NCBI GenBank assembly: GCA_902788095.1
Contig: CADAIT010000016.1
Span: 1-43,046 of the forward strand
Direction of reading: 5' to 3'
DNA: 43,046 nucleotides
From: an uncultured Bacteroidia bacterium
Lineage (GTDB): Bacteria; Bacteroidota; Bacteroidia; Bacteroidales; UBA932
The notes under the pieces are model-generated. The model ran no database searches and was not told the origin of the DNA. It worked only from the letters and a program-made list of their open reading frames with translations. The position numbers were made by a program, and so were the translations under genes. This document shows, piece after piece, positions 1 to 43,046 of the stretch; the stretch's first letter is position 1, and each line of letters begins with the position of its first letter.

Positions 1-27
1 CGACTCATAATCTGTTAGTTTATTCCG

Positions 28-852
28 TTATTTCTTACGTCTTTCAATGATGAACTTGTTGGACACAGCCTTCGGGTTGCGGGTCTTGTAGCCCTTGGCA
101 GGCAGACCCTTACGGGAACGCGGGTGTCCGCCGGAAGCACGACCTTCACCACCACCCATCGGGTGATCGTGGGGGTTCATGACAACACCGCGGTTGTGCG
201 GGCGGCGACCCTGATGACGGGTGCGGCCGGCTTTACCGTCGGATTCCAGATTATGATCCGGGTTGGAAACAGTGCCCACGGTAGCGCGGCAGGCCACGGG
301 GACCATGCGGGTCTCACCCGAAGGGAGGCGCAGGATGGCGTAGTTGCCTTCGCGGGCGGCGAGCTGGGCATACGTACCGGCGGAACGGGCCATAGCGGCA
401 CCCTGACCGGGACGGAGCTCGATAGCGTGGACAAGCGTACCAACGGGAATGTTGGCGAGCGGGAGGCAGTTGCCCATATCCGGGGAAGCCTGAGGGCCGC
501 TCTCCACCACCTGACCGACCTTCAGGCCGTTCGGGGCGATGATGTAGCTCTTCATGCCATCCTCATACTGGATGAGGGCGATGCGGGCGCTGCGGTTGGG
601 ATCGTACTCGATGGTGAGCACGGTTGCCTTGAATTCGTCGCGGTTGCGGACGAAATCGACCAGGCGGTACATTCTCTTGTGACCGCCGCCGCGGTAACGC
701 ACGGTCATCTGACCGGTGTTGTTGCGTCCGCCGGTGGATTTAAGGGGAGCAAGGAGCTTCTTGTAAGGCTTCTTCGCAGTGATTTCCTCGAAGGAGCTGA
801 TAGCCTTGTTGCGCTGGCCGGGAGTTACCGGCTTGTACTTCTTGATTGCCAT
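28..852 (-). CDS. rplB: 50S ribosomal protein L2
   Basis: Ribosomal protein L2, a 23S rRNA-binding protein of the large subunit near the peptidyl transferase centre. The 274-residue product has the usual family length, opens [14 protein letters not shown] and carries the conserved C-terminal stretch [16 protein letters not shown] that contains the functionally important His. It follows rplW by 15 nt in the run rplC-rplD-rplW-rplB, the standard S10-type order. Only 27 bases remain beyond its stop codon in the window; rpsS would be expected next. The sequence is intact. Confidence 0.98.
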
Positions 853-867
853 AGTTTATTCTCCTTC

Positions 868-1158
868 TTAGATGTTAGCGTAGAAATCAATCTTGTCTTC
901 ACCTGCAAGCGTGACATAAGCCTTCTTGAAGTGATTCATTCTGCCGCGGAGCAGGCCGGACTTGGTGTAGCGCTGCTTGCGTTTGCCATGGTAGTTCAGG
1001 GTGTTCACGTCTGCGACGGACACGCCGTACATCTGCTCGACGGCAGCCTTGATCTGAAGTTTATTGGCCTTGCGGTCCACGATGAAACCGTAACGGTTGA
1101 GCTTTTCGCCCTCAGCCGTCATTTTCTCGGTTACGATTGGCTTAATTAAAATACCCAT
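868..1158 (-). CDS. rplW: 50S ribosomal protein L23
   Basis: Ribosomal protein L23, 96 residues, a large-subunit protein at the polypeptide exit tunnel that docks trigger factor and the signal recognition particle. The N-terminus (ILIKPIVTEKMT) and the segment KANKLQIKAAVEQMYGVSV are typical of the family. It lies between rplD (14 nt upstream) and rplB (15 nt downstream) in one operon, and the length matches bacterial L23. Confidence 0.97.
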   Translation of the reverse strand: MGILIKPIVTEKMTAEGEKLNRYGFIVDRKANKLQIKAAVEQMYGVSVADVNTLNYHGKRKQRYTKSGLLRGRMNHFKKAYVTLAGEDKIDFYANI

Positions 1159-1172
1159 TTTTCTTCTCTCCT

Positions 1173-1799
1173 TTACTTAACTCTTGCTGCGAGGATATCC
1201 TGCACGCCGTCCACAAGCACCAGGGAGTGGGCATTCATGATAGCGTAGGTATTGATCTCGTCAACGGTGATAACCTGCACGTTAGGCAGATTGCGGGATG
1301 ACAGGAAAATATTGTTGGAGTTCTCCGGAAGCACAAGCAGGACATTGCGGTCGCCGGCTTTGATGGCGGAGAGGATGTTCTTGAACTCCTTGGTTTTGGG
1401 AGCGTCCATCGCGAAAGGCTCCACCAGGACGATTTTGTTTTCCTGGGCCTTGTAGGAAAGGGCGCTCAAGCGGGCGAGCTGCTTCACTTTCTTGTTCAGC
1501 TTGAAGCTGTAGTCGCGGGGCTTGGGGCCGAACACGTTGCCGCCGCCTACGAAGATACCGGCCTTCAGGGAACCGTGACGGGCACCGCCACCGCCTTTCT
1601 GGCGACCGAGTTTCTTGGTGGAATAAGCAACCTCGCTGCGGTCCTTGGTCCTTGCGGTGCCTTGGCGCTGGGCGGCGAGATACCGAAGGACATCCAGGTA
1701 GATGACGTGGTCGTTGGGCTCTACGCCGAACACCTTCTCGTCAAGAACCACTTTCTTTCCGGACTGAGTGCCGTCAATCTTCAAAACATTCAATTCCAT
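1173..1799 (-). CDS. rplD: 50S ribosomal protein L4
   Basis: Ribosomal protein L4, 208 residues, which binds 23S rRNA and reaches into the exit tunnel. The tunnel-loop region is visible as KKLGRQKGGGGARHGSLKAG, followed by FGPKPRDYSFKLNKK. It starts 2 nt after the rplC stop, so the two are probably translationally coupled. In Escherichia coli L4 represses its own S10 operon through the mRNA leader; I see no matching leader structure here and do not claim that control. Confidence 0.97.
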   Translation of the reverse strand: MELNVLKIDGTQSGKKVVLDEKVFGVEPNDHVIYLDVLRYLAAQRQGTARTKDRSEVAYSTKKLGRQKGGGGARHGSLKAGIFVGGGNVFGPKPRDYSFKLNKKVKQLARLSALSYKAQENKIVLVEPFAMDAPKTKEFKNILSAIKAGDRNVLLVLPENSNNIFLSSRNLPNVQVITVDEINTYAIMNAHSLVLVDGVQDILAARVK

Positions 1800-1801
1800 A
1801 A

Positions 1802-2428
1802 TTAGTCCTCCAGAATTAAGTAAGAACCTTTGGCTCCGGGAACGGAACCCTTAACGATCACGAGATTGTTCTCAGGGATGACTTTGAGGACCTCGAGGTT
1901 GAACACTTTCACACGCTCGTTGCCCATGTGACCCGCCATGCGCATTCCCGGGAAAACGCGGGAAGGCCAGGAGGATGCACCCATGGAACCAGGGTGGCGG
2001 AGACGGTTGTGCTGACCGTGGGTCACACCACCGACACCGGCGAATCCGTGGCGCTTTACGACGCCCTGGAAACCCTTACCTTTAGAAGTACCCACCACAT
2101 CGATGAACTTGACATCCTCGGTGAAGATGTCTGCCACGGTGATGGTGTCACCCAGCTTGAGCTCTCCGGCGAAGTCTGCGGGGAATTCCACGAGCTTCTT
2201 CTTGGGAGTAGTTCCAGCCTTTTCGAAATGGCCCTTCAGGGCCGCGCTGGTGCGTTTCTCTTTCTTTTCGTCATAGGCAAGCTGCACGGCGGCATAGCCG
2301 TCGGTTTCTACGGTGCGAACCTGCGTGACAACACACGGACCAGCCTCAATGACGGTGCACGGGATATTCTTCCCGTCGGCACCGAAGACGGAAATCATTC
2401 CGACTTTCTTTCCAATTAAACCAGGCAT
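1802..2428 (-). CDS. rplC: 50S ribosomal protein L3
   Basis: Ribosomal protein L3, 208 residues, an early assembly protein of the large subunit. It begins [11 protein letters not shown] and contains the conserved loop [17 protein letters not shown]. It is the first gene of the ribosomal run in this window: upstream lie a 72-nt leader, a well-formed promoter (2501-2531) and then an unrelated ManC-like gene. rpsJ, which normally sits directly upstream, is absent at this position. Confidence 0.97.
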
Positions 2429-2500
2429 TGGTGTTTTAATTAATTGTTACTTAATAATTTAGCCCGCATTTGGAGGCCTCAGGGGCACAATTGCGGACCG

Positions 2501-2531
2501 CAAAGATACGGATAATATTTTGAATTACCAA
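2501..2531 (-). promoter_or_regulatory. Promoter of the rplC operon
   Basis: On the minus strand a TTG (2529-2531) is separated by exactly 20 nt from TATCTTTG (2501-2508). This matches the Bacteroidota primary sigma-factor consensus TTG-N19-21-TAnnTTTG. The -7 element lies 72 nt before the rplC start. It supports an operon that starts at rplC rather than at an upstream rpsJ. Confidence 0.75.
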
Positions 2532-2552
2532 AAGTTATCAACAGGTTTTTTC

Positions 2553-2599
2553 ACACGTCCCTACCCCGAGGGGAGGGGTTTCGGGAGGGGGTAACGTGT
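2553..2599. repeat. GC-rich imperfect inverted repeat, possible family B relic
   Basis: ACACGT (2553-2558) and ACGTGT (2594-2599) bracket a segment made of CCCTACCCC, GAGGGGAGGGG and GGGAGGGGG blocks. The block composition resembles the core of the in-frame insertions in the M20 gene, dapF and murB, but it is shorter and too diverged for a firm assignment. It lies just downstream of the truncated ManC-like gene. Confidence 0.35.
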
Positions 2600-2606
2600 A
2601 CGATTT

Positions 2607-2637
2607 GACATCGACAGATTCACAATCTGTCGATGTC
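2607..2637. repeat. Perfect 14-bp palindrome over the end of the ManC-like gene
   Basis: GACATCGACAGATT (2607-2620), a 3-nt loop, and the exact reverse complement (2624-2637). The stop codon of the ManC-like gene begins at the loop (2620-2622), so the last codons of the gene form one arm. No T-run follows on the minus strand, so it is not a canonical intrinsic terminator, though it could protect the mRNA 3' end. Confidence 0.8.
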
Positions 2638-3393
2638 GGCCCAGCCGAACCGCGCGGGATAGAGCCAGGCGCGGGAGGTGTGCTCCATGACACCGTAGTC
2701 CAGGGAGACTTTGGGGCACTCCACGTAGGCCTGTTCCACAAAGACGGGGTCCCCGATGCGCGTTTCCCAGCCCTTGAACATTTCCGTGACTTCGGGAATG
2801 TATTTTTCCATCTCCGAGACGATGGTGGCGGCCCTCCAGATGAAGATACCACTGTTCCAGAAGAATTCGCCGGTGCGGACAAAGACCTCGGCCAGCTCCG
2901 GGGAAGGCTTTTCCGTAAAGGTTTTCACCTGCAGCGGACCGGCCATGAGATGGGCGTTGCGCCCCTCCCGCACCTGGATGTAGCCGAAGTTCACGTCCGG
3001 CGTCTTGGGGACGATACCCAGCGTCATGAGGACGTCGTTCTCCTCCACATATTTGAAGGCCTCGAGGACGGTATGGACAAACAGGCTCTCGTCGCGAATG
3101 ACCAGGTCCCACGGGGTGGCCACAATGACGGCGTCCGGGTCGCGGGAAAGAAGGGTATAGGCGGCATAGGCCATGCAGGGTGCCGTTTTGCGGGCCATGG
3201 GTTCCTGCAGCAAATTTTCAGGAAGGAGCTCCGGAAGCACCTTGCGGGCCTCGGGGGCAAAACGGGCGGGGGTCACCAGGAAGATATGCTCCGGGGGCAC
3301 CACCTTGAGGAAACGGTCGAAGGTCATGCGGAGCTGGTAAGGGGCGCCGCTGCCGTCGGCCATGATTACGCAATATCGCTTATTCGTTTTCAT
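2620..3393 (-). CDS. Degenerate, truncated ManC-like nucleotidyltransferase
   Basis: The 257-residue product resembles Bacteroidota mannose-1-phosphate guanylyltransferases, which make GDP-mannose and are about 350-360 residues long. Family-like segments are MTFDRFLKVVPPEHIFLVTP, APCMAYAAY, LTLGIVPKTPD, FTEKPSPE and FFWNSGIFIWRA. The nucleotide-binding signature near the N-terminus (GGxGxRxWPxSRxxxPKQ) is missing: the sequence jumps from YCVIMADGSG almost directly to MTFDRF. The usual PSDH motif reads TPWDLVI, and the protein ends at FGWADIDRL inside a palindrome, without the usual C-terminal part. I infer a pseudoenzyme or a decaying gene with an intact frame. It is last in the cdaA-mutS2-yraN run, 11 nt after yraN. 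Confidence 0.7.
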   Translation of the reverse strand: MKTNKRYCVIMADGSGAPYQLRMTFDRFLKVVPPEHIFLVTPARFAPEARKVLPELLPENLLQEPMARKTAPCMAYAAYTLLSRDPDAVIVATPWDLVIRDESLFVHTVLEAFKYVEENDVLMTLGIVPKTPDVNFGYIQVREGRNAHLMAGPLQVKTFTEKPSPELAEVFVRTGEFFWNSGIFIWRAATIVSEMEKYIPEVTEMFKGWETRIGDPVFVEQAYVECPKVSLDYGVMEHTSRAWLYPARFGWADIDRL

Positions 3394-3404
3394 CGCTGCT
3401 GGGG

Positions 3405-3779
3405 TTATAGGTACATGGGAATCCAGGCCTGCGGGAAATAGCGTACCACGGACTTCTGCCCCTCAAAGAGGACAGACACCACGTCAAAATACACATCTTT
3501 TCCCGCAAGGTGCTTTTTGTTAAGGTATTGGGTGGCGGCCGCGGTGATTCGGCGCTGTTTTATCACGTTCACCTGATCCAGGATGGTCGATGTTTCCGGT
3601 GCCGTGCGGGCCTTCACTTCCACGAAGTGCAAACCGTCCGGTCCCTCGGAAACGATATCCAGCTCCAGGTGGCCGCTCCGCCAGTTGCGGTCCAGAATCT
3701 GGTGCCCGCGCGTTTCTAAAAAATCGCAGGCCAACTGTTCTCCCACCGCCCCTATCTTACTCGTTCTCAGAACATTCAT
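3405..3779 (-). CDS. YraN/UPF0102 family nuclease-like protein
   Basis: A 124-residue protein of the UPF0102 (YraN) family, which has a restriction-endonuclease-like fold and uncertain function. Visible features are GAVGEQLACDFLETRGHQILDRN, an acidic LELDIV segment, and FVEVKAR, corresponding to the E...D...ExK nuclease core. Length is typical. It lies 12 nt after mutS2, and the shared run suggests a DNA- or RNA-maintenance context, but that is inference. Confidence 0.88.
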   Translation of the reverse strand: MNVLRTSKIGAVGEQLACDFLETRGHQILDRNWRSGHLELDIVSEGPDGLHFVEVKARTAPETSTILDQVNVIKQRRITAAATQYLNKKHLAGKDVYFDVVSVLFEGQKSVVRYFPQAWIPMYL

Positions 3780-3791
3780 TGGTATTAGGTT

Positions 3792-6305
3792 TTAGTCAAA
3801 TTTCACAAGCGTTACGCCTGAGCCGCCAAACTGGATATGCTCGTCCGAGGCGGAACTCACGCCGGGTACGGTGCGCACGAATTTCTGGATTTCCTCACGC
3901 AGGGCACCCGTTCCTTTTCCATGCAAAATCCGCACCGAAGGAACACCCAACATGATGGCATCGTCAATATATCGCATGACGATGTCGATGGCGTCCGCCA
4001 CGCGCTCCCCGCGTACGTCCAGTTCCAGCTTGAAGGAGGCCTTGCGCTCGCTGATGGCCGTATCAAAAACCTGCCTGGGGCGCTCTGAAGGGGCCTTTAC
4101 CACGGCTTTGTATTCGTTCGCGGTTATGCGTTCCACCCGGTCCAGCGGGAGCTTGGTGGTGATGTTTCCCACTATCACGCTCACCGCCTTGGTGCTCACG
4201 GTGGCCACTTCGCCCACCATGCCGTTGTCCTTGATGCGCACCTTCTCCCCCACTTTCAGCGGCGCGCTCCGGAAAGCCGCCATCTTGCGGTCCTGCGACT
4301 CTTCCTGCTCCATCTGCTGCAGCGTCTGTCCGTCGGCCCGCTTCTTCTTGCGCACTTTTTCCCGCTCCTTGCGTTCCTTGACGGTCTGCAGTTTCTGGTC
4401 TATGTAGGCGTCCCGCTTGCCCCGGTTCCGGGCAAGGGCGCCCAGGAAACCCTGCAATTCCGCGCGGGCCTCCTGCGTCTCTTCCTTGCGCGCCTGTGAC
4501 TCCTTGATGGTGCGGATGGTATTTTCCACCTGCTTGTTGGCGCCCCGGATAATCTTCTCCGCCTCCTCGCGGGCCTCATCCAGGATACGCCGACGCATTT
4601 CCTTTATATCCTCCAGCTCCTTCTCATAACGGTCCGTAAGGCCTTCCAGCGTTTTGTCCGTCGCGCGGATTTTGGTCAGCTTTTCGTCCAGCACGCGACG
4701 GCTGCGGGCAATTTTGCGCAGGTTCCGTTCGATGCCCACGAACTGCTCGCCGGCACGTTGTTCCGCATCGTGTACGATCGGCTCCGGTAAGCCCATTTTC
4801 CGGGCCAGTTCAAATGCGAACGAGGAACCCGGCAAGCCCACTTCCAGCCGGAAGAGCGGCGCTACCGTGGCGGCGTCGAACTGCATGGCGCCGTTCACCA
4901 CGCCGGTTTCCGCCGACGAAGCATAGAGTTTGAGGTTGGTATAGTGCGTAGTGATGACGCCGTACGCGCCCCGGCTGTCCAGTTCGTGCAGGATGGCCTC
5001 CGCGATGGCGCCGCCGGCGGCGGGCTCCGTTCCGGAACCGAATTCGTCGATGAGCACCAGCGTACGGGCATCCGCCACGGCCAGCATGGCGTTCATGTCC
5101 GAGAGGAAACTGCTGTAGGTGGACAGGTCGTTTTCCAGGGACTGGTCGTCGCCGATAGACAGCATAATACGGTCGAACACAGGCAGTTCCGAGCTTTCCG
5201 ACGTAGGAATGAGCATACCCCACTGGAACATGTACTGCAGCAGGCCCACGGTTTTGAGGCAGACGCTTTTGCCGCCGGCGTTGGGGCCGGAAATGAGCAG
5301 GATGCGCTTTTCCGGGGTAAGTTCCACTGTCAGCGGAACAATCGCCTTTTTCTCCTTCCGCAGGCTCTTTTCCAGCAGCGGATGGCGTGCCTTGCGCAGG
5401 TTCAGCGTGCCGTCTTCCGACACCACGGGCATGCCGGCGATATAGTCCAGGGCCACGTATGCCTTGGCCATATTGAAGTCCAGTTCGCCCACGAACGTTG
5501 CCCCAGCAAGGAGCTCCGGGACCCACGGGCGCAGGAATTCCGCAAATTCATACAGGATTTTGGCAATCTCGCGCGACTGCGCAAAATGCAGCTCCGCAAT
5601 CTCGTTCTGCAGGGCCACAATTTCCGCAGGCTCCATGAAGGTGGTTTTTCCGGTGGCGCTTTCATCGTACACAAAGCCCTGGAAGGCCCTTTTCCGGGCC
5701 GATACCACCGGTATGAGCATTTTGCCGTCGCGGATGGCCACGGAAGCGTCGGCATCTGCCAAGCCCTCCTGCTGCGCCTGGCGCAAGATGGCGTTCATCC
5801 GCTTGGAAACGTTGATTTCCTTGTCCTTGATGCTCCGGCGAATCTTATACAGTTCGTCCGAAGCGGTGTCTTTGATTTCGCCGTGCCGGTCCAGGATGGC
5901 GTCGATGCGGCTTATCACCTCCTTCGGCGCTTGAATACCCGCCGCCAGGTGCTGCAGATTGGGATAAATCCCTTCCTTTACCGTGTGGAAGAAGTGCAGC
6001 GCCTTGCGGAGCGTGTCCAGCAGCGTACGCAGTTTGCCCAGGGAAAGCAAGTCGATGGACGCGCTTTTGCCGATGGGTTCCAGAAAAGGGATGGCGTCTA
6101 TGTAACCGGCCGTAGGAAAGCCGTCCTCGAACATGAGAATCAGGCGCATTTCGTCCGCGAGCAGGTGCCGGCGGTGGATTTCTTCTCCGCTGGTGCAGAA
6201 TTCCTCCTGAGCCACGCGGTTGGCCGCATATTCCGTAGAGCAGCGCGCGCCGATGGCGGCCCGTACCTTGTCAAATCCCAGCTTGGCTTCCAGTCTTGCG
6301 TCCAT
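3792..6305 (-). CDS. mutS2: MutS2 family ATPase with Smr domain
   Basis: MutS2 homologue, 837 residues. The family is linked to suppression of recombination and, in Bacillus, to sensing and splitting collided ribosomes. The core ATPase has Walker A GPNAGGKS at residues 340-347 and Walker B LVLIDE ending at 421. A long charged coiled coil spans roughly 510-640, and a C-terminal Smr domain (LDVRGERVADA, then HGKGTGALREEI) fills about the last 75 residues. The MutS mismatch-recognition N-domain is absent, as expected. The start codon abuts the cdaA stop with no gap, so the two are probably coupled. Confidence 0.95.
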   Translation of the reverse strand: MDARLEAKLGFDKVRAAIGARCSTEYAANRVAQEEFCTSGEEIHRRHLLADEMRLILMFEDGFPTAGYIDAIPFLEPIGKSASIDLLSLGKLRTLLDTLRKALHFFHTVKEGIYPNLQHLAAGIQAPKEVISRIDAILDRHGEIKDTASDELYKIRRSIKDKEINVSKRMNAILRQAQQEGLADADASVAIRDGKMLIPVVSARKRAFQGFVYDESATGKTTFMEPAEIVALQNEIAELHFAQSREIAKILYEFAEFLRPWVPELLAGATFVGELDFNMAKAYVALDYIAGMPVVSEDGTLNLRKARHPLLEKSLRKEKKAIVPLTVELTPEKRILLISGPNAGGKSVCLKTVGLLQYMFQWGMLIPTSESSELPVFDRIMLSIGDDQSLENDLSTYSSFLSDMNAMLAVADARTLVLIDEFGSGTEPAAGGAIAEAILHELDSRGAYGVITTHYTNLKLYASSAETGVVNGAMQFDAATVAPLFRLEVGLPGSSFAFELARKMGLPEPIVHDAEQRAGEQFVGIERNLRKIARSRRVLDEKLTKIRATDKTLEGLTDRYEKELEDIKEMRRRILDEAREEAEKIIRGANKQVENTIRTIKESQARKEETQEARAELQGFLGALARNRGKRDAYIDQKLQTVKERKEREKVRKKKRADGQTLQQMEQEESQDRKMAAFRSAPLKVGEKVRIKDNGMVGEVATVSTKAVSVIVGNITTKLPLDRVERITANEYKAVVKAPSERPRQVFDTAISERKASFKLELDVRGERVADAIDIVMRYIDDAIMLGVPSVRILHGKGTGALREEIQKFVRTVPGVSSASDEHIQFGGSGVTLVKFD

Positions 6306-7136
6306 CTATCCCTTTTCCTCCTGGTTCATCACCGTATCAAGCAGTTCACGCAAATCCTTCATGCTGGCCACCGGCCGGATTTCGCCGCCCCGGACGAAAC
6401 TGACGTTGCCGGTCTCCTCCGACACCACCAGGATGTCCGCATCGGTATCTTCGCTGAGGCCGATGGCGGCGCGGTGGCGCATGCCGTAATGGGCCGGAAT
6501 GTCCGTGCGGTTGGTCATGGGCAGCTGACAGCGGGCGGCGGCGATATGGTCCCCCACAATAATCATGGCGCCGTCGTGCAGCGGGGAATTCTTGAAGAAG
6601 ATGTTCATGATGAGCCGGCGGTTGATTTCCGCCTCGAAACGGTCGCCGGTGTTCATGTATTCCTCCATGGAGCTCTTGTGCTGCAGCACGATGAGGGCGC
6701 CGGTCTTTTCCGCCGACATGGCCCGGACGGCCTCGCCCAGTTCCTCCACGCTCTGGCGGCCCATTTTCTCTTCTTTGATGCCCAGGATGCGGTTGAAGAG
6801 CTGACCGCTGCGGCGGGCGATGCCGGAACGCACGGCCAGCCGGTTGAGCGCGTGGCGGATTTCCGGCTGGAACAGGATGATGACAGCCAGGACACCCACA
6901 TCCAGGAGGGTGTTCATGAGCACGGTCATCATGCGCATGTTCAGGGCGCTCACCACCACCTGGACCACCAGCATGCTAACCAGCACCAGGACAATGTTCA
7001 GGACCGTGGAATCCCCTTTGATGCTGCGGATGAGCAGAAAGATGATGACGGCCACCATCGCGATGTCCAGCACATCCGCCCAGCCGAAGCTGAGGAAACC
7101 CCATATGCCCGTTGACTGCAACAACATAGTCTGCAA
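6306..7136 (-). CDS. cdaA: Membrane diadenylate cyclase CdaA (c-di-AMP synthase)
   Basis: Makes c-di-AMP from two ATP. The 276-residue protein has three N-terminal membrane segments (about residues 20-38, 45-66 and 72-90) followed by a DAC domain with the catalytic DGA (188-190, in SPLHDGAMI) and RHR (220-222, in GMRHRAAIG) motifs. In Firmicutes c-di-AMP governs potassium and osmotic balance and cell-wall homeostasis. Here it stands 23 nt after thrA and directly before mutS2. No cdaR- or glmM-like gene is in the window. Confidence 0.94.
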   Translation of the reverse strand: MQTMLLQSTGIWGFLSFGWADVLDIAMVAVIIFLLIRSIKGDSTVLNIVLVLVSMLVVQVVVSALNMRMMTVLMNTLLDVGVLAVIILFQPEIRHALNRLAVRSGIARRSGQLFNRILGIKEEKMGRQSVEELGEAVRAMSAEKTGALIVLQHKSSMEEYMNTGDRFEAEINRRLIMNIFFKNSPLHDGAMIIVGDHIAAARCQLPMTNRTDIPAHYGMRHRAAIGLSEDTDADILVVSEETGNVSFVRGGEIRPVASMKDLRELLDTVMNQEEKG

Positions 7137-7159
7137 AGATAAGAATAAAATCTCGTACC

Positions 7160-9217
7160 TCAGCGCAAAATATCGTTCAGGATGCTGCTGGCCGCGTCAC
7201 GCGCACCCTCTCCGGGCCCCTGAATCACCAGCGGATAGGGATGGAAGGCACTGCGCACGATAATGGCGTTTTCCGTACCGCGCAGGTGGTAGGCCGGGTG
7301 TACGGGCGGCACGTTGCGGATGCCGATGCCCGCCCGGTAACCTTCCGGCGTCTTTTCCAGCCAGGCCACGAAGCGGCGGCGGAAGCCCTGGCTCGCGGCC
7401 TCATGCTCCTGTCGGGCCAGTTCCGCTTCGTCCGCCTCCAGCGCGGCGTAAAACTGGTCCAGGCTGCCCTTGAAGTGCTCCGGCGGGACAATGGGCGTGA
7501 TGCACACGTCCTTTTCTTCCAGCTGGGCGCCGGCTTCACGGGCCAGGATGAGAAGTTTGCGGAGGGCATCCTTGCCGCTGAGGTCCATGCGCGGGTCTTC
7601 TTCCGTGAGGCCGGCCGCCTGGGCCTTGCGCACCAGCGAGGCAAAACTCCCTCCTCCGGGCCGGTAATCGCCCAGAATCTGGTTCAGCGTACAGGACACC
7701 ACCGCCTCGATGGAGAGAATCTCGTCGCAGCTGTTGGTGCCCCGGGTGATGGATTCCAGCATGGGCAGGGCCGCTCCCACCGTTGTTTCATAACGGAGGA
7801 CGGCGCCGTTTTCGCGGGCGGCGGACCGGATGGCGGCATAATCGGCGTATGGAACGGCAAAGGAGCGACGGTTGCTGGAAACAATGCCGATACCCGCTTC
7901 CAGCAGCTCCGGATAGCGTTTATAGAGGGTTTCGCTGTCGGTGACGTCCACGAACAAGGCGCCCTTGGGAGCCTGCTGCAGGATGGCGGCAATGTAGTCC
8001 CCTTCGCACTTCAGCTCCGGATGACCGCCCGGGTCGATGCCGTAATGCGTGCTGTCGGCCAGGCCCACGATATGCAGGCGCTTGCCGGTGCGTTCGCGCA
8101 CGGTCTCCGCCGTCCGGGCAATCAGGCCGGTGAGCGCCTTCCCCACCGCCCCGTTTCCGGCGATGAACAGGTTCACGTCCGTGACGGGCAGCTGCTGGAA
8201 GAAGGCCCGGTGCAGCGCCCGCAAAGCCTTGTCCAGCACGCCCGGACGCACTTCGATGTCCAGGCCGCGCCCCCGGGCGACGATGCTTTTGGCGGCGATG
8301 CCGGCCTCGGCAAGGGCCTTGGACGCGCGTTCAACGTCTTCGGTTTCACTGGGGGTTTCCGCTCCCGCCAGACGGATGTTTCCGCCTTCGGAAGCCACGC
8401 CAATCCACTTCACAGGGTCTTTTTCCGCCCCGATTACGGTGAATTTCCCGTCCGGCGCAAAGGTATTGCGGATTTCGATGTCTATGCCGGCGGCCATGGC
8501 CGGCGCCACGGTAGGCGCATACAGCACCTTGGCGCCGTGCGAAGCCATGTCCAGGGCGGCCGCGTACGACATGCGCGGGATGGTGCGGGCGGCGCTCACC
8601 TGCTTGGGATTGGCCGTCATGATGCCGGGGACATCGGTCCATATCTGGAGTTTGTCGGCGTTGATGGCGGCCGCGTACAGGGCGGCGGTATAATCGGAGC
8701 CGCCGCGGCCCAGGGTGCAGATTTTGCCGTCCTTGTCCCGGCAGATGAAACCGGGAGCCACATAAATATCGGCCTCAATGGTGTCGAGGGCCGTTTTTAT
8801 CTTGCCGAAGGTGGCGGGTTCATCGTCCCTCACCACCAGGTCGCGGGAATCCAGCCAGGCGGTGCGCCTGCCTTCCGTCTTCAGCTTGGCCGCCAGGATG
8901 GTGGTGGAAAGGAGCTCGCCGAAGGTCACCTGTTCGTCCTTGGGCGCCTGCTTCAGCTCGTTGAAGATGGCTTCCACCCGCTGCTGGAGCGCCAGACGCT
9001 CATCGCCGGTGAAAAGGCGCGTGACGATGTCCCGGTGGCGGGTTTCCATGGCGGCGATGCTCGCGTCGTCTCCCTTCAGGAAGGCATCCGTGCAGCCGCT
9101 GATGGCGCTGGAGATGAGCACCACCTTGCCCTGCTCCTTTTCTACAATATCAAGCACGCGCGACATGCCTGTCGCGGAAGCAACGGACGAGCCGCCGAAT
9201 TTGAGGACGCTGATCAT
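7160..9217 (-). CDS. thrA: Bifunctional aspartokinase/homoserine dehydrogenase
   Basis: Fusion of aspartate kinase (first step of the Lys/Thr/Met pathway) and homoserine dehydrogenase. The kinase occupies about residues 1-265 (KFGGSSVAS at 6-14; TLGRGGSDYTAA). A short ACT-like linker spans about 270-345, and the dehydrogenase about 347-685 (GNGAVGKA Rossmann loop at 354-361; DPRMDLSGKDALRK near the active site). At 685 residues it is about 130 shorter than the E. coli enzyme. The loss falls in the regulatory region, which seems to hold one ACT-like unit rather than two. Its ATG overlaps the dapB stop by 4 nt. Confidence 0.95.
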   Translation of the reverse strand: MISVLKFGGSSVASATGMSRVLDIVEKEQGKVVLISSAISGCTDAFLKGDDASIAAMETRHRDIVTRLFTGDERLALQQRVEAIFNELKQAPKDEQVTFGELLSTTILAAKLKTEGRRTAWLDSRDLVVRDDEPATFGKIKTALDTIEADIYVAPGFICRDKDGKICTLGRGGSDYTAALYAAAINADKLQIWTDVPGIMTANPKQVSAARTIPRMSYAAALDMASHGAKVLYAPTVAPAMAAGIDIEIRNTFAPDGKFTVIGAEKDPVKWIGVASEGGNIRLAGAETPSETEDVERASKALAEAGIAAKSIVARGRGLDIEVRPGVLDKALRALHRAFFQQLPVTDVNLFIAGNGAVGKALTGLIARTAETVRERTGKRLHIVGLADSTHYGIDPGGHPELKCEGDYIAAILQQAPKGALFVDVTDSETLYKRYPELLEAGIGIVSSNRRSFAVPYADYAAIRSAARENGAVLRYETTVGAALPMLESITRGTNSCDEILSIEAVVSCTLNQILGDYRPGGGSFASLVRKAQAAGLTEEDPRMDLSGKDALRKLLILAREAGAQLEEKDVCITPIVPPEHFKGSLDQFYAALEADEAELARQEHEAASQGFRRRFVAWLEKTPEGYRAGIGIRNVPPVHPAYHLRGTENAIIVRSAFHPYPLVIQGPGEGARDAASSILNDILR

Positions 9218-9876
9218 AGGAGTTCGCTGAATTCGTGTACCCCTTTCAGGGTTTCGGTTTTGAGGGCGGCCACCACGGCGCCTTTGGCAAAGCCTTCGCG
9301 GGAGAAAGCCTCGTGCCGTAAGGTGAGCCTGTCGCAGGCCGACGTGAGGGTAAGCGTATGGGTGCCAGGCACTTCACCTTCGCGGACGGAGGTGATTTCC
9401 GGGGTTTCGCCCAGGCTCGCTTTCACGAGTTCTGCCATGGTCTTGGCCGTTCCGGAAGGGGCGTCCAGTTTGTGGATGTGGTGAATTTCCTCAATTTCCG
9501 GCGTGTAGCCGGCATCCTTGAGGAGTTCCGACGCCTGGGTAATGGCCTTGAACAGCGCATTCACGCCCAGCGAGAAGTTGGAGGCGTAAATCATGGGGGT
9601 ATCGGCCTTCAGGAAGGCGCTGATTACCTGGTCCTTGATGTCATTCCAGCCGGTCGTGCCGATGACGGCGGCCCTGAAGTGAGTGGCGATGAAGGGGTAG
9701 TTGGCGCGGAAAGCCTCGGGGGTTGTGAAGTCGATGCACACGGCCTCCCGGGCCTTGTCCGGGTCCGTAGCCGTGATATCCTCGCTGGCTTCCACCAGCT
9801 CGATACCTCTGCGCTTGAGTTCGGCCTCTATCATGTGGCCCATCTTTCCGTAGCCGCTCAGGATAACTTTTATCAT
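9214..9876 (-). CDS. dapB: 4-hydroxy-tetrahydrodipicolinate reductase
   Basis: Reduces the DapA product to tetrahydrodipicolinate. The 220-residue protein has an N-terminal nucleotide-binding loop (SGYGKMGHMI), the family segment FTTPEA and the signature EEIHHIHKLDAPSGTA with the catalytic His pair and Lys. It is shorter than the E. coli protein (273), in keeping with compact versions in this phylum. The start overlaps the upstream M20 gene by 4 nt and the stop overlaps thrA by 4 nt, so the three genes form a coupled unit. Confidence 0.95.
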   Translation of the reverse strand: MIKVILSGYGKMGHMIEAELKRRGIELVEASEDITATDPDKAREAVCIDFTTPEAFRANYPFIATHFRAAVIGTTGWNDIKDQVISAFLKADTPMIYASNFSLGVNALFKAITQASELLKDAGYTPEIEEIHHIHKLDAPSGTAKTMAELVKASLGETPEITSVREGEVPGTHTLTLTSACDRLTLRHEAFSREGFAKGAVVAALKTETLKGVHEFSELL

Positions 9877-11009
9877 TTGGTAAGTGCCTTATACATATTT
9901 ACATACTGCTCCACGGCGGTTTCCAGCTCGCTTGCCAGGACCTGTTCGTCGGGCCGATGCGCCACGCGGATGGTGCCGGGGCCGCAGATAATTTTGTGGC
10001 CGAAGCCGGTGAGGTGCGGCGCGTCGCTGCCGAAGGCCACGGGACCGCTCAGGAAACCGGGCAGCGTGACATAACGCGCCGGCGCATCCCCGCCCCGCGC
10101 CGCCACGGTGAGGCCTCCGGCCGGGTTGTCCCCCATCGCCTGCATCCAGTCCTGCACGGCCTGGTCGCTCACGAAGGTGGTGCGGAAATACAGGCGGCAG
10201 GTGAGCTCCGGAGACAGGATGTTCTGCGGATTGTCGCTGTGCAGCAGGCCCACGTTCCAAGTGGTTGCACCCAGCTCCGGATCCTCCCCGAAGTCCTTCG
10301 CCTTCAGCTTGTTGTAGAATTCGTTGAACAAGTCCACCGCGCTCACGCCGTACTGCGGATAGCCCGAATGGAAGGCTTCCCCGCGGAAGCTGAGGTCATA
10401 GGACTTGGTGCCTTTGGAGGCGCTGACCATCTTGTTCTCCGTGGGCTCGCCCACAATGAGGAAAGGGGCCTCGAAATGCGTCTTGGAAAACGCTTTGGCT
10501 CCCCAGGAACCGGTTTCCTCCCCTGCCAGCAGCAGCAGTCCGAAGTCCGTGCAGGCCTCCGCTTCCAGCTGCTTGCAGGCCATATACATGGCAAACAGTT
10601 GCCCCTTGGCATCGCAGCTGCCCCTGCCGCTAATCCGGAGAGGATGCTCTCCCGAGGAACTTCGTTCGCTTCGCTCACTCCGGCCCCTCCCATTGTCTAC
10701 TTCGTCCCCTTCGGGAACTTGTTTACAACGGGCCCCTCCCCCTACCCATGTGCGGGGGGGCACATGTCCTCGGGAGAGTATCTCCTCCGGAAAGCCAGGG
10801 GCAATATAGGGCGGGACCGTGTCCATGTGCGTGCAAAAAACCACCTTGGGGATGCCCCACTTGAGGAAAAGGTTCAGCGTGCCGTCTCCCACTTCCATCG
10901 GCTCCACCACCGGGGCTTCCAGCTGCGTCAGAAGCCACTGAGCCACCTTCCGCTCCTTTCCGGAAGTGGAATCGATGCACAAGAGCTCTTTGAAAAAGTT
11001 CCAGTTCAT
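9873..11009 (-). CDS. M20 family metallo-deacylase, dapE candidate, with in-frame repeat insertion
   Basis: A 378-residue M20 peptidase-family hydrolase of the DapE/ArgE group. The metal-binding and catalytic landmarks are THMDTVPP, LLLAGEETGSWG, GEPTENK and a C-terminal RVAHRPDE. I chose the ATG at 11009 (MNWNFFKELLC); the longer frame reads through intergenic hairpin DNA. Between PPYIAPGF and GRGSCDAKGQ lies about 52 extra residues rich in Gly, Arg and Ser, encoded by a family B repeat at 10635-10790. The frame is kept. Overlap with dapB and the nearby dapD make N-succinyl- (or N-acetyl-) diaminopimelate the likely substrate; an arginine-pathway deacetylase is the alternative. Confidence 0.85.
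   Translation of the reverse strand: MNWNFFKELLCIDSTSGKERKVAQWLLTQLEAPVVEPMEVGDGTLNLFLKWGIPKVVFCTHMDTVPPYIAPGFPEEILSRGHVPPRTWVGGGARCKQVPEGDEVDNGRGRSERSERSSSGEHPLRISGRGSCDAKGQLFAMYMACKQLEAEACTDFGLLLLAGEETGSWGAKAFSKTHFEAPFLIVGEPTENKMVSASKGTKSYDLSFRGEAFHSGYPQYGVSAVDLFNEFYNKLKAKDFGEDPELGATTWNVGLLHSDNPQNILSPELTCRLYFRTTFVSDQAVQDWMQAMGDNPAGGLTVAARGGDAPARYVTLPGFLSGPVAFGSDAPHLTGFGHKIICGPGTIRVAHRPDEQVLASELETAVEQYVNMYKALTK
10635..10790. repeat. Family B in-frame insertion, copy 1 (in the M20 gene)
   Basis: Arms at 10635-10658 and 10767-10790 match as inverted repeats at 21 of 24 positions. The core (10659-10766) shares TTCGCTTCGCTC, CGGCCCCTCCCATT, a CCTTCGGG hairpin, GGGCCCCTCCCCCTACCCAT and a CATGTGC/GCACATG stem with the insertion in murB, and in looser form with that in dapF. 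The whole is 156 bp, 52 codons, with no stop in the host frame. The arms do not match those of the other copies. Confidence 0.85.
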
Positions 11010-11025
11010 TACTTTATCGGTTTCA

Positions 11026-11091
11026 GGGGCAAAATGCCCCATTTTCCCCCTTCGGAGGCCACTTAGGGGCACTATCGGCCCATTTTGCCCC
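11026..11091. repeat. Inverted repeat between asd and the M20 gene
   Basis: GGGGCAAAATG (11026-11036) and its exact complement CATTTTGCCCC (11081-11091) bracket a GC-rich segment in the gap between the asd stop and the M20 start. It could act as a terminator-like or mRNA-stabilising hairpin. No T-run is attached. Confidence 0.6.
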
Positions 11092-11097
11092 GCACGG

Positions 11098-12087
11098 TCA
11101 GGCAAGCCAGCCTTTGGCCAGGAGGACCTGGGCGATTTGCACGGCATTGGTGGCCGCGCCTTTGCGTATGTTGTCGCTCACAACCCAGAGGTTCATGCCG
11201 TTTTCCACCGAAGGGTCCCGGCGGATGCGGCCCACGAAAACCTCGTCCTTGCCCCAGGCGTTGACGGGCATGGGGTAAACGTTGTTTGCGGGATCGTCCT
11301 GAATGACTACGCCGGGCATATCGGCCATGAGCTGGCGGGCCTCAGAAAGCTCGAACGGCTTGTTGAACTCCAGGTTGACGCTTTCCGAGTGACCGCCTTC
11401 CACCGGCACGCGAACGGTGGTGGCGCTGACGGCGATGCTGCTGTCCCTGAGGATTTTACGCGTTTCGTTCACCATCTTCATTTCCTCCTTGGTATAGCCG
11501 TCCGGCAGGAAGGAGTCAATGTGCGGCAGAATGTTCATGTCGATGCGGTGCGGGAATTTGCTCCCGCTGCCGCCGGCGCGCTCCGCTTCCAGCTGCTCGA
11601 CTCCCCGCTGGCCGGCGCCGGTGACGCTCTGATAGGTGCTCACAACGATGCGTTTGATGCCATAGGCTTTGTGCAGGGGCGCCAACGGCAGCACCATCTG
11701 GATGGTGGAGCAGTTGGGGTTGGCGATGATGTGGTCTTCCCGGGTGAGGACATCGGCGTTGATTTCCGGCACCACCAGCGGGACGGACGGATCCATGCGC
11801 CAGCAGGAGGAGTTGTCCACCACGTAGCAGCCGATTTTCGCGAATTGCGGCGCAAGTTCGGCCGAGGCTGCCCCGCCGGCGCTGAAAATCGCCAGGACAG
11901 GTTTTTTGGCGATGGCATCGGCCGCGCTCATCACCGTCCATTCCTTGCCGCGAAATACAACTTTTTTTCCCCACGAACGCGAAGAAGCAACCGGTAATAA
12001 TTCCGTTATGGGGAAATTTCTTTCCTCCAATACCTCCAACATCTTGGAGCCTACCAAGCCTGTGGCGCCGACTACGGCTACTATCAT
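11098..12087 (-). CDS. asd: Aspartate-semialdehyde dehydrogenase
   Basis: Converts aspartyl-4-phosphate to aspartate semialdehyde, the branch point to DAP/lysine and homoserine. The 329-residue product has the NADP-binding start MIVAVVGATGLVGSKML, the active-site Cys in ANPNCSTIQM and the C-terminal segment GGHSESVNLEF with the catalytic His region. The start at 12087 is chosen because the longer frame adds 17 residues of leader with no family similarity. A -7 element (12151-12158) lies about 63 nt upstream. It is followed after 88 nt by the M20-dapB-thrA unit. Confidence 0.96.
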   Translation of the reverse strand: MIVAVVGATGLVGSKMLEVLEERNFPITELLPVASSRSWGKKVVFRGKEWTVMSAADAIAKKPVLAIFSAGGAASAELAPQFAKIGCYVVDNSSCWRMDPSVPLVVPEINADVLTREDHIIANPNCSTIQMVLPLAPLHKAYGIKRIVVSTYQSVTGAGQRGVEQLEAERAGGSGSKFPHRIDMNILPHIDSFLPDGYTKEEMKMVNETRKILRDSSIAVSATTVRVPVEGGHSESVNLEFNKPFELSEARQLMADMPGVVIQDDPANNVYPMPVNAWGKDEVFVGRIRRDPSVENGMNLWVVSDNIRKGAATNAVQIAQVLLAKGWLA

Positions 12088-12150
12088 GTTATGATAAATT
12101 AAATGTTTAACCTCCCGCCCCCTTAGGAAGGGACTCATCTTAATAACCTA

Positions 12151-12158
12151 CAAATATA
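12151..12158 (-). promoter_or_regulatory. Probable -7 element upstream of asd
   Basis: Minus-strand TATATTTG matches the TAnnTTTG consensus and lies 63 nt before the asd start. No TTG at the usual distance was found, so the call rests on the -7 element alone. Confidence 0.45.
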
Positions 12159-12198
12159 CGTATCTTTTTGGAAAAATGATAGATTCCTGCGGTGTAAA

Positions 12199-12310
12199 GG
12201 GCTGGTCCCGCTGCCGCCACGTTTTGGCCCACAAATGCGCCGCTGGCGGGCCAAAAGGTCCGCCAGTGCTACGTTTTTCCGTGAAAGTGCGCCCGCAGTG
12301 GGTCCAGGCC
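12199..12310. repeat. Multi-arm hairpin region downstream of dapD
   Basis: Three nested or alternative stems are visible: outer arms 12199-12213 and 12296-12310 (12 of 15 pairs); TTTTGGCCC (12222-12230) with GGGCCAAAA (12248-12256); and CTGGCGG (12243-12249) with CCGCCAG (12260-12266). The region begins 10 nt after the dapD stop and fills most of the gap to asd. It is probably a terminator-like or 3'-end stabilising structure. I see no coding content here. Confidence 0.6.
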
Positions 12311-12319
12311 AGGCGCGTC

Positions 12320-13096
12320 CTAGCGCAGGAGGTCCTCCAGATGGACGCTGCCGGCGGTTTTTTCGTCCCGGTATTTCACAATTACGGGGCAGTAGAGGTG
12401 CACGCCGCTTTCCAGGGGCTTTCCGTCGCGGATGACAGGCTTGGAGCCGCTCACTACCACGGCGTTGCGAGGGACGACGATGCGGCCGTCGGCATTCCGC
12501 TTGATGAATTCGCCGGTGGTGGTATCGAAAATGGCGGTGGAAGAAGTGATGATGACGCCGGAAGCAATCACGGCGCCTTCCTGGACGATGGTGCCCTCAT
12601 AGATGCCGCAGTTGCCGCCTACGAAGGCGCCGTCCTCGATGATGGTGGGCAGGGCGCCCGCCGGTTCCAGCACGCCGCCAATCTGTGTCGATGCGGAAAT
12701 ATGGATGTTTCGGCCCACCTGGGCGCAGGAGCCGATGGTGACGTGGCTGTCCACCATGGTTCCCTCTCCGACGTACGCGCCCACGTTCACGTACGCAGGC
12801 GGCATGACGATGCTGCCGGGAGCCAGGTACGCGCCGCGCCGGATGCTGGTGCCGCCGGGAACGATGCGCACACCGTCATCGGCACGGAATTGCCGCACCG
12901 GGAAGGTGTTTTTGTCGAAGAAGGAAAACTGCCCCTCGGACATGTCCGTGATGGCTCCCAGCTTGAAGCCGGCCAGAATGACCTCCTTTACGTGGCGGTT
13001 CACCACCCACTCGCCGTCCACTTTTTGGGCGACGCGCAACGCTCCCTTTTCCAGGGCGGAGATGACTTCGTTGAACTCTTGCAGGGTAATTTCCAT
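12320..13096 (-). CDS. dapD: Tetrahydrodipicolinate N-succinyltransferase
   Basis: Acylates tetrahydrodipicolinate in the succinylase branch of DAP synthesis. The 258-residue protein has a helical N-domain and a left-handed beta-helix of hexapeptide repeats (GGTSIRRGAYLAPGSIVMPPAYVNVGAYV... in form), with the family segment VDSHVTIGSCAQVGRN and GALPTIIED. It overlaps the dapA stop by one base (TAATG), so dapA-dapD are coupled. Its presence, rather than a DapL-only route, predicts that an acyl-DAP aminotransferase and deacylase exist; candidates for both are in the window. Confidence 0.95.
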   Translation of the reverse strand: MEITLQEFNEVISALEKGALRVAQKVDGEWVVNRHVKEVILAGFKLGAITDMSEGQFSFFDKNTFPVRQFRADDGVRIVPGGTSIRRGAYLAPGSIVMPPAYVNVGAYVGEGTMVDSHVTIGSCAQVGRNIHISASTQIGGVLEPAGALPTIIEDGAFVGGNCGIYEGTIVQEGAVIASGVIITSSTAIFDTTTGEFIKRNADGRIVVPRNAVVVSGSKPVIRDGKPLESGVHLYCPVIVKYRDEKTAGSVHLEDLLR

Positions 13097-13962
13097 TAGA
13101 ACAGGTCTTTAAGGGTTTGTTTGAGCAGTTCCTCCGTGGCGGCGGTGGCGGGAACCAGCGGCAGGCGCAGGCTGTTTTCCATGAGTCCGAGCTGGGCCAT
13201 GGCCGCCTTGGCCGGGATGGGATTGGGCTCCACGAAGAGGGCCTTGAACAGGGGACTCAGGCGGGCATCCATCTTTTCCGCCTCCGCGAGCTTCCCTGCC
13301 TGCAGGGCGTGGACAAAATCCACCATGGCGCTGGGAAATACGTTGGAGGCTACGGAGATGACGCCGTCGGCCCCTTTTTGCATGAGGGGGAGGGTGTCTT
13401 CGTCGTTGCCGCTGAGCACCGAAAAGCCCTCAGGACGGCCTTGAAGGATGGTTTGAATCTGCTCCATCTTGCCGGAGGCTTCCTTGATGGCCACGATATT
13501 GGGGATGTCCCGCGCCAGCGCCAGGGTGGTTTCCGCCTCCAGGTTGGAGCCCGTGCGACCCGGCACATTATACAGGATGATGGGCTTTCGGGTACTTTCC
13601 GCCACAGCCTTGAAATAGGCGTACATGCCCCTCTGCGGCGGTTTGTTGTAGAACGGGACCACCACCAGGAAGGCATCGGCATCCTGCAGCAGGCGCAGAT
13701 TGGCCAGGGTGCCGGCAAGGCTGTTGGTCCCCACACCGGCGACCACGGGTTTTCCGGCGGCATGCCAGCGCGTCACCTCCAGCACCTGGAGTTTTTCCGA
13801 TTCTGTGAGCGTGGGCGTTTCCCCGGTAGTGCCCAGCGGGACCAGAAAGTCCACACCGGCCGTCACCTGCCAGTCCACCGTGGCAGCAAAAGCCTCATAA
13901 TCCACTTCGTCCCCCTTGAACGGGGTGAGCAGCGCTGTTCCGCAACCTTTAATCTCAGTCAT
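13096..13962 (-). CDS. dapA: 4-hydroxy-tetrahydrodipicolinate synthase
   Basis: Condenses pyruvate with aspartate semialdehyde, committing carbon to DAP and lysine. The 288-residue TIM-barrel protein carries PLGTTGETPTLTESE, the YNVPGRTG segment with the proton-relay Tyr, and the Schiff-base Lys in IVAIKEASG. A -7 element sits 23 nt upstream (13986-13993), and a family A repeat begins at 14018, directly behind the promoter region. It forms an operon with dapD. Confidence 0.96.
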   Translation of the reverse strand: MTEIKGCGTALLTPFKGDEVDYEAFAATVDWQVTAGVDFLVPLGTTGETPTLTESEKLQVLEVTRWHAAGKPVVAGVGTNSLAGTLANLRLLQDADAFLVVVPFYNKPPQRGMYAYFKAVAESTRKPIILYNVPGRTGSNLEAETTLALARDIPNIVAIKEASGKMEQIQTILQGRPEGFSVLSGNDEDTLPLMQKGADGVISVASNVFPSAMVDFVHALQAGKLAEAEKMDARLSPLFKALFVEPNPIPAKAAMAQLGLMENSLRLPLVPATAATEELLKQTLKDLF

Positions 13963-13985
13963 GTTCCCTTGTATTTAACGATTTA

Positions 13986-13993
13986 CAAATATA
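13986..13993 (-). promoter_or_regulatory. Probable -7 element of dapA-dapD
   Basis: Minus-strand TATATTTG fits TAnnTTTG, 23 nt before the dapA start. The expected -33 position falls next to the left end of the family A repeat (14018), so the repeat may form part of the promoter's upstream region. Confidence 0.5.
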
Positions 13994-14017
13994 CGGAATT
14001 ATTCCGGAATTTTGCAT

Positions 14018-14124
14018 GTGACAGCTAATTCGGTGATTCACAGTCAGTTATACAATAATCCTCGTTCCAAAACTGAACGAGGATTGTGTAGGATGTCACT
14101 GATAATAAGTTGGTTAGCTGTCAC
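14018..14124. repeat. Family A 107-bp palindromic element, copy 1
   Basis: Ends are GTGACAGCTAA (14018-14028) and the exact complement TTAGCTGTCAC (14114-14124). The core is AATCCTCGTTC (14057-14067), a 7-nt loop, and GAACGAGGATT (14075-14085). The two 50-bp halves are related inverted copies. The element lies between the 3' end of the beta-barrel gene and the dapA promoter. Length, ends and core match three other copies in the window. Confidence 0.9.
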
Positions 14125-14147
14125 CGCCGATGTGGTGCAGCGGGTGA

Positions 14148-14230
14148 AGCGCCACAAAAAGGGTCGAATTGATGGCGCTCAGCCCGATTTTTGCCCCAAG
14201 CGCCTGAAAACAGGCCTTTTCCGTGGCGCT
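14148..14230. terminator. Tandem hairpins downstream of the beta-barrel gene
   Basis: AGCGCCA (14148-14154) pairs with TGGCGCT (14173-14179), and AGCGCC (14199-14204) pairs with GGCGCT (14225-14230). Inside the second, GCCTG-AAAA-CAGGC forms a tight hairpin. They begin 12 nt past the stop of the operon's last gene, which suggests a transcription end or 3'-protection site. A hairpin with the same stem lies after the MBOAT gene (38279-38310). Confidence 0.55.
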
Positions 14231-14242
14231 CGGGCAGCGGAA

Positions 14243-17122
14243 TTACCAGGCCATGTTCCAGGCGGCCTGCTGGGCGCGCTGACTATGGGCGGCGTTCATC
14301 TTGCCAAAGTTCCATTTTACACCAAAGAGGAGGTATCGGCCCAACACCAGGCGGTAGGAATCCTCCTCATAGTTGGCGGTGACCGTGTGGTTTCGGCCGC
14401 GGGTCTGGTTCAGGATGTCGTGTGCCTTGAGGCTGAGCGTGAAGGCCCCGATATTCTTGGACACCTCCGCATTCCACTGCCACTCCGGCTGGTTGAAGCC
14501 GTCCTTGTAGCCAGTGTAGAAATGATAGCCCACATCGGTGGACAGTTCAAACTCGTGCGGGGTAGTGTAGCTGCCCTCCAGGCTTACCGAGTTATGGGTG
14601 GTATTCATGTTGAGCGAGGGTGCCAGCGAATAGCGGGCCAGCGTGGCCGATGTGGACAGCCACAGTCCCACGGAGAAGCGCTCCGGGTTGAACTTGAGGC
14701 TCAGATTGCCGGCAGGAGTGAACGTGGTGGTGAGGCTCTCTTTGAATCCACTTTGCCCGCCATAGAAGCGGGAGCCGGCAGCATCGCCCCAGAAATCGGC
14801 CATGAACGCCGTATAGTCAAACTGGTCTTTGTCCAGTCCCGGCAAGGTCCCCGTCGCCTGATAACTGGTTTGGGCGTTATAAGAGAGGCTGGTTCCCAAA
14901 GACAGGGACCACAGCTTCTTGCTGTCCAGCGGGAAGGTATAGTTTGCGTAAAGCCGGGTGTCAAAGGAGGGTCTGCGGGAATTTACCGGTACGGAATACA
15001 GAACCCCGGAGGCGTCGTACCAGCGGGCGTACCCCACCGGCGACACGCCCAGTGAAGCGGTCCAGAAGAGATTCACGAAGGAAAAGCGCTTTCGGTTATT
15101 TCTGTACCAGTTTGTGTACAGGTTGATGTTGCCGTAGGGCTTCAGGTAGATATTACCCAGCGTCAGGCGGGAAGGATCGGCAATATTCAGGACGGGAAGG
15201 CGAAGCTGGGCACCCGGCTGCCGCGTGTAACCGGAGGCCGACGCATCCAGCTGGTCATTGTCCTTGTTGTAACGGAAACGCACATTGGGCGCCACAAACC
15301 AGTACCACTCGTTTTTGCCGGTAGTTTCCGAAACGCCAAAACTCCGGGAAAAAGTCTCGTCCAGAATGCCGGACACGCGTGCGCCCACGGATACATATCG
15401 GCCTTGTGCCCAATTATACTGCGCGGTGAGCCGGTATTCCTGCAAGATGTTGCGATTCCGGCTCAGGGACGAATAGTAGTCGTTGGCACCGCCGGCATCG
15501 GAGGCATCCCTGACACGCTCGCTACGGGATGCGCGGATGCTGGCCATCGCCGACAACAGCCATTTCTCCCCAAACGGCTCCGTGTAGCGGACTGTTCCCG
15601 CGACGGAGTACTGCTTGTTCCGATTGTCGTACCGCAGGTTGCGAAGGTCGGTGCCGGAGCCGGTCTCCAGCCGGGAGGACTCTTCGCTATTCCCTTTATC
15701 GGCCTGCAAACTGCCTCCGGCAGACAATACGAGCGTACGGTCTTTTTTTCCGCCCAGCTCACGGAAGAACACATCGCCGGAAAGTTTCCCCTCATTGGTC
15801 CGGTTCAACAAGTGGGTGGAAGACGTTGCACTGTTGATCCAGGTTCCTTCCCGGGTAACTTGTGAATTTCCGTTTGTAAACCCCTCCGTGCGGCCATGGG
15901 TAAAAGTGGGCTGGACGTGGAACCAGATTTTCCCCGTCTCCTTCTTCAATTCCGCATTGGCGGTCACGGAACTGCCGTATTGCTTGCCTTTGTTCTCGTT
16001 CTTGGACAGGAGGTCGCCGTCGGCTTGGAAAGTGGTGCGCGAAGCCTGGGTGCCGGAGTCGGTGTCCGTATATTTGCCGTTGACGCCCACCGTGGTTTCC
16101 ACGTCCTTGATGCGCGAGGTGTTGGCGTTCACCGCCGCCTGGGCCGATGTGGACAGGCCCTGCCCGCTGGAGATCCAATTATCCTCCCCGTCGGAAACGA
16201 TGAACACCATGCCGGAATCGTCCACGTTCTGCCCGTTGGCGATCACGGTCACCTGGTCTTTTTCGTTATAGGCCGACAGCAGGGCGTTGGCGCCAAACAG
16301 GAAGCCGCGGTTGTCCCGGAGGGGTTCATCGGCCTTGGCGGCCGCAACCGTGGCGCCGCCCTTGGCTCCCACGTTGCCAAACCAGCCTTTCTCGTATTCT
16401 TTTTTGAGGCCTACGTCCAGGATTTTTTCCTTTTGCCCATCCTGAAGGCCGGTGGCACGAGCCTGTTCGCTCTCGCGGTCTATCACCCGCACCTTGTCCA
16501 CCACCGAGGCGGGCAGGTTGTTCAGCGCCGTGTTCTGGTCGTTGAAGAAGAAGGTACGGCCGCCCACAGTAATTTTGTCGATTTCCTCCCCGTTGAACTT
16601 CACCTTGCCATCGTCCGTAATCTCCATGCCGGGCATGCGTTTAAGGAGGTCCTTGAGCATGGCGTTGGCGCCCACCCGGAAGGAGGAAGCGTTGAACTCC
16701 ACGGTATCCTTTTTCACCACGATGGGGTTGCCCACTTCGTTGATGACGGCCGCTTTCAGGTACTGCTCGTCCTGCTGCAGCTTGATGGTGCCAAAATCCG
16801 TTCTCCTGTCCCGGAAATACCGGTTGCGCACGAACGGCTTGTAGCCCATCATCTCCACGTGGAAGACATATTGCCCTAACGGAACCTCCTCCAGCTTGGC
16901 CTCGCCCTTTTCGTTGGTGAGCGTAAAGTTGGTGATGGTGGTGTCCCTGGCCGGAATCACATACACGGAAGCAAAGGCGACGGGCTCGTTGGTGAGCGAG
17001 TCCACCACCGAAGCCCGGATTTCCGTCATACGGTCTTGAAACATGTTCTCGTTCAGGATAATCACCTGGGCCTGAGCCCGTAAGCCCAGCAGCAGAAACA
17101 GGATGGGGAGTAGCTTTTTCAT
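14243..17122 (-). CDS. Outer-membrane beta-barrel protein with carboxypeptidase-like regulatory domain
   Basis: A 959-residue protein with a signal peptide (MKKLLPILFLLLGLRAQAQ). An N-terminal carboxypeptidase-regulatory-like beta-sandwich (about residues 35-115: DSLTNEPVAFASVYV, GEAKLEEVPLGQY) is followed by a plug-like domain (about 125-235: GNPIVVKKDTVEF, LKRMPGMEI, LPASVVDKVRVIDRES) and a long strand-rich C-terminal barrel with many aromatic-ended strands. This is the layout of TonB-receptor-like outer-membrane proteins, not clearly SusC. I start at 17122 because of the signal peptide and the 4-nt overlap with the TPR gene. It is last in the blaI operon; the cargo or signal is unknown. 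Confidence 0.85.
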   Translation of the reverse strand: MKKLLPILFLLLGLRAQAQVIILNENMFQDRMTEIRASVVDSLTNEPVAFASVYVIPARDTTITNFTLTNEKGEAKLEEVPLGQYVFHVEMMGYKPFVRNRYFRDRRTDFGTIKLQQDEQYLKAAVINEVGNPIVVKKDTVEFNASSFRVGANAMLKDLLKRMPGMEITDDGKVKFNGEEIDKITVGGRTFFFNDQNTALNNLPASVVDKVRVIDRESEQARATGLQDGQKEKILDVGLKKEYEKGWFGNVGAKGGATVAAAKADEPLRDNRGFLFGANALLSAYNEKDQVTVIANGQNVDDSGMVFIVSDGEDNWISSGQGLSTSAQAAVNANTSRIKDVETTVGVNGKYTDTDSGTQASRTTFQADGDLLSKNENKGKQYGSSVTANAELKKETGKIWFHVQPTFTHGRTEGFTNGNSQVTREGTWINSATSSTHLLNRTNEGKLSGDVFFRELGGKKDRTLVLSAGGSLQADKGNSEESSRLETGSGTDLRNLRYDNRNKQYSVAGTVRYTEPFGEKWLLSAMASIRASRSERVRDASDAGGANDYYSSLSRNRNILQEYRLTAQYNWAQGRYVSVGARVSGILDETFSRSFGVSETTGKNEWYWFVAPNVRFRYNKDNDQLDASASGYTRQPGAQLRLPVLNIADPSRLTLGNIYLKPYGNINLYTNWYRNNRKRFSFVNLFWTASLGVSPVGYARWYDASGVLYSVPVNSRRPSFDTRLYANYTFPLDSKKLWSLSLGTSLSYNAQTSYQATGTLPGLDKDQFDYTAFMADFWGDAAGSRFYGGQSGFKESLTTTFTPAGNLSLKFNPERFSVGLWLSTSATLARYSLAPSLNMNTTHNSVSLEGSYTTPHEFELSTDVGYHFYTGYKDGFNQPEWQWNAEVSKNIGAFTLSLKAHDILNQTRGRNHTVTANYEEDSYRLVLGRYLLFGVKWNFGKMNAAHSQRAQQAAWNMAW

Positions 17123-18288
17123 TGCATGAAATTTTCGGCCTGAAGGAACTTGATCCGCGCATTCACCCACTGCGAAGCGGTGTTTTCGGGATCCGATTCC
17201 TTCAAATAGCGTTCATAGTAACTGATGGCCTTCTGGCGGTCACCCTGGGTCTCATAAAGATAGCCCATCTGCAACAAGGCATTCTTGTACTTGGGATTGA
17301 GCCGGTAAGCCTCCCGGTAATGGTCGATGGCCTGGGACATGGTTTGGGGACTTTTTCCCATGCCCTGGGCATACATCCGGTGCAGGAGGTAGAGCATGTT
17401 GTTGTCCGGCTGGCTCATTTCCCAGGCGCGGTCCAGCCAGGGTTTGACTTCCTGGAAGGGAAGGTGCAGGTCGGTCCGGAGAGCGGCGATGCTGTAGGCC
17501 AGATTCACGTCGGAGGAGTCGATTTGCCAGGCGGTGAGCAGTTCCTTGTCGGCCCGATATGCACGGGTGGTACGCCAATAACTCTGGCCTAGGTAGTAGT
17601 GGATGGGATAGGTGTCGTTGCCTAATTCCAGCTGGCGCTCGAAAATGTCGGCTGCCGCATCGTACGCCCCCTTCCGATACCGGGCCAGGCCGCCGAGCGG
17701 AGCCACCACCGGGTTGTCCGGATCGTCCGTTAAATACTTGTCTGTAAGGTCGATAGCCTGGTCATACGCTTCCCGTCCCAGCAGGATATCGAACACCTTG
17801 GACACGGTGGTGGCGTTCTGCGGTTTCAGCGCCAGGGAACGGCGGTAGTACCACAAGGCGGAATCGGCCTGGTTGAGCTGCTTGAAACCGTCGCCCACAT
17901 AGCCCAGGACGGCAGGGATGGAGTCCAGCGCCAGCACCTCTTTGCCGGCGTCCAGAGCCTGAGCCCAGGCTTTCACCCGGTAGAAAATCTGCATCTTGCG
18001 CAGTTTGAACAGGAGGTTGCCGGGATTTTGCAGGGACAGCATGCTATACAGCCCTGCGGCGTCCTCATAGTTGCCGCTCTGGAAGTGACAGTCGGCCAGC
18101 TCGGAGAGCACTTCCACGTCCATCCGCTCCGGGGTCACCAAGGTGGAGAGCATTTCAACGGCCTCGTCCGTCTTGAGGACGCTGCGGAGGTATCGGCTTT
18201 GCGCAATGAGGGAATCGCGATGGTTGGTCTGCGCACCCAGCGGCACGCAGAGCACAAGCCAAAGAATGCCAAGAATAATTTTTCTCAT
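17119..18288 (-). CDS. Periplasmic TPR-repeat protein
   Basis: A 389-residue protein with a signal peptide (MRKIILGILWLVLCVPLGAQ) and about eight tetratricopeptide-like helical pairs, for example DSALWYYRRSLALKPQN, AIDHYREAYRLNPKYKNALLQMGYLYETQGD and AISYYERYLKESDP. TPR arrays act as protein-binding scaffolds. Start and stop both overlap the neighbouring genes by 4 nt (M56 gene upstream, beta-barrel gene downstream), so it probably works with them in the envelope. I cannot assign a specific partner. Confidence 0.85.
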   Translation of the reverse strand: MRKIILGILWLVLCVPLGAQTNHRDSLIAQSRYLRSVLKTDEAVEMLSTLVTPERMDVEVLSELADCHFQSGNYEDAAGLYSMLSLQNPGNLLFKLRKMQIFYRVKAWAQALDAGKEVLALDSIPAVLGYVGDGFKQLNQADSALWYYRRSLALKPQNATTVSKVFDILLGREAYDQAIDLTDKYLTDDPDNPVVAPLGGLARYRKGAYDAAADIFERQLELGNDTYPIHYYLGQSYWRTTRAYRADKELLTAWQIDSSDVNLAYSIAALRTDLHLPFQEVKPWLDRAWEMSQPDNNMLYLLHRMYAQGMGKSPQTMSQAIDHYREAYRLNPKYKNALLQMGYLYETQGDRQKAISYYERYLKESDPENTASQWVNARIKFLQAENFMQ

Positions 18289-19496
18289 CGCAGTTGGAAG
18301 ATGACGGGGAATGTGTACGTTACTTTTACGGCGTGTCCATCCTGCATACCGGGAGTCCACTTGGGAGAAGAGGACAAGACCCGAACGGCTTCCTGGTCCA
18401 GGGATTCGTGCACGCCCTGGAGCACGCGCACATTGGTCACGCTGCCGTCGGCCTCAATGGAGAACCGGAGAAGAATTCGGCCTTGAATACCGTTTACCTT
18501 GGCCTCTTCGGGATAGCTGAGCTGACTGTTCACCCATTTGGAAAACGCGTTGGCATCGCCCCCATTGAACATGGGCTTCACGTCAAGCATGTTCAGCGGG
18601 ACCGGCTCTTCAACGGATTCGGCAGCCTTGGTTTCCATAGCACCTTTCGCGCTTTTCTTGGGATTGCAGGCGAACATACATGCCGCCAGCACGGGAATCA
18701 GGGCCAGATACGACCAGCGTATCCAAGCGGCTGTTGCGGGTTTGAGCATCATGGTAATTCGGTTTTTGAGTTTTGCGTGCTGGAAGCAGCTGGCCAGGGA
18801 GAAACGCTGTTTACCCACGGCCTTTTGCACCAGAAGCAATTGATATTGCGTAGCATCGATACCATTTTGAAGAACCCCTTCATCGGCCTGGTACTCGTGC
18901 AGGAGCCGAAGCTCTTCCCGGATAATCCACACCAGCGGATTCCACCAGAAAAGAAGTTGAAGGGGAAAGAAAAGGAGGAGGTCCAGGGTATGTCTGTAGT
19001 GCACGTGCATCCGCTCATGCGTGAGGATGGCGGGGGCCTGCTCCAAGTCCTGCCGGCTCATCACCACCGTCCTTCCCCAGCTGAAAGAGGGCATGTTTTC
19101 TTCCAGCAAAACCAGCGTACAATCCTCCAGAACGCTCTTTTCTCCGCGACGGATGAGCCCGTTCAACTTCCAGGCCGATACCAGGTACAGCCCCAAAGCG
19201 CAGGCGGCCCCGCACACATAGAAGGCCAGAAGGACTTCCGGCCAGGGAAAAGCGGCCGGAAGGGTCTCCGCCGGTTCCGCGCCTACGCCGGCCAGGGTGA
19301 GTTCCTGGGCGATGCCGGCGGCCGCCACGGTCCTGAGGCGGATCACCGGGAGCAGCAGGCAGAGGTAACTGCCCGCCAGAAGAAGCGCCCGGTTCAGGCC
19401 GAAGAACGTGGTCCGGCGCATCACCAGCAGATAGAAGGCGTAGAACAGGCCCAGATAGAGCCCGGCCCGCGCGATATAGAGAAGGAACGGGGTCAT
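18285..19496 (-). CDS. BlaR1-type M56 membrane metallopeptidase with C-terminal TonB domain
   Basis: A 403-residue membrane protein. N-terminal membrane helices lie around residues 5-25, 35-52 and 88-108; the M56 zinc motif HERMH is at 160-164 with the third ligand region HEYQAD at 200-205; another membrane helix is near 262-278. A TonB C-terminal domain follows (about 307-403: SQLSYPEEAKVNGIQGRI, VLSSSPKWTPG). In the BlaR1/BlaI paradigm, the peptidase senses an envelope signal and causes cleavage of BlaI. The TonB domain could contact the beta-barrel protein of the same operon; that is inference. No penicillin-binding sensor domain is present. Confidence 0.9.
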   Translation of the reverse strand: MTPFLLYIARAGLYLGLFYAFYLLVMRRTTFFGLNRALLLAGSYLCLLLPVIRLRTVAAAGIAQELTLAGVGAEPAETLPAAFPWPEVLLAFYVCGAACALGLYLVSAWKLNGLIRRGEKSVLEDCTLVLLEENMPSFSWGRTVVMSRQDLEQAPAILTHERMHVHYRHTLDLLLFFPLQLLFWWNPLVWIIREELRLLHEYQADEGVLQNGIDATQYQLLLVQKAVGKQRFSLASCFQHAKLKNRITMMLKPATAAWIRWSYLALIPVLAACMFACNPKKSAKGAMETKAAESVEEPVPLNMLDVKPMFNGGDANAFSKWVNSQLSYPEEAKVNGIQGRILLRFSIEADGSVTNVRVLQGVHESLDQEAVRVLSSSPKWTPGMQDGHAVKVTYTFPVIFQLR

Positions 19497-19852
19497 TTTT
19501 TCTCGATTTTGGCAATGAGGTCTTTGAGCTGCCGGATATCCATCTTGTCCTCCTCCACGAACTGCGATACCAGGCTCAGGTAGGAATTGTTGTAGTAGCG
19601 GGCCACCACCTCCGAAACCGTGTCTCCACGGTATTGCCGCTCGGTGGTTTTCACCTTGTAACGGAAAGAGTTGGCCATGGGCTCCCGCTTCAGGAAATCC
19701 TTCTCTTCCAGGAACTTGACCAGTGTGGCCACCGTGTTGTAATGGGGCTTGGGGTCCGGGATATAGGCCATAAGGTCCCGGATGAACATGCTGCCGTGTG
19801 CCCAGAAAATATTCATGAGCCTCTCTTCCTTTTCCGTGAGTTTCTGTTTCAT
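19493..19852 (-). CDS. blaI: BlaI/MecI family transcriptional repressor
   Basis: A 119-residue winged-helix repressor. It opens KLTEKEERLMNIFWAHG, has the recognition-helix region PHYNTVATLVKFLEEKDFLKRE, and ends in a helical dimerisation tail with acidic and basic residues typical of the family. The start at 19852 is chosen on family alignment; the longer frame adds ten residues from the promoter region. Its stop overlaps the M56 gene by 4 nt. An 18-bp palindrome at 19896-19913, just upstream of its -7 element, is a likely autoregulatory operator. Confidence 0.93.
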   Translation of the reverse strand: MKQKLTEKEERLMNIFWAHGSMFIRDLMAYIPDPKPHYNTVATLVKFLEEKDFLKREPMANSFRYKVKTTERQYRGDTVSEVVARYYNNSYLSLVSQFVEEDKMDIRQLKDLIAKIEKK

Positions 19853-19871
19853 GTGTCTAATGGTTCTGGTG

Positions 19872-19879
19872 CAAAGATA
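19872..19879 (-). promoter_or_regulatory. -7 element of the blaI operon
   Basis: Minus-strand TATCTTTG, 19 nt before the blaI start, fits TAnnTTTG. A -33 TTG is not evident; that zone is taken by the palindrome at 19896-19913. Confidence 0.6.
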
Positions 19880-19895
19880 CAACAGTTTTTCTTAT

Positions 19896-19913
19896 CTCCT
19901 AATTTTTTAGGAG
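19896..19913. promoter_or_regulatory. Candidate BlaI operator palindrome
   Basis: CTCCTAATTTTTTAGGAG is a perfect palindrome with 7-bp arms and a 4-bp AT centre. It lies 16 bp upstream of the blaI -7 element, where a bound repressor would block RNA polymerase. A further half-site TTTTAGGA occurs just beyond, near 19925-19933. It differs from the staphylococcal TACA/TGTA operator, so BlaI binding is inference from position and symmetry. Confidence 0.55.
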
Positions 19914-19980
19914 TTTTCCGTATAATTTTAGGAATCCTTACCGCCCTGTGCCGGAAAACCTGCCGGTCGGCAAGCACCGA

Positions 19981-20988
19981 TTAGCTGGCGAACAGCTTCA
20001 GGTTGTCGAAGGAGGGTTGCAGCTCGCCGGCCTCGATGCGGTGGATGATGTCCGTCACTTTTTCGTTCATGGGGGTGGGGAAGCCTATCTTGCGGCCATA
20101 GGCGGCGATGGCGCCGTTGATGGCATCGACCTCGGTCCGTTTTCCCTTCTCGATGTCCTGCAACATGCTGGCTTTCAGCTTCGCATGCTTTTTAATGGCG
20201 ATGGGGAGGATGAACAGGGACAGCTGTTTTTTGATGGGACCGTGGTAGTCCAGCAGTTTCACGGCATCCTTGCCCTGCACCGGCTCAATCTTGATGCCGC
20301 CCTTTGCGCAAACGTCGATGCACTCCCTGATGAGGGCCAGCACCACTTTGCGGGAGGTCCGGTCGGCGGCCGCTTCGCCAAAGGTGCAGCCCAGCACGGT
20401 GCTCATGCCGGAAAAGGCGCTGTTGATGAGCAGTTTACTCCAGCGGGTGCCCACAAAATTGGGCTCAACGGTCACCGGTCCCATCATTTCCAGCATCCGC
20501 TTCACCTCCGGCAAGAGCTTGTTCGGCTTTGTGCCGATGCTGCCCAGCGAAAAGGTGAGGCTGTCCGGCGAACTGGTGAGTTCGCTCACGCCCGGCTCCA
20601 GGAGGGTGGCGCCCCAGGCGACGGTGCAGCCCAGGACCCGGTCTTCGCCCACGATATCGGCAATCCCCTGCTCCGGGAGGCCGTTTTGCAGCGTGATGAT
20701 AACCCCGTCCGGCGCCAGGTAGTCCTTCAGGAAGGTAACCACCTCCGCGTTTTGCTGCTGCTTGGTAAGGAGGAAGATGATGTCGTACAGGCCGCTCATT
20801 TTGTCCGGCGTGTAGGCGGTGACAGGTTGGGTAAAGTTCACGGTTCCTGTCACTTGGGCCCCGTTCTTCTGCAGGGCTTCCACATGTTTTACATTGCGGT
20901 TGATAAGGTCAATCCGACCTCCTTTCCTCGTGATATAGGCACCCAGGATGGTCCCGAGGGACCCGGCGCCGTAAATGGCTGCTCTCAT
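19981..20988 (-). CDS. 2-dehydropantoate 2-reductase family protein
   Basis: A 335-residue PanE-like reductase, which would make pantoate from ketopantoate with NADPH for coenzyme A synthesis. It has the nucleotide loop IYGAGSLGTILGAYI, the conserved LQNGLPEQ segment and the catalytic Lys region TRWSKLLINSAFSGMSTVLG. C-terminal SMLQDIEKGKRTEVDAINGAI matches the family's helical domain. Distant PanE paralogues act on other 2-oxo acids, so the substrate is not certain. It follows dapF with a family A repeat in the gap. Confidence 0.85.
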   Translation of the reverse strand: MRAAIYGAGSLGTILGAYITRKGGRIDLINRNVKHVEALQKNGAQVTGTVNFTQPVTAYTPDKMSGLYDIIFLLTKQQQNAEVVTFLKDYLAPDGVIITLQNGLPEQGIADIVGEDRVLGCTVAWGATLLEPGVSELTSSPDSLTFSLGSIGTKPNKLLPEVKRMLEMMGPVTVEPNFVGTRWSKLLINSAFSGMSTVLGCTFGEAAADRTSRKVVLALIRECIDVCAKGGIKIEPVQGKDAVKLLDYHGPIKKQLSLFILPIAIKKHAKLKASMLQDIEKGKRTEVDAINGAIAAYGRKIGFPTPMNEKVTDIIHRIEAGELQPSFDNLKLFAS

Positions 20989-21010
20989 GGTATAGGTTCA
21001 GTATGTTCGT

Positions 21011-21117
21011 GTGACACTTATCTTCTTTCGTATCAATTTGTTACAGTATAATCCTCGTTCCATTTTGCGACGAGGATTGTGTTGCAAGTCGCTCTATTTC
21101 AGGCGATTAACTGTCAC
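21011..21117. repeat. Family A 107-bp palindromic element, copy 2
   Basis: Ends GTGACACTTA (from 21011) and TTAACTGTCAC (21107-21117). The core is AATCCTCGTTC (21050-21060) with a one-base-changed partner ending CGACGAGGATT (to 21078). Length is again exactly 107 bp. Its right end overlaps the last eight codons of dapF, including the stop; its left end lies 23 bp from the PanE-like start. Confidence 0.88.
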
Positions 21118-22164
21118 TAATTCGGCGGGACCGGTGAGGTAAACATCGGTGAAACGGTCCTCCGCGGCGGACTGGAAATCTACTTGAAGCCAGTCGCCAC
21201 GGCGGCATTGGAGCCGATAGGAGACGGCCGCTCCGGAGCCGTCATGGCAGGTTCCGCCTTCCGCAGCGGGTGTACTTACCTCGCCACGGGGAATCGCCAC
21301 CCCGGCCTTGTACGCAGCCAGGGCGCAAGCGGTGAGGCCGGTGCCGCACGCAAGGGTCTCTCCCTCCACCCCTTTCTCGAAGGTGCGGACATGGAGGCCG
21401 TCGGCCCGGACTTCCACAAAATTCACGTTAGTGCCCTCCGGCTGGAAGGCCGCATCCCAGCGCAAGGGTTTGGCTTCCGTCTCCATGTCGATGCCGTCCA
21501 CCCCGGGCGTGAATTTCACGAAGTGCCGCGTGCCGGTATTCAGGAAATAGCCGTCTTTCATAGACGTAACGCCCTGCACATCAATCATTTTCAGCCGCAC
21601 GGTCCAGGTTCGGAGGGGAGTGACCTCTCCAAACCCATGGCCACCCTCGGCCGTGTAAGAGGGAGGGGCCCAAAGCCGTGCTTCAGCACGTTGCGAATGG
21701 GAGGGGTCGCGGAGCGACGGTTTGGAGAGGTCACTCCCCTCCGAAAGAATCTCGGCGGTATGTTCCCCGTCTGGGGCGAGGAAGTGGTAAGTGCGGCCAT
21801 CGGCGGGGTTGATACCCAGGTAGTTGGCGAAGGCCACGATGCAGCGGCCGCCGTTGCCGCACATCATGCCGCCGGAGCCGTCCGGATTGTAGAACTCCAT
21901 CACGAAGTCGTAAGGAGAAGCTTCGACTTCACCCTTCGGGCTTCGCTCAGCATGACAAGCCCGGACTGAGCCTTCCCCGGACTGGGCGGGCGTGGGGGCT
22001 GAAGTAAGAATCATGAGGCCGTCCGTGTGGTACTCACGGCACAGCGCGCCAATCCGGGCCGGCTCCCGGAAGGGTTCCATTCCGCCCCGACGCCCGTCCA
22101 GCACCACAAAATCGTTCCCCGCTCCGGAGAACGTAAAAAACCGTGACACGTAACTATCTATCAT
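21094..22164 (-). CDS. dapF: Diaminopimelate epimerase carrying two in-frame insertions
   Basis: Converts LL-DAP to meso-DAP. Both catalytic cysteines are present: SGGMMCGNGGRC (Cys73-type) and GETLACGTGLTACALA (Cys217-type); the N-terminus has FSGAGNDFVVLDGR. At 356 residues it is about 85 longer than usual. The excess is explained by a family C insertion (about 28 residues, around ACHAERSPKGEVEAS) and a family B insertion (about 46 residues, 21609-21745). I start at the ATG at 22164; this codon and the next few, and the last codons with the stop, lie inside family A repeats. The frame is intact and both active-site halves are kept. Confidence 0.93.
   Translation of the reverse strand: MIDSYVSRFFTFSGAGNDFVVLDGRRGGMEPFREPARIGALCREYHTDGLMILTSAPTPAQSGEGSVRACHAERSPKGEVEASPYDFVMEFYNPDGSGGMMCGNGGRCIVAFANYLGINPADGRTYHFLAPDGEHTAEILSEGSDLSKPSLRDPSHSQRAEARLWAPPSYTAEGGHGFGEVTPLRTWTVRLKMIDVQGVTSMKDGYFLNTGTRHFVKFTPGVDGIDMETEAKPLRWDAAFQPEGTNVNFVEVRADGLHVRTFEKGVEGETLACGTGLTACALAAYKAGVAIPRGEVSTPAAEGGTCHDGSGAAVSYRLQCRRGDWLQVDFQSAAEDRFTDVYLTGPAELVTVNRLK
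21609..21745. repeat. Family B in-frame insertion, copy 3 (in dapF, opposite orientation)
   Basis: Perfect 27-bp inverted arms at 21609-21635 and 21719-21745 bracket an 83-bp core. On the minus strand the core reads TCGCTCCG, then CCCCTCCCATT, a GTGCTGAAGCAC hairpin, GGGCCCCTCCCTCTTAC and GGGTGGCCATG, the same block order as the plus strand of the copies in murB and the M20 gene. It is therefore inserted the other way round relative to the host gene, and remains free of stops. Confidence 0.82.
21915..21957. repeat. Family C repeat in dapF
   Basis: The minus strand reads TGTCATGCTGAGCGAAGC, then CCGAAGGGTGAAGTCGAAGC, a variant of the TGTCATTCTGAGCGAAGCG type of dispersed repeat. It is translated in frame as part of a roughly 28-residue insertion between the LMILTSA strand and YDFVMEFYNPDGS of DapF. 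Confidence 0.7.
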
Positions 22165-22249
22165 ACAATCGTTTCCGTTACATTCCTCGTTCAAATTTTG
22201 AACGAGGATTATACAGTAATTCACTCCGTATCAGCCAGTTAGCTGCCAC
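22143..22249. repeat. Family A 107-bp palindromic element, copy 3
   Basis: Left end GTGACACGTAA (from 22143), right end TTAGCTGCCAC (22239-22249), core ATTCCTCGTTC (22182-22192) and GAACGAGGATT (22200-22210) with a 7-nt loop. The left end lies inside dapF: the dapF ATG at 22164 and its first seven codons are made of repeat sequence. Confidence 0.88.
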
Positions 22250-22290
22250 AACAACATAGTGGTTATACACAACCGTCACACTTCAACGTA

Positions 22291-22397
22291 GTGGCACTTA
22301 ACTCTCTGTATCTCAATTGTTTCCCACATAATCCTCGTTCAAAATTTGAACGAGGATTGTATTATAACTCGCTATGCGTCAGTCGCTTAGCGATCAC
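22291..22397. repeat. Family A 107-bp palindromic element, copy 4
   Basis: Left end GTGGCACTTAA (from 22291), right end TTAGCGATCAC (22387-22397), core AATCCTCGTTC (22330-22340) and GAACGAGGATT (22348-22358). It follows copy 3 after 41 bp. The right end supplies the stop codon (22394-22396) of the aminotransferase gene. Confidence 0.88.
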
Positions 22398-23542
22398 ACG
22401 GCTTGCCGCACCAGCTCCGCCAACAGCTTGATGCCGGGCTCCATCTTGGACTCGTCCACGAAGGAGAAGTTCAGGCGCATGGTGTTGCGGTGGCTGCCGT
22501 CCGTATAGAAGAAGGAGCCGGCCACATAAGCCACTCCCGCGGCCAGGGCCTGGTCGTACAGCGCCACGGTATCCACGGCCGACGGCAACGTAAGCCACAA
22601 AAACAAGCCTCCCTCCGGATAGGTCCAGGAGACGCCGGAAGGCATGTATTTTTCCAGCAGGGAAACCATCCGGTCGCGCCGGCGGCGGTACTCGGCGATG
22701 GTCTTCTGCAAATTGGTGTCCAGCAGGCCGGAAGCCAGGAACTCCGCCGCCAGGTATTGGTCCAGCACCGGCGGGCAAAGGTCCAGGCACTGTTTGCATA
22801 CGTAAATCTGCTCCAGCAGCGGCTCCGGGCCGATCATCCACCCCAGCCGGAACCCCGGCGCGAAAATCTTGGAGAAGGAGCCCAATTGCAGGGTACGCTC
22901 CGGCGCCAGCTCGCGGATGGTGGGCACGGCCTCCCCGGAGTACCGCAGCTCCCGGTACGGGCTGTCCTCCACAATGAGGCAGTCCAGCTCCCGGGCCAGG
23001 GTCACCAGCTCCTCCCGCTCCGCCAGGGTCAAGGTCTTCCCAGTGGGATTGTTGAAGTCCGGAATTACGTATATGAACTTAATCTTTGGGGCGATTCCCG
23101 CAGAGGCAGGCACTCCTTCGGAATCGATCGGCAGCACCTGTGCCCTGTAGGCCCTGAAACTTTGCAGGGCGCCCAGGTAAATGGGATTGGAGGCAAGGAC
23201 TACATCTCCGGGGTCCAGGAAAACGCGGGCGCAGACATCGATGCCCTGCTGGGACGATGTGGTAATCTGCACCTGCGAAACGGGCACGCCGTAACGCGAG
23301 GCTATCAGTTCCCGCAGCTCCGGGACGCCCTGCGTGGCGCCGTACTGCAGCGCCTTGGTGCCGTACTTCTCCAGCACCCGCTCCGTGAGGCCGGGGATAT
23401 CGGCCAGGGGAAACGTGCACGCCGCCGGATACCCGCCCGCGAAAGAGCAGATGGCGGAAAGGTCCACCTTGCGGAAGATTTCGCGCACGGGGGATCGCAG
23501 GAAGGACGGCACGTCGGCAGAGAAGTATTTGTTGTAATCCAT
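22394..23542 (-). CDS. PLP-dependent class-I aminotransferase, dapC candidate
   Basis: A 382-residue fold-type-I aminotransferase related to the LysN/2-aminoadipate and MocR-type group. Landmarks: LQYGATQGVPELRELIA, the PDFNNPTGKTL cofactor-binding Asn, the VEDSPYREL Asp/Tyr segment, the PLP Lys in LGSFSKIFAPGFRLGW, and the C-terminal carboxylate-binding Arg in TMRLNFSF. I start at the ATG at 23542; the longer frame is family C repeat. In a cluster with dapD, an M20 deacylase and dapF, the missing acyl-DAP aminotransferase step is the most economical role, but other amino acids are possible. Confidence 0.85.
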   Translation of the reverse strand: MDYNKYFSADVPSFLRSPVREIFRKVDLSAICSFAGGYPAACTFPLADIPGLTERVLEKYGTKALQYGATQGVPELRELIASRYGVPVSQVQITTSSQQGIDVCARVFLDPGDVVLASNPIYLGALQSFRAYRAQVLPIDSEGVPASAGIAPKIKFIYVIPDFNNPTGKTLTLAEREELVTLARELDCLIVEDSPYRELRYSGEAVPTIRELAPERTLQLGSFSKIFAPGFRLGWMIGPEPLLEQIYVCKQCLDLCPPVLDQYLAAEFLASGLLDTNLQKTIAEYRRRRDRMVSLLEKYMPSGVSWTYPEGGLFLWLTLPSAVDTVALYDQALAAGVAYVAGSFFYTDGSHRNTMRLNFSFVDESKMEPGIKLLAELVRQAV

Positions 23543-23590
23543 GAGATTTACTCGCTTCGCTCGAAATGACAAAAGGGTGCTCGGAATGAC
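23543..23590. repeat. Family C repeat between murA and the aminotransferase gene
   Basis: The minus strand reads GTCATTTCGAGCGAAGCGAG followed by TAAATCTC, preceded by a second partial unit GTCATTCCGAGCA. It fills the 56-bp gap between the murA stop and the aminotransferase ATG. Confidence 0.7.
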
Positions 23591-23598
23591 GGGAACGG

Positions 23599-24906
23599 CT
23601 AAGCCCGGGTGATATGCGCACCGAGGGCATTCAGGCGGCCTTCGATGTCCTCGTAACCGCGGTCAATCTGCTCAATATTGTCGATGGTGGACGTGCCCTT
23701 GGCGCTCATGGCGGCCAGCAGCATGGCGATACCCGCACGGATATCCGGCGACACCAGCCGCGCGGCCTTGAGCGTAATCCGGTGGTCATGGCCTATCACC
23801 ACCGCCCGGTGCGGGTCGCAGAGGATAATCTGTGCGCCCATGTCAATGAGGCGGTCCACAAAGAACAGGCGGCTCTCGAACATCTTCTGGTGAATGAGCA
23901 CGCTTCCCTTGCACTGGGTGGCCACCACCAGCATCACGGACAGGAGGTCCGGGGTGAGGCCCGGCCAGGGGGCGTCGGCAAGGGTCATGATGGAGCCGTC
24001 CAGGAAAGAGTCTATCTCGTAGCTTTCCTGCGCGGGAACGTAAATATCGTCTCCCTGCTGCTCCAGCTTGATGCCCAGGCGGCGGAACGCGTCCGGAATA
24101 ATGCCCAGGTCATAGTACGACACGTCTTTGATGGTGAGGCTGCTCTGGCAGATGGCGGCCATGCCGATAAACGAGCCCACCTCAATCATATCCGGCAAAA
24201 TTTTGTGCAGGGTGCCGTGCAGCGTCTCCACGCCATGGATGCGCAGCAGGTTGGAGCCCACGCCGTCGATATACGCACCCATGCGGTTGAGCATCTTGCA
24301 AAGCTGCTGCAGGTACGGCTCGCAGGCGGCGTTGTAGATGGTGGTGGTGCCTTTGGCCAGCACGGCGGCCATCACGATGTTGGCCGTACCGGTCACGGAG
24401 GCTTCGTCCAGCAACATGTATCGGCCTACCAGGCGGCCTTCCTGCGTGAGATGGAATGCACGGCGCGAGGCGTCATAGTCCATCCGGGCACCCAGCTTGA
24501 CCATGCCGTCCAGGTGGGTGTCCACCCTGCGCCGGCCGATTTTGTCGCCGCCGGGCTTGGCGAACCAGGCATGGCCGAAACGGCTCAGCAGCGGCCCCAC
24601 GACCATCACCGAACCGCGGAGCTTGGCACATTTTTGCACGAATTCCTCCGTCTCGATGTAGGTGGTGTCCACGGCATCGGCCTGAAACGTGTACATGCCC
24701 TTGGCCAGGCGCGTCACTTTAACGCCCATCTGCTGCAGCAGGTCGATAAGATTCTTCACATCCAGGATTTCCGGAATGTTGGAGATGGTTACCGGCTCGC
24801 TGGTGAGCAACACGGCGCTGATCACTTCCAGGGCCTCGTTCTTGGCGCCCTGCGGGGTAATGCTGCCGGAGAGCTTGTGCCCTCCCTCGATGATAAATTT
24901 TGCCAT
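23599..24906 (-). CDS. murA: UDP-N-acetylglucosamine 1-carboxyvinyltransferase, Asp-type active site
   Basis: First committed step of peptidoglycan synthesis: transfers enolpyruvate from PEP to UDP-GlcNAc. The 435-residue product starts MAKFIIEGGHKLSGSITPQGAKNEAL, with the substrate Lys-Asn pair, and ends with the usual DRGYEDIEGRLNALGA. In the active-site loop the Cys of the E. coli enzyme (PGGCxIG) is Asp here (KPGGDKIGRRRVDTHL). That substitution is known to leave MurA active but insensitive to fosfomycin. I choose the start at 24906 over a longer frame; the -7 element lies only 6 nt upstream. Confidence 0.96.
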   Translation of the reverse strand: MAKFIIEGGHKLSGSITPQGAKNEALEVISAVLLTSEPVTISNIPEILDVKNLIDLLQQMGVKVTRLAKGMYTFQADAVDTTYIETEEFVQKCAKLRGSVMVVGPLLSRFGHAWFAKPGGDKIGRRRVDTHLDGMVKLGARMDYDASRRAFHLTQEGRLVGRYMLLDEASVTGTANIVMAAVLAKGTTTIYNAACEPYLQQLCKMLNRMGAYIDGVGSNLLRIHGVETLHGTLHKILPDMIEVGSFIGMAAICQSSLTIKDVSYYDLGIIPDAFRRLGIKLEQQGDDIYVPAQESYEIDSFLDGSIMTLADAPWPGLTPDLLSVMLVVATQCKGSVLIHQKMFESRLFFVDRLIDMGAQIILCDPHRAVVIGHDHRITLKAARLVSPDIRAGIAMLLAAMSAKGTSTIDNIEQIDRGYEDIEGRLNALGAHITRA

Positions 24907-24912
24907 AGTGTA

Positions 24913-24920
24913 CAAATATA
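24913..24920 (-). promoter_or_regulatory. -7 element of murA
   Basis: Minus-strand TATATTTG fits TAnnTTTG and ends 6 nt before the murA ATG, so the transcript is likely leaderless or nearly so. No TTG was found at the standard distance. Confidence 0.5.
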
Positions 24921-24980
24921 CTCTTTTTTGTCGGATTCCCGAAATTAACGGGCGCGCTATGAATACTGAATTTTTTTCCT

Positions 24981-24988
24981 TACCTTTG
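24981..24988 (+). promoter_or_regulatory. -7 element of the DUF4492-cydAB operon
   Basis: Plus-strand TACCTTTG fits TAnnTTTG, 21 nt before the ATG of the DUF4492 gene. A poly-T stretch lies directly upstream and no -33 TTG is evident. Confidence 0.5.
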
Positions 24989-25009
24989 AAACGATTAACC
25001 ACGGCCAAG

Positions 25010-25258
25010 ATGAAATCCGCAAAAGAACTCATGCTGAGCATCTGGGAATTCTACCGGGACGGCTTCAGGAACATGACCTGGGGACGGCCGCTCATTTGGC
25101 TCATTCTCCTTAAAATCTTCATCCTCTTCGCCATTCTCCGTCTGTTCTTCTTCAAACCGGCCATGCGCGGTCTCACAGACGAGCAAAAAAGCGAGCTGGT
25201 GGGTGCACATCTTACAGAAAAAACCTTATCACATACAGATACACTAACCTTTAACTGA
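25010..25258 (+). CDS. DUF4492 small membrane protein, cytochrome bd associated
   Basis: An 82-residue protein with one clear membrane helix (PLIWLILLKIFILFAILRLFFF, about residues 27-48) after a short amphipathic start (MKSAKELMLSIWEFYRDGFRNMTWG). This matches DUF4492, found beside cydA in Bacteroidota, and it may play the part of the small CydX-type subunit of proteobacterial cytochrome bd; that role is inference. I use the ATG at 25010; the longer upstream frame runs through the promoter. The stop lies 7 nt before cydA. Confidence 0.85.
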   Translation: MKSAKELMLSIWEFYRDGFRNMTWGRPLIWLILLKIFILFAILRLFFFKPAMRGLTDEQKSELVGAHLTEKTLSHTDTLTFN

Positions 25259-25265
25259 TTTTACT

Positions 25266-26759
25266 ATGGATGTAGTCATTTGGTCTCGCATCCAATTCGC
25301 CATGACCGCAGCCTATCACTGGCTGTTCGTCCCCCTTACCCTGGGCCTGGCGCTGGTAATGGCCGTGATGGAGACGCTCTACGTGGTCAAGAAGGACCCG
25401 TTTTGGAAGAAGACGGCACAGTTCTGGATAAAACTGTTCGCCATCAATTTTGCCGTGGGCATTGCCACCGGTATCATTCTGGAGTTCGAATTCGGCACCA
25501 ACTGGAGCAACTACTCCTGGTTCGTGGGCGATATGTTCGGCGCTCCGCTGGCCATCGAGGGCATCCTGGCGTTCTTCATGGAAGCCACCTTCTTTGCCGT
25601 CATGTTCTTTGGCTGGGAAAAGGTCTCGCCCAAATTCCACCTGGCGTCCACCTGGCTCACCGGCATTGGCGCCACCATTTCGGCCTATTGGATCCTGGTG
25701 GCCAACGGATGGATGCAAAACCCTGTGGGCACCACGTTCAATCCCGACACGGTACGCAGCGAGATGGCATCGGCAGCGGCCTTCTGGGAAGTGGTCACCA
25801 ACCCCGTGGCCGTGAGCAAGTTCTTCCATTCCGTCACCAGCGGCTGGGTGACCGGCGGAGTCTTCGTCGTCGGTGTCAGCGCCTGGTATCTCCTGAAAGG
25901 ACGGGAGAAGCACTTTGCGCTGAAGAGCATCCTCGTGGGTGGTCTCGTGGGCCTGGCAGGCAGCGCCGCCGTCATGCTTTCCGGCGATGCTTCCGGCATC
26001 CACGCCGCTGAATTCCAACCCATGAAGCTGGCCGCTGCAGAAGGGCTGGAAGACGGCGGAAAGGGCGCAGCCTTCACCATCGTCCCGGGCATCAAGGTGC
26101 CGCACATGCTGTCTCTGCTCGCCACCCATGACTGGAACGGCTATGTCCCGGGCATCAACGACATCCTCCGCGGTTACACCGACAATGACGGAAACGTGAT
26201 TCCTTCCGTGGCCGATAAGATGGCTATGGGCCGCACCGCCCTGGACGCCCTGGCCACCTACAGGGCCAACCGGGACACCAATCCCGAGGTGGCGGCCGCT
26301 GCCAAAGCCGTACTGAACGCCAATGTACAATATATGGGCTACGGCCATCTGGAGAAGCCCGAGGATGTAATTCCGCCCGTGGGTGTGGTGTTCTGGGCCT
26401 TCCGCTTCATGGTGGGTCTGGGCATGCTGCTGGCCCTGGTGCTGCTGCTCACCGTCTGGTTTGCCTGGAAGGGCAAGCTGGAAGGGTACCGCTGGCTGCT
26501 GTGGACGGCTATCTGGTGCATTCCGCTGGTGTACATTTGCGGCCAGTCCGGCTGGATTGTGGCCGAAGTGGGCCGCCAGCCCTGGACCATCCAGGGCCTG
26601 CTGCCGGTGAACGTGGCCATCTCCAGCCTAAGCGCAGGAGCCGTAAAGACCACCTTCTTCGTGTTCCTGGCCGTGTTCGCCCTCTTCCTCGTGATTGAAA
26701 TCCGGATCATGTTGCGTGCCATCCGGAAAGGACCTGAAGTTGAACCTGGTAATGCTTAG
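25266..26759 (+). CDS. cydA: Cytochrome bd ubiquinol oxidase subunit I
   Basis: Haem-bearing subunit of the high-affinity quinol oxidase that reduces oxygen to water in the inner membrane. The 497-residue protein has nine or so membrane helices, the haem b595 axial His in AAYHWLFVPLTLGL (His20), the conserved EFGTNWSNYSWFVGDMFGAPLAIEG segment in helix 3 region and the GRQPW motif near the C-terminus. It is translated in a tight run with the DUF4492 gene and cydB (3-nt gap). A bd oxidase fits an anaerobe or microaerobe that scavenges oxygen. Confidence 0.97.
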   Translation: MDVVIWSRIQFAMTAAYHWLFVPLTLGLALVMAVMETLYVVKKDPFWKKTAQFWIKLFAINFAVGIATGIILEFEFGTNWSNYSWFVGDMFGAPLAIEGILAFFMEATFFAVMFFGWEKVSPKFHLASTWLTGIGATISAYWILVANGWMQNPVGTTFNPDTVRSEMASAAAFWEVVTNPVAVSKFFHSVTSGWVTGGVFVVGVSAWYLLKGREKHFALKSILVGGLVGLAGSAAVMLSGDASGIHAAEFQPMKLAAAEGLEDGGKGAAFTIVPGIKVPHMLSLLATHDWNGYVPGINDILRGYTDNDGNVIPSVADKMAMGRTALDALATYRANRDTNPEVAAAAKAVLNANVQYMGYGHLEKPEDVIPPVGVVFWAFRFMVGLGMLLALVLLLTVWFAWKGKLEGYRWLLWTAIWCIPLVYICGQSGWIVAEVGRQPWTIQGLLPVNVAISSLSAGAVKTTFFVFLAVFALFLVIEIRIMLRAIRKGPEVEPGNA

Positions 26760-26762
26760 ACT

Positions 26763-27902
26763 ATGAGTTACGAATTCTTACAGAACTACTGGTGGTGCCT
26801 GGTAGCCCTGCTGGCAGGGTTGCTGGTGGCCCTGATGTTTGTACAAGGCGCCAACCTGCACCTAGGAAACCGCGCGCTGGACGAAACCCGTAAACGGATG
26901 ATCCTGAATTCCACCGGGCGCAAGTGGGAACTTACCTTCACCACACTGGTCACCTTCGGCGGAGCGTTCTTCGCCTCCTTTCCGTTATTCTACAGCACCA
27001 GTTTCGGCGGTGCCTACTGGGTGTGGGTGCTGCTCCTGCTCACCTTCGTATTCCAGGCAGTGGCCTACGAGTTTCAGAACAAAAAGGGCAACCTGTTGGG
27101 CGTGAAGGGCTTCCGTATCGCCCTCATGATCAACGGCATCCTGGCCCCCTTCCTGGTGGGAACGGCCGTGGGAACCTTCTTCACCGGTTCGGATTTCACC
27201 GTGAACAAACTGGCCATCGCCAACCCGTCGGCCCCGGTCATCAGTACTTGGGGGAATGGCTGGCATGGCCTGGAGGCTCTGGGACAGTATCACGCCGTCC
27301 TTCTGGGCTGCACCCTGGTCTTTCTGGCAGCCATCCTGGGAGCCCTGTATGTCCTCAACAATGTAGATGATAAGAAAATTGAGGCCGAGATGCGCCGCTG
27401 CATCAAAATGGCAGCCGTCCCCTTCCTGCTGCTCTTCATAAGCTGGACGGCCATCCTGCTTTGCCGCCAAGGCTTCGCCGTTGATGCCCGGGGCGTGGTT
27501 TCCATGGAGCCTTACAAATACCTGCACAACCTGCTGGAGATGCCGGTGGTGCTGGTGATGCTGCTCGCAGGCGTCGTTCTTGTGCTCTGTAGTCTGTACC
27601 TGGGCGCCTTCAGCCAGTCCCGCAAGGGCATCTGGATGGCCACGCCCGGCACCGTGCTGGTGGTGATGAGCGTGTTCTTCCTGGCCGGTTTCAACGGAAC
27701 GGCCTACTATCCGTCCTGCACAGACCTCCAGAGTTCCCTCACCCTGCAGAACAGTTCTTCCAGCCGGTTCACCCTCACCGTGATGTTCTGGGTATCCCTG
27801 CTCATCCCGTTTGTGCTGGCGTATATTGTCTATGCCTGGAGGGCGATGGACCGCAAATCCATCACGGCCGATGAAATAGAAAGCACCGACCACAAATATT
27901 GA
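26763..27902 (+). CDS. cydB: Cytochrome bd ubiquinol oxidase subunit II
   Basis: Second core subunit of cytochrome bd, 379 residues with about eight to nine membrane helices and no expected haem ligands. The N-terminus (FLQNYWWCLVALLAGLLVALMFVQGANL) and TLVTFGGAFFASFPLFYSTSFGG agree with the family. It ends 6 nt before the convergent murB stop codon, leaving almost no room for a terminator between the two operons. Confidence 0.96.
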   Translation: MSYEFLQNYWWCLVALLAGLLVALMFVQGANLHLGNRALDETRKRMILNSTGRKWELTFTTLVTFGGAFFASFPLFYSTSFGGAYWVWVLLLLTFVFQAVAYEFQNKKGNLLGVKGFRIALMINGILAPFLVGTAVGTFFTGSDFTVNKLAIANPSAPVISTWGNGWHGLEALGQYHAVLLGCTLVFLAAILGALYVLNNVDDKKIEAEMRRCIKMAAVPFLLLFISWTAILLCRQGFAVDARGVVSMEPYKYLHNLLEMPVVLVMLLAGVVLVLCSLYLGAFSQSRKGIWMATPGTVLVVMSVFFLAGFNGTAYYPSCTDLQSSLTLQNSSSSRFTLTVMFWVSLLIPFVLAYIVYAWRAMDRKSITADEIESTDHKY

Positions 27903-27908
27903 CGGCGG

Positions 27909-29063
27909 TCACACGTGCTCCACCTCGGGGTGCAGCGTGATACCGTATTTCTGCGCAATGGCCTGGATGACTTGGTTCTCCAGGCCAATAATGTCTTGGG
28001 GAGAAGCTGTGCCTGAGGCGTTTACTATCACCAGCGGCTGGTTCTGGTACACTTGTGCGCCGCCGTTCCGGGCGCCTTTGAACCCGCACTGCTCAATCAT
28101 CCATGCAGCGGGGACTTTGATGCCGTCCCCTACCTCGTAGTGGGGCACCTGGTAGTCCGGGCCGTTGTCCTCGCGGGCTGTGGCCACGATACGCTCAAAG
28201 TGCTCGCGGGAGACGACGGGATTGCAGAAAAAGCTGCCCGCACTGCCCAGTTCTTCCACCGCCGGCAGTTTGGCCTGCCGGATGCCGATGATGGCGTCGC
28301 GGATGTCGCCAGGCGCGAGCGATAAAGTGCCGGTTCCGGGGAACTCCACTTCGCTTCGCTCCGTTCCGGCCCCTCCCATTCCCTTCGGGAACAGGCCCCT
28401 CCCCCTACCCATGTCCGGGGGTGGACATGTCCCCGGAACCGGCACTTTCCCACTCTCTTCCAGGGCTTCACGGACACCGCCGTAGTCCAGGCGGGGCTGC
28501 GGGGTGCGACTAAGGCGATAGGTAACGGCGGTGATGACGAACCGGCCTTTCCACTCGGTCTTGAACTTGGAGGTACGGTAGCCGTAGGCGCAGTCGGCCG
28601 GGTCGATGTCCACGAAACAGGCCTCCTGGCGGTCCCAGGCACGGATTCCGCTGATGATGTCCTTGGCCTCCACACCATATGCGCCAATGTTCTGCACGGC
28701 CGATGCCCCCACTTCGCCGGGAATGAGCGAGAGGTTCTCGGGGCCCCACAGGCCTTCCGACGCAGCCCAGGCGCAGAAGTCGTCGAACACCACCCCGGCG
28801 CCGCAGGTGACCGATTCTTCGCTTCGAGATTCTTCGCTCCGCTCAGAATGACAGATGGCCATGTGAAGCACCGTTCCGGGAAAATCTTTGGTAAAGAGGA
28901 GGTTGGAACCGCCGCCCATCACCAGCACGGGCTGTGGCAGGGCGTCCCAGTCCAGGACCGGAAGGTCTTCTTCGGCCGTCACTTCCACGAACAGCGCACA
29001 CTTCACCTTCATCCGGAAGGTGTTCCGGCCGGAAAGGTCGCAGTTGTCATACCTCGTTACCAT
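27909..29063 (-). CDS. murB: UDP-N-acetylenolpyruvoylglucosamine reductase with two in-frame repeat insertions
   Basis: Reduces the MurA product to UDP-MurNAc with NADPH and FAD. The 384-residue protein is about 45-50 longer than expected. Family landmarks: VMGGGSNLLF, LSLIPGEVGASAVQNIGAYG (FAD binding), YGYRTSKFK (type I loop), SAGSFFCNP with the catalytic Ser, and the terminal HPEVEHV Glu. The extra residues are a family C peptide (CHSERSEESRSEES, near residue 70) and a family B peptide (about 40 residues, 28324-28448). Active-site motifs are intact. It follows aspS by 22 nt. Confidence 0.94.
   Translation of the reverse strand: MVTRYDNCDLSGRNTFRMKVKCALFVEVTAEEDLPVLDWDALPQPVLVMGGGSNLLFTKDFPGTVLHMAICHSERSEESRSEESVTCGAGVVFDDFCAWAASEGLWGPENLSLIPGEVGASAVQNIGAYGVEAKDIISGIRAWDRQEACFVDIDPADCAYGYRTSKFKTEWKGRFVITAVTYRLSRTPQPRLDYGGVREALEESGKVPVPGTCPPPDMGRGRGLFPKGMGGAGTERSEVEFPGTGTLSLAPGDIRDAIIGIRQAKLPAVEELGSAGSFFCNPVVSREHFERIVATAREDNGPDYQVPHYEVGDGIKVPAAWMIEQCGFKGARNGGAQVYQNQPLVIVNASGTASPQDIIGLENQVIQAIAQKYGITLHPEVEHV
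28324..28448. repeat. Family B in-frame insertion, copy 2 (in murB)
   Basis: Perfect 19-bp inverted arms (28324-28342 and 28430-28448) bracket an 87-bp core with TTCGCTTCGCTCCG, CGGCCCCTCCCATT, CCCTTCGGGAA, GGCCCCTCCCCCTACCCAT and a CATGTCC/GGACATG stem. The core is close to that in the M20 gene but is read in a different frame, giving a PPPDMGRGRG-type peptide. The arms are unrelated to those of the other two copies. Confidence 0.87.
28813..28853. repeat. Family C repeat in murB
   Basis: The minus strand reads TGTCATTCTGAGCGGAGCG, then AAGAATCTCGAAGCGAAGAAT: one full unit plus a partial second. It is translated in frame as a Ser-Glu-Arg-Ser-Glu-Glu peptide inserted after the LHMAI strand of MurB. 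Confidence 0.8.
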
Positions 29064-29085
29064 AACTCATTCTTCGCGCAACGGC

Positions 29086-30861
29086 TTACTGCTGCGGGGC
29101 GGGACGCAGGTCAAGCTGAAGCTCGTCCAGCTGGGCCTGGTCAATCTCCGACGGGGAGTCAATCATTACGTCGCGGCCCTGGTTGTTCTTGGGGAAGGCG
29201 ATGTAGTCGCGGATGGTGTCCTGCCCGCCCATGAGGGCGCACACGCGGTCGAAGCCGAAGGCCAGGCCGCCGTGCGGCGGAGCACCGAACTTGAAGGCGT
29301 TGATGATGAAGCCGAACTTGTATTCCGCCTCTTCCGGGCCGATGCCCAGAACCTCGAACATGCGCTTCTGCATGTCGGCATTGTGGATACGGATGGAACC
29401 GCCGCCCAGTTCGTTGCCGTTGAGCACGAAGTCATAGGCATTGGCGCAGACGCGCTCCAGGTCCTCTTTCTTGTCGCTGTAGAACCACTTTTCGTGCTCC
29501 GGCTTGGGGGCGGTGAAGGGGTGGTGCATGGCGTAGAAGCGCTGGGTTTCGTCGTCCCATTCCAGGAGCGGGAAGTCCACAATCCACAGCGGGGCGAACT
29601 CCTTGGGGTTGCGAAGGCCCAGGCGGCCGCCCATTTCCAGACGGAGGACGCCCAGCATGGTCTGTACCTTGCGTTTGGCGGGACCGCTCATGATGAGCAT
29701 CAGGTCGCCGGCCTTGGCTTCCGCGGCGGCAGCCAGTCTGGCCAGGTCATCGGCCCCGTAGAACTTGTCGATGGAGGATTTGAAGCTGCCGTCGGCGTTG
29801 ACTTTTACGTAAATGAGGCCTTTGGCACCCACCTGCGGGCGTTTTACCCACTCGGTGAGCTCGTCAATCTGCTTGCGGGTGTACTCCGCCGCGCCGGGCA
29901 CGCAGATGGCGCCGACGTAAGCGGCATCGTCCAGGACGCTGAAGCCTTTGCCTTTGGCTACGTCGGTGAGTTCGTGGATGGTCATGCCGAAACGGACGTC
30001 GGGCTTGTCGGAGCCGTAATTGTCCATGGCATCGTACCAGCTCATGCGGGGCATGGGGTTGGGAATATCCACGTTCAGGACGTTCTTGAAGATGGTGCGC
30101 ATCATGCCCTCGAACATGTTCAGGACGTCTTCCTGCTCCACGAAGGACATTTCGCAGTCAATCTGGGTGAATTCGGGCTGACGGTCCGCGCGGAGGTCTT
30201 CGTCACGGAAGCAGCGCACAATCTGGAAGTAGCGGTCGTAGCCGGCCACCATCAGCAGCTGCTTGAAGGTCTGGGGGCTCTGCGGCAGGGCGTAGAACTG
30301 GCCGGGATTCATGCGGGAAGGGACCACGAAGTCGCGGGCGCCTTCCGGAGTGCTCTTGATCAGGTACGGCGTCTCGATTTCCATAAATCCGTTGGCGTCC
30401 AGGTAGTTGCGCACCTCATGAGCCACTTTGTGACGCAGGGCCAGGGCGCGCTGCAGCGGTCCGCGGCGCAGGTCCAGGTAACGGTATTTGGCGCGAAGGT
30501 CCTCGCCGCCGTCGCTCTCTTCCTCGATGGTGAACGGCGGAGTCACGCTCTTGTTCAGGATGTTGATGGCCGATACCTTGATTTCGATGTCGCCGGTGGG
30601 CATCTTGGCGTTTTTCGCCTGACGCTCAACCACTTCGCCCTTGACCTGGATCACGAATTCACGGCCCAGGGAGGTGGCTACCTCCACCAGGGAAGCGGGA
30701 GCGTCGGCCTCCACGACCAGCTGGGTGATGCCGTAACGGTCACGGAGGTCGATAAAGGTCATGCCGCCCAGTTTGCGGGCTTTCTGTACCCATCCGGCAA
30801 GGGTCACCTGCTGCCCTTTGTTCTCAATGCGGAGCTCTCCGCATGTGTGTGTTCTGTACAT
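29086..30861 (-). CDS. aspS: Aspartyl-tRNA synthetase
   Basis: Class II synthetase charging tRNA-Asp, 591 residues, normal for the bacterial type. N-terminal OB-fold anticodon-binding domain ([26 protein letters not shown]), class II motif 2 region [22 protein letters not shown], a central GAD insertion domain, and motif 3 [18 protein letters not shown]. The GAD insertion marks it as bacterial. An inverted repeat lies directly upstream (30869-30910). murB follows in the same direction. Confidence 0.97.
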
Positions 30862-30868
30862 AGTTTAT

Positions 30869-30910
30869 GCTATTTTTGTCTATTGCATGGAAACAATCTA
30901 CAAAAATAGC
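30869..30910. promoter_or_regulatory. Inverted repeat overlapping the aspS promoter region
   Basis: GCTATTTTTGT (30869-30879) and its exact complement ACAAAAATAGC (30900-30910), with an inner CTATTG/CAAT near-match. It starts 8 nt upstream of the aspS ATG, and minus-strand TATTTTTG within the distal arm also fits a -7 element. It could be an operator or an mRNA leader hairpin; the sequence alone does not decide. Confidence 0.55.
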
Positions 30911-30948
30911 AAAAAAAACCGAATTAGTTGCCTTGCAAGCCCAAAGAG

Positions 30949-30993
30949 GCCGGCGTTTGTACCCCAATTCCCTGAAGGGAAGGTGACGCCGGC
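30949..30993. terminator. Hairpin after the large lipoprotein gene
   Basis: GCCGGCGT (30949-30956) pairs exactly with ACGCCGGC (30986-30993), and inside it TTCCCTGAAGGGAA (30968-30981) forms a second perfect stem. It lies just past the end of the minus-strand lipoprotein gene; a minus-strand T-run occurs about 40 nt further on. A terminator or 3'-end stabiliser is likely. Confidence 0.55.
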
Positions 30994-30999
30994 GGAGTG

Positions 31000-33894
31000 T
31001 CATTCGCCGTAACCGCCCTCGTAGTAGCCGTCCGGCTCTTTCAGGCTGGACGGGGTGCCCACGGGATACTTGCTGTCTTTGTAAGCGTACGGCATCTCGA
31101 CACGGATGAAGTACGGCCCGGCCGGCGATTCCGGCCAGTAGGTTGCAAACGGCGTCCCTTTGTGGAGCGGTTCACCGTCAGGACCACTTTCATCTCCGAG
31201 GGTCGCACCGGTCGCATTGTTGACCAGGACGTAGCGCAGTGACCGGACCTTGCCTTCCGGGAAATGGGTTTTATTCCCCACCTTCCCCTTTCTGCTATGA
31301 TCCGTCGATCCCGCCGGAATCATCATCGCCTCATAGCGGGCAACCGTCCTCACGCCGGTGTAATGCCATTTTTCGCTTATCTGTCCCGTTTCGGAATCCA
31401 TTTGATACATGGACGACAACAGCCAATAATTCGTCGCTCCTCCAACGCCGCCGATGCCGCCGTGCTGAAGGGCCAGACCGCCCCAGGGCATATCCGTCGT
31501 GCCCGTCATGACCTCAATCCAGACAGACCAGGGATCCAGGGTGGGTTTTGTCGAAATGAGATGATAGTAAACCCCTTCCACCTGGGTGCAGATTGTCTGC
31601 GTCGTCGCGTAGAACTGAGGACGCATTTCATAGGGGGTTGCTCTGTCGTTGCCGTATTCGTCGGTATCCCATTCCAAATATTTGATTCCTTCCATGGAGC
31701 GGGTAGGGCCGATTGGCTCCATCACCCCGAGTTCTTTGACCACCGGGGTGAGGTAGCACTCCCAGATGGGGTCGAATTCCAGGTTGGTCGTCAAGTCCGT
31801 GAACTTGTGGTAAAAGTATCCTATCGCACTGATATGCGGCGTAATCTCCAGCTCCGGAAGCAGGAACAGTTTGTAAGCCAGCGGAGTAACGATTGCATCT
31901 TGGACTGTCTCGGTGCCGAAACCGAATTTCAGCCTGAAATCCATATCCGCCCCCATGCCGAAAACGCCGTACAGCAAGAGGTTCGGGGATGCAGTGACGC
32001 CGGCGGAAGCATACAAGGACCCGGAGAAGCCGCCCAGGCTGGGGGTCAATTCCACTTTGCTGGGCTTGGGCGGCTGATGGCGTGCGGTGAATCCGTCTCC
32101 TTTGTTGTACGAGATGCCATATGTGCCCATATCATAGGTGTAGGAGACCGAGGAAGTGAATGTAATGGTGCCGCCAAGCCCGACCTTTCCGCTCAGCTTG
32201 AGTTGCGGGACCAGAACTAAACCCGGAGCCACGACAATCGGGACAAACTCCAGCGTAATCAGGTGGAACGGCCAGTCTTTATTCAATTCGCCTTTCAGTG
32301 TGAAGTCCGCGCCCAGCGTAAAGACCGGATTGGCCGTGAAATGGACATACTGCATCTCTCCCTGCATGATGCCGATGGCAAACTTCGTATTGATGGACAA
32401 TTGGGCGCCGAAGGCCACCTCCGCGTTTTTCTCTGCGTGCTTGAAAGACATTTTGGGCAGGGTCCACATCTTGCTCATCATGGCCTTGGTGTCCGGCGAG
32501 AGTCCCAGCAGGGCCTCTGTTTCCGCTTCACCGAAGAACAGCTCCCCTGACGGGCCGACGCTGAACGAAATCGCATTGCCGTTCTGGTCAGTGACTGACT
32601 TCACATGGGAGGAGAGATTCAGCTCGATGCCGCCGTCTTTAAGCAGGGCGCCGGTTTCATCGTAGAGCGGCGTCCCCACCGTCAGTTCCTCAAAGGGTGC
32701 GGCGAAGTTGGCTTCCGGATAGGCCGACACTTCATACTGACCGCCGCCCAAATCCTTGCATGAGATAATCTTATAGACCCCGCCCTCCGGGAGGTCACTT
32801 GTAGGCTGGTCGAAAATCAGATAGCCTCCCTCCTCCGGATGCATTCCCTCATGAACAATCATGTTGAATACGGGGCGATGCAGGGCCGCACCATGCTCGT
32901 TGTACAGAACCTCGCCGTCGGGTCCCCGCAGCCATGCCTCATCGGTCTGGATGAGCGTAACCTTGTCCAGCAGTTCCGGCGTCATGATGGTGGCGCCATC
33001 TTTCAGGACCGTCTTGGATTCCACCGGGTAGGAATGGCCACTGATATCACCAATCAGGTACACCACACTGCGCTCCAGGGTTTTTCCCCTCGTCGTGCCC
33101 ACCGTCCGCACCGTCTTTCCGCCATTCGCGTCGATGAAGGTAATCTCAAAGCCCTTCGCGTAGTCCCGCGCCGGGACAATCAGGAACAGCGGACACATGG
33201 AACCGGCCGGGAACTCCAGCCCGTCGCCCAAGTCTAACGTCAGGACCTTGCCGCTGCCGGTGATTTCGGCCTTGGGATAGCTCCCGCCTGTCAGTTTCAT
33301 CGTACCGGAAACCGCCGCGCCTGAAAGGTCCCGGAATTCCACGGTCTTTACGAGCGTTTCCGTCTCGAAAACCTGCCCGATTTTCAGCACGGCCGTCATG
33401 TTCCGGAAACGCAGGCCGGAACCTTTGCTCCCTTCTCCCAGCAGGATGTTTGCCGCCGGATCAGGCTGGACCACGCCGTTATAGGTCACGTAGTGCTGTT
33501 TCGCCGGGAAATCGATGACAATCGACTCACCGTCACTCCCGGCTCCTTTCTGATAGGGCGAATAGCCCGTCAGCCGGCCGGCAGGGATGCTTCCGCCCGT
33601 CGTGAAATCCGCCGTCTTCCGGTCATAGGACAGGTCTTCGGCCTTCAGGGTGAACAAAACGTTTCCGCTGTTGCCACCGAATACGCCAATCTGCTCACCG
33701 GCTTCCCAGAACGATTCCAGTTTTACGCCCGGATTATCGACAAGGATGGATTTGGTGACGGCCACATCGGCGTCGAAGGTGGCGCGAAGGCGCGCAGGCT
33801 CGCTCCCGTTCTCGGGGCTGAGGCTGTCGTTGGTACAGGCGGACAAAACGAGAAGCACCGCCGGAATTATGTGGATGGAATAGCTTGTTTTCAT
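31000..33894 (-). CDS. Large fimbrillin-like surface lipoprotein
   Basis: A 964-residue predicted lipoprotein: signal peptide with lipobox LVLSAC (Cys near residue 20). The first ~300 residues resemble fimbrillin/Mfa-like domains of Bacteroidales (RATFDADVAVTKS, DYAKGFEITFIDANGG, VYLIGDISGH). The rest is strand-rich and glycine-rich, unknown to me, and ends GYYEGGYGE. It might be a surface adhesin or pilus-related protein. It starts 18 nt after the BACON-like lipoprotein gene, so the two are co-transcribed, and both lie divergent from a membrane AraC-type regulator. Confidence 0.75.
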   Translation of the reverse strand: MKTSYSIHIIPAVLLVLSACTNDSLSPENGSEPARLRATFDADVAVTKSILVDNPGVKLESFWEAGEQIGVFGGNSGNVLFTLKAEDLSYDRKTADFTTGGSIPAGRLTGYSPYQKGAGSDGESIVIDFPAKQHYVTYNGVVQPDPAANILLGEGSKGSGLRFRNMTAVLKIGQVFETETLVKTVEFRDLSGAAVSGTMKLTGGSYPKAEITGSGKVLTLDLGDGLEFPAGSMCPLFLIVPARDYAKGFEITFIDANGGKTVRTVGTTRGKTLERSVVYLIGDISGHSYPVESKTVLKDGATIMTPELLDKVTLIQTDEAWLRGPDGEVLYNEHGAALHRPVFNMIVHEGMHPEEGGYLIFDQPTSDLPEGGVYKIISCKDLGGGQYEVSAYPEANFAAPFEELTVGTPLYDETGALLKDGGIELNLSSHVKSVTDQNGNAISFSVGPSGELFFGEAETEALLGLSPDTKAMMSKMWTLPKMSFKHAEKNAEVAFGAQLSINTKFAIGIMQGEMQYVHFTANPVFTLGADFTLKGELNKDWPFHLITLEFVPIVVAPGLVLVPQLKLSGKVGLGGTITFTSSVSYTYDMGTYGISYNKGDGFTARHQPPKPSKVELTPSLGGFSGSLYASAGVTASPNLLLYGVFGMGADMDFRLKFGFGTETVQDAIVTPLAYKLFLLPELEITPHISAIGYFYHKFTDLTTNLEFDPIWECYLTPVVKELGVMEPIGPTRSMEGIKYLEWDTDEYGNDRATPYEMRPQFYATTQTICTQVEGVYYHLISTKPTLDPWSVWIEVMTGTTDMPWGGLALQHGGIGGVGGATNYWLLSSMYQMDSETGQISEKWHYTGVRTVARYEAMMIPAGSTDHSRKGKVGNKTHFPEGKVRSLRYVLVNNATGATLGDESGPDGEPLHKGTPFATYWPESPAGPYFIRVEMPYAYKDSKYPVGTPSSLKEPDGYYEGGYGE

Positions 33895-33912
33895 CTTTCC
33901 TGCATTTTTTTG

Positions 33913-34782
33913 TTAGTCCCAGTCGGTATGGTCGCCGTAGCCGAAATCCTGGCCTTCCACATTTGCGGGGGCGTCCTGAACCGTGAATGTGGCATAGACC
34001 AGTTCATCATTTTTATCGTAAACCCTGACCGTTGCGCTGCGGGCCGATGTTTCCGTCTCCGCACGGGCGGTCGAAGTCAGCCGGAGTGTCGAACCGTTTA
34101 CGTACTCGGCCATCAACCAGCCGGCGTCCGTTTCCGGAACCCATCGCCAGGTGTTGGACGATACCAAAATCTCGCGCATGTCCCCGTCCGACGACAGCAG
34201 TACCGTCATTCCACTGGGGCCGTCCTGAATCCAGTCGTATTTTGCACTCATGGCCTGCTGAGGGAAAGTGATAATGGTGTAGGTTTGCTGGACAATCCGG
34301 ATTGTCTTGCTGAAAACCGTTCCCGCCTTCACGCTTACCGTACAAGTACGCGGCTGTGCATATTCCCAGCCGTTGTCATACGCGTTGCGGACCTTATAGT
34401 CCTCTACGTCCAGGCGAAGTTCCGTGGCCGACGTGACTGTCTTGCACCAGGATTCGCTGGATTCGGCCGTCCAGTCCTTGATGTCCGTTTCCACCGGCCA
34501 GACAACGACTCCCGTATCCAGATTCAGGACGGTTTCGTCCGGCAAGCTCGCCTTGAAATAGGGGCCCGTAGTGCCGGGATCGGTCCCGGGGTCAGTGCCC
34601 GGATTGGTTCCCGGATTCGTGCCGGGGTTGGTCCCAGGATTCGTGCCGGGGTTGGTCCCAGGATTGGTTCCAGGATTTGTGCCGGGGTTGTTGCCCGGGT
34701 TGGATGGTTTTCCGCAGCCGCTCACAACTGCCGCACAAAGCAGGAAGACCAGAATGCCGTAAATTTTTCTGAAGGGATTCAT
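33913..34782 (-). CDS. BACON-like lipoprotein with a tetrapeptide-repeat linker
   Basis: A 289-residue predicted lipoprotein with signal peptide and lipobox VVSGC. Directly after the acylated Cys come eleven tetrapeptide units (NPGN once, NPGT eight times, DPGT twice), a flexible linker. The remainder contains two immunoglobulin-like segments of the BACON kind (WTAESSESWCKTVTSATEL, VSVKAGTVFSKTIRIVQQ; and the second half with TWRWVPETDAGWLMAEY). Such domains in Bacteroidota bind glycans or surface partners. It is first in a two-gene unit with the large lipoprotein. Confidence 0.78.
   Translation of the reverse strand: MNPFRKIYGILVFLLCAAVVSGCGKPSNPGNNPGTNPGTNPGTNPGTNPGTNPGTNPGTNPGTDPGTDPGTTGPYFKASLPDETVLNLDTGVVVWPVETDIKDWTAESSESWCKTVTSATELRLDVEDYKVRNAYDNGWEYAQPRTCTVSVKAGTVFSKTIRIVQQTYTIITFPQQAMSAKYDWIQDGPSGMTVLLSSDGDMREILVSSNTWRWVPETDAGWLMAEYVNGSTLRLTSTARAETETSARSATVRVYDKNDELVYATFTVQDAPANVEGQDFGYGDHTDWD
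34571..34702. repeat. 12-bp tandem repeat encoding the NPGT linker
   Basis: Eleven consecutive 12-bp units coding for (N/D)PG(T/N). Synonymous codons vary from unit to unit (AAC/AAT, CCC/CCT/CCG), so the protein repeat is more uniform than the DNA. Confidence 0.9.
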
Positions 34783-34797
34783 CGCGCTATTTTTTTA

Positions 34798-34805
34798 CAA
34801 ATGTA
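34798..34805 (-). promoter_or_regulatory. -7 element of the lipoprotein operon
   Basis: Minus-strand TACATTTG fits TAnnTTTG, 15 nt before the ATG of the BACON-like lipoprotein. There is no -33 TTG, which suits an activator-dependent promoter. Confidence 0.5.
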
Positions 34806-34813
34806 TCGCGATA
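34804..34813. promoter_or_regulatory. Palindrome at the lipoprotein promoter
   Basis: TATCGCGATA is a perfect 10-bp palindrome overlapping the upstream edge of the lipoprotein -7 element, in the divergent region shared with the kelch/AraC regulator gene. It is a possible regulator-binding site; at 10 bp, chance is not excluded. Confidence 0.35.
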
Positions 34814-34953
34814 TGCCGGACGACGGCTACCATCGGCAGAAAATCTTGCTCTCAATTCGGGAAATGCAAGAAAAATTCTCCCATTGTCGGAAAATAAAGC
34901 TGCCGATTCAGGAATTGAAACCGCCCGGACAAGCATACTTCCCGGAAAAAACG

Positions 34954-34961
34954 TATCTTTG
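34954..34961 (+). promoter_or_regulatory. -7 element of the kelch/AraC regulator gene
   Basis: Plus-strand TATCTTTG, 6 nt before the ATG at 34968, suggesting a leaderless transcript. No TTG at 19-21 nt. Confidence 0.55.
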
Positions 34962-34967
34962 TATATC

Positions 34968-36593
34968 ATGAGGAAAGGAATTTTCATAGGCCTTGCCATA
35001 GTCCTGTCCCTGGCGTCCGCCCGGGCGCAGGAGATGGCTTGGGAGCGGCTGCCGGACCTGACGGTTCCGCGCGCCGGCCATGCCCTGCTGCAACTGAACG
35101 GCGAGCTCACCGTCATCGGCGGGCACACCACCGGTTTCATTCCCACCGCAACGGCAGAGTATTTCAAAGACGGCAAGTGGAACAAAGTGCAGTCCTTGTA
35201 CACCCATGACAACGGTTTCTGCCTCCCGCTCAGGGACGGAAGCGTTCTGCTGGGCGGCGGGCTGCAGGAAGCGTTCGGCATCGGCCAGAGTTTTTCCGCG
35301 GAGCGCTACCTGCCTGTGAGTCATTCCTTTGAACCTGTTTCCATTCTGGACCGCCGGCGTGCCGCTTCCACCGCCCTGGAATTGGAAGACGGCTCCATCC
35401 TGGTGTCCGGAAACTGGTATGCCGACGATGCGCTGGAGATGTATTCGGCCAAGGACGGCTTTGCAACGGTAAAGGAAACGGCCGAGAACCGGGGCTATCC
35501 GTGGATTCTCCCGACGGCTCCGGACAACGCCATCATTTTCGGCGCCGTGGATTCCTGGGGGCACCCGGGAAAAGGATGGGTGGACCGCCTGCATGGGGAG
35601 GCCTTCCATGAGCCCCTGCTGCTTACCGCGCGGCCTATGTCCTCGGACGGGAACATGGAGCAGCCCCTCTGCAAAATAGGAGAATACGACTATCTTATGC
35701 TCGTCGTCAACGACAGTTTGGAGGCCAACGGCATCCTGCGGGTCCACGGAGAGGCGTTTTCCCTTCTGGAACTGGAAACGGAGATCCCTCGCCGGGGAGC
35801 GGACGGTCCCATCCTTTATTGGACTCCCCTGCTATGTGACGGAGCGTACGCCTGGGCGCTGGGGACCGACCCGAAGTCCCGGGCTTATCTGCTTCAGATT
35901 GACTACAAACCGGCCCTGAGAGGGGGAAAAGCCACGCTGAAACTCCACTATACGGAGCCCTTGGAGGACCTGCCCCAGTACGGCGCCTGCACCATGCTGC
36001 CGGACGGACGGATTGCCCTCGCCGGCGGAATTAAAGGCTCCAATTACAAGCCCTTCGCCTGTGTCTATCTCTTTGACACCCGCCAGGAAATGCTCGTTGC
36101 CGATACCGACGACACCGCCCGCTCCGAAACTGCCGGAAGGGTGGCCGGGATTCTCGCCGGACTTGCCCTGGCGGGACTGGGCTGGTGGCTGGCCCGAAAG
36201 CGCAACCAGCCGCGCGTAGAGCAAGCTGTCCCGCAGCAGCCGGAATCCCACGGCCAGCGGGACCGGGAGCTATTTGAGAAGGTATCGGCCCTGATGGAGA
36301 AGGGAATGTTTACGAAGAAGGGGCTTTCGATTGCCGACCTGGCCACTACCCTCGGGACCAATACCAAGTACATTTCCTCCTGCATCAACGCCGGAGCGGG
36401 TTGCTCTTTCCTGGACTATGTCAACGGCTACCGCATCCGTTTTGCCCAGAAAAAGCTGTTGGAGGAGCCCCAGATGCGGCTCTCCGACGTAGCCGATGCA
36501 GCGGGGTTTGCGTCGGAATCGGCCTTTTACCGGAATTTCAAGGCGGTCACCGGACAGACGCCGGCCGAATGGCTCGCCCGTATTTCGGGATAA
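34968..36593 (+). CDS. Membrane-spanning kelch sensor/AraC-type transcription regulator
   Basis: A 541-residue one-component regulator. A signal sequence (MRKGIFIGLAIVLSLASARAQ) is followed by a periplasmic kelch-like beta-propeller (about residues 25-395; blades such as VPRAGHALLQLNGELTVIGG, NGFCLPLRDGSVLLGG and YGACTMLPDGRIALAGG), one membrane helix (AGILAGLALAGLGWWLA, about 410-428) and a cytoplasmic AraC-type HTH pair (about 455-540; SIADLATTLGTNTKYISSCIN, LSDVADAAGFASESAFYRNFK). It probably senses an envelope or surface signal and acts on DNA directly. The divergent lipoprotein operon is the natural target; that is inference. I start at 34968 because of the signal sequence. Confidence 0.85.
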   Translation: MRKGIFIGLAIVLSLASARAQEMAWERLPDLTVPRAGHALLQLNGELTVIGGHTTGFIPTATAEYFKDGKWNKVQSLYTHDNGFCLPLRDGSVLLGGGLQEAFGIGQSFSAERYLPVSHSFEPVSILDRRRAASTALELEDGSILVSGNWYADDALEMYSAKDGFATVKETAENRGYPWILPTAPDNAIIFGAVDSWGHPGKGWVDRLHGEAFHEPLLLTARPMSSDGNMEQPLCKIGEYDYLMLVVNDSLEANGILRVHGEAFSLLELETEIPRRGADGPILYWTPLLCDGAYAWALGTDPKSRAYLLQIDYKPALRGGKATLKLHYTEPLEDLPQYGACTMLPDGRIALAGGIKGSNYKPFACVYLFDTRQEMLVADTDDTARSETAGRVAGILAGLALAGLGWWLARKRNQPRVEQAVPQQPESHGQRDRELFEKVSALMEKGMFTKKGLSIADLATTLGTNTKYISSCINAGAGCSFLDYVNGYRIRFAQKKLLEEPQMRLSDVADAAGFASESAFYRNFKAVTGQTPAEWLARISG

Positions 36594-36597
36594 ACGC

Positions 36598-36626
36598 TTG
36601 CTTTTGGCATAAAAAACGTATCTTTG
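36598..36626 (+). promoter_or_regulatory. Promoter of rsmA
   Basis: TTG (36598-36600), 18-nt spacer, TATCTTTG (36619-36626), 6 nt before the rsmA ATG. It starts right after the stop of the regulator gene. The transcript is probably leaderless. Confidence 0.65.
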
Positions 36627-36632
36627 CATGTT

Positions 36633-37520
36633 ATGACGGAAGTACGCGCCAAAAAAGCCCTCGGGCAGCATTTTCTTACCGACCAGAAGGTCGCCCGGGC
36701 CATTGTGGATGCCCTGGAGGCTTTTCCGGCCATCGCTCCGGGCGAAGCGAAGACAGCTGCCGGCGACCGGCCGTGTTCGGATTCTTTGCAAAAGGGAGGG
36801 TCGGAGGAAGCTTGTTCTCCTGTCCTGGAGGTGGGTCCCGGGATGGGCGTCCTTACCCAATACCTGCTGGAGCGGAAAGATATCGACCTGAAACTCATTG
36901 AGATAGACACCGAAAGCGTGGAATACCTTCTGACGCACTTTCAGGGCATGCAGGGCCGTCTCATGGAGGGCGATTTCCTGACGCTGAAGCTGGAAAAGCT
37001 GTTCCCGGACAAGTTTGCCATTATCGGCAATTTCCCCTACAACATTTCTTCGCAGATTTTCTTCAAGGTGCTGGACTACAAGGAGCAGATTCCGCAGGTG
37101 GTGGGCATGGTGCAGAAGGAAGTGGCTGAGCGCATTGCCTGTCCGCCCGGTTCCAAAACCTACGGCATCCTGAGCGTGCTGCTGCAGGCCTGGTACAATA
37201 TCGAATACCTCTTTACGGTGGGCTCCGGCTGCTTCGCTCCCCCGCCCAAGGTGGAGAGCGCCGTGATTCGGCTCAAGCGGAACGGACGCACGTCCCTGGG
37301 CTGCGACGAGGCCCTGTTCAAGACGGTGGTGAAAACGGCCTTCGGACAGCGCCGCAAGATGATGCGCAATCCCCTGAAGCCCCTCGCACGCGCAAAGGCG
37401 GAACGCTGCGGCTGGTCCGAGGATGAGCTGGCGGCCTTCCTGGCCCAGGACGTATTCTCTCTCCGCCCGGAACGCCTTTCCGTAGAAGACTTCGCAGCCC
37501 TAACCAATCTGCTGGCTTAA
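36633..37520 (+). CDS. rsmA: 16S rRNA dimethyladenosine transferase with an insertion
   Basis: KsgA/RsmA methylates two adenines in the 3' terminal hairpin of 16S rRNA using S-adenosylmethionine. The 295-residue product has KKALGQHFLTD, the SAM loop LEVGPGMGVLT, the catalytic NFPYN motif (IIGNFPYNISSQ) and the C-terminal helical domain. Between IVDALEAFP and SPVLEVGPG there are about 28 residues not expected in the family (residues about 32-61, with GEAKTAAGDRPCSD). They may be an old repeat insertion like those in dapF and murB. The stop codon abuts that of higA with no gap. Confidence 0.94.
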   Translation: MTEVRAKKALGQHFLTDQKVARAIVDALEAFPAIAPGEAKTAAGDRPCSDSLQKGGSEEACSPVLEVGPGMGVLTQYLLERKDIDLKLIEIDTESVEYLLTHFQGMQGRLMEGDFLTLKLEKLFPDKFAIIGNFPYNISSQIFFKVLDYKEQIPQVVGMVQKEVAERIACPPGSKTYGILSVLLQAWYNIEYLFTVGSGCFAPPPKVESAVIRLKRNGRTSLGCDEALFKTVVKTAFGQRRKMMRNPLKPLARAKAERCGWSEDELAAFLAQDVFSLRPERLSVEDFAALTNLLA

Positions 37521-37883
37521 TTACATCCCAAGCAATAAGGCAGGAGCAATGCCCAGGTTAGCACAAAGAAGGCGGGCAACCCGGAGCGTGGGTTCTGCCC
37601 TTCCTGTCACGTAGTCGTTGATACGGGATGGACTCACTCCAATTTTCTGCGCAAGTTCCTTTTGGGAAAGGCCGTTTTCTTCCAGTGACATTTGGATAAT
37701 CTGGGCCGTTGTGGGCTTGCCGATGGGATAGTGTTTTTTCTCATAGGCAATAACCACATCTGACATAATGGCAAGTTCCACCGCCAGCGGATGGGTTGCA
37801 GGCATATCCTCCGTAACAAGGGGAAGCAGTTCCTCCACCCTGTGCGAGGCGTATTCATAACGGTATTTGTCCAAATTCCTCAT
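37521..37883 (-). CDS. higA: HigA-type antitoxin (XRE family)
   Basis: A 120-residue antitoxin with an N-terminal region of the kind seen in HigA proteins (LLPLVTEDMPATHPLAVEL) and a C-terminal helix-turn-helix (SQKELAQKIGVSPSRINDYVTGRAEPTLRVARLL). It would neutralise HigB and repress its own promoter. Its start overlaps the higB stop by 4 nt, giving the toxin-first order typical of higBA. Confidence 0.88.
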   Translation of the reverse strand: MRNLDKYRYEYASHRVEELLPLVTEDMPATHPLAVELAIMSDVVIAYEKKHYPIGKPTTAQIIQMSLEENGLSQKELAQKIGVSPSRINDYVTGRAEPTLRVARLLCANLGIAPALLLGM

Positions 37884-38188
37884 ATTGCCGATGCGTCCAT
37901 TTTTTCATATTCCCGGTGTGTCCCCACAAAACGGATGAACACATAACCCATTACAAACTTAACCACTACGACCAAGCGGTACTTATTGCCATGAATGTTG
38001 AATACATAGTGTTGATTCCCCACAGCATCCACGGACCCGAAATCTGCCCTCATCTCCGCAAAACTGCTCCAATCCGCAGACTCTGTTATCTCATACCATC
38101 TTTCGAGCGGAGCCTCTGCATCTTCCCTTCCCGGAGTTTCGTAAAACTCCTTCAGTTTCCTATGAGACACAATCCTCATTACATCCAT
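37880..38188 (-). CDS. higB: HigB-type mRNA interferase toxin
   Basis: A 102-residue RelE-superfamily toxin of the HigB type. Family features: MRIVSHRKLKEFYE at the N-terminus, the WYEITESADWSSFAEMRADF segment, and the core GNQHYVFNIHGNKYRLVVVVKF followed by VFIRFVGTHREYEKMD. Such toxins cleave mRNA on the ribosome. A second in-frame Met (codon 4) is an alternative start. It is driven by a promoter with both consensus boxes at 38197-38227. Confidence 0.88.
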   Translation of the reverse strand: MDVMRIVSHRKLKEFYETPGREDAEAPLERWYEITESADWSSFAEMRADFGSVDAVGNQHYVFNIHGNKYRLVVVVKFVMGYVFIRFVGTHREYEKMDASAI

Positions 38189-38196
38189 TCTTTTCG

Positions 38197-38227
38197 CAAA
38201 GATAGGACGAAAATTTGGAATTCACAA
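38197..38227 (-). promoter_or_regulatory. Promoter of higBA
   Basis: Minus-strand TTG (38225-38227), exactly 20 nt, TATCTTTG (38197-38204), ending 8 nt before the higB ATG. This is one of the best consensus promoters in the window; HigA would be expected to bind near it. Confidence 0.75.
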
Positions 38228-38278
38228 GCAATTAGCGCGTAAGTTTTGCATTTCAAGATTTTTCCCTACTTGGTCTTT

Positions 38279-38310
38279 AGCGCCATGATTTCGGCTGTTT
38301 TCGTGGCGCT
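38279..38310. terminator. Hairpin downstream of the MBOAT gene
   Basis: AGCGCCA (38279-38285) and TGGCGCT (38304-38310) form a perfect 7-bp stem, 16 nt past the MBOAT stop codon. The same stem ends the blaI operon (14148-14179). No T-run is attached. Confidence 0.5.
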
Positions 38311-38326
38311 TGGACCGGCGCTGAAC

Positions 38327-40258
38327 TTAGAACTGGAAGTAGATGAAGGACTGGAGGTCGGCGGTGATGAACTGGTAGAAGAAGACGATGATGGCCACCA
38401 CCACCAGGGCCATAACGGGCAGCGGAAGGCGGGCAAAGACAATGCGGTACCGGCGTTTGAAGCGTTCGGGCAGCCAGTGGACAAGCATGCCCAGCACGAA
38501 CACCAGCAGAACGGCGCGATGCTGCCAGGCCATGGCCGGCAACAGCGACAGGTCCCAGGCGCTGCCAATCTGGTTCACCATGTTCTTGGCCGTATTCCAG
38601 GCCTGCTCGTTGGCGAGGGCCGGGTCCAGGTTGGAGCCGCTGCGGAAAAACAGCCGGGTGAAGGTAATGAATACGAAGGTTTGGAATATGTCCCACGCGC
38701 TGGACATCCAGCGGGCTCCGGCCGACGGCAGCTTTTCCGGAACGACCGCACCCTTGGCCGTCATCGCCGGCGCCTTGACCACCGCATCCTTCCCCAGGAC
38801 AGCCCAGCGGTAGCAGTACTTCACAAACGTACCGGCCCAGATAATCAGCAGCCACACCGCGAACATGTTCCACACCGGCGCATGCGTCCAGCGCACCAGC
38901 AGGGCGCTAAGCGACATTAAGGCACTGATCAGCAGCAGTTTCTGCTGCATGCTGCGCTTGGTCCAAACTTTATAGATTACCATGCCGAGGCCGTTGAGGC
39001 CGCCCCAAATCATGAAATTCCAGCTGGCCCCGTGCCACAGGCCGCCCAGCAGCATGGTGTTCATGGAGTTGATGTTGGTGGTGATAAGCTTCCGGTCCTG
39101 CGGGCACAGCCAGGCCCACACGCCGATAGCGGCCGCCACCGCAAACACCCCGAACGCCACCCACCAGGAGCCGCTGAGGAAACTGCCGAACACCGCCACC
39201 GCCAGGATAATCACGAAGGTGGCCGGCGTCGCATTGCGGTTGCCCCCCAGCGGGATGTACAGATAGTCCCGGAGCCAACGCGACAGCGACATGTGCCAGC
39301 GGCGCCAGAACTGCTGCGTATTCACCGCTTTATAGGGCGAGTCGAAGTTCTGGGGCAGGTAGAAACCCATGAGCATGGCCACGCCCGTGGCGATGTCCGT
39401 ATAGCCGGAAAAGTCCGCATACACCTGCAGGGAATAGCAGAACAGGGCGCTCAAATTCTCGAAACCGCTGTACAGCAGCGGATTTTCGAACACGCGGTCA
39501 CAGAAGTTCACCGCCAGGTAATCGGCCAGGATGAGCTTCTTGACGAGGCCGTTCATAATCCAGAATACGGCGATGCCGAACCATCGGCGCGAAAGGTTAT
39601 ACGGCTTGTGCAACTGCTCGACGAACTCCACGGCGCGGACGATGGGGCCCGCCACCAGCTGCGGGAAAAAGCTCAGATAGAAGCCGAAATCCAGGAAATT
39701 GGCCACCGGCGCTATCTTCCGGCGCTTGACGTCCACCACATAGCTCACCGCCTGGAAGGTGAAGAAGGAAATGCCCACCGGCAGGATGATGGCATCGACC
39801 CGGAAAACTTCCGCGCCCATGAGCATGTTGAGCCATTCGCCCAGGACGTCGTGCACCTCCAGATGCAGCCCCAGCAGGTTGTTCACGAAGTCCGTCAGGA
39901 AGTACGCGTACTTGAAATACGCCAGGATACCCAGGTCCACCATCACGCTGAAAGCCGTGAGGGCCGACCGCGCCCGCTCGGAGCGCAGACGATTCAAATA
40001 CTTAGCTGCGAAGTAGTTATAGACAATCACAAAGAGCAGCAGCGCCAGGAAGACACCGCTGGTCTTGTAATAGAAGAACAGCGACACGGCAAAAAGGTAG
40101 CCGTTGCGGAGCAGCACCTTGGAGTGAAAGAGCGAGAAAACGGCAAACACCAGCGCGAAAAACGCCCAAAAGTAGAATTGGGTGAAGAGCAACGGATGGG
40201 CCTGGTCGAAGGAGAGCAGGCTCAGGAAGAAATCCCGTATGATATCCAGAAGACTCAT
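38327..40258 (-). CDS. MBOAT family membrane O-acyltransferase
   Basis: A 643-residue polytopic protein of the AlgI/DltB/PatA group. It has the conserved core YADFSGYTDIATGVAMLMGF, NTQQFWRRWHMSLSRWLRDYLYIPLGG and the putative catalytic His in GGLWHGASWNF. These proteins pass acyl groups, often acetyl, across the inner membrane to periplasmic acceptors. It is third in a tight operon after two SGNH/GDSL-like proteins (4-nt overlaps), the pattern of acetylation systems for alginate, peptidoglycan or other envelope polymers. The acceptor cannot be read from the sequence. Confidence 0.92.
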   Translation of the reverse strand: MSLLDIIRDFFLSLLSFDQAHPLLFTQFYFWAFFALVFAVFSLFHSKVLLRNGYLFAVSLFFYYKTSGVFLALLLFVIVYNYFAAKYLNRLRSERARSALTAFSVMVDLGILAYFKYAYFLTDFVNNLLGLHLEVHDVLGEWLNMLMGAEVFRVDAIILPVGISFFTFQAVSYVVDVKRRKIAPVANFLDFGFYLSFFPQLVAGPIVRAVEFVEQLHKPYNLSRRWFGIAVFWIMNGLVKKLILADYLAVNFCDRVFENPLLYSGFENLSALFCYSLQVYADFSGYTDIATGVAMLMGFYLPQNFDSPYKAVNTQQFWRRWHMSLSRWLRDYLYIPLGGNRNATPATFVIILAVAVFGSFLSGSWWVAFGVFAVAAAIGVWAWLCPQDRKLITTNINSMNTMLLGGLWHGASWNFMIWGGLNGLGMVIYKVWTKRSMQQKLLLISALMSLSALLVRWTHAPVWNMFAVWLLIIWAGTFVKYCYRWAVLGKDAVVKAPAMTAKGAVVPEKLPSAGARWMSSAWDIFQTFVFITFTRLFFRSGSNLDPALANEQAWNTAKNMVNQIGSAWDLSLLPAMAWQHRAVLLVFVLGMLVHWLPERFKRRYRIVFARLPLPVMALVVVAIIVFFYQFITADLQSFIYFQF

Positions 40259-41439
40259 CGCCGGTAATAAGCGTCCATGATGGCGTCGAAGAGCAAATCT
40301 CCCACCAGTTTATAACCCGCCGGCGTCAGATGGACCTTGTCCCCCTGGGCCAGCCCGGCCTCTTCCCATTGGGCGATGGAACCATAGCCGCCCATCACCT
40401 GGTACCAGTCCCAGAACATGCCGCCGCATTCCTCCGCCAGTTCCCGAAAAGCCTTTTCAGCGGCGTCGGTATGGGGATTCACCTTCTTTTTCCGCAGCCA
40501 GCTGTCGTTGATGCCGCTCATCAGGATGGCGCAGTGCGGATTCGCGCGCCGCACCCGGGCGATGAGCTGGCGGTAGTTGGCCTTGAAACGGCGGACGTCG
40601 AAATCGGCCGATTGAATATCGTTGATGCCGATGGAGAAAATCACCAGGTCCGGCATCACGCGACGGAGCTCCTGTTCCCAAAGGTCGCAGCGGAGCCAGG
40701 ACTGCGTGGAGGCGCCGTTCACCCCCACCTCGCTGAGCGAAAAACCGCCGCTGGACTTGTCCAGGTACAGGCCGCGGAGGGCGTATCGGCCTTTTCCGCT
40801 GAAGCACAGCTGAATCCAGTCCGTGTAATGCGGCAGGTCGAAATGGCGGAGGCCCTGCGTGCCTATCCCGTGCAGCGTGTCGCGCCCGTTCACCAGCAGC
40901 AGGGGTTCCAACGTGCCGTCGCCCAGGACATCGACCCGGTTGAAGGTATAGCGTTGCTGCAGGACTGTGCGCTCGCGGGGTTTCAGGTCAATGATGACCC
41001 GCGCCGACGTATCCCGCGCCAGCGCCACCATCCCGGTGAGGCCCAGGGCCTCGTCGCCGGGCTTGAGGCAGTTGACACTTTCCCACTGGCCGATATAAGA
41101 GCTGTTGTAACTGACGGGCGTATTGGTACCCGCCGTGGCGAAGGGAAAAACCAATCCCCGACCGCCCTCAATGCCGTATCGCAGGCTCAGGAAATGACGG
41201 CGCAGGCGGTCGCTGAGGGTGCCGCCCTGCACGTGCGAGCCGCCCACGTGGAGCACACGGACATCGCCGCCGCCGGTGAGCAGAAGGGTGTCCAGCTTGC
41301 TGCAGAAGCGCTGAAAATCAGCCGATTTACCCTGCAACACGTTTTTGTCCGTACGGATGAAAGGGTAACGCGGCAGGCGTCGGCCCTCCATAGAAAGGAC
41401 CGTCAGAAGCAGCAGGACGACCGCGAGCGCCCGCTTCAT
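40255..41439 (-). CDS. SGNH/GDSL-like acyltransferase or esterase, inner gene
   Basis: A 394-residue protein with an N-terminal signal or anchor (MKRALAVVLLLLTVLSME). It has an SGNH block I variant (LHVGGSHVQGG, nucleophile Ser), the Asn-bearing SIGINDIQS and the Asp-x-x-His block as GDKVHLTPAGY. It is probably the periplasmic partner that moves acetyl groups from the MBOAT protein to a polymer, as AlgJ- or PatB-like proteins do. It overlaps its neighbours on both sides by 4 nt. Confidence 0.85.
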   Translation of the reverse strand: MKRALAVVLLLLTVLSMEGRRLPRYPFIRTDKNVLQGKSADFQRFCSKLDTLLLTGGGDVRVLHVGGSHVQGGTLSDRLRRHFLSLRYGIEGGRGLVFPFATAGTNTPVSYNSSYIGQWESVNCLKPGDEALGLTGMVALARDTSARVIIDLKPRERTVLQQRYTFNRVDVLGDGTLEPLLLVNGRDTLHGIGTQGLRHFDLPHYTDWIQLCFSGKGRYALRGLYLDKSSGGFSLSEVGVNGASTQSWLRCDLWEQELRRVMPDLVIFSIGINDIQSADFDVRRFKANYRQLIARVRRANPHCAILMSGINDSWLRKKKVNPHTDAAEKAFRELAEECGGMFWDWYQVMGGYGSIAQWEEAGLAQGDKVHLTPAGYKLVGDLLFDAIMDAYYRR

Positions 41440-42860
41440 GGCCGCATGGCGTTTTGCACCCGTTGTTCCGGAAGCGTTTTCCTGAGGGTGTAGAAGTCAT
41501 AATAGGTGAGGAAGGAGCGCGAAAGGGCGTCTCCGACCTTCTGGGCGCCGGCGGGCGTGAAGTGGATGTAATCCGGGCCGGCATACGGCGGACTGTGTCG
41601 AACCCACTGGACCATGGAATTCTCGCCGCCCATCATACGGTAGAGGTCCCAGTAAGCGGCATCGTTCCGTAAAACCGTGGCTTTCAGGGAATCTACCAGT
41701 TCCGGAAGGTGCGGCCAGGTAACCACGCGGCCATTGACGCTCCTGCCCATGTCGGAGGGGCCGATAAAGAGGATTTTGGCCTGGGGCGCCACTTCGTGGA
41801 AATAATCGATTTGCCTGGCGATTTGCTCCTGATACGGCTCTATCTGTTTGGCGCCGCGAATCATGGGCATCATGTTCCCGCCGAACTGCAGGATGATGAG
41901 ACGGGTGTCCGTCAGGGAGAAACTGTCCTTCATGAGCGGCTTGCTGATTCGGGTAAAAATGGTACCGGAACAGCCTCGGAGCGGCACATTGTCCACTGCG
42001 ACACCGTTTTCACCGTCGGCGCTGATACCGTAGATTTCCGCACTGCCGCTGAAGGTGAGCGTGGCTTTTTTCACCGGTCGGCCGAAGTGCCAGGTAAGCA
42101 GCGTGGTGCCGTTTTCCCCTTTTTGCACCACCGGTTTGGGTTTGGACGTGTCTGATACGGCTTTTACCACCAGTTTCTCTCCTTTCCCGTACAAAACGGA
42201 AACGTTTTCAAACGTTTTTACGCCTTCGCGGGCCGTTTTGTTTTTGCTGCTGCGAAGGGAGACCGTGCCGCTTCCCGCAAATTGCACCACCTGCGCCAGA
42301 ATGCCGTAGCGGCTGTGCCCGGCGCGCTGGGTAGTGGAATCGCCGTACATGGTGTACTGAGTGAAGCCGCCGCTGGCCGATTTATAGATGCTGGCCGACG
42401 GAATGTTGCCTATCGCCGGGAACAAGCCCGTTCCACTGCCGCCGAAACGCTCCTGCAGTGTCTGCCGGAGGTCTTGGCTGATGCGGTCCAGTTCAATCTG
42501 GGAATCTCCGTAGTGCACAATGCGCACCAGGTGATCATCGGCATCCTCCAACTGACGGAACACCGGGTCGAAGAAACGATAATCGTCACCGGGCAGGTAA
42601 ATCCGGTCCGGATTTTCGTAAAAGAAGCGGCGGTAATAGTTGAGGGTGTCGTCCTCCATGCGGAAGCGAGCCTCCAAGGCAAACAGTACCGAGTCCACGT
42701 CCACCTTCTTTTCATGGGCATCCCGCAGTGTACGCTGATAGGACGCAAAACGCAGGTTGAGCGGCCCCAGGTTCACGCCTTCCGCCGGGGTTACCAGCCA
42801 CAGCACCCCCAGCAAGGCCATCACGCCCACAATGAACGCCAGTACTTCCTTTGCTTTCAT
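41436..42860 (-). CDS. SGNH/GDSL-like envelope protein, first gene
   Basis: A 474-residue protein with an N-terminal membrane anchor (VLAFIVGVMALLGVLWLVT). Block I is HYGDSQIELDRIS, the Asn block is LQFGGNMMPM and the catalytic Asp/His block is PDYIHFTPAGAQKVGD. About 120 strand-rich residues, probably a carbohydrate-binding-like module, lie between the first and second blocks. It opens the three-gene operon with its -7 element 7 nt upstream of the ATG. Having two SGNH proteins next to one MBOAT suggests separate transfer and trimming roles, which is inference. Confidence 0.83.
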   Translation of the reverse strand: MKAKEVLAFIVGVMALLGVLWLVTPAEGVNLGPLNLRFASYQRTLRDAHEKKVDVDSVLFALEARFRMEDDTLNYYRRFFYENPDRIYLPGDDYRFFDPVFRQLEDADDHLVRIVHYGDSQIELDRISQDLRQTLQERFGGSGTGLFPAIGNIPSASIYKSASGGFTQYTMYGDSTTQRAGHSRYGILAQVVQFAGSGTVSLRSSKNKTAREGVKTFENVSVLYGKGEKLVVKAVSDTSKPKPVVQKGENGTTLLTWHFGRPVKKATLTFSGSAEIYGISADGENGVAVDNVPLRGCSGTIFTRISKPLMKDSFSLTDTRLIILQFGGNMMPMIRGAKQIEPYQEQIARQIDYFHEVAPQAKILFIGPSDMGRSVNGRVVTWPHLPELVDSLKATVLRNDAAYWDLYRMMGGENSMVQWVRHSPPYAGPDYIHFTPAGAQKVGDALSRSFLTYYDFYTLRKTLPEQRVQNAMRP

Positions 42861-42867
42861 AGAAGTG

Positions 42868-42875
42868 CAAAGGTA
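42868..42875 (-). promoter_or_regulatory. -7 element of the SGNH-SGNH-MBOAT operon
   Basis: Minus-strand TACCTTTG, 7 nt before the ATG at 42860; a leaderless transcript is likely. No -33 TTG at the usual spacing. Confidence 0.5.
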
Positions 42876-42892
42876 CGGAAATTATTTCTTTT

Positions 42893-43045
42893 ATGAAATC
42901 CTCTACGCTTCCGGCGAGAGAGGGAGAATGGTGTATAATGCGAGGAGAAATCTCATATCCTTGCTACGAATGGCCAGGGATTGATGTCCGGTCCTTTTTT
43001 GCGGGTGAACTTTTTCCTGACAAGACACAAGCATGTGACAGCTAA
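42893..43045 (+). CDS. Possible small ORF ending in a family A repeat
   Basis: A 50-codon frame (MKSSTLPAREGEW...; middle YPCYEWPGIDVRSFF) in the gap after the acylation operon. I do not recognise it and see no promoter. Its stop codon TAA (43043-43045) is part of the GTGACAGCTAA end of a family A element. It could be the tail of a decayed gene or chance; the composition looks protein-like but evidence is weak. Confidence 0.2.
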   Translation: MKSSTLPAREGEWCIMRGEISYPCYEWPGIDVRSFFAGELFPDKTQACDS

Positions 43046-43046
43046 A
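43035..43046. repeat. Family A element, copy 5, cut by the window end
   Basis: The last twelve bases read GTGACAGCTAAA, identical over the full 11-bp end sequence of copy 1, and are preceded by GCAT as in copy 1. The rest of the element would lie outside the window. Confidence 0.65.

Follow-up and report, generated by a model that had tools for sequence, protein, structure and literature searches.

Small mobile hairpins occur in the gut bacteria of a single large family of Bacteroidales; in the DNA analyzed here they lie in frame within housekeeping genes. Each hairpin has a stem whose arms pair with each other, although every copy has a stem sequence of its own, and a core that contains a pseudoknot, in which two helices cross and covary. 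The reading favored here, with modest confidence, is that the copies are a small non-autonomous mobile element that would move as a folded single strand and enter its target by fold-back copying. The original prediction for this DNA had recognized a mobile palindrome that enters proteins in frame, which stands; it had overlooked the copy-specific stem, the covarying pseudoknot and the apparent inverted copy of the target at some sites.

Hairpins within three housekeeping genes

The window, meaning the whole stretch of 43,046 nt that was analyzed, holds three hairpins in genes on the minus strand. The first (10634–10791) lies in a gene for an M20-family peptidase/deacylase (9873–11147, minus strand), assigned by its ORF, its translation and Pfam PF01546 and PF07687; none of the NCBIfam models shown reached cut-off for this protein. 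Its outer arms of 25 nt, with three mismatches between them, occupy 10634–10658 and 10767–10791 (arm search, L001 1505–1529 and 1638–1662). The core between them (10659–10766) has its sense strand on the minus strand (motif at 10730–10742, minus) and belongs to the subtype in which a CCCCC loop pairs with GGGGG. The second hairpin (21609–21745) lies in dapF (diaminopimelate epimerase; 21094–22224, minus strand; TIGR00652 above cut-off). Its 27-nt arms at 21609–21635 (L020 1505–1531) and 21719–21745 (arm search, L020) are perfect complements, and its core (21636–21718, plus strand, antisense to the gene; motif at 21659–21671, plus) is of the subtype in which a CCCTC loop pairs with GAGGG. On the coding strand, the outer part of arm 2, TTCGGAGGGG, is similar to TTCGGAAGGG of the insert-free allele of genome G003. 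The third hairpin (28324–28448) lies in murB (27909–29063, minus strand; NF000755 and TIGR00179 above cut-off), where perfect 19-nt arms at 28324–28342 and 28430–28448 (L003 1489–1507 and 1595–1613) enclose a core of the M20 subtype at 28343–28429 (sense strand minus; similarity, fold and arm search).

The positions first proposed for the three inserts were right to within 1–2 bases, and the accompanying claim that the frames are intact is borne out: the M20, dapF and murB ORFs are open across the inserts, and the proteins match their own families. It also holds that the core can be read in several ways, as its sense strand is read in two different frames in M20 and murB and its antisense strand is read by dapF. 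The three cores had been described as homologous. Those of M20 and murB are indeed one subtype (BLAST E 1e-13), but that of dapF is a second subtype, which went undetected by BLAST at E ≤ 10 when M20 served as the query; the two subtypes are linked by a common plan, the motif GRGGGAGGGGCC and a joint alignment. Likewise, the inserts do add residues, but their lengths are 39 to 48 residues instead of the 40–52 proposed. From allele lengths and unaligned ends, the difference is 117 nt (39 aa) in DapF against the insert-free G003 allele, 120 nt (40 aa) in MurB against the insert-free G005 allele and, for M20 against the insert-free G171 allele, 144 nt (48 aa). Insert-free relatives were found for all three genes.

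Folding of the coding strand gives z-scores of −3.5 (M20), −7.4 (dapF) and −5.3 (murB), with 0 of 200 shuffles as good in each case, and the genome search that had been proposed found at least 18 copies with arms in the host, 11 of them in genes of named families. Because of these z-scores and the 18 armed copies, the inserts are not attributed to chance. The dapF insert is common to the separately assembled relatives G005 and G379, and the M20 insert to G379 and G327, with an allele in G005 (L117) from which most of the core is deleted. Since the same inserts recur in separate assemblies, an assembly error appears unlikely and was rejected. Rfam gave two matches in the window, both far under their gathering scores; one of them, mir-642 (32 bits of 90), overlies the dapF hairpin.

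Copy-specific stem and pseudoknotted core

In most copies, a core of ~60–200 nt is closed by a stem of ~13–36 bp, and the core runs from a pseudoknot (P1/PK) through hairpin P3 to hairpin P4. Of 144 core instances, all of them distinct sequences and some of them orthologues, 118 have a flanking inverted repeat scoring at least 12, compared with 2 of 144 when partners are swapped; the other 26 score below 12. In those 118 instances, themselves chosen for pairing, the arms hold at most 0.58 bit of sequence information per column, and each arm pairs with its own partner only.

All five pseudoknot pairs are formed in 52 of 52 instances from loci found by similarity, with seven pair types, and in 97 of 98 instances from loci found by pattern; the script makes no demand on the PK pairs, only on the GGGAGGG strip and, in P1, on three inner pairs. 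The P1 helix, in which many pair types occur, crosses PK. Among 57 aligned copies, 247 cells have changed on both sides (158 in the stem, 63 in P1 and 10 in PK) versus 71 in shuffles, with none of 500 shuffles as high, and the covariation of the same copies is 0.385 versus at most 0.091 on a slid alignment.

Arm pairing decays at orthologous loci, since 26 changed columns are uncompensated and 21 compensated in 19 pairwise comparisons, which overlap and were made on hand-picked alleles at sites with arms of equal length. These counts weaken the proposal that selection maintains arm pairing at each locus. Relative to its flanks, the core is reversed at YgiQ, s026, M20 and dihydropteroate synthase. 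A fixed polarity, in which the native arm would lie 3′ of the core in every copy, fitted the first cases and was dropped on account of the reversed cores.

Empty, occupied and exchanged sites

The same loops hold different elements in different species; for instance, of the 7 two-sided site pairs compared between G041 and G042, 4 are occupied by different elements. Judging by such sequences, copies come and go, because close species differ at the same site. At four sites (TruA, dihydropteroate synthase, s025 and s026), empty alleles contain one outer arm (5–24 nt) and lack its full complement. The empty TruA allele L131 (G000) reads TATACGGAGGAGGGT|AATTATTGG, and the occupied allele L334 (G327) retains TATACGGAGGAGGGT, followed by the element and then by ACCCTTCTCCGT, GGGT and AATTATTGG. 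In dihydropteroate synthase, the outermost 24 nt of an arm of L432 (G055) recur, with two mismatches, in the empty allele L430 (G327), whose other side has no more than TATCTCC. Compared with the other occupied alleles, those of G000 and G379, these 24 nt of L430 show 5 and 7 mismatches. About 7 nt of one arm are present in the empty allele L404 at s025, and 5 nt in the empty alleles L401 and L402 at s026.

Because these empty alleles contain one outer arm and not the full complement, the target DNA next to the element appears to be copied in reverse on insertion, at these four sites only and at DapF with an identity of only 76%. A second empty allele at s025, L405, is a poorer fit to such a copy. 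In TruA, GGAGGGT resembles the weak arm consensus, which offers an alternative origin, and L430 of dihydropteroate synthase could be the remnant of a deletion. RibF L330 is also ambiguous, and murB, MtaB, s021, s027 and s108 are uninformative on this point. YggS L104/L137 was dropped as an empty site because it is ambiguous; G143 (L336), which is closer to G005, has no arm.

Proposed route of insertion and alternatives

If the copies enter by fold-back copying, the few empty sites suggest that the inner stem travels together with the core and that the outermost 5–24 bp of the stem are made on arrival, one outer arm being target sequence and the other a reverse copy of the same target. By the simplest such route, a 3′ end at the target would be extended through the element, the ends of the element would then pair, and the growing end would take its own strand as template and run backwards along it for a number of bases. 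It would finally switch back to the target as template, in some cases at a short stretch of identity (putatively GGAGAT at dihydropteroate synthase and GTA at s025). The covariation of the pseudoknot suggests that movable copies are selected for structure, probably via a protein that reads the folded strand; an HUH/RAYT transposase would be a weak candidate for this protein.

It is possible but doubtful that a RAYT-type HUH (Y1) transposase moves the element in single-stranded form, in the way suggested for REP/REPIN; this would name an enzyme for fold-back copying and does not oppose it. A conserved folded single strand suits an HUH substrate, and 2–4 Y1_Tnp matches are present in 9 of 9 element-rich genomes tested (8 above the curated cut-off) versus 2 of 5 element-poor ones, a small sample of genomes chosen by hand; the host has three Y1 proteins. 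In addition, a stretch of 167 residues in a G000 protein matches NF047646 REP_Tyr_transpos (E 4e-12, under cut-off). Conversely, the motif GGGAGGGGCC occurs on either strand in 0 of 20 Y1 loci (~3–5 kb each; 33 Y1 matches listed), and G006 has six Y1 matches but no match to the dapF-type query.

It is unlikely that the copies are an ordinary MITE or a degenerate IS relic, mobilized by a transposase, whose terminal inverted repeats have drifted apart with pairing kept by selection or copy correction. MITE ends are common within a family, and a weak common end does remain in the inner ~10 bp of the arms (pyrimidine-rich, then GAAACC). These ~10 bp pair with many both-sided changes, the two arm changes between L267 and L268 are both compensated, and GGGT in TruA L334 is a possible 4-nt direct repeat (by eye, s025 and s026 have none in common). 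However, some cores are more than 90% alike although their arms are unrelated, the outer arm lies in the target at empty sites, and changes in orthologous arms are more often uncompensated (26) than compensated (21).

Entry into pre-existing palindromes (hairpin loops), with the arms there first, is improbable. Coreless alleles at YgiQ (L298, L309) and at dihydropteroate synthase (L386 of G225, 31 nt) are short palindromes, yet these can be core deletions, as in the M20 allele L117. Moreover, most of the second arm is missing from TruA L131, dihydropteroate synthase L430, s025 L404 and s026 L401/L402, and perfect inverted repeats of 20–30 bp would hardly be expected beforehand at so many coding sites. 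A retro-element, arising by reverse transcription of an RNA into DNA, is very improbable: the core resembles a selected structured RNA, but no PF00078 match was found in 5 of 9 element-rich genomes (draft genomes), G000 among them.

Reading frame and translation

Across 13 gene sites, with references left out, the length difference is a multiple of three in 46 of 48 core-bearing alleles (defined by the motif and a length rule), and 46 of 48 are open in at least one of the three frames. This count takes in all distinct alleles to hand with at most 500 nt between flanks, at sites chosen because the reference lies within an ORF, and many alleles are inherited, not independent. Core-bearing or not, 89 of 92 alleles are multiples of three; with references counted in, the figures are 102 of 105 for all alleles and 58 of 60 for core-bearing ones. 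The exceptions are YgiQ L352 (length and closed), MtaB L242 (length) and TrmB L292 (closed), together with ABC L396, a length exception that is not core-bearing. Because the frame is kept and open in core-bearing alleles, the inserts are most likely translated, and the RPE-like entry of a mobile palindrome in frame, as first suggested, is well supported.

The first reading of this DNA had left room for exclusion of the insert at the RNA level; its removal or skipping at the level of RNA or the ribosome (as an intervening sequence or bypassing element), giving a protein without the insert, is scarcely credible, since frame would be dispensable through such an insert and yet is kept, even though the coding-strand hairpins are very stable and stems of 20–30 bp are plausible RNase III substrates.

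Under fold-back copying, selection would retain only in-frame landings in tolerant loops, and for this reason housekeeping enzymes would carry loop extensions, of 39–48 residues in this window. The loops of MurB, TruA, TruB, YgiQ and others that take up elements amount to a natural insertion-scanning experiment on housekeeping enzymes. In a structure model of DapF, of the kind that had been called for, pLDDT is at least 90 in 235 of 376 residues and below 50 in residues 167–198, between the strands at 153–163 and 205–212; the loop extension is thus modeled as disordered. A MurB model (mean pLDDT 47, six-row alignment) was set aside.

Relation to known repeats

RPEs are described as in-frame palindromes of ~150 bp in Rickettsia and Wolbachia, with RPE-1 in truB of R. 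conorii (PMC3733652; PMC10969869), and the literature on palindromes inserted in frame into proteins goes back to 2002 (Ogata et al., cited in PMC3733652). The present elements are likened to them by description, not by sequence: they are palindromic, measure ~150 bp and are inserted in frame into unrelated coding genes. They differ in their copy-specific outer stem, covarying pseudoknot core and hosts from a Bacteroidales family.

REPs are reported in truA and truB of Stenotrophomonas (PMC3733652), and atypical flanking structures are described for subclass 2.6 RAYTs of Bacteroidetes (PMC6006769). As with REP/REPIN and RAYT, the elements are short mobile hairpins, sometimes intragenic, in hosts with Y1 transposases, but core and stem are several times longer and stems are not common to copies. 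Copies flanking a RAYT gene, as in a REPtron, were absent from the 20 Y1 loci. For the GTAG/CGTC tag at the foot of a 20–40 bp REPtron palindrome, no conserved column was found beyond ~24 nt from the core, a search that a tag at varying distance would escape.

Bacterial MITEs are given as 70–300 bp long with terminal inverted repeats (PMC3733652) and sometimes form in-frame fusions (PMC10969869), whereas the arms here are not common to copies. Sponge mitochondrial RHEs are described as invasive structured repeats of scattered distribution (PMC2800124). Their stems are conserved and their loops vary, the opposite of the elements here. Double-hairpin elements of mitochondria are further hairpin elements. 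Fold-back replication errors that leave inverted copies are described for small inverted triplications (PMC13334657). Such errors, rearrangements of yeast and cancer, do not constitute a family of repeats. Literature searches found no description of an element like the present one, and we know of none that leaves an inverted target copy as a rule.

Novelty relative to RPEs and REPs lies in the copy-specific stem, the pseudoknot core and, probably, the inverted target copy. Tentatively, these could mark a new kind of element, with a pseudoknotted single-strand core, fold-back insertion, a stem made in part from the target, an inverted instead of a direct duplication and repeated lengthening of loops in essential enzymes across a family. 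How in-frame palindromes move is unsettled, and the insertion reaction may be readable here from occupied, differently occupied and empty alleles; the covarying pseudoknot provides a concrete substrate for testing a mobilizing protein.

Hosts and distribution

The host genomes are drafts, mostly MAGs. In viral_contigs, where eight stretches were found, none of 7 measurable rows has a stem scoring 14 (maximum 9). Outside Bacteroidales, a stem scoring 14 is found in 0 of 29 rows (maximum 13) versus 72 of 96 Bacteroidales rows; these outside pattern matches, mostly in Caulobacter and Sphingomonas, were set apart as a different repeat that has GAGGGAGGGGCCC and a hairpin in common.

Three in-frame inserts and their relatives in the host genome

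The element is a mobile fold-back repeat, in which a pseudoknotted core is closed by an inverted-repeat stem; it is real, structured, recurrently inserted and widespread in the family. In the window, it occupies three genes on the minus strand, which encode an M20-family peptidase, DapF and MurB, and hairpin and arm searches place the inserts at 10634-10791, 21609-21745 and 28324-28448, respectively. Coding-strand folding z-scores are -3.5 (M20), -7.4 (dapF) and -5.3 (murB), each insert beating all 200 of its shuffles. One core subtype is common to M20 and murB, and a second is found in dapF; an Rfam search of the window returned no match at threshold. By arithmetic from allele lengths, and relative to insert-free alleles, the proteins gain 48 (M20, versus genome G171), 39 (DapF, versus G003) and 40 (MurB, versus G005) residues. 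A structural model of DapF (24-row alignment; mean pLDDT 80.9, at least 90 in 235 of 376 residues) has pLDDT below 50 at residues 167-198, in the hairpin turn between strands 153-163 and 205-212; residues 1-24 and 319-329 also score low. C122 and C293, presumably the catalytic cysteines, are invariant in the alignment.

In the host genome (G000), BLAST searches with each core find 18 element copies with arms; for one of them, L036, sequence similarity is poor (E 0.96) but the arms score 12. A decayed extra copy in an ABC protein (L135), found by orthology, is outside this count. Eleven copies lie in genes with Pfam or NCBIfam family names: M20, MurB, DapF, TruB, YgiQ, MtaB, RibF, dihydropteroate synthase, TilS, TrmB and a rhamnosyltransferase-like protein (a match below its cut-off; the L026 site, scanned as L009). 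Two (L004 and L036) lie in open reading frames without a family match. The remaining five, judged by position, fall between genes or at the ends of genes. Enzymes of tRNA modification (TruA, TruB, TrmB, MtaB, TilS) seem frequent among the hosts; truA and truB also appear in published REP and RPE lists.

The reading frame is kept across relatives. Of 105 distinct alleles at 13 gene sites, 102 have a length difference to the reference that is divisible by three, and in 103 a frame stays open (89 and 90 of 92 once the 13 references are removed), even as insert lengths vary widely within single sites. Among core-bearing alleles, 58 of 60 meet each description with references included and 46 of 48 without them; many of these alleles are inherited, and the counts are not independent trials. 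The simplest reading of these sequences is that the inserts are very probably translated without removal.

A pseudoknot core in a copy-specific stem

From 5' to 3', the element consists of an arm, P1, PK, a GGGAGGGGCCC strip, hairpin P3, a second GGGAGGGG, hairpin P4 and the other arm. P1 closes a six-base loop (for example, GGCC/GGCC, TGCC/GGCA, AGCC/GGCT, GTCC/GGAC or GTGC/GCAC), five bases of which pair downstream to form PK. Instances were retained if they had the strip and three inner pairs in P1, with PK pairing not demanded. All five PK pairs form in 52 of 52 such instances at similarity-found loci, using seven pair types, and the pattern-found loci give 97 of 98; the former are the fair test, because the search pattern fixes part of the loop in the latter. 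An alignment of 57 copies has the named pairs in 93% of its cells, and both-side changes number 247 versus 71 in shuffles: 63 in P1, 10 in PK, 16 in P3 and P4, and 158 in the stem, a region whose pairing was already a ground for choosing these copies. In some copies (e.g., L025, L030, L334) the core is lengthened by an additional module; a relative (L252/L406) has the short core at the L025 site, so the module is gained or lost in place. The extra module of long cores (L025, L030, L002, L334, L376) is GC-rich.

The copy-specific stem, the pseudoknot core and a probable inverted copy of the target are what is new in this element. An inverted repeat scoring at least 12 (median 25 nt) flanks 118 of 144 core instances, which are distinct sequences with room to search, orthologues included; all 118 come from Bacteroidales loci. 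When partners are swapped between copies, only 2 of 144 reach this score, and one of these two, at 27, is an outlier probably owed to a near-identical copy. Within the 118, complementarity is at least 0.86 over 20 positions and at background by about 30, and arm information is below 0.6 bit per column, with a weak GGGGTAT...CTCCGGAAACC tendency. Orthologous arms (19 pairwise comparisons with overlapping pairs, 495 columns) show compensation in 21 changed columns and none in 26, and the L267/L268 arms co-change in two of two changed columns. From these counts, arms look perfect at birth and then decay, with some co-change.

The outer stem as a probable inverted copy of the target

Comparison with empty alleles at a few sites suggests that one outer arm of the stem is probably an inverted copy of the target. 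The empty TruA allele of G000 (L131) reads GTGCTGAATTATACGGAGGAGGGT|AATTATTGG, and L334 of G327 has the same 24 bases, the element, ACCCTTCTCCGT, GGGT and AATTATTGG, an insert of 189 nt in which ACCCTTCTCCGT copies ACGGAGGAGGGT in reverse but for one mismatch. At dihydropteroate synthase, the empty allele L430 (G327) has GGAGATGGCAGGACATTGCCCTTC then TATCTCC, and L432 (G055) carries L430's arm with two mismatches, a core and a reverse copy ending CATCTCC, which points to a switch back within GGAGAT/ATCTCC; against L430, the arm in G000 has 5 mismatches and that in G379 has 7. At site s025, the empty L404 (G171) has GGTAAACCTAC and the occupied L407 (G327) GGTAGGTTTGGG ... CCCAAACCTAC; a second empty allele, L405 (G387), fits less well. 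At s026, the insert-free L401 and L402 (G327, G055) have AGAACC, and the occupied alleles (G005, G379) end in GGTTC and GAACC. DapF compared with G003 resembles the pattern at 76% identity, and the remaining sites are ambiguous or uninformative.

The same loops receive different elements. At TruA, the cores and arms differ among L105, L234, L240, L334 and L358, and L131, L338, L339 and L317 are insert-free; more than one kind of allele is also seen at most other sites. Of seven two-sided site pairs in G041 and G042 (81-94% identity at compared flanks; 30 loci of 52 motif matches), four (TruB, YggS, dihydropteroate synthase and RibF) are occupied by different elements and three by the same one. 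The core is reversed between relatives with arms unchanged at YgiQ (L024/L101), s026 (L026/L099), M20 (L001/L427) and dihydropteroate synthase (L039/L431), and M20 allele L117 of G005 has a partial core deletion.

Distribution and a candidate mobilising enzyme

At E<=0.001, the dapF-type query matches 18 of 41 Bacteroidales genomes, the host's own included: 18 of 25 in the host's genus, which we take to be GTDB Cryptobacteroides (more than 400 genomes in the collection used), and 0 of 16 of the same order outside it. In a sample of 119 genomes from the family, the motif GRGGGAGGGGCCC, scored alone whatever the stem, occurs in 28, spread over 11 of 25 genera, with up to 40 in one genome (reversed control, 0-1 per strand). 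A pattern scan of named genomes gave at least 120 stretches. Among the matches listed, 72 of 96 measured rows in Bacteroidales MAGs have a stem scoring at least 14, versus 0 of 29 non-Bacteroidales rows (mostly Caulobacter and Sphingomonas); the names of the listed Bacteroidales MAGs mostly suggest ruminants or other herbivores, with one Candidatus Coprenecus. Repeats in Caulobacter, Sphingomonas and others (L142, L154, L163, L188 and L222, among further non-Bacteroidales loci) have the same GAGGGAGGGGCCC-hairpin-GGGAGGG order, with a stem that by eye is nested rather than crossed; common origin and convergence are both possible.

The element has the same way of life as RPEs. Insertions of RPEs and REPs within proteins, TruA and TruB included, have been published (PMC3733652; PMC10969869), as has a Bacteroidetes RAYT subclass (2.6) with atypical flanking structures (PMC6006769). 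A literature search with poor coverage of subscription journals found no title or abstract describing the present element. A weak hint of a link to a Y1 transposase comes from 14 chosen genomes, 11 of which have Y1_Tnp matches, among them all nine classed as element-rich; the motif is absent from the 20 Y1 loci fetched of 33 Y1 matches. Matches to PF00078 reverse transcriptases are present in six of the 14, and five element-rich genomes gave none. The host genome has three Y1/HUH-type open reading frames of about 300 codons each (L442-L444); none adjoins a core, and only one has a clear tyrosine motif by eye.

Other repeats in the window

A second, TCATTCTGAGCGAAGCGAAGAATC-like repeat family seems to lengthen the murB (27909-29063; peptide HSERSEESRSEES) and dapF (21094-22224; CHAERSPKGEVEASP) products as well, and in relatives it occupies the very loops that hold the studied element (YggS L336, MurB L340/L341, MtaB L132/L363). 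A 12-base tandem repeat spans 34559-34714, with nine overlapping copies listed. A 108-nt repeat is present in four copies (14018-14125, 21011-21118, 22143-22250 and 22291-22398) and has its own palindrome (CCTCGTTC...GAACGAGG), similar to one that adjoins element copy L036.
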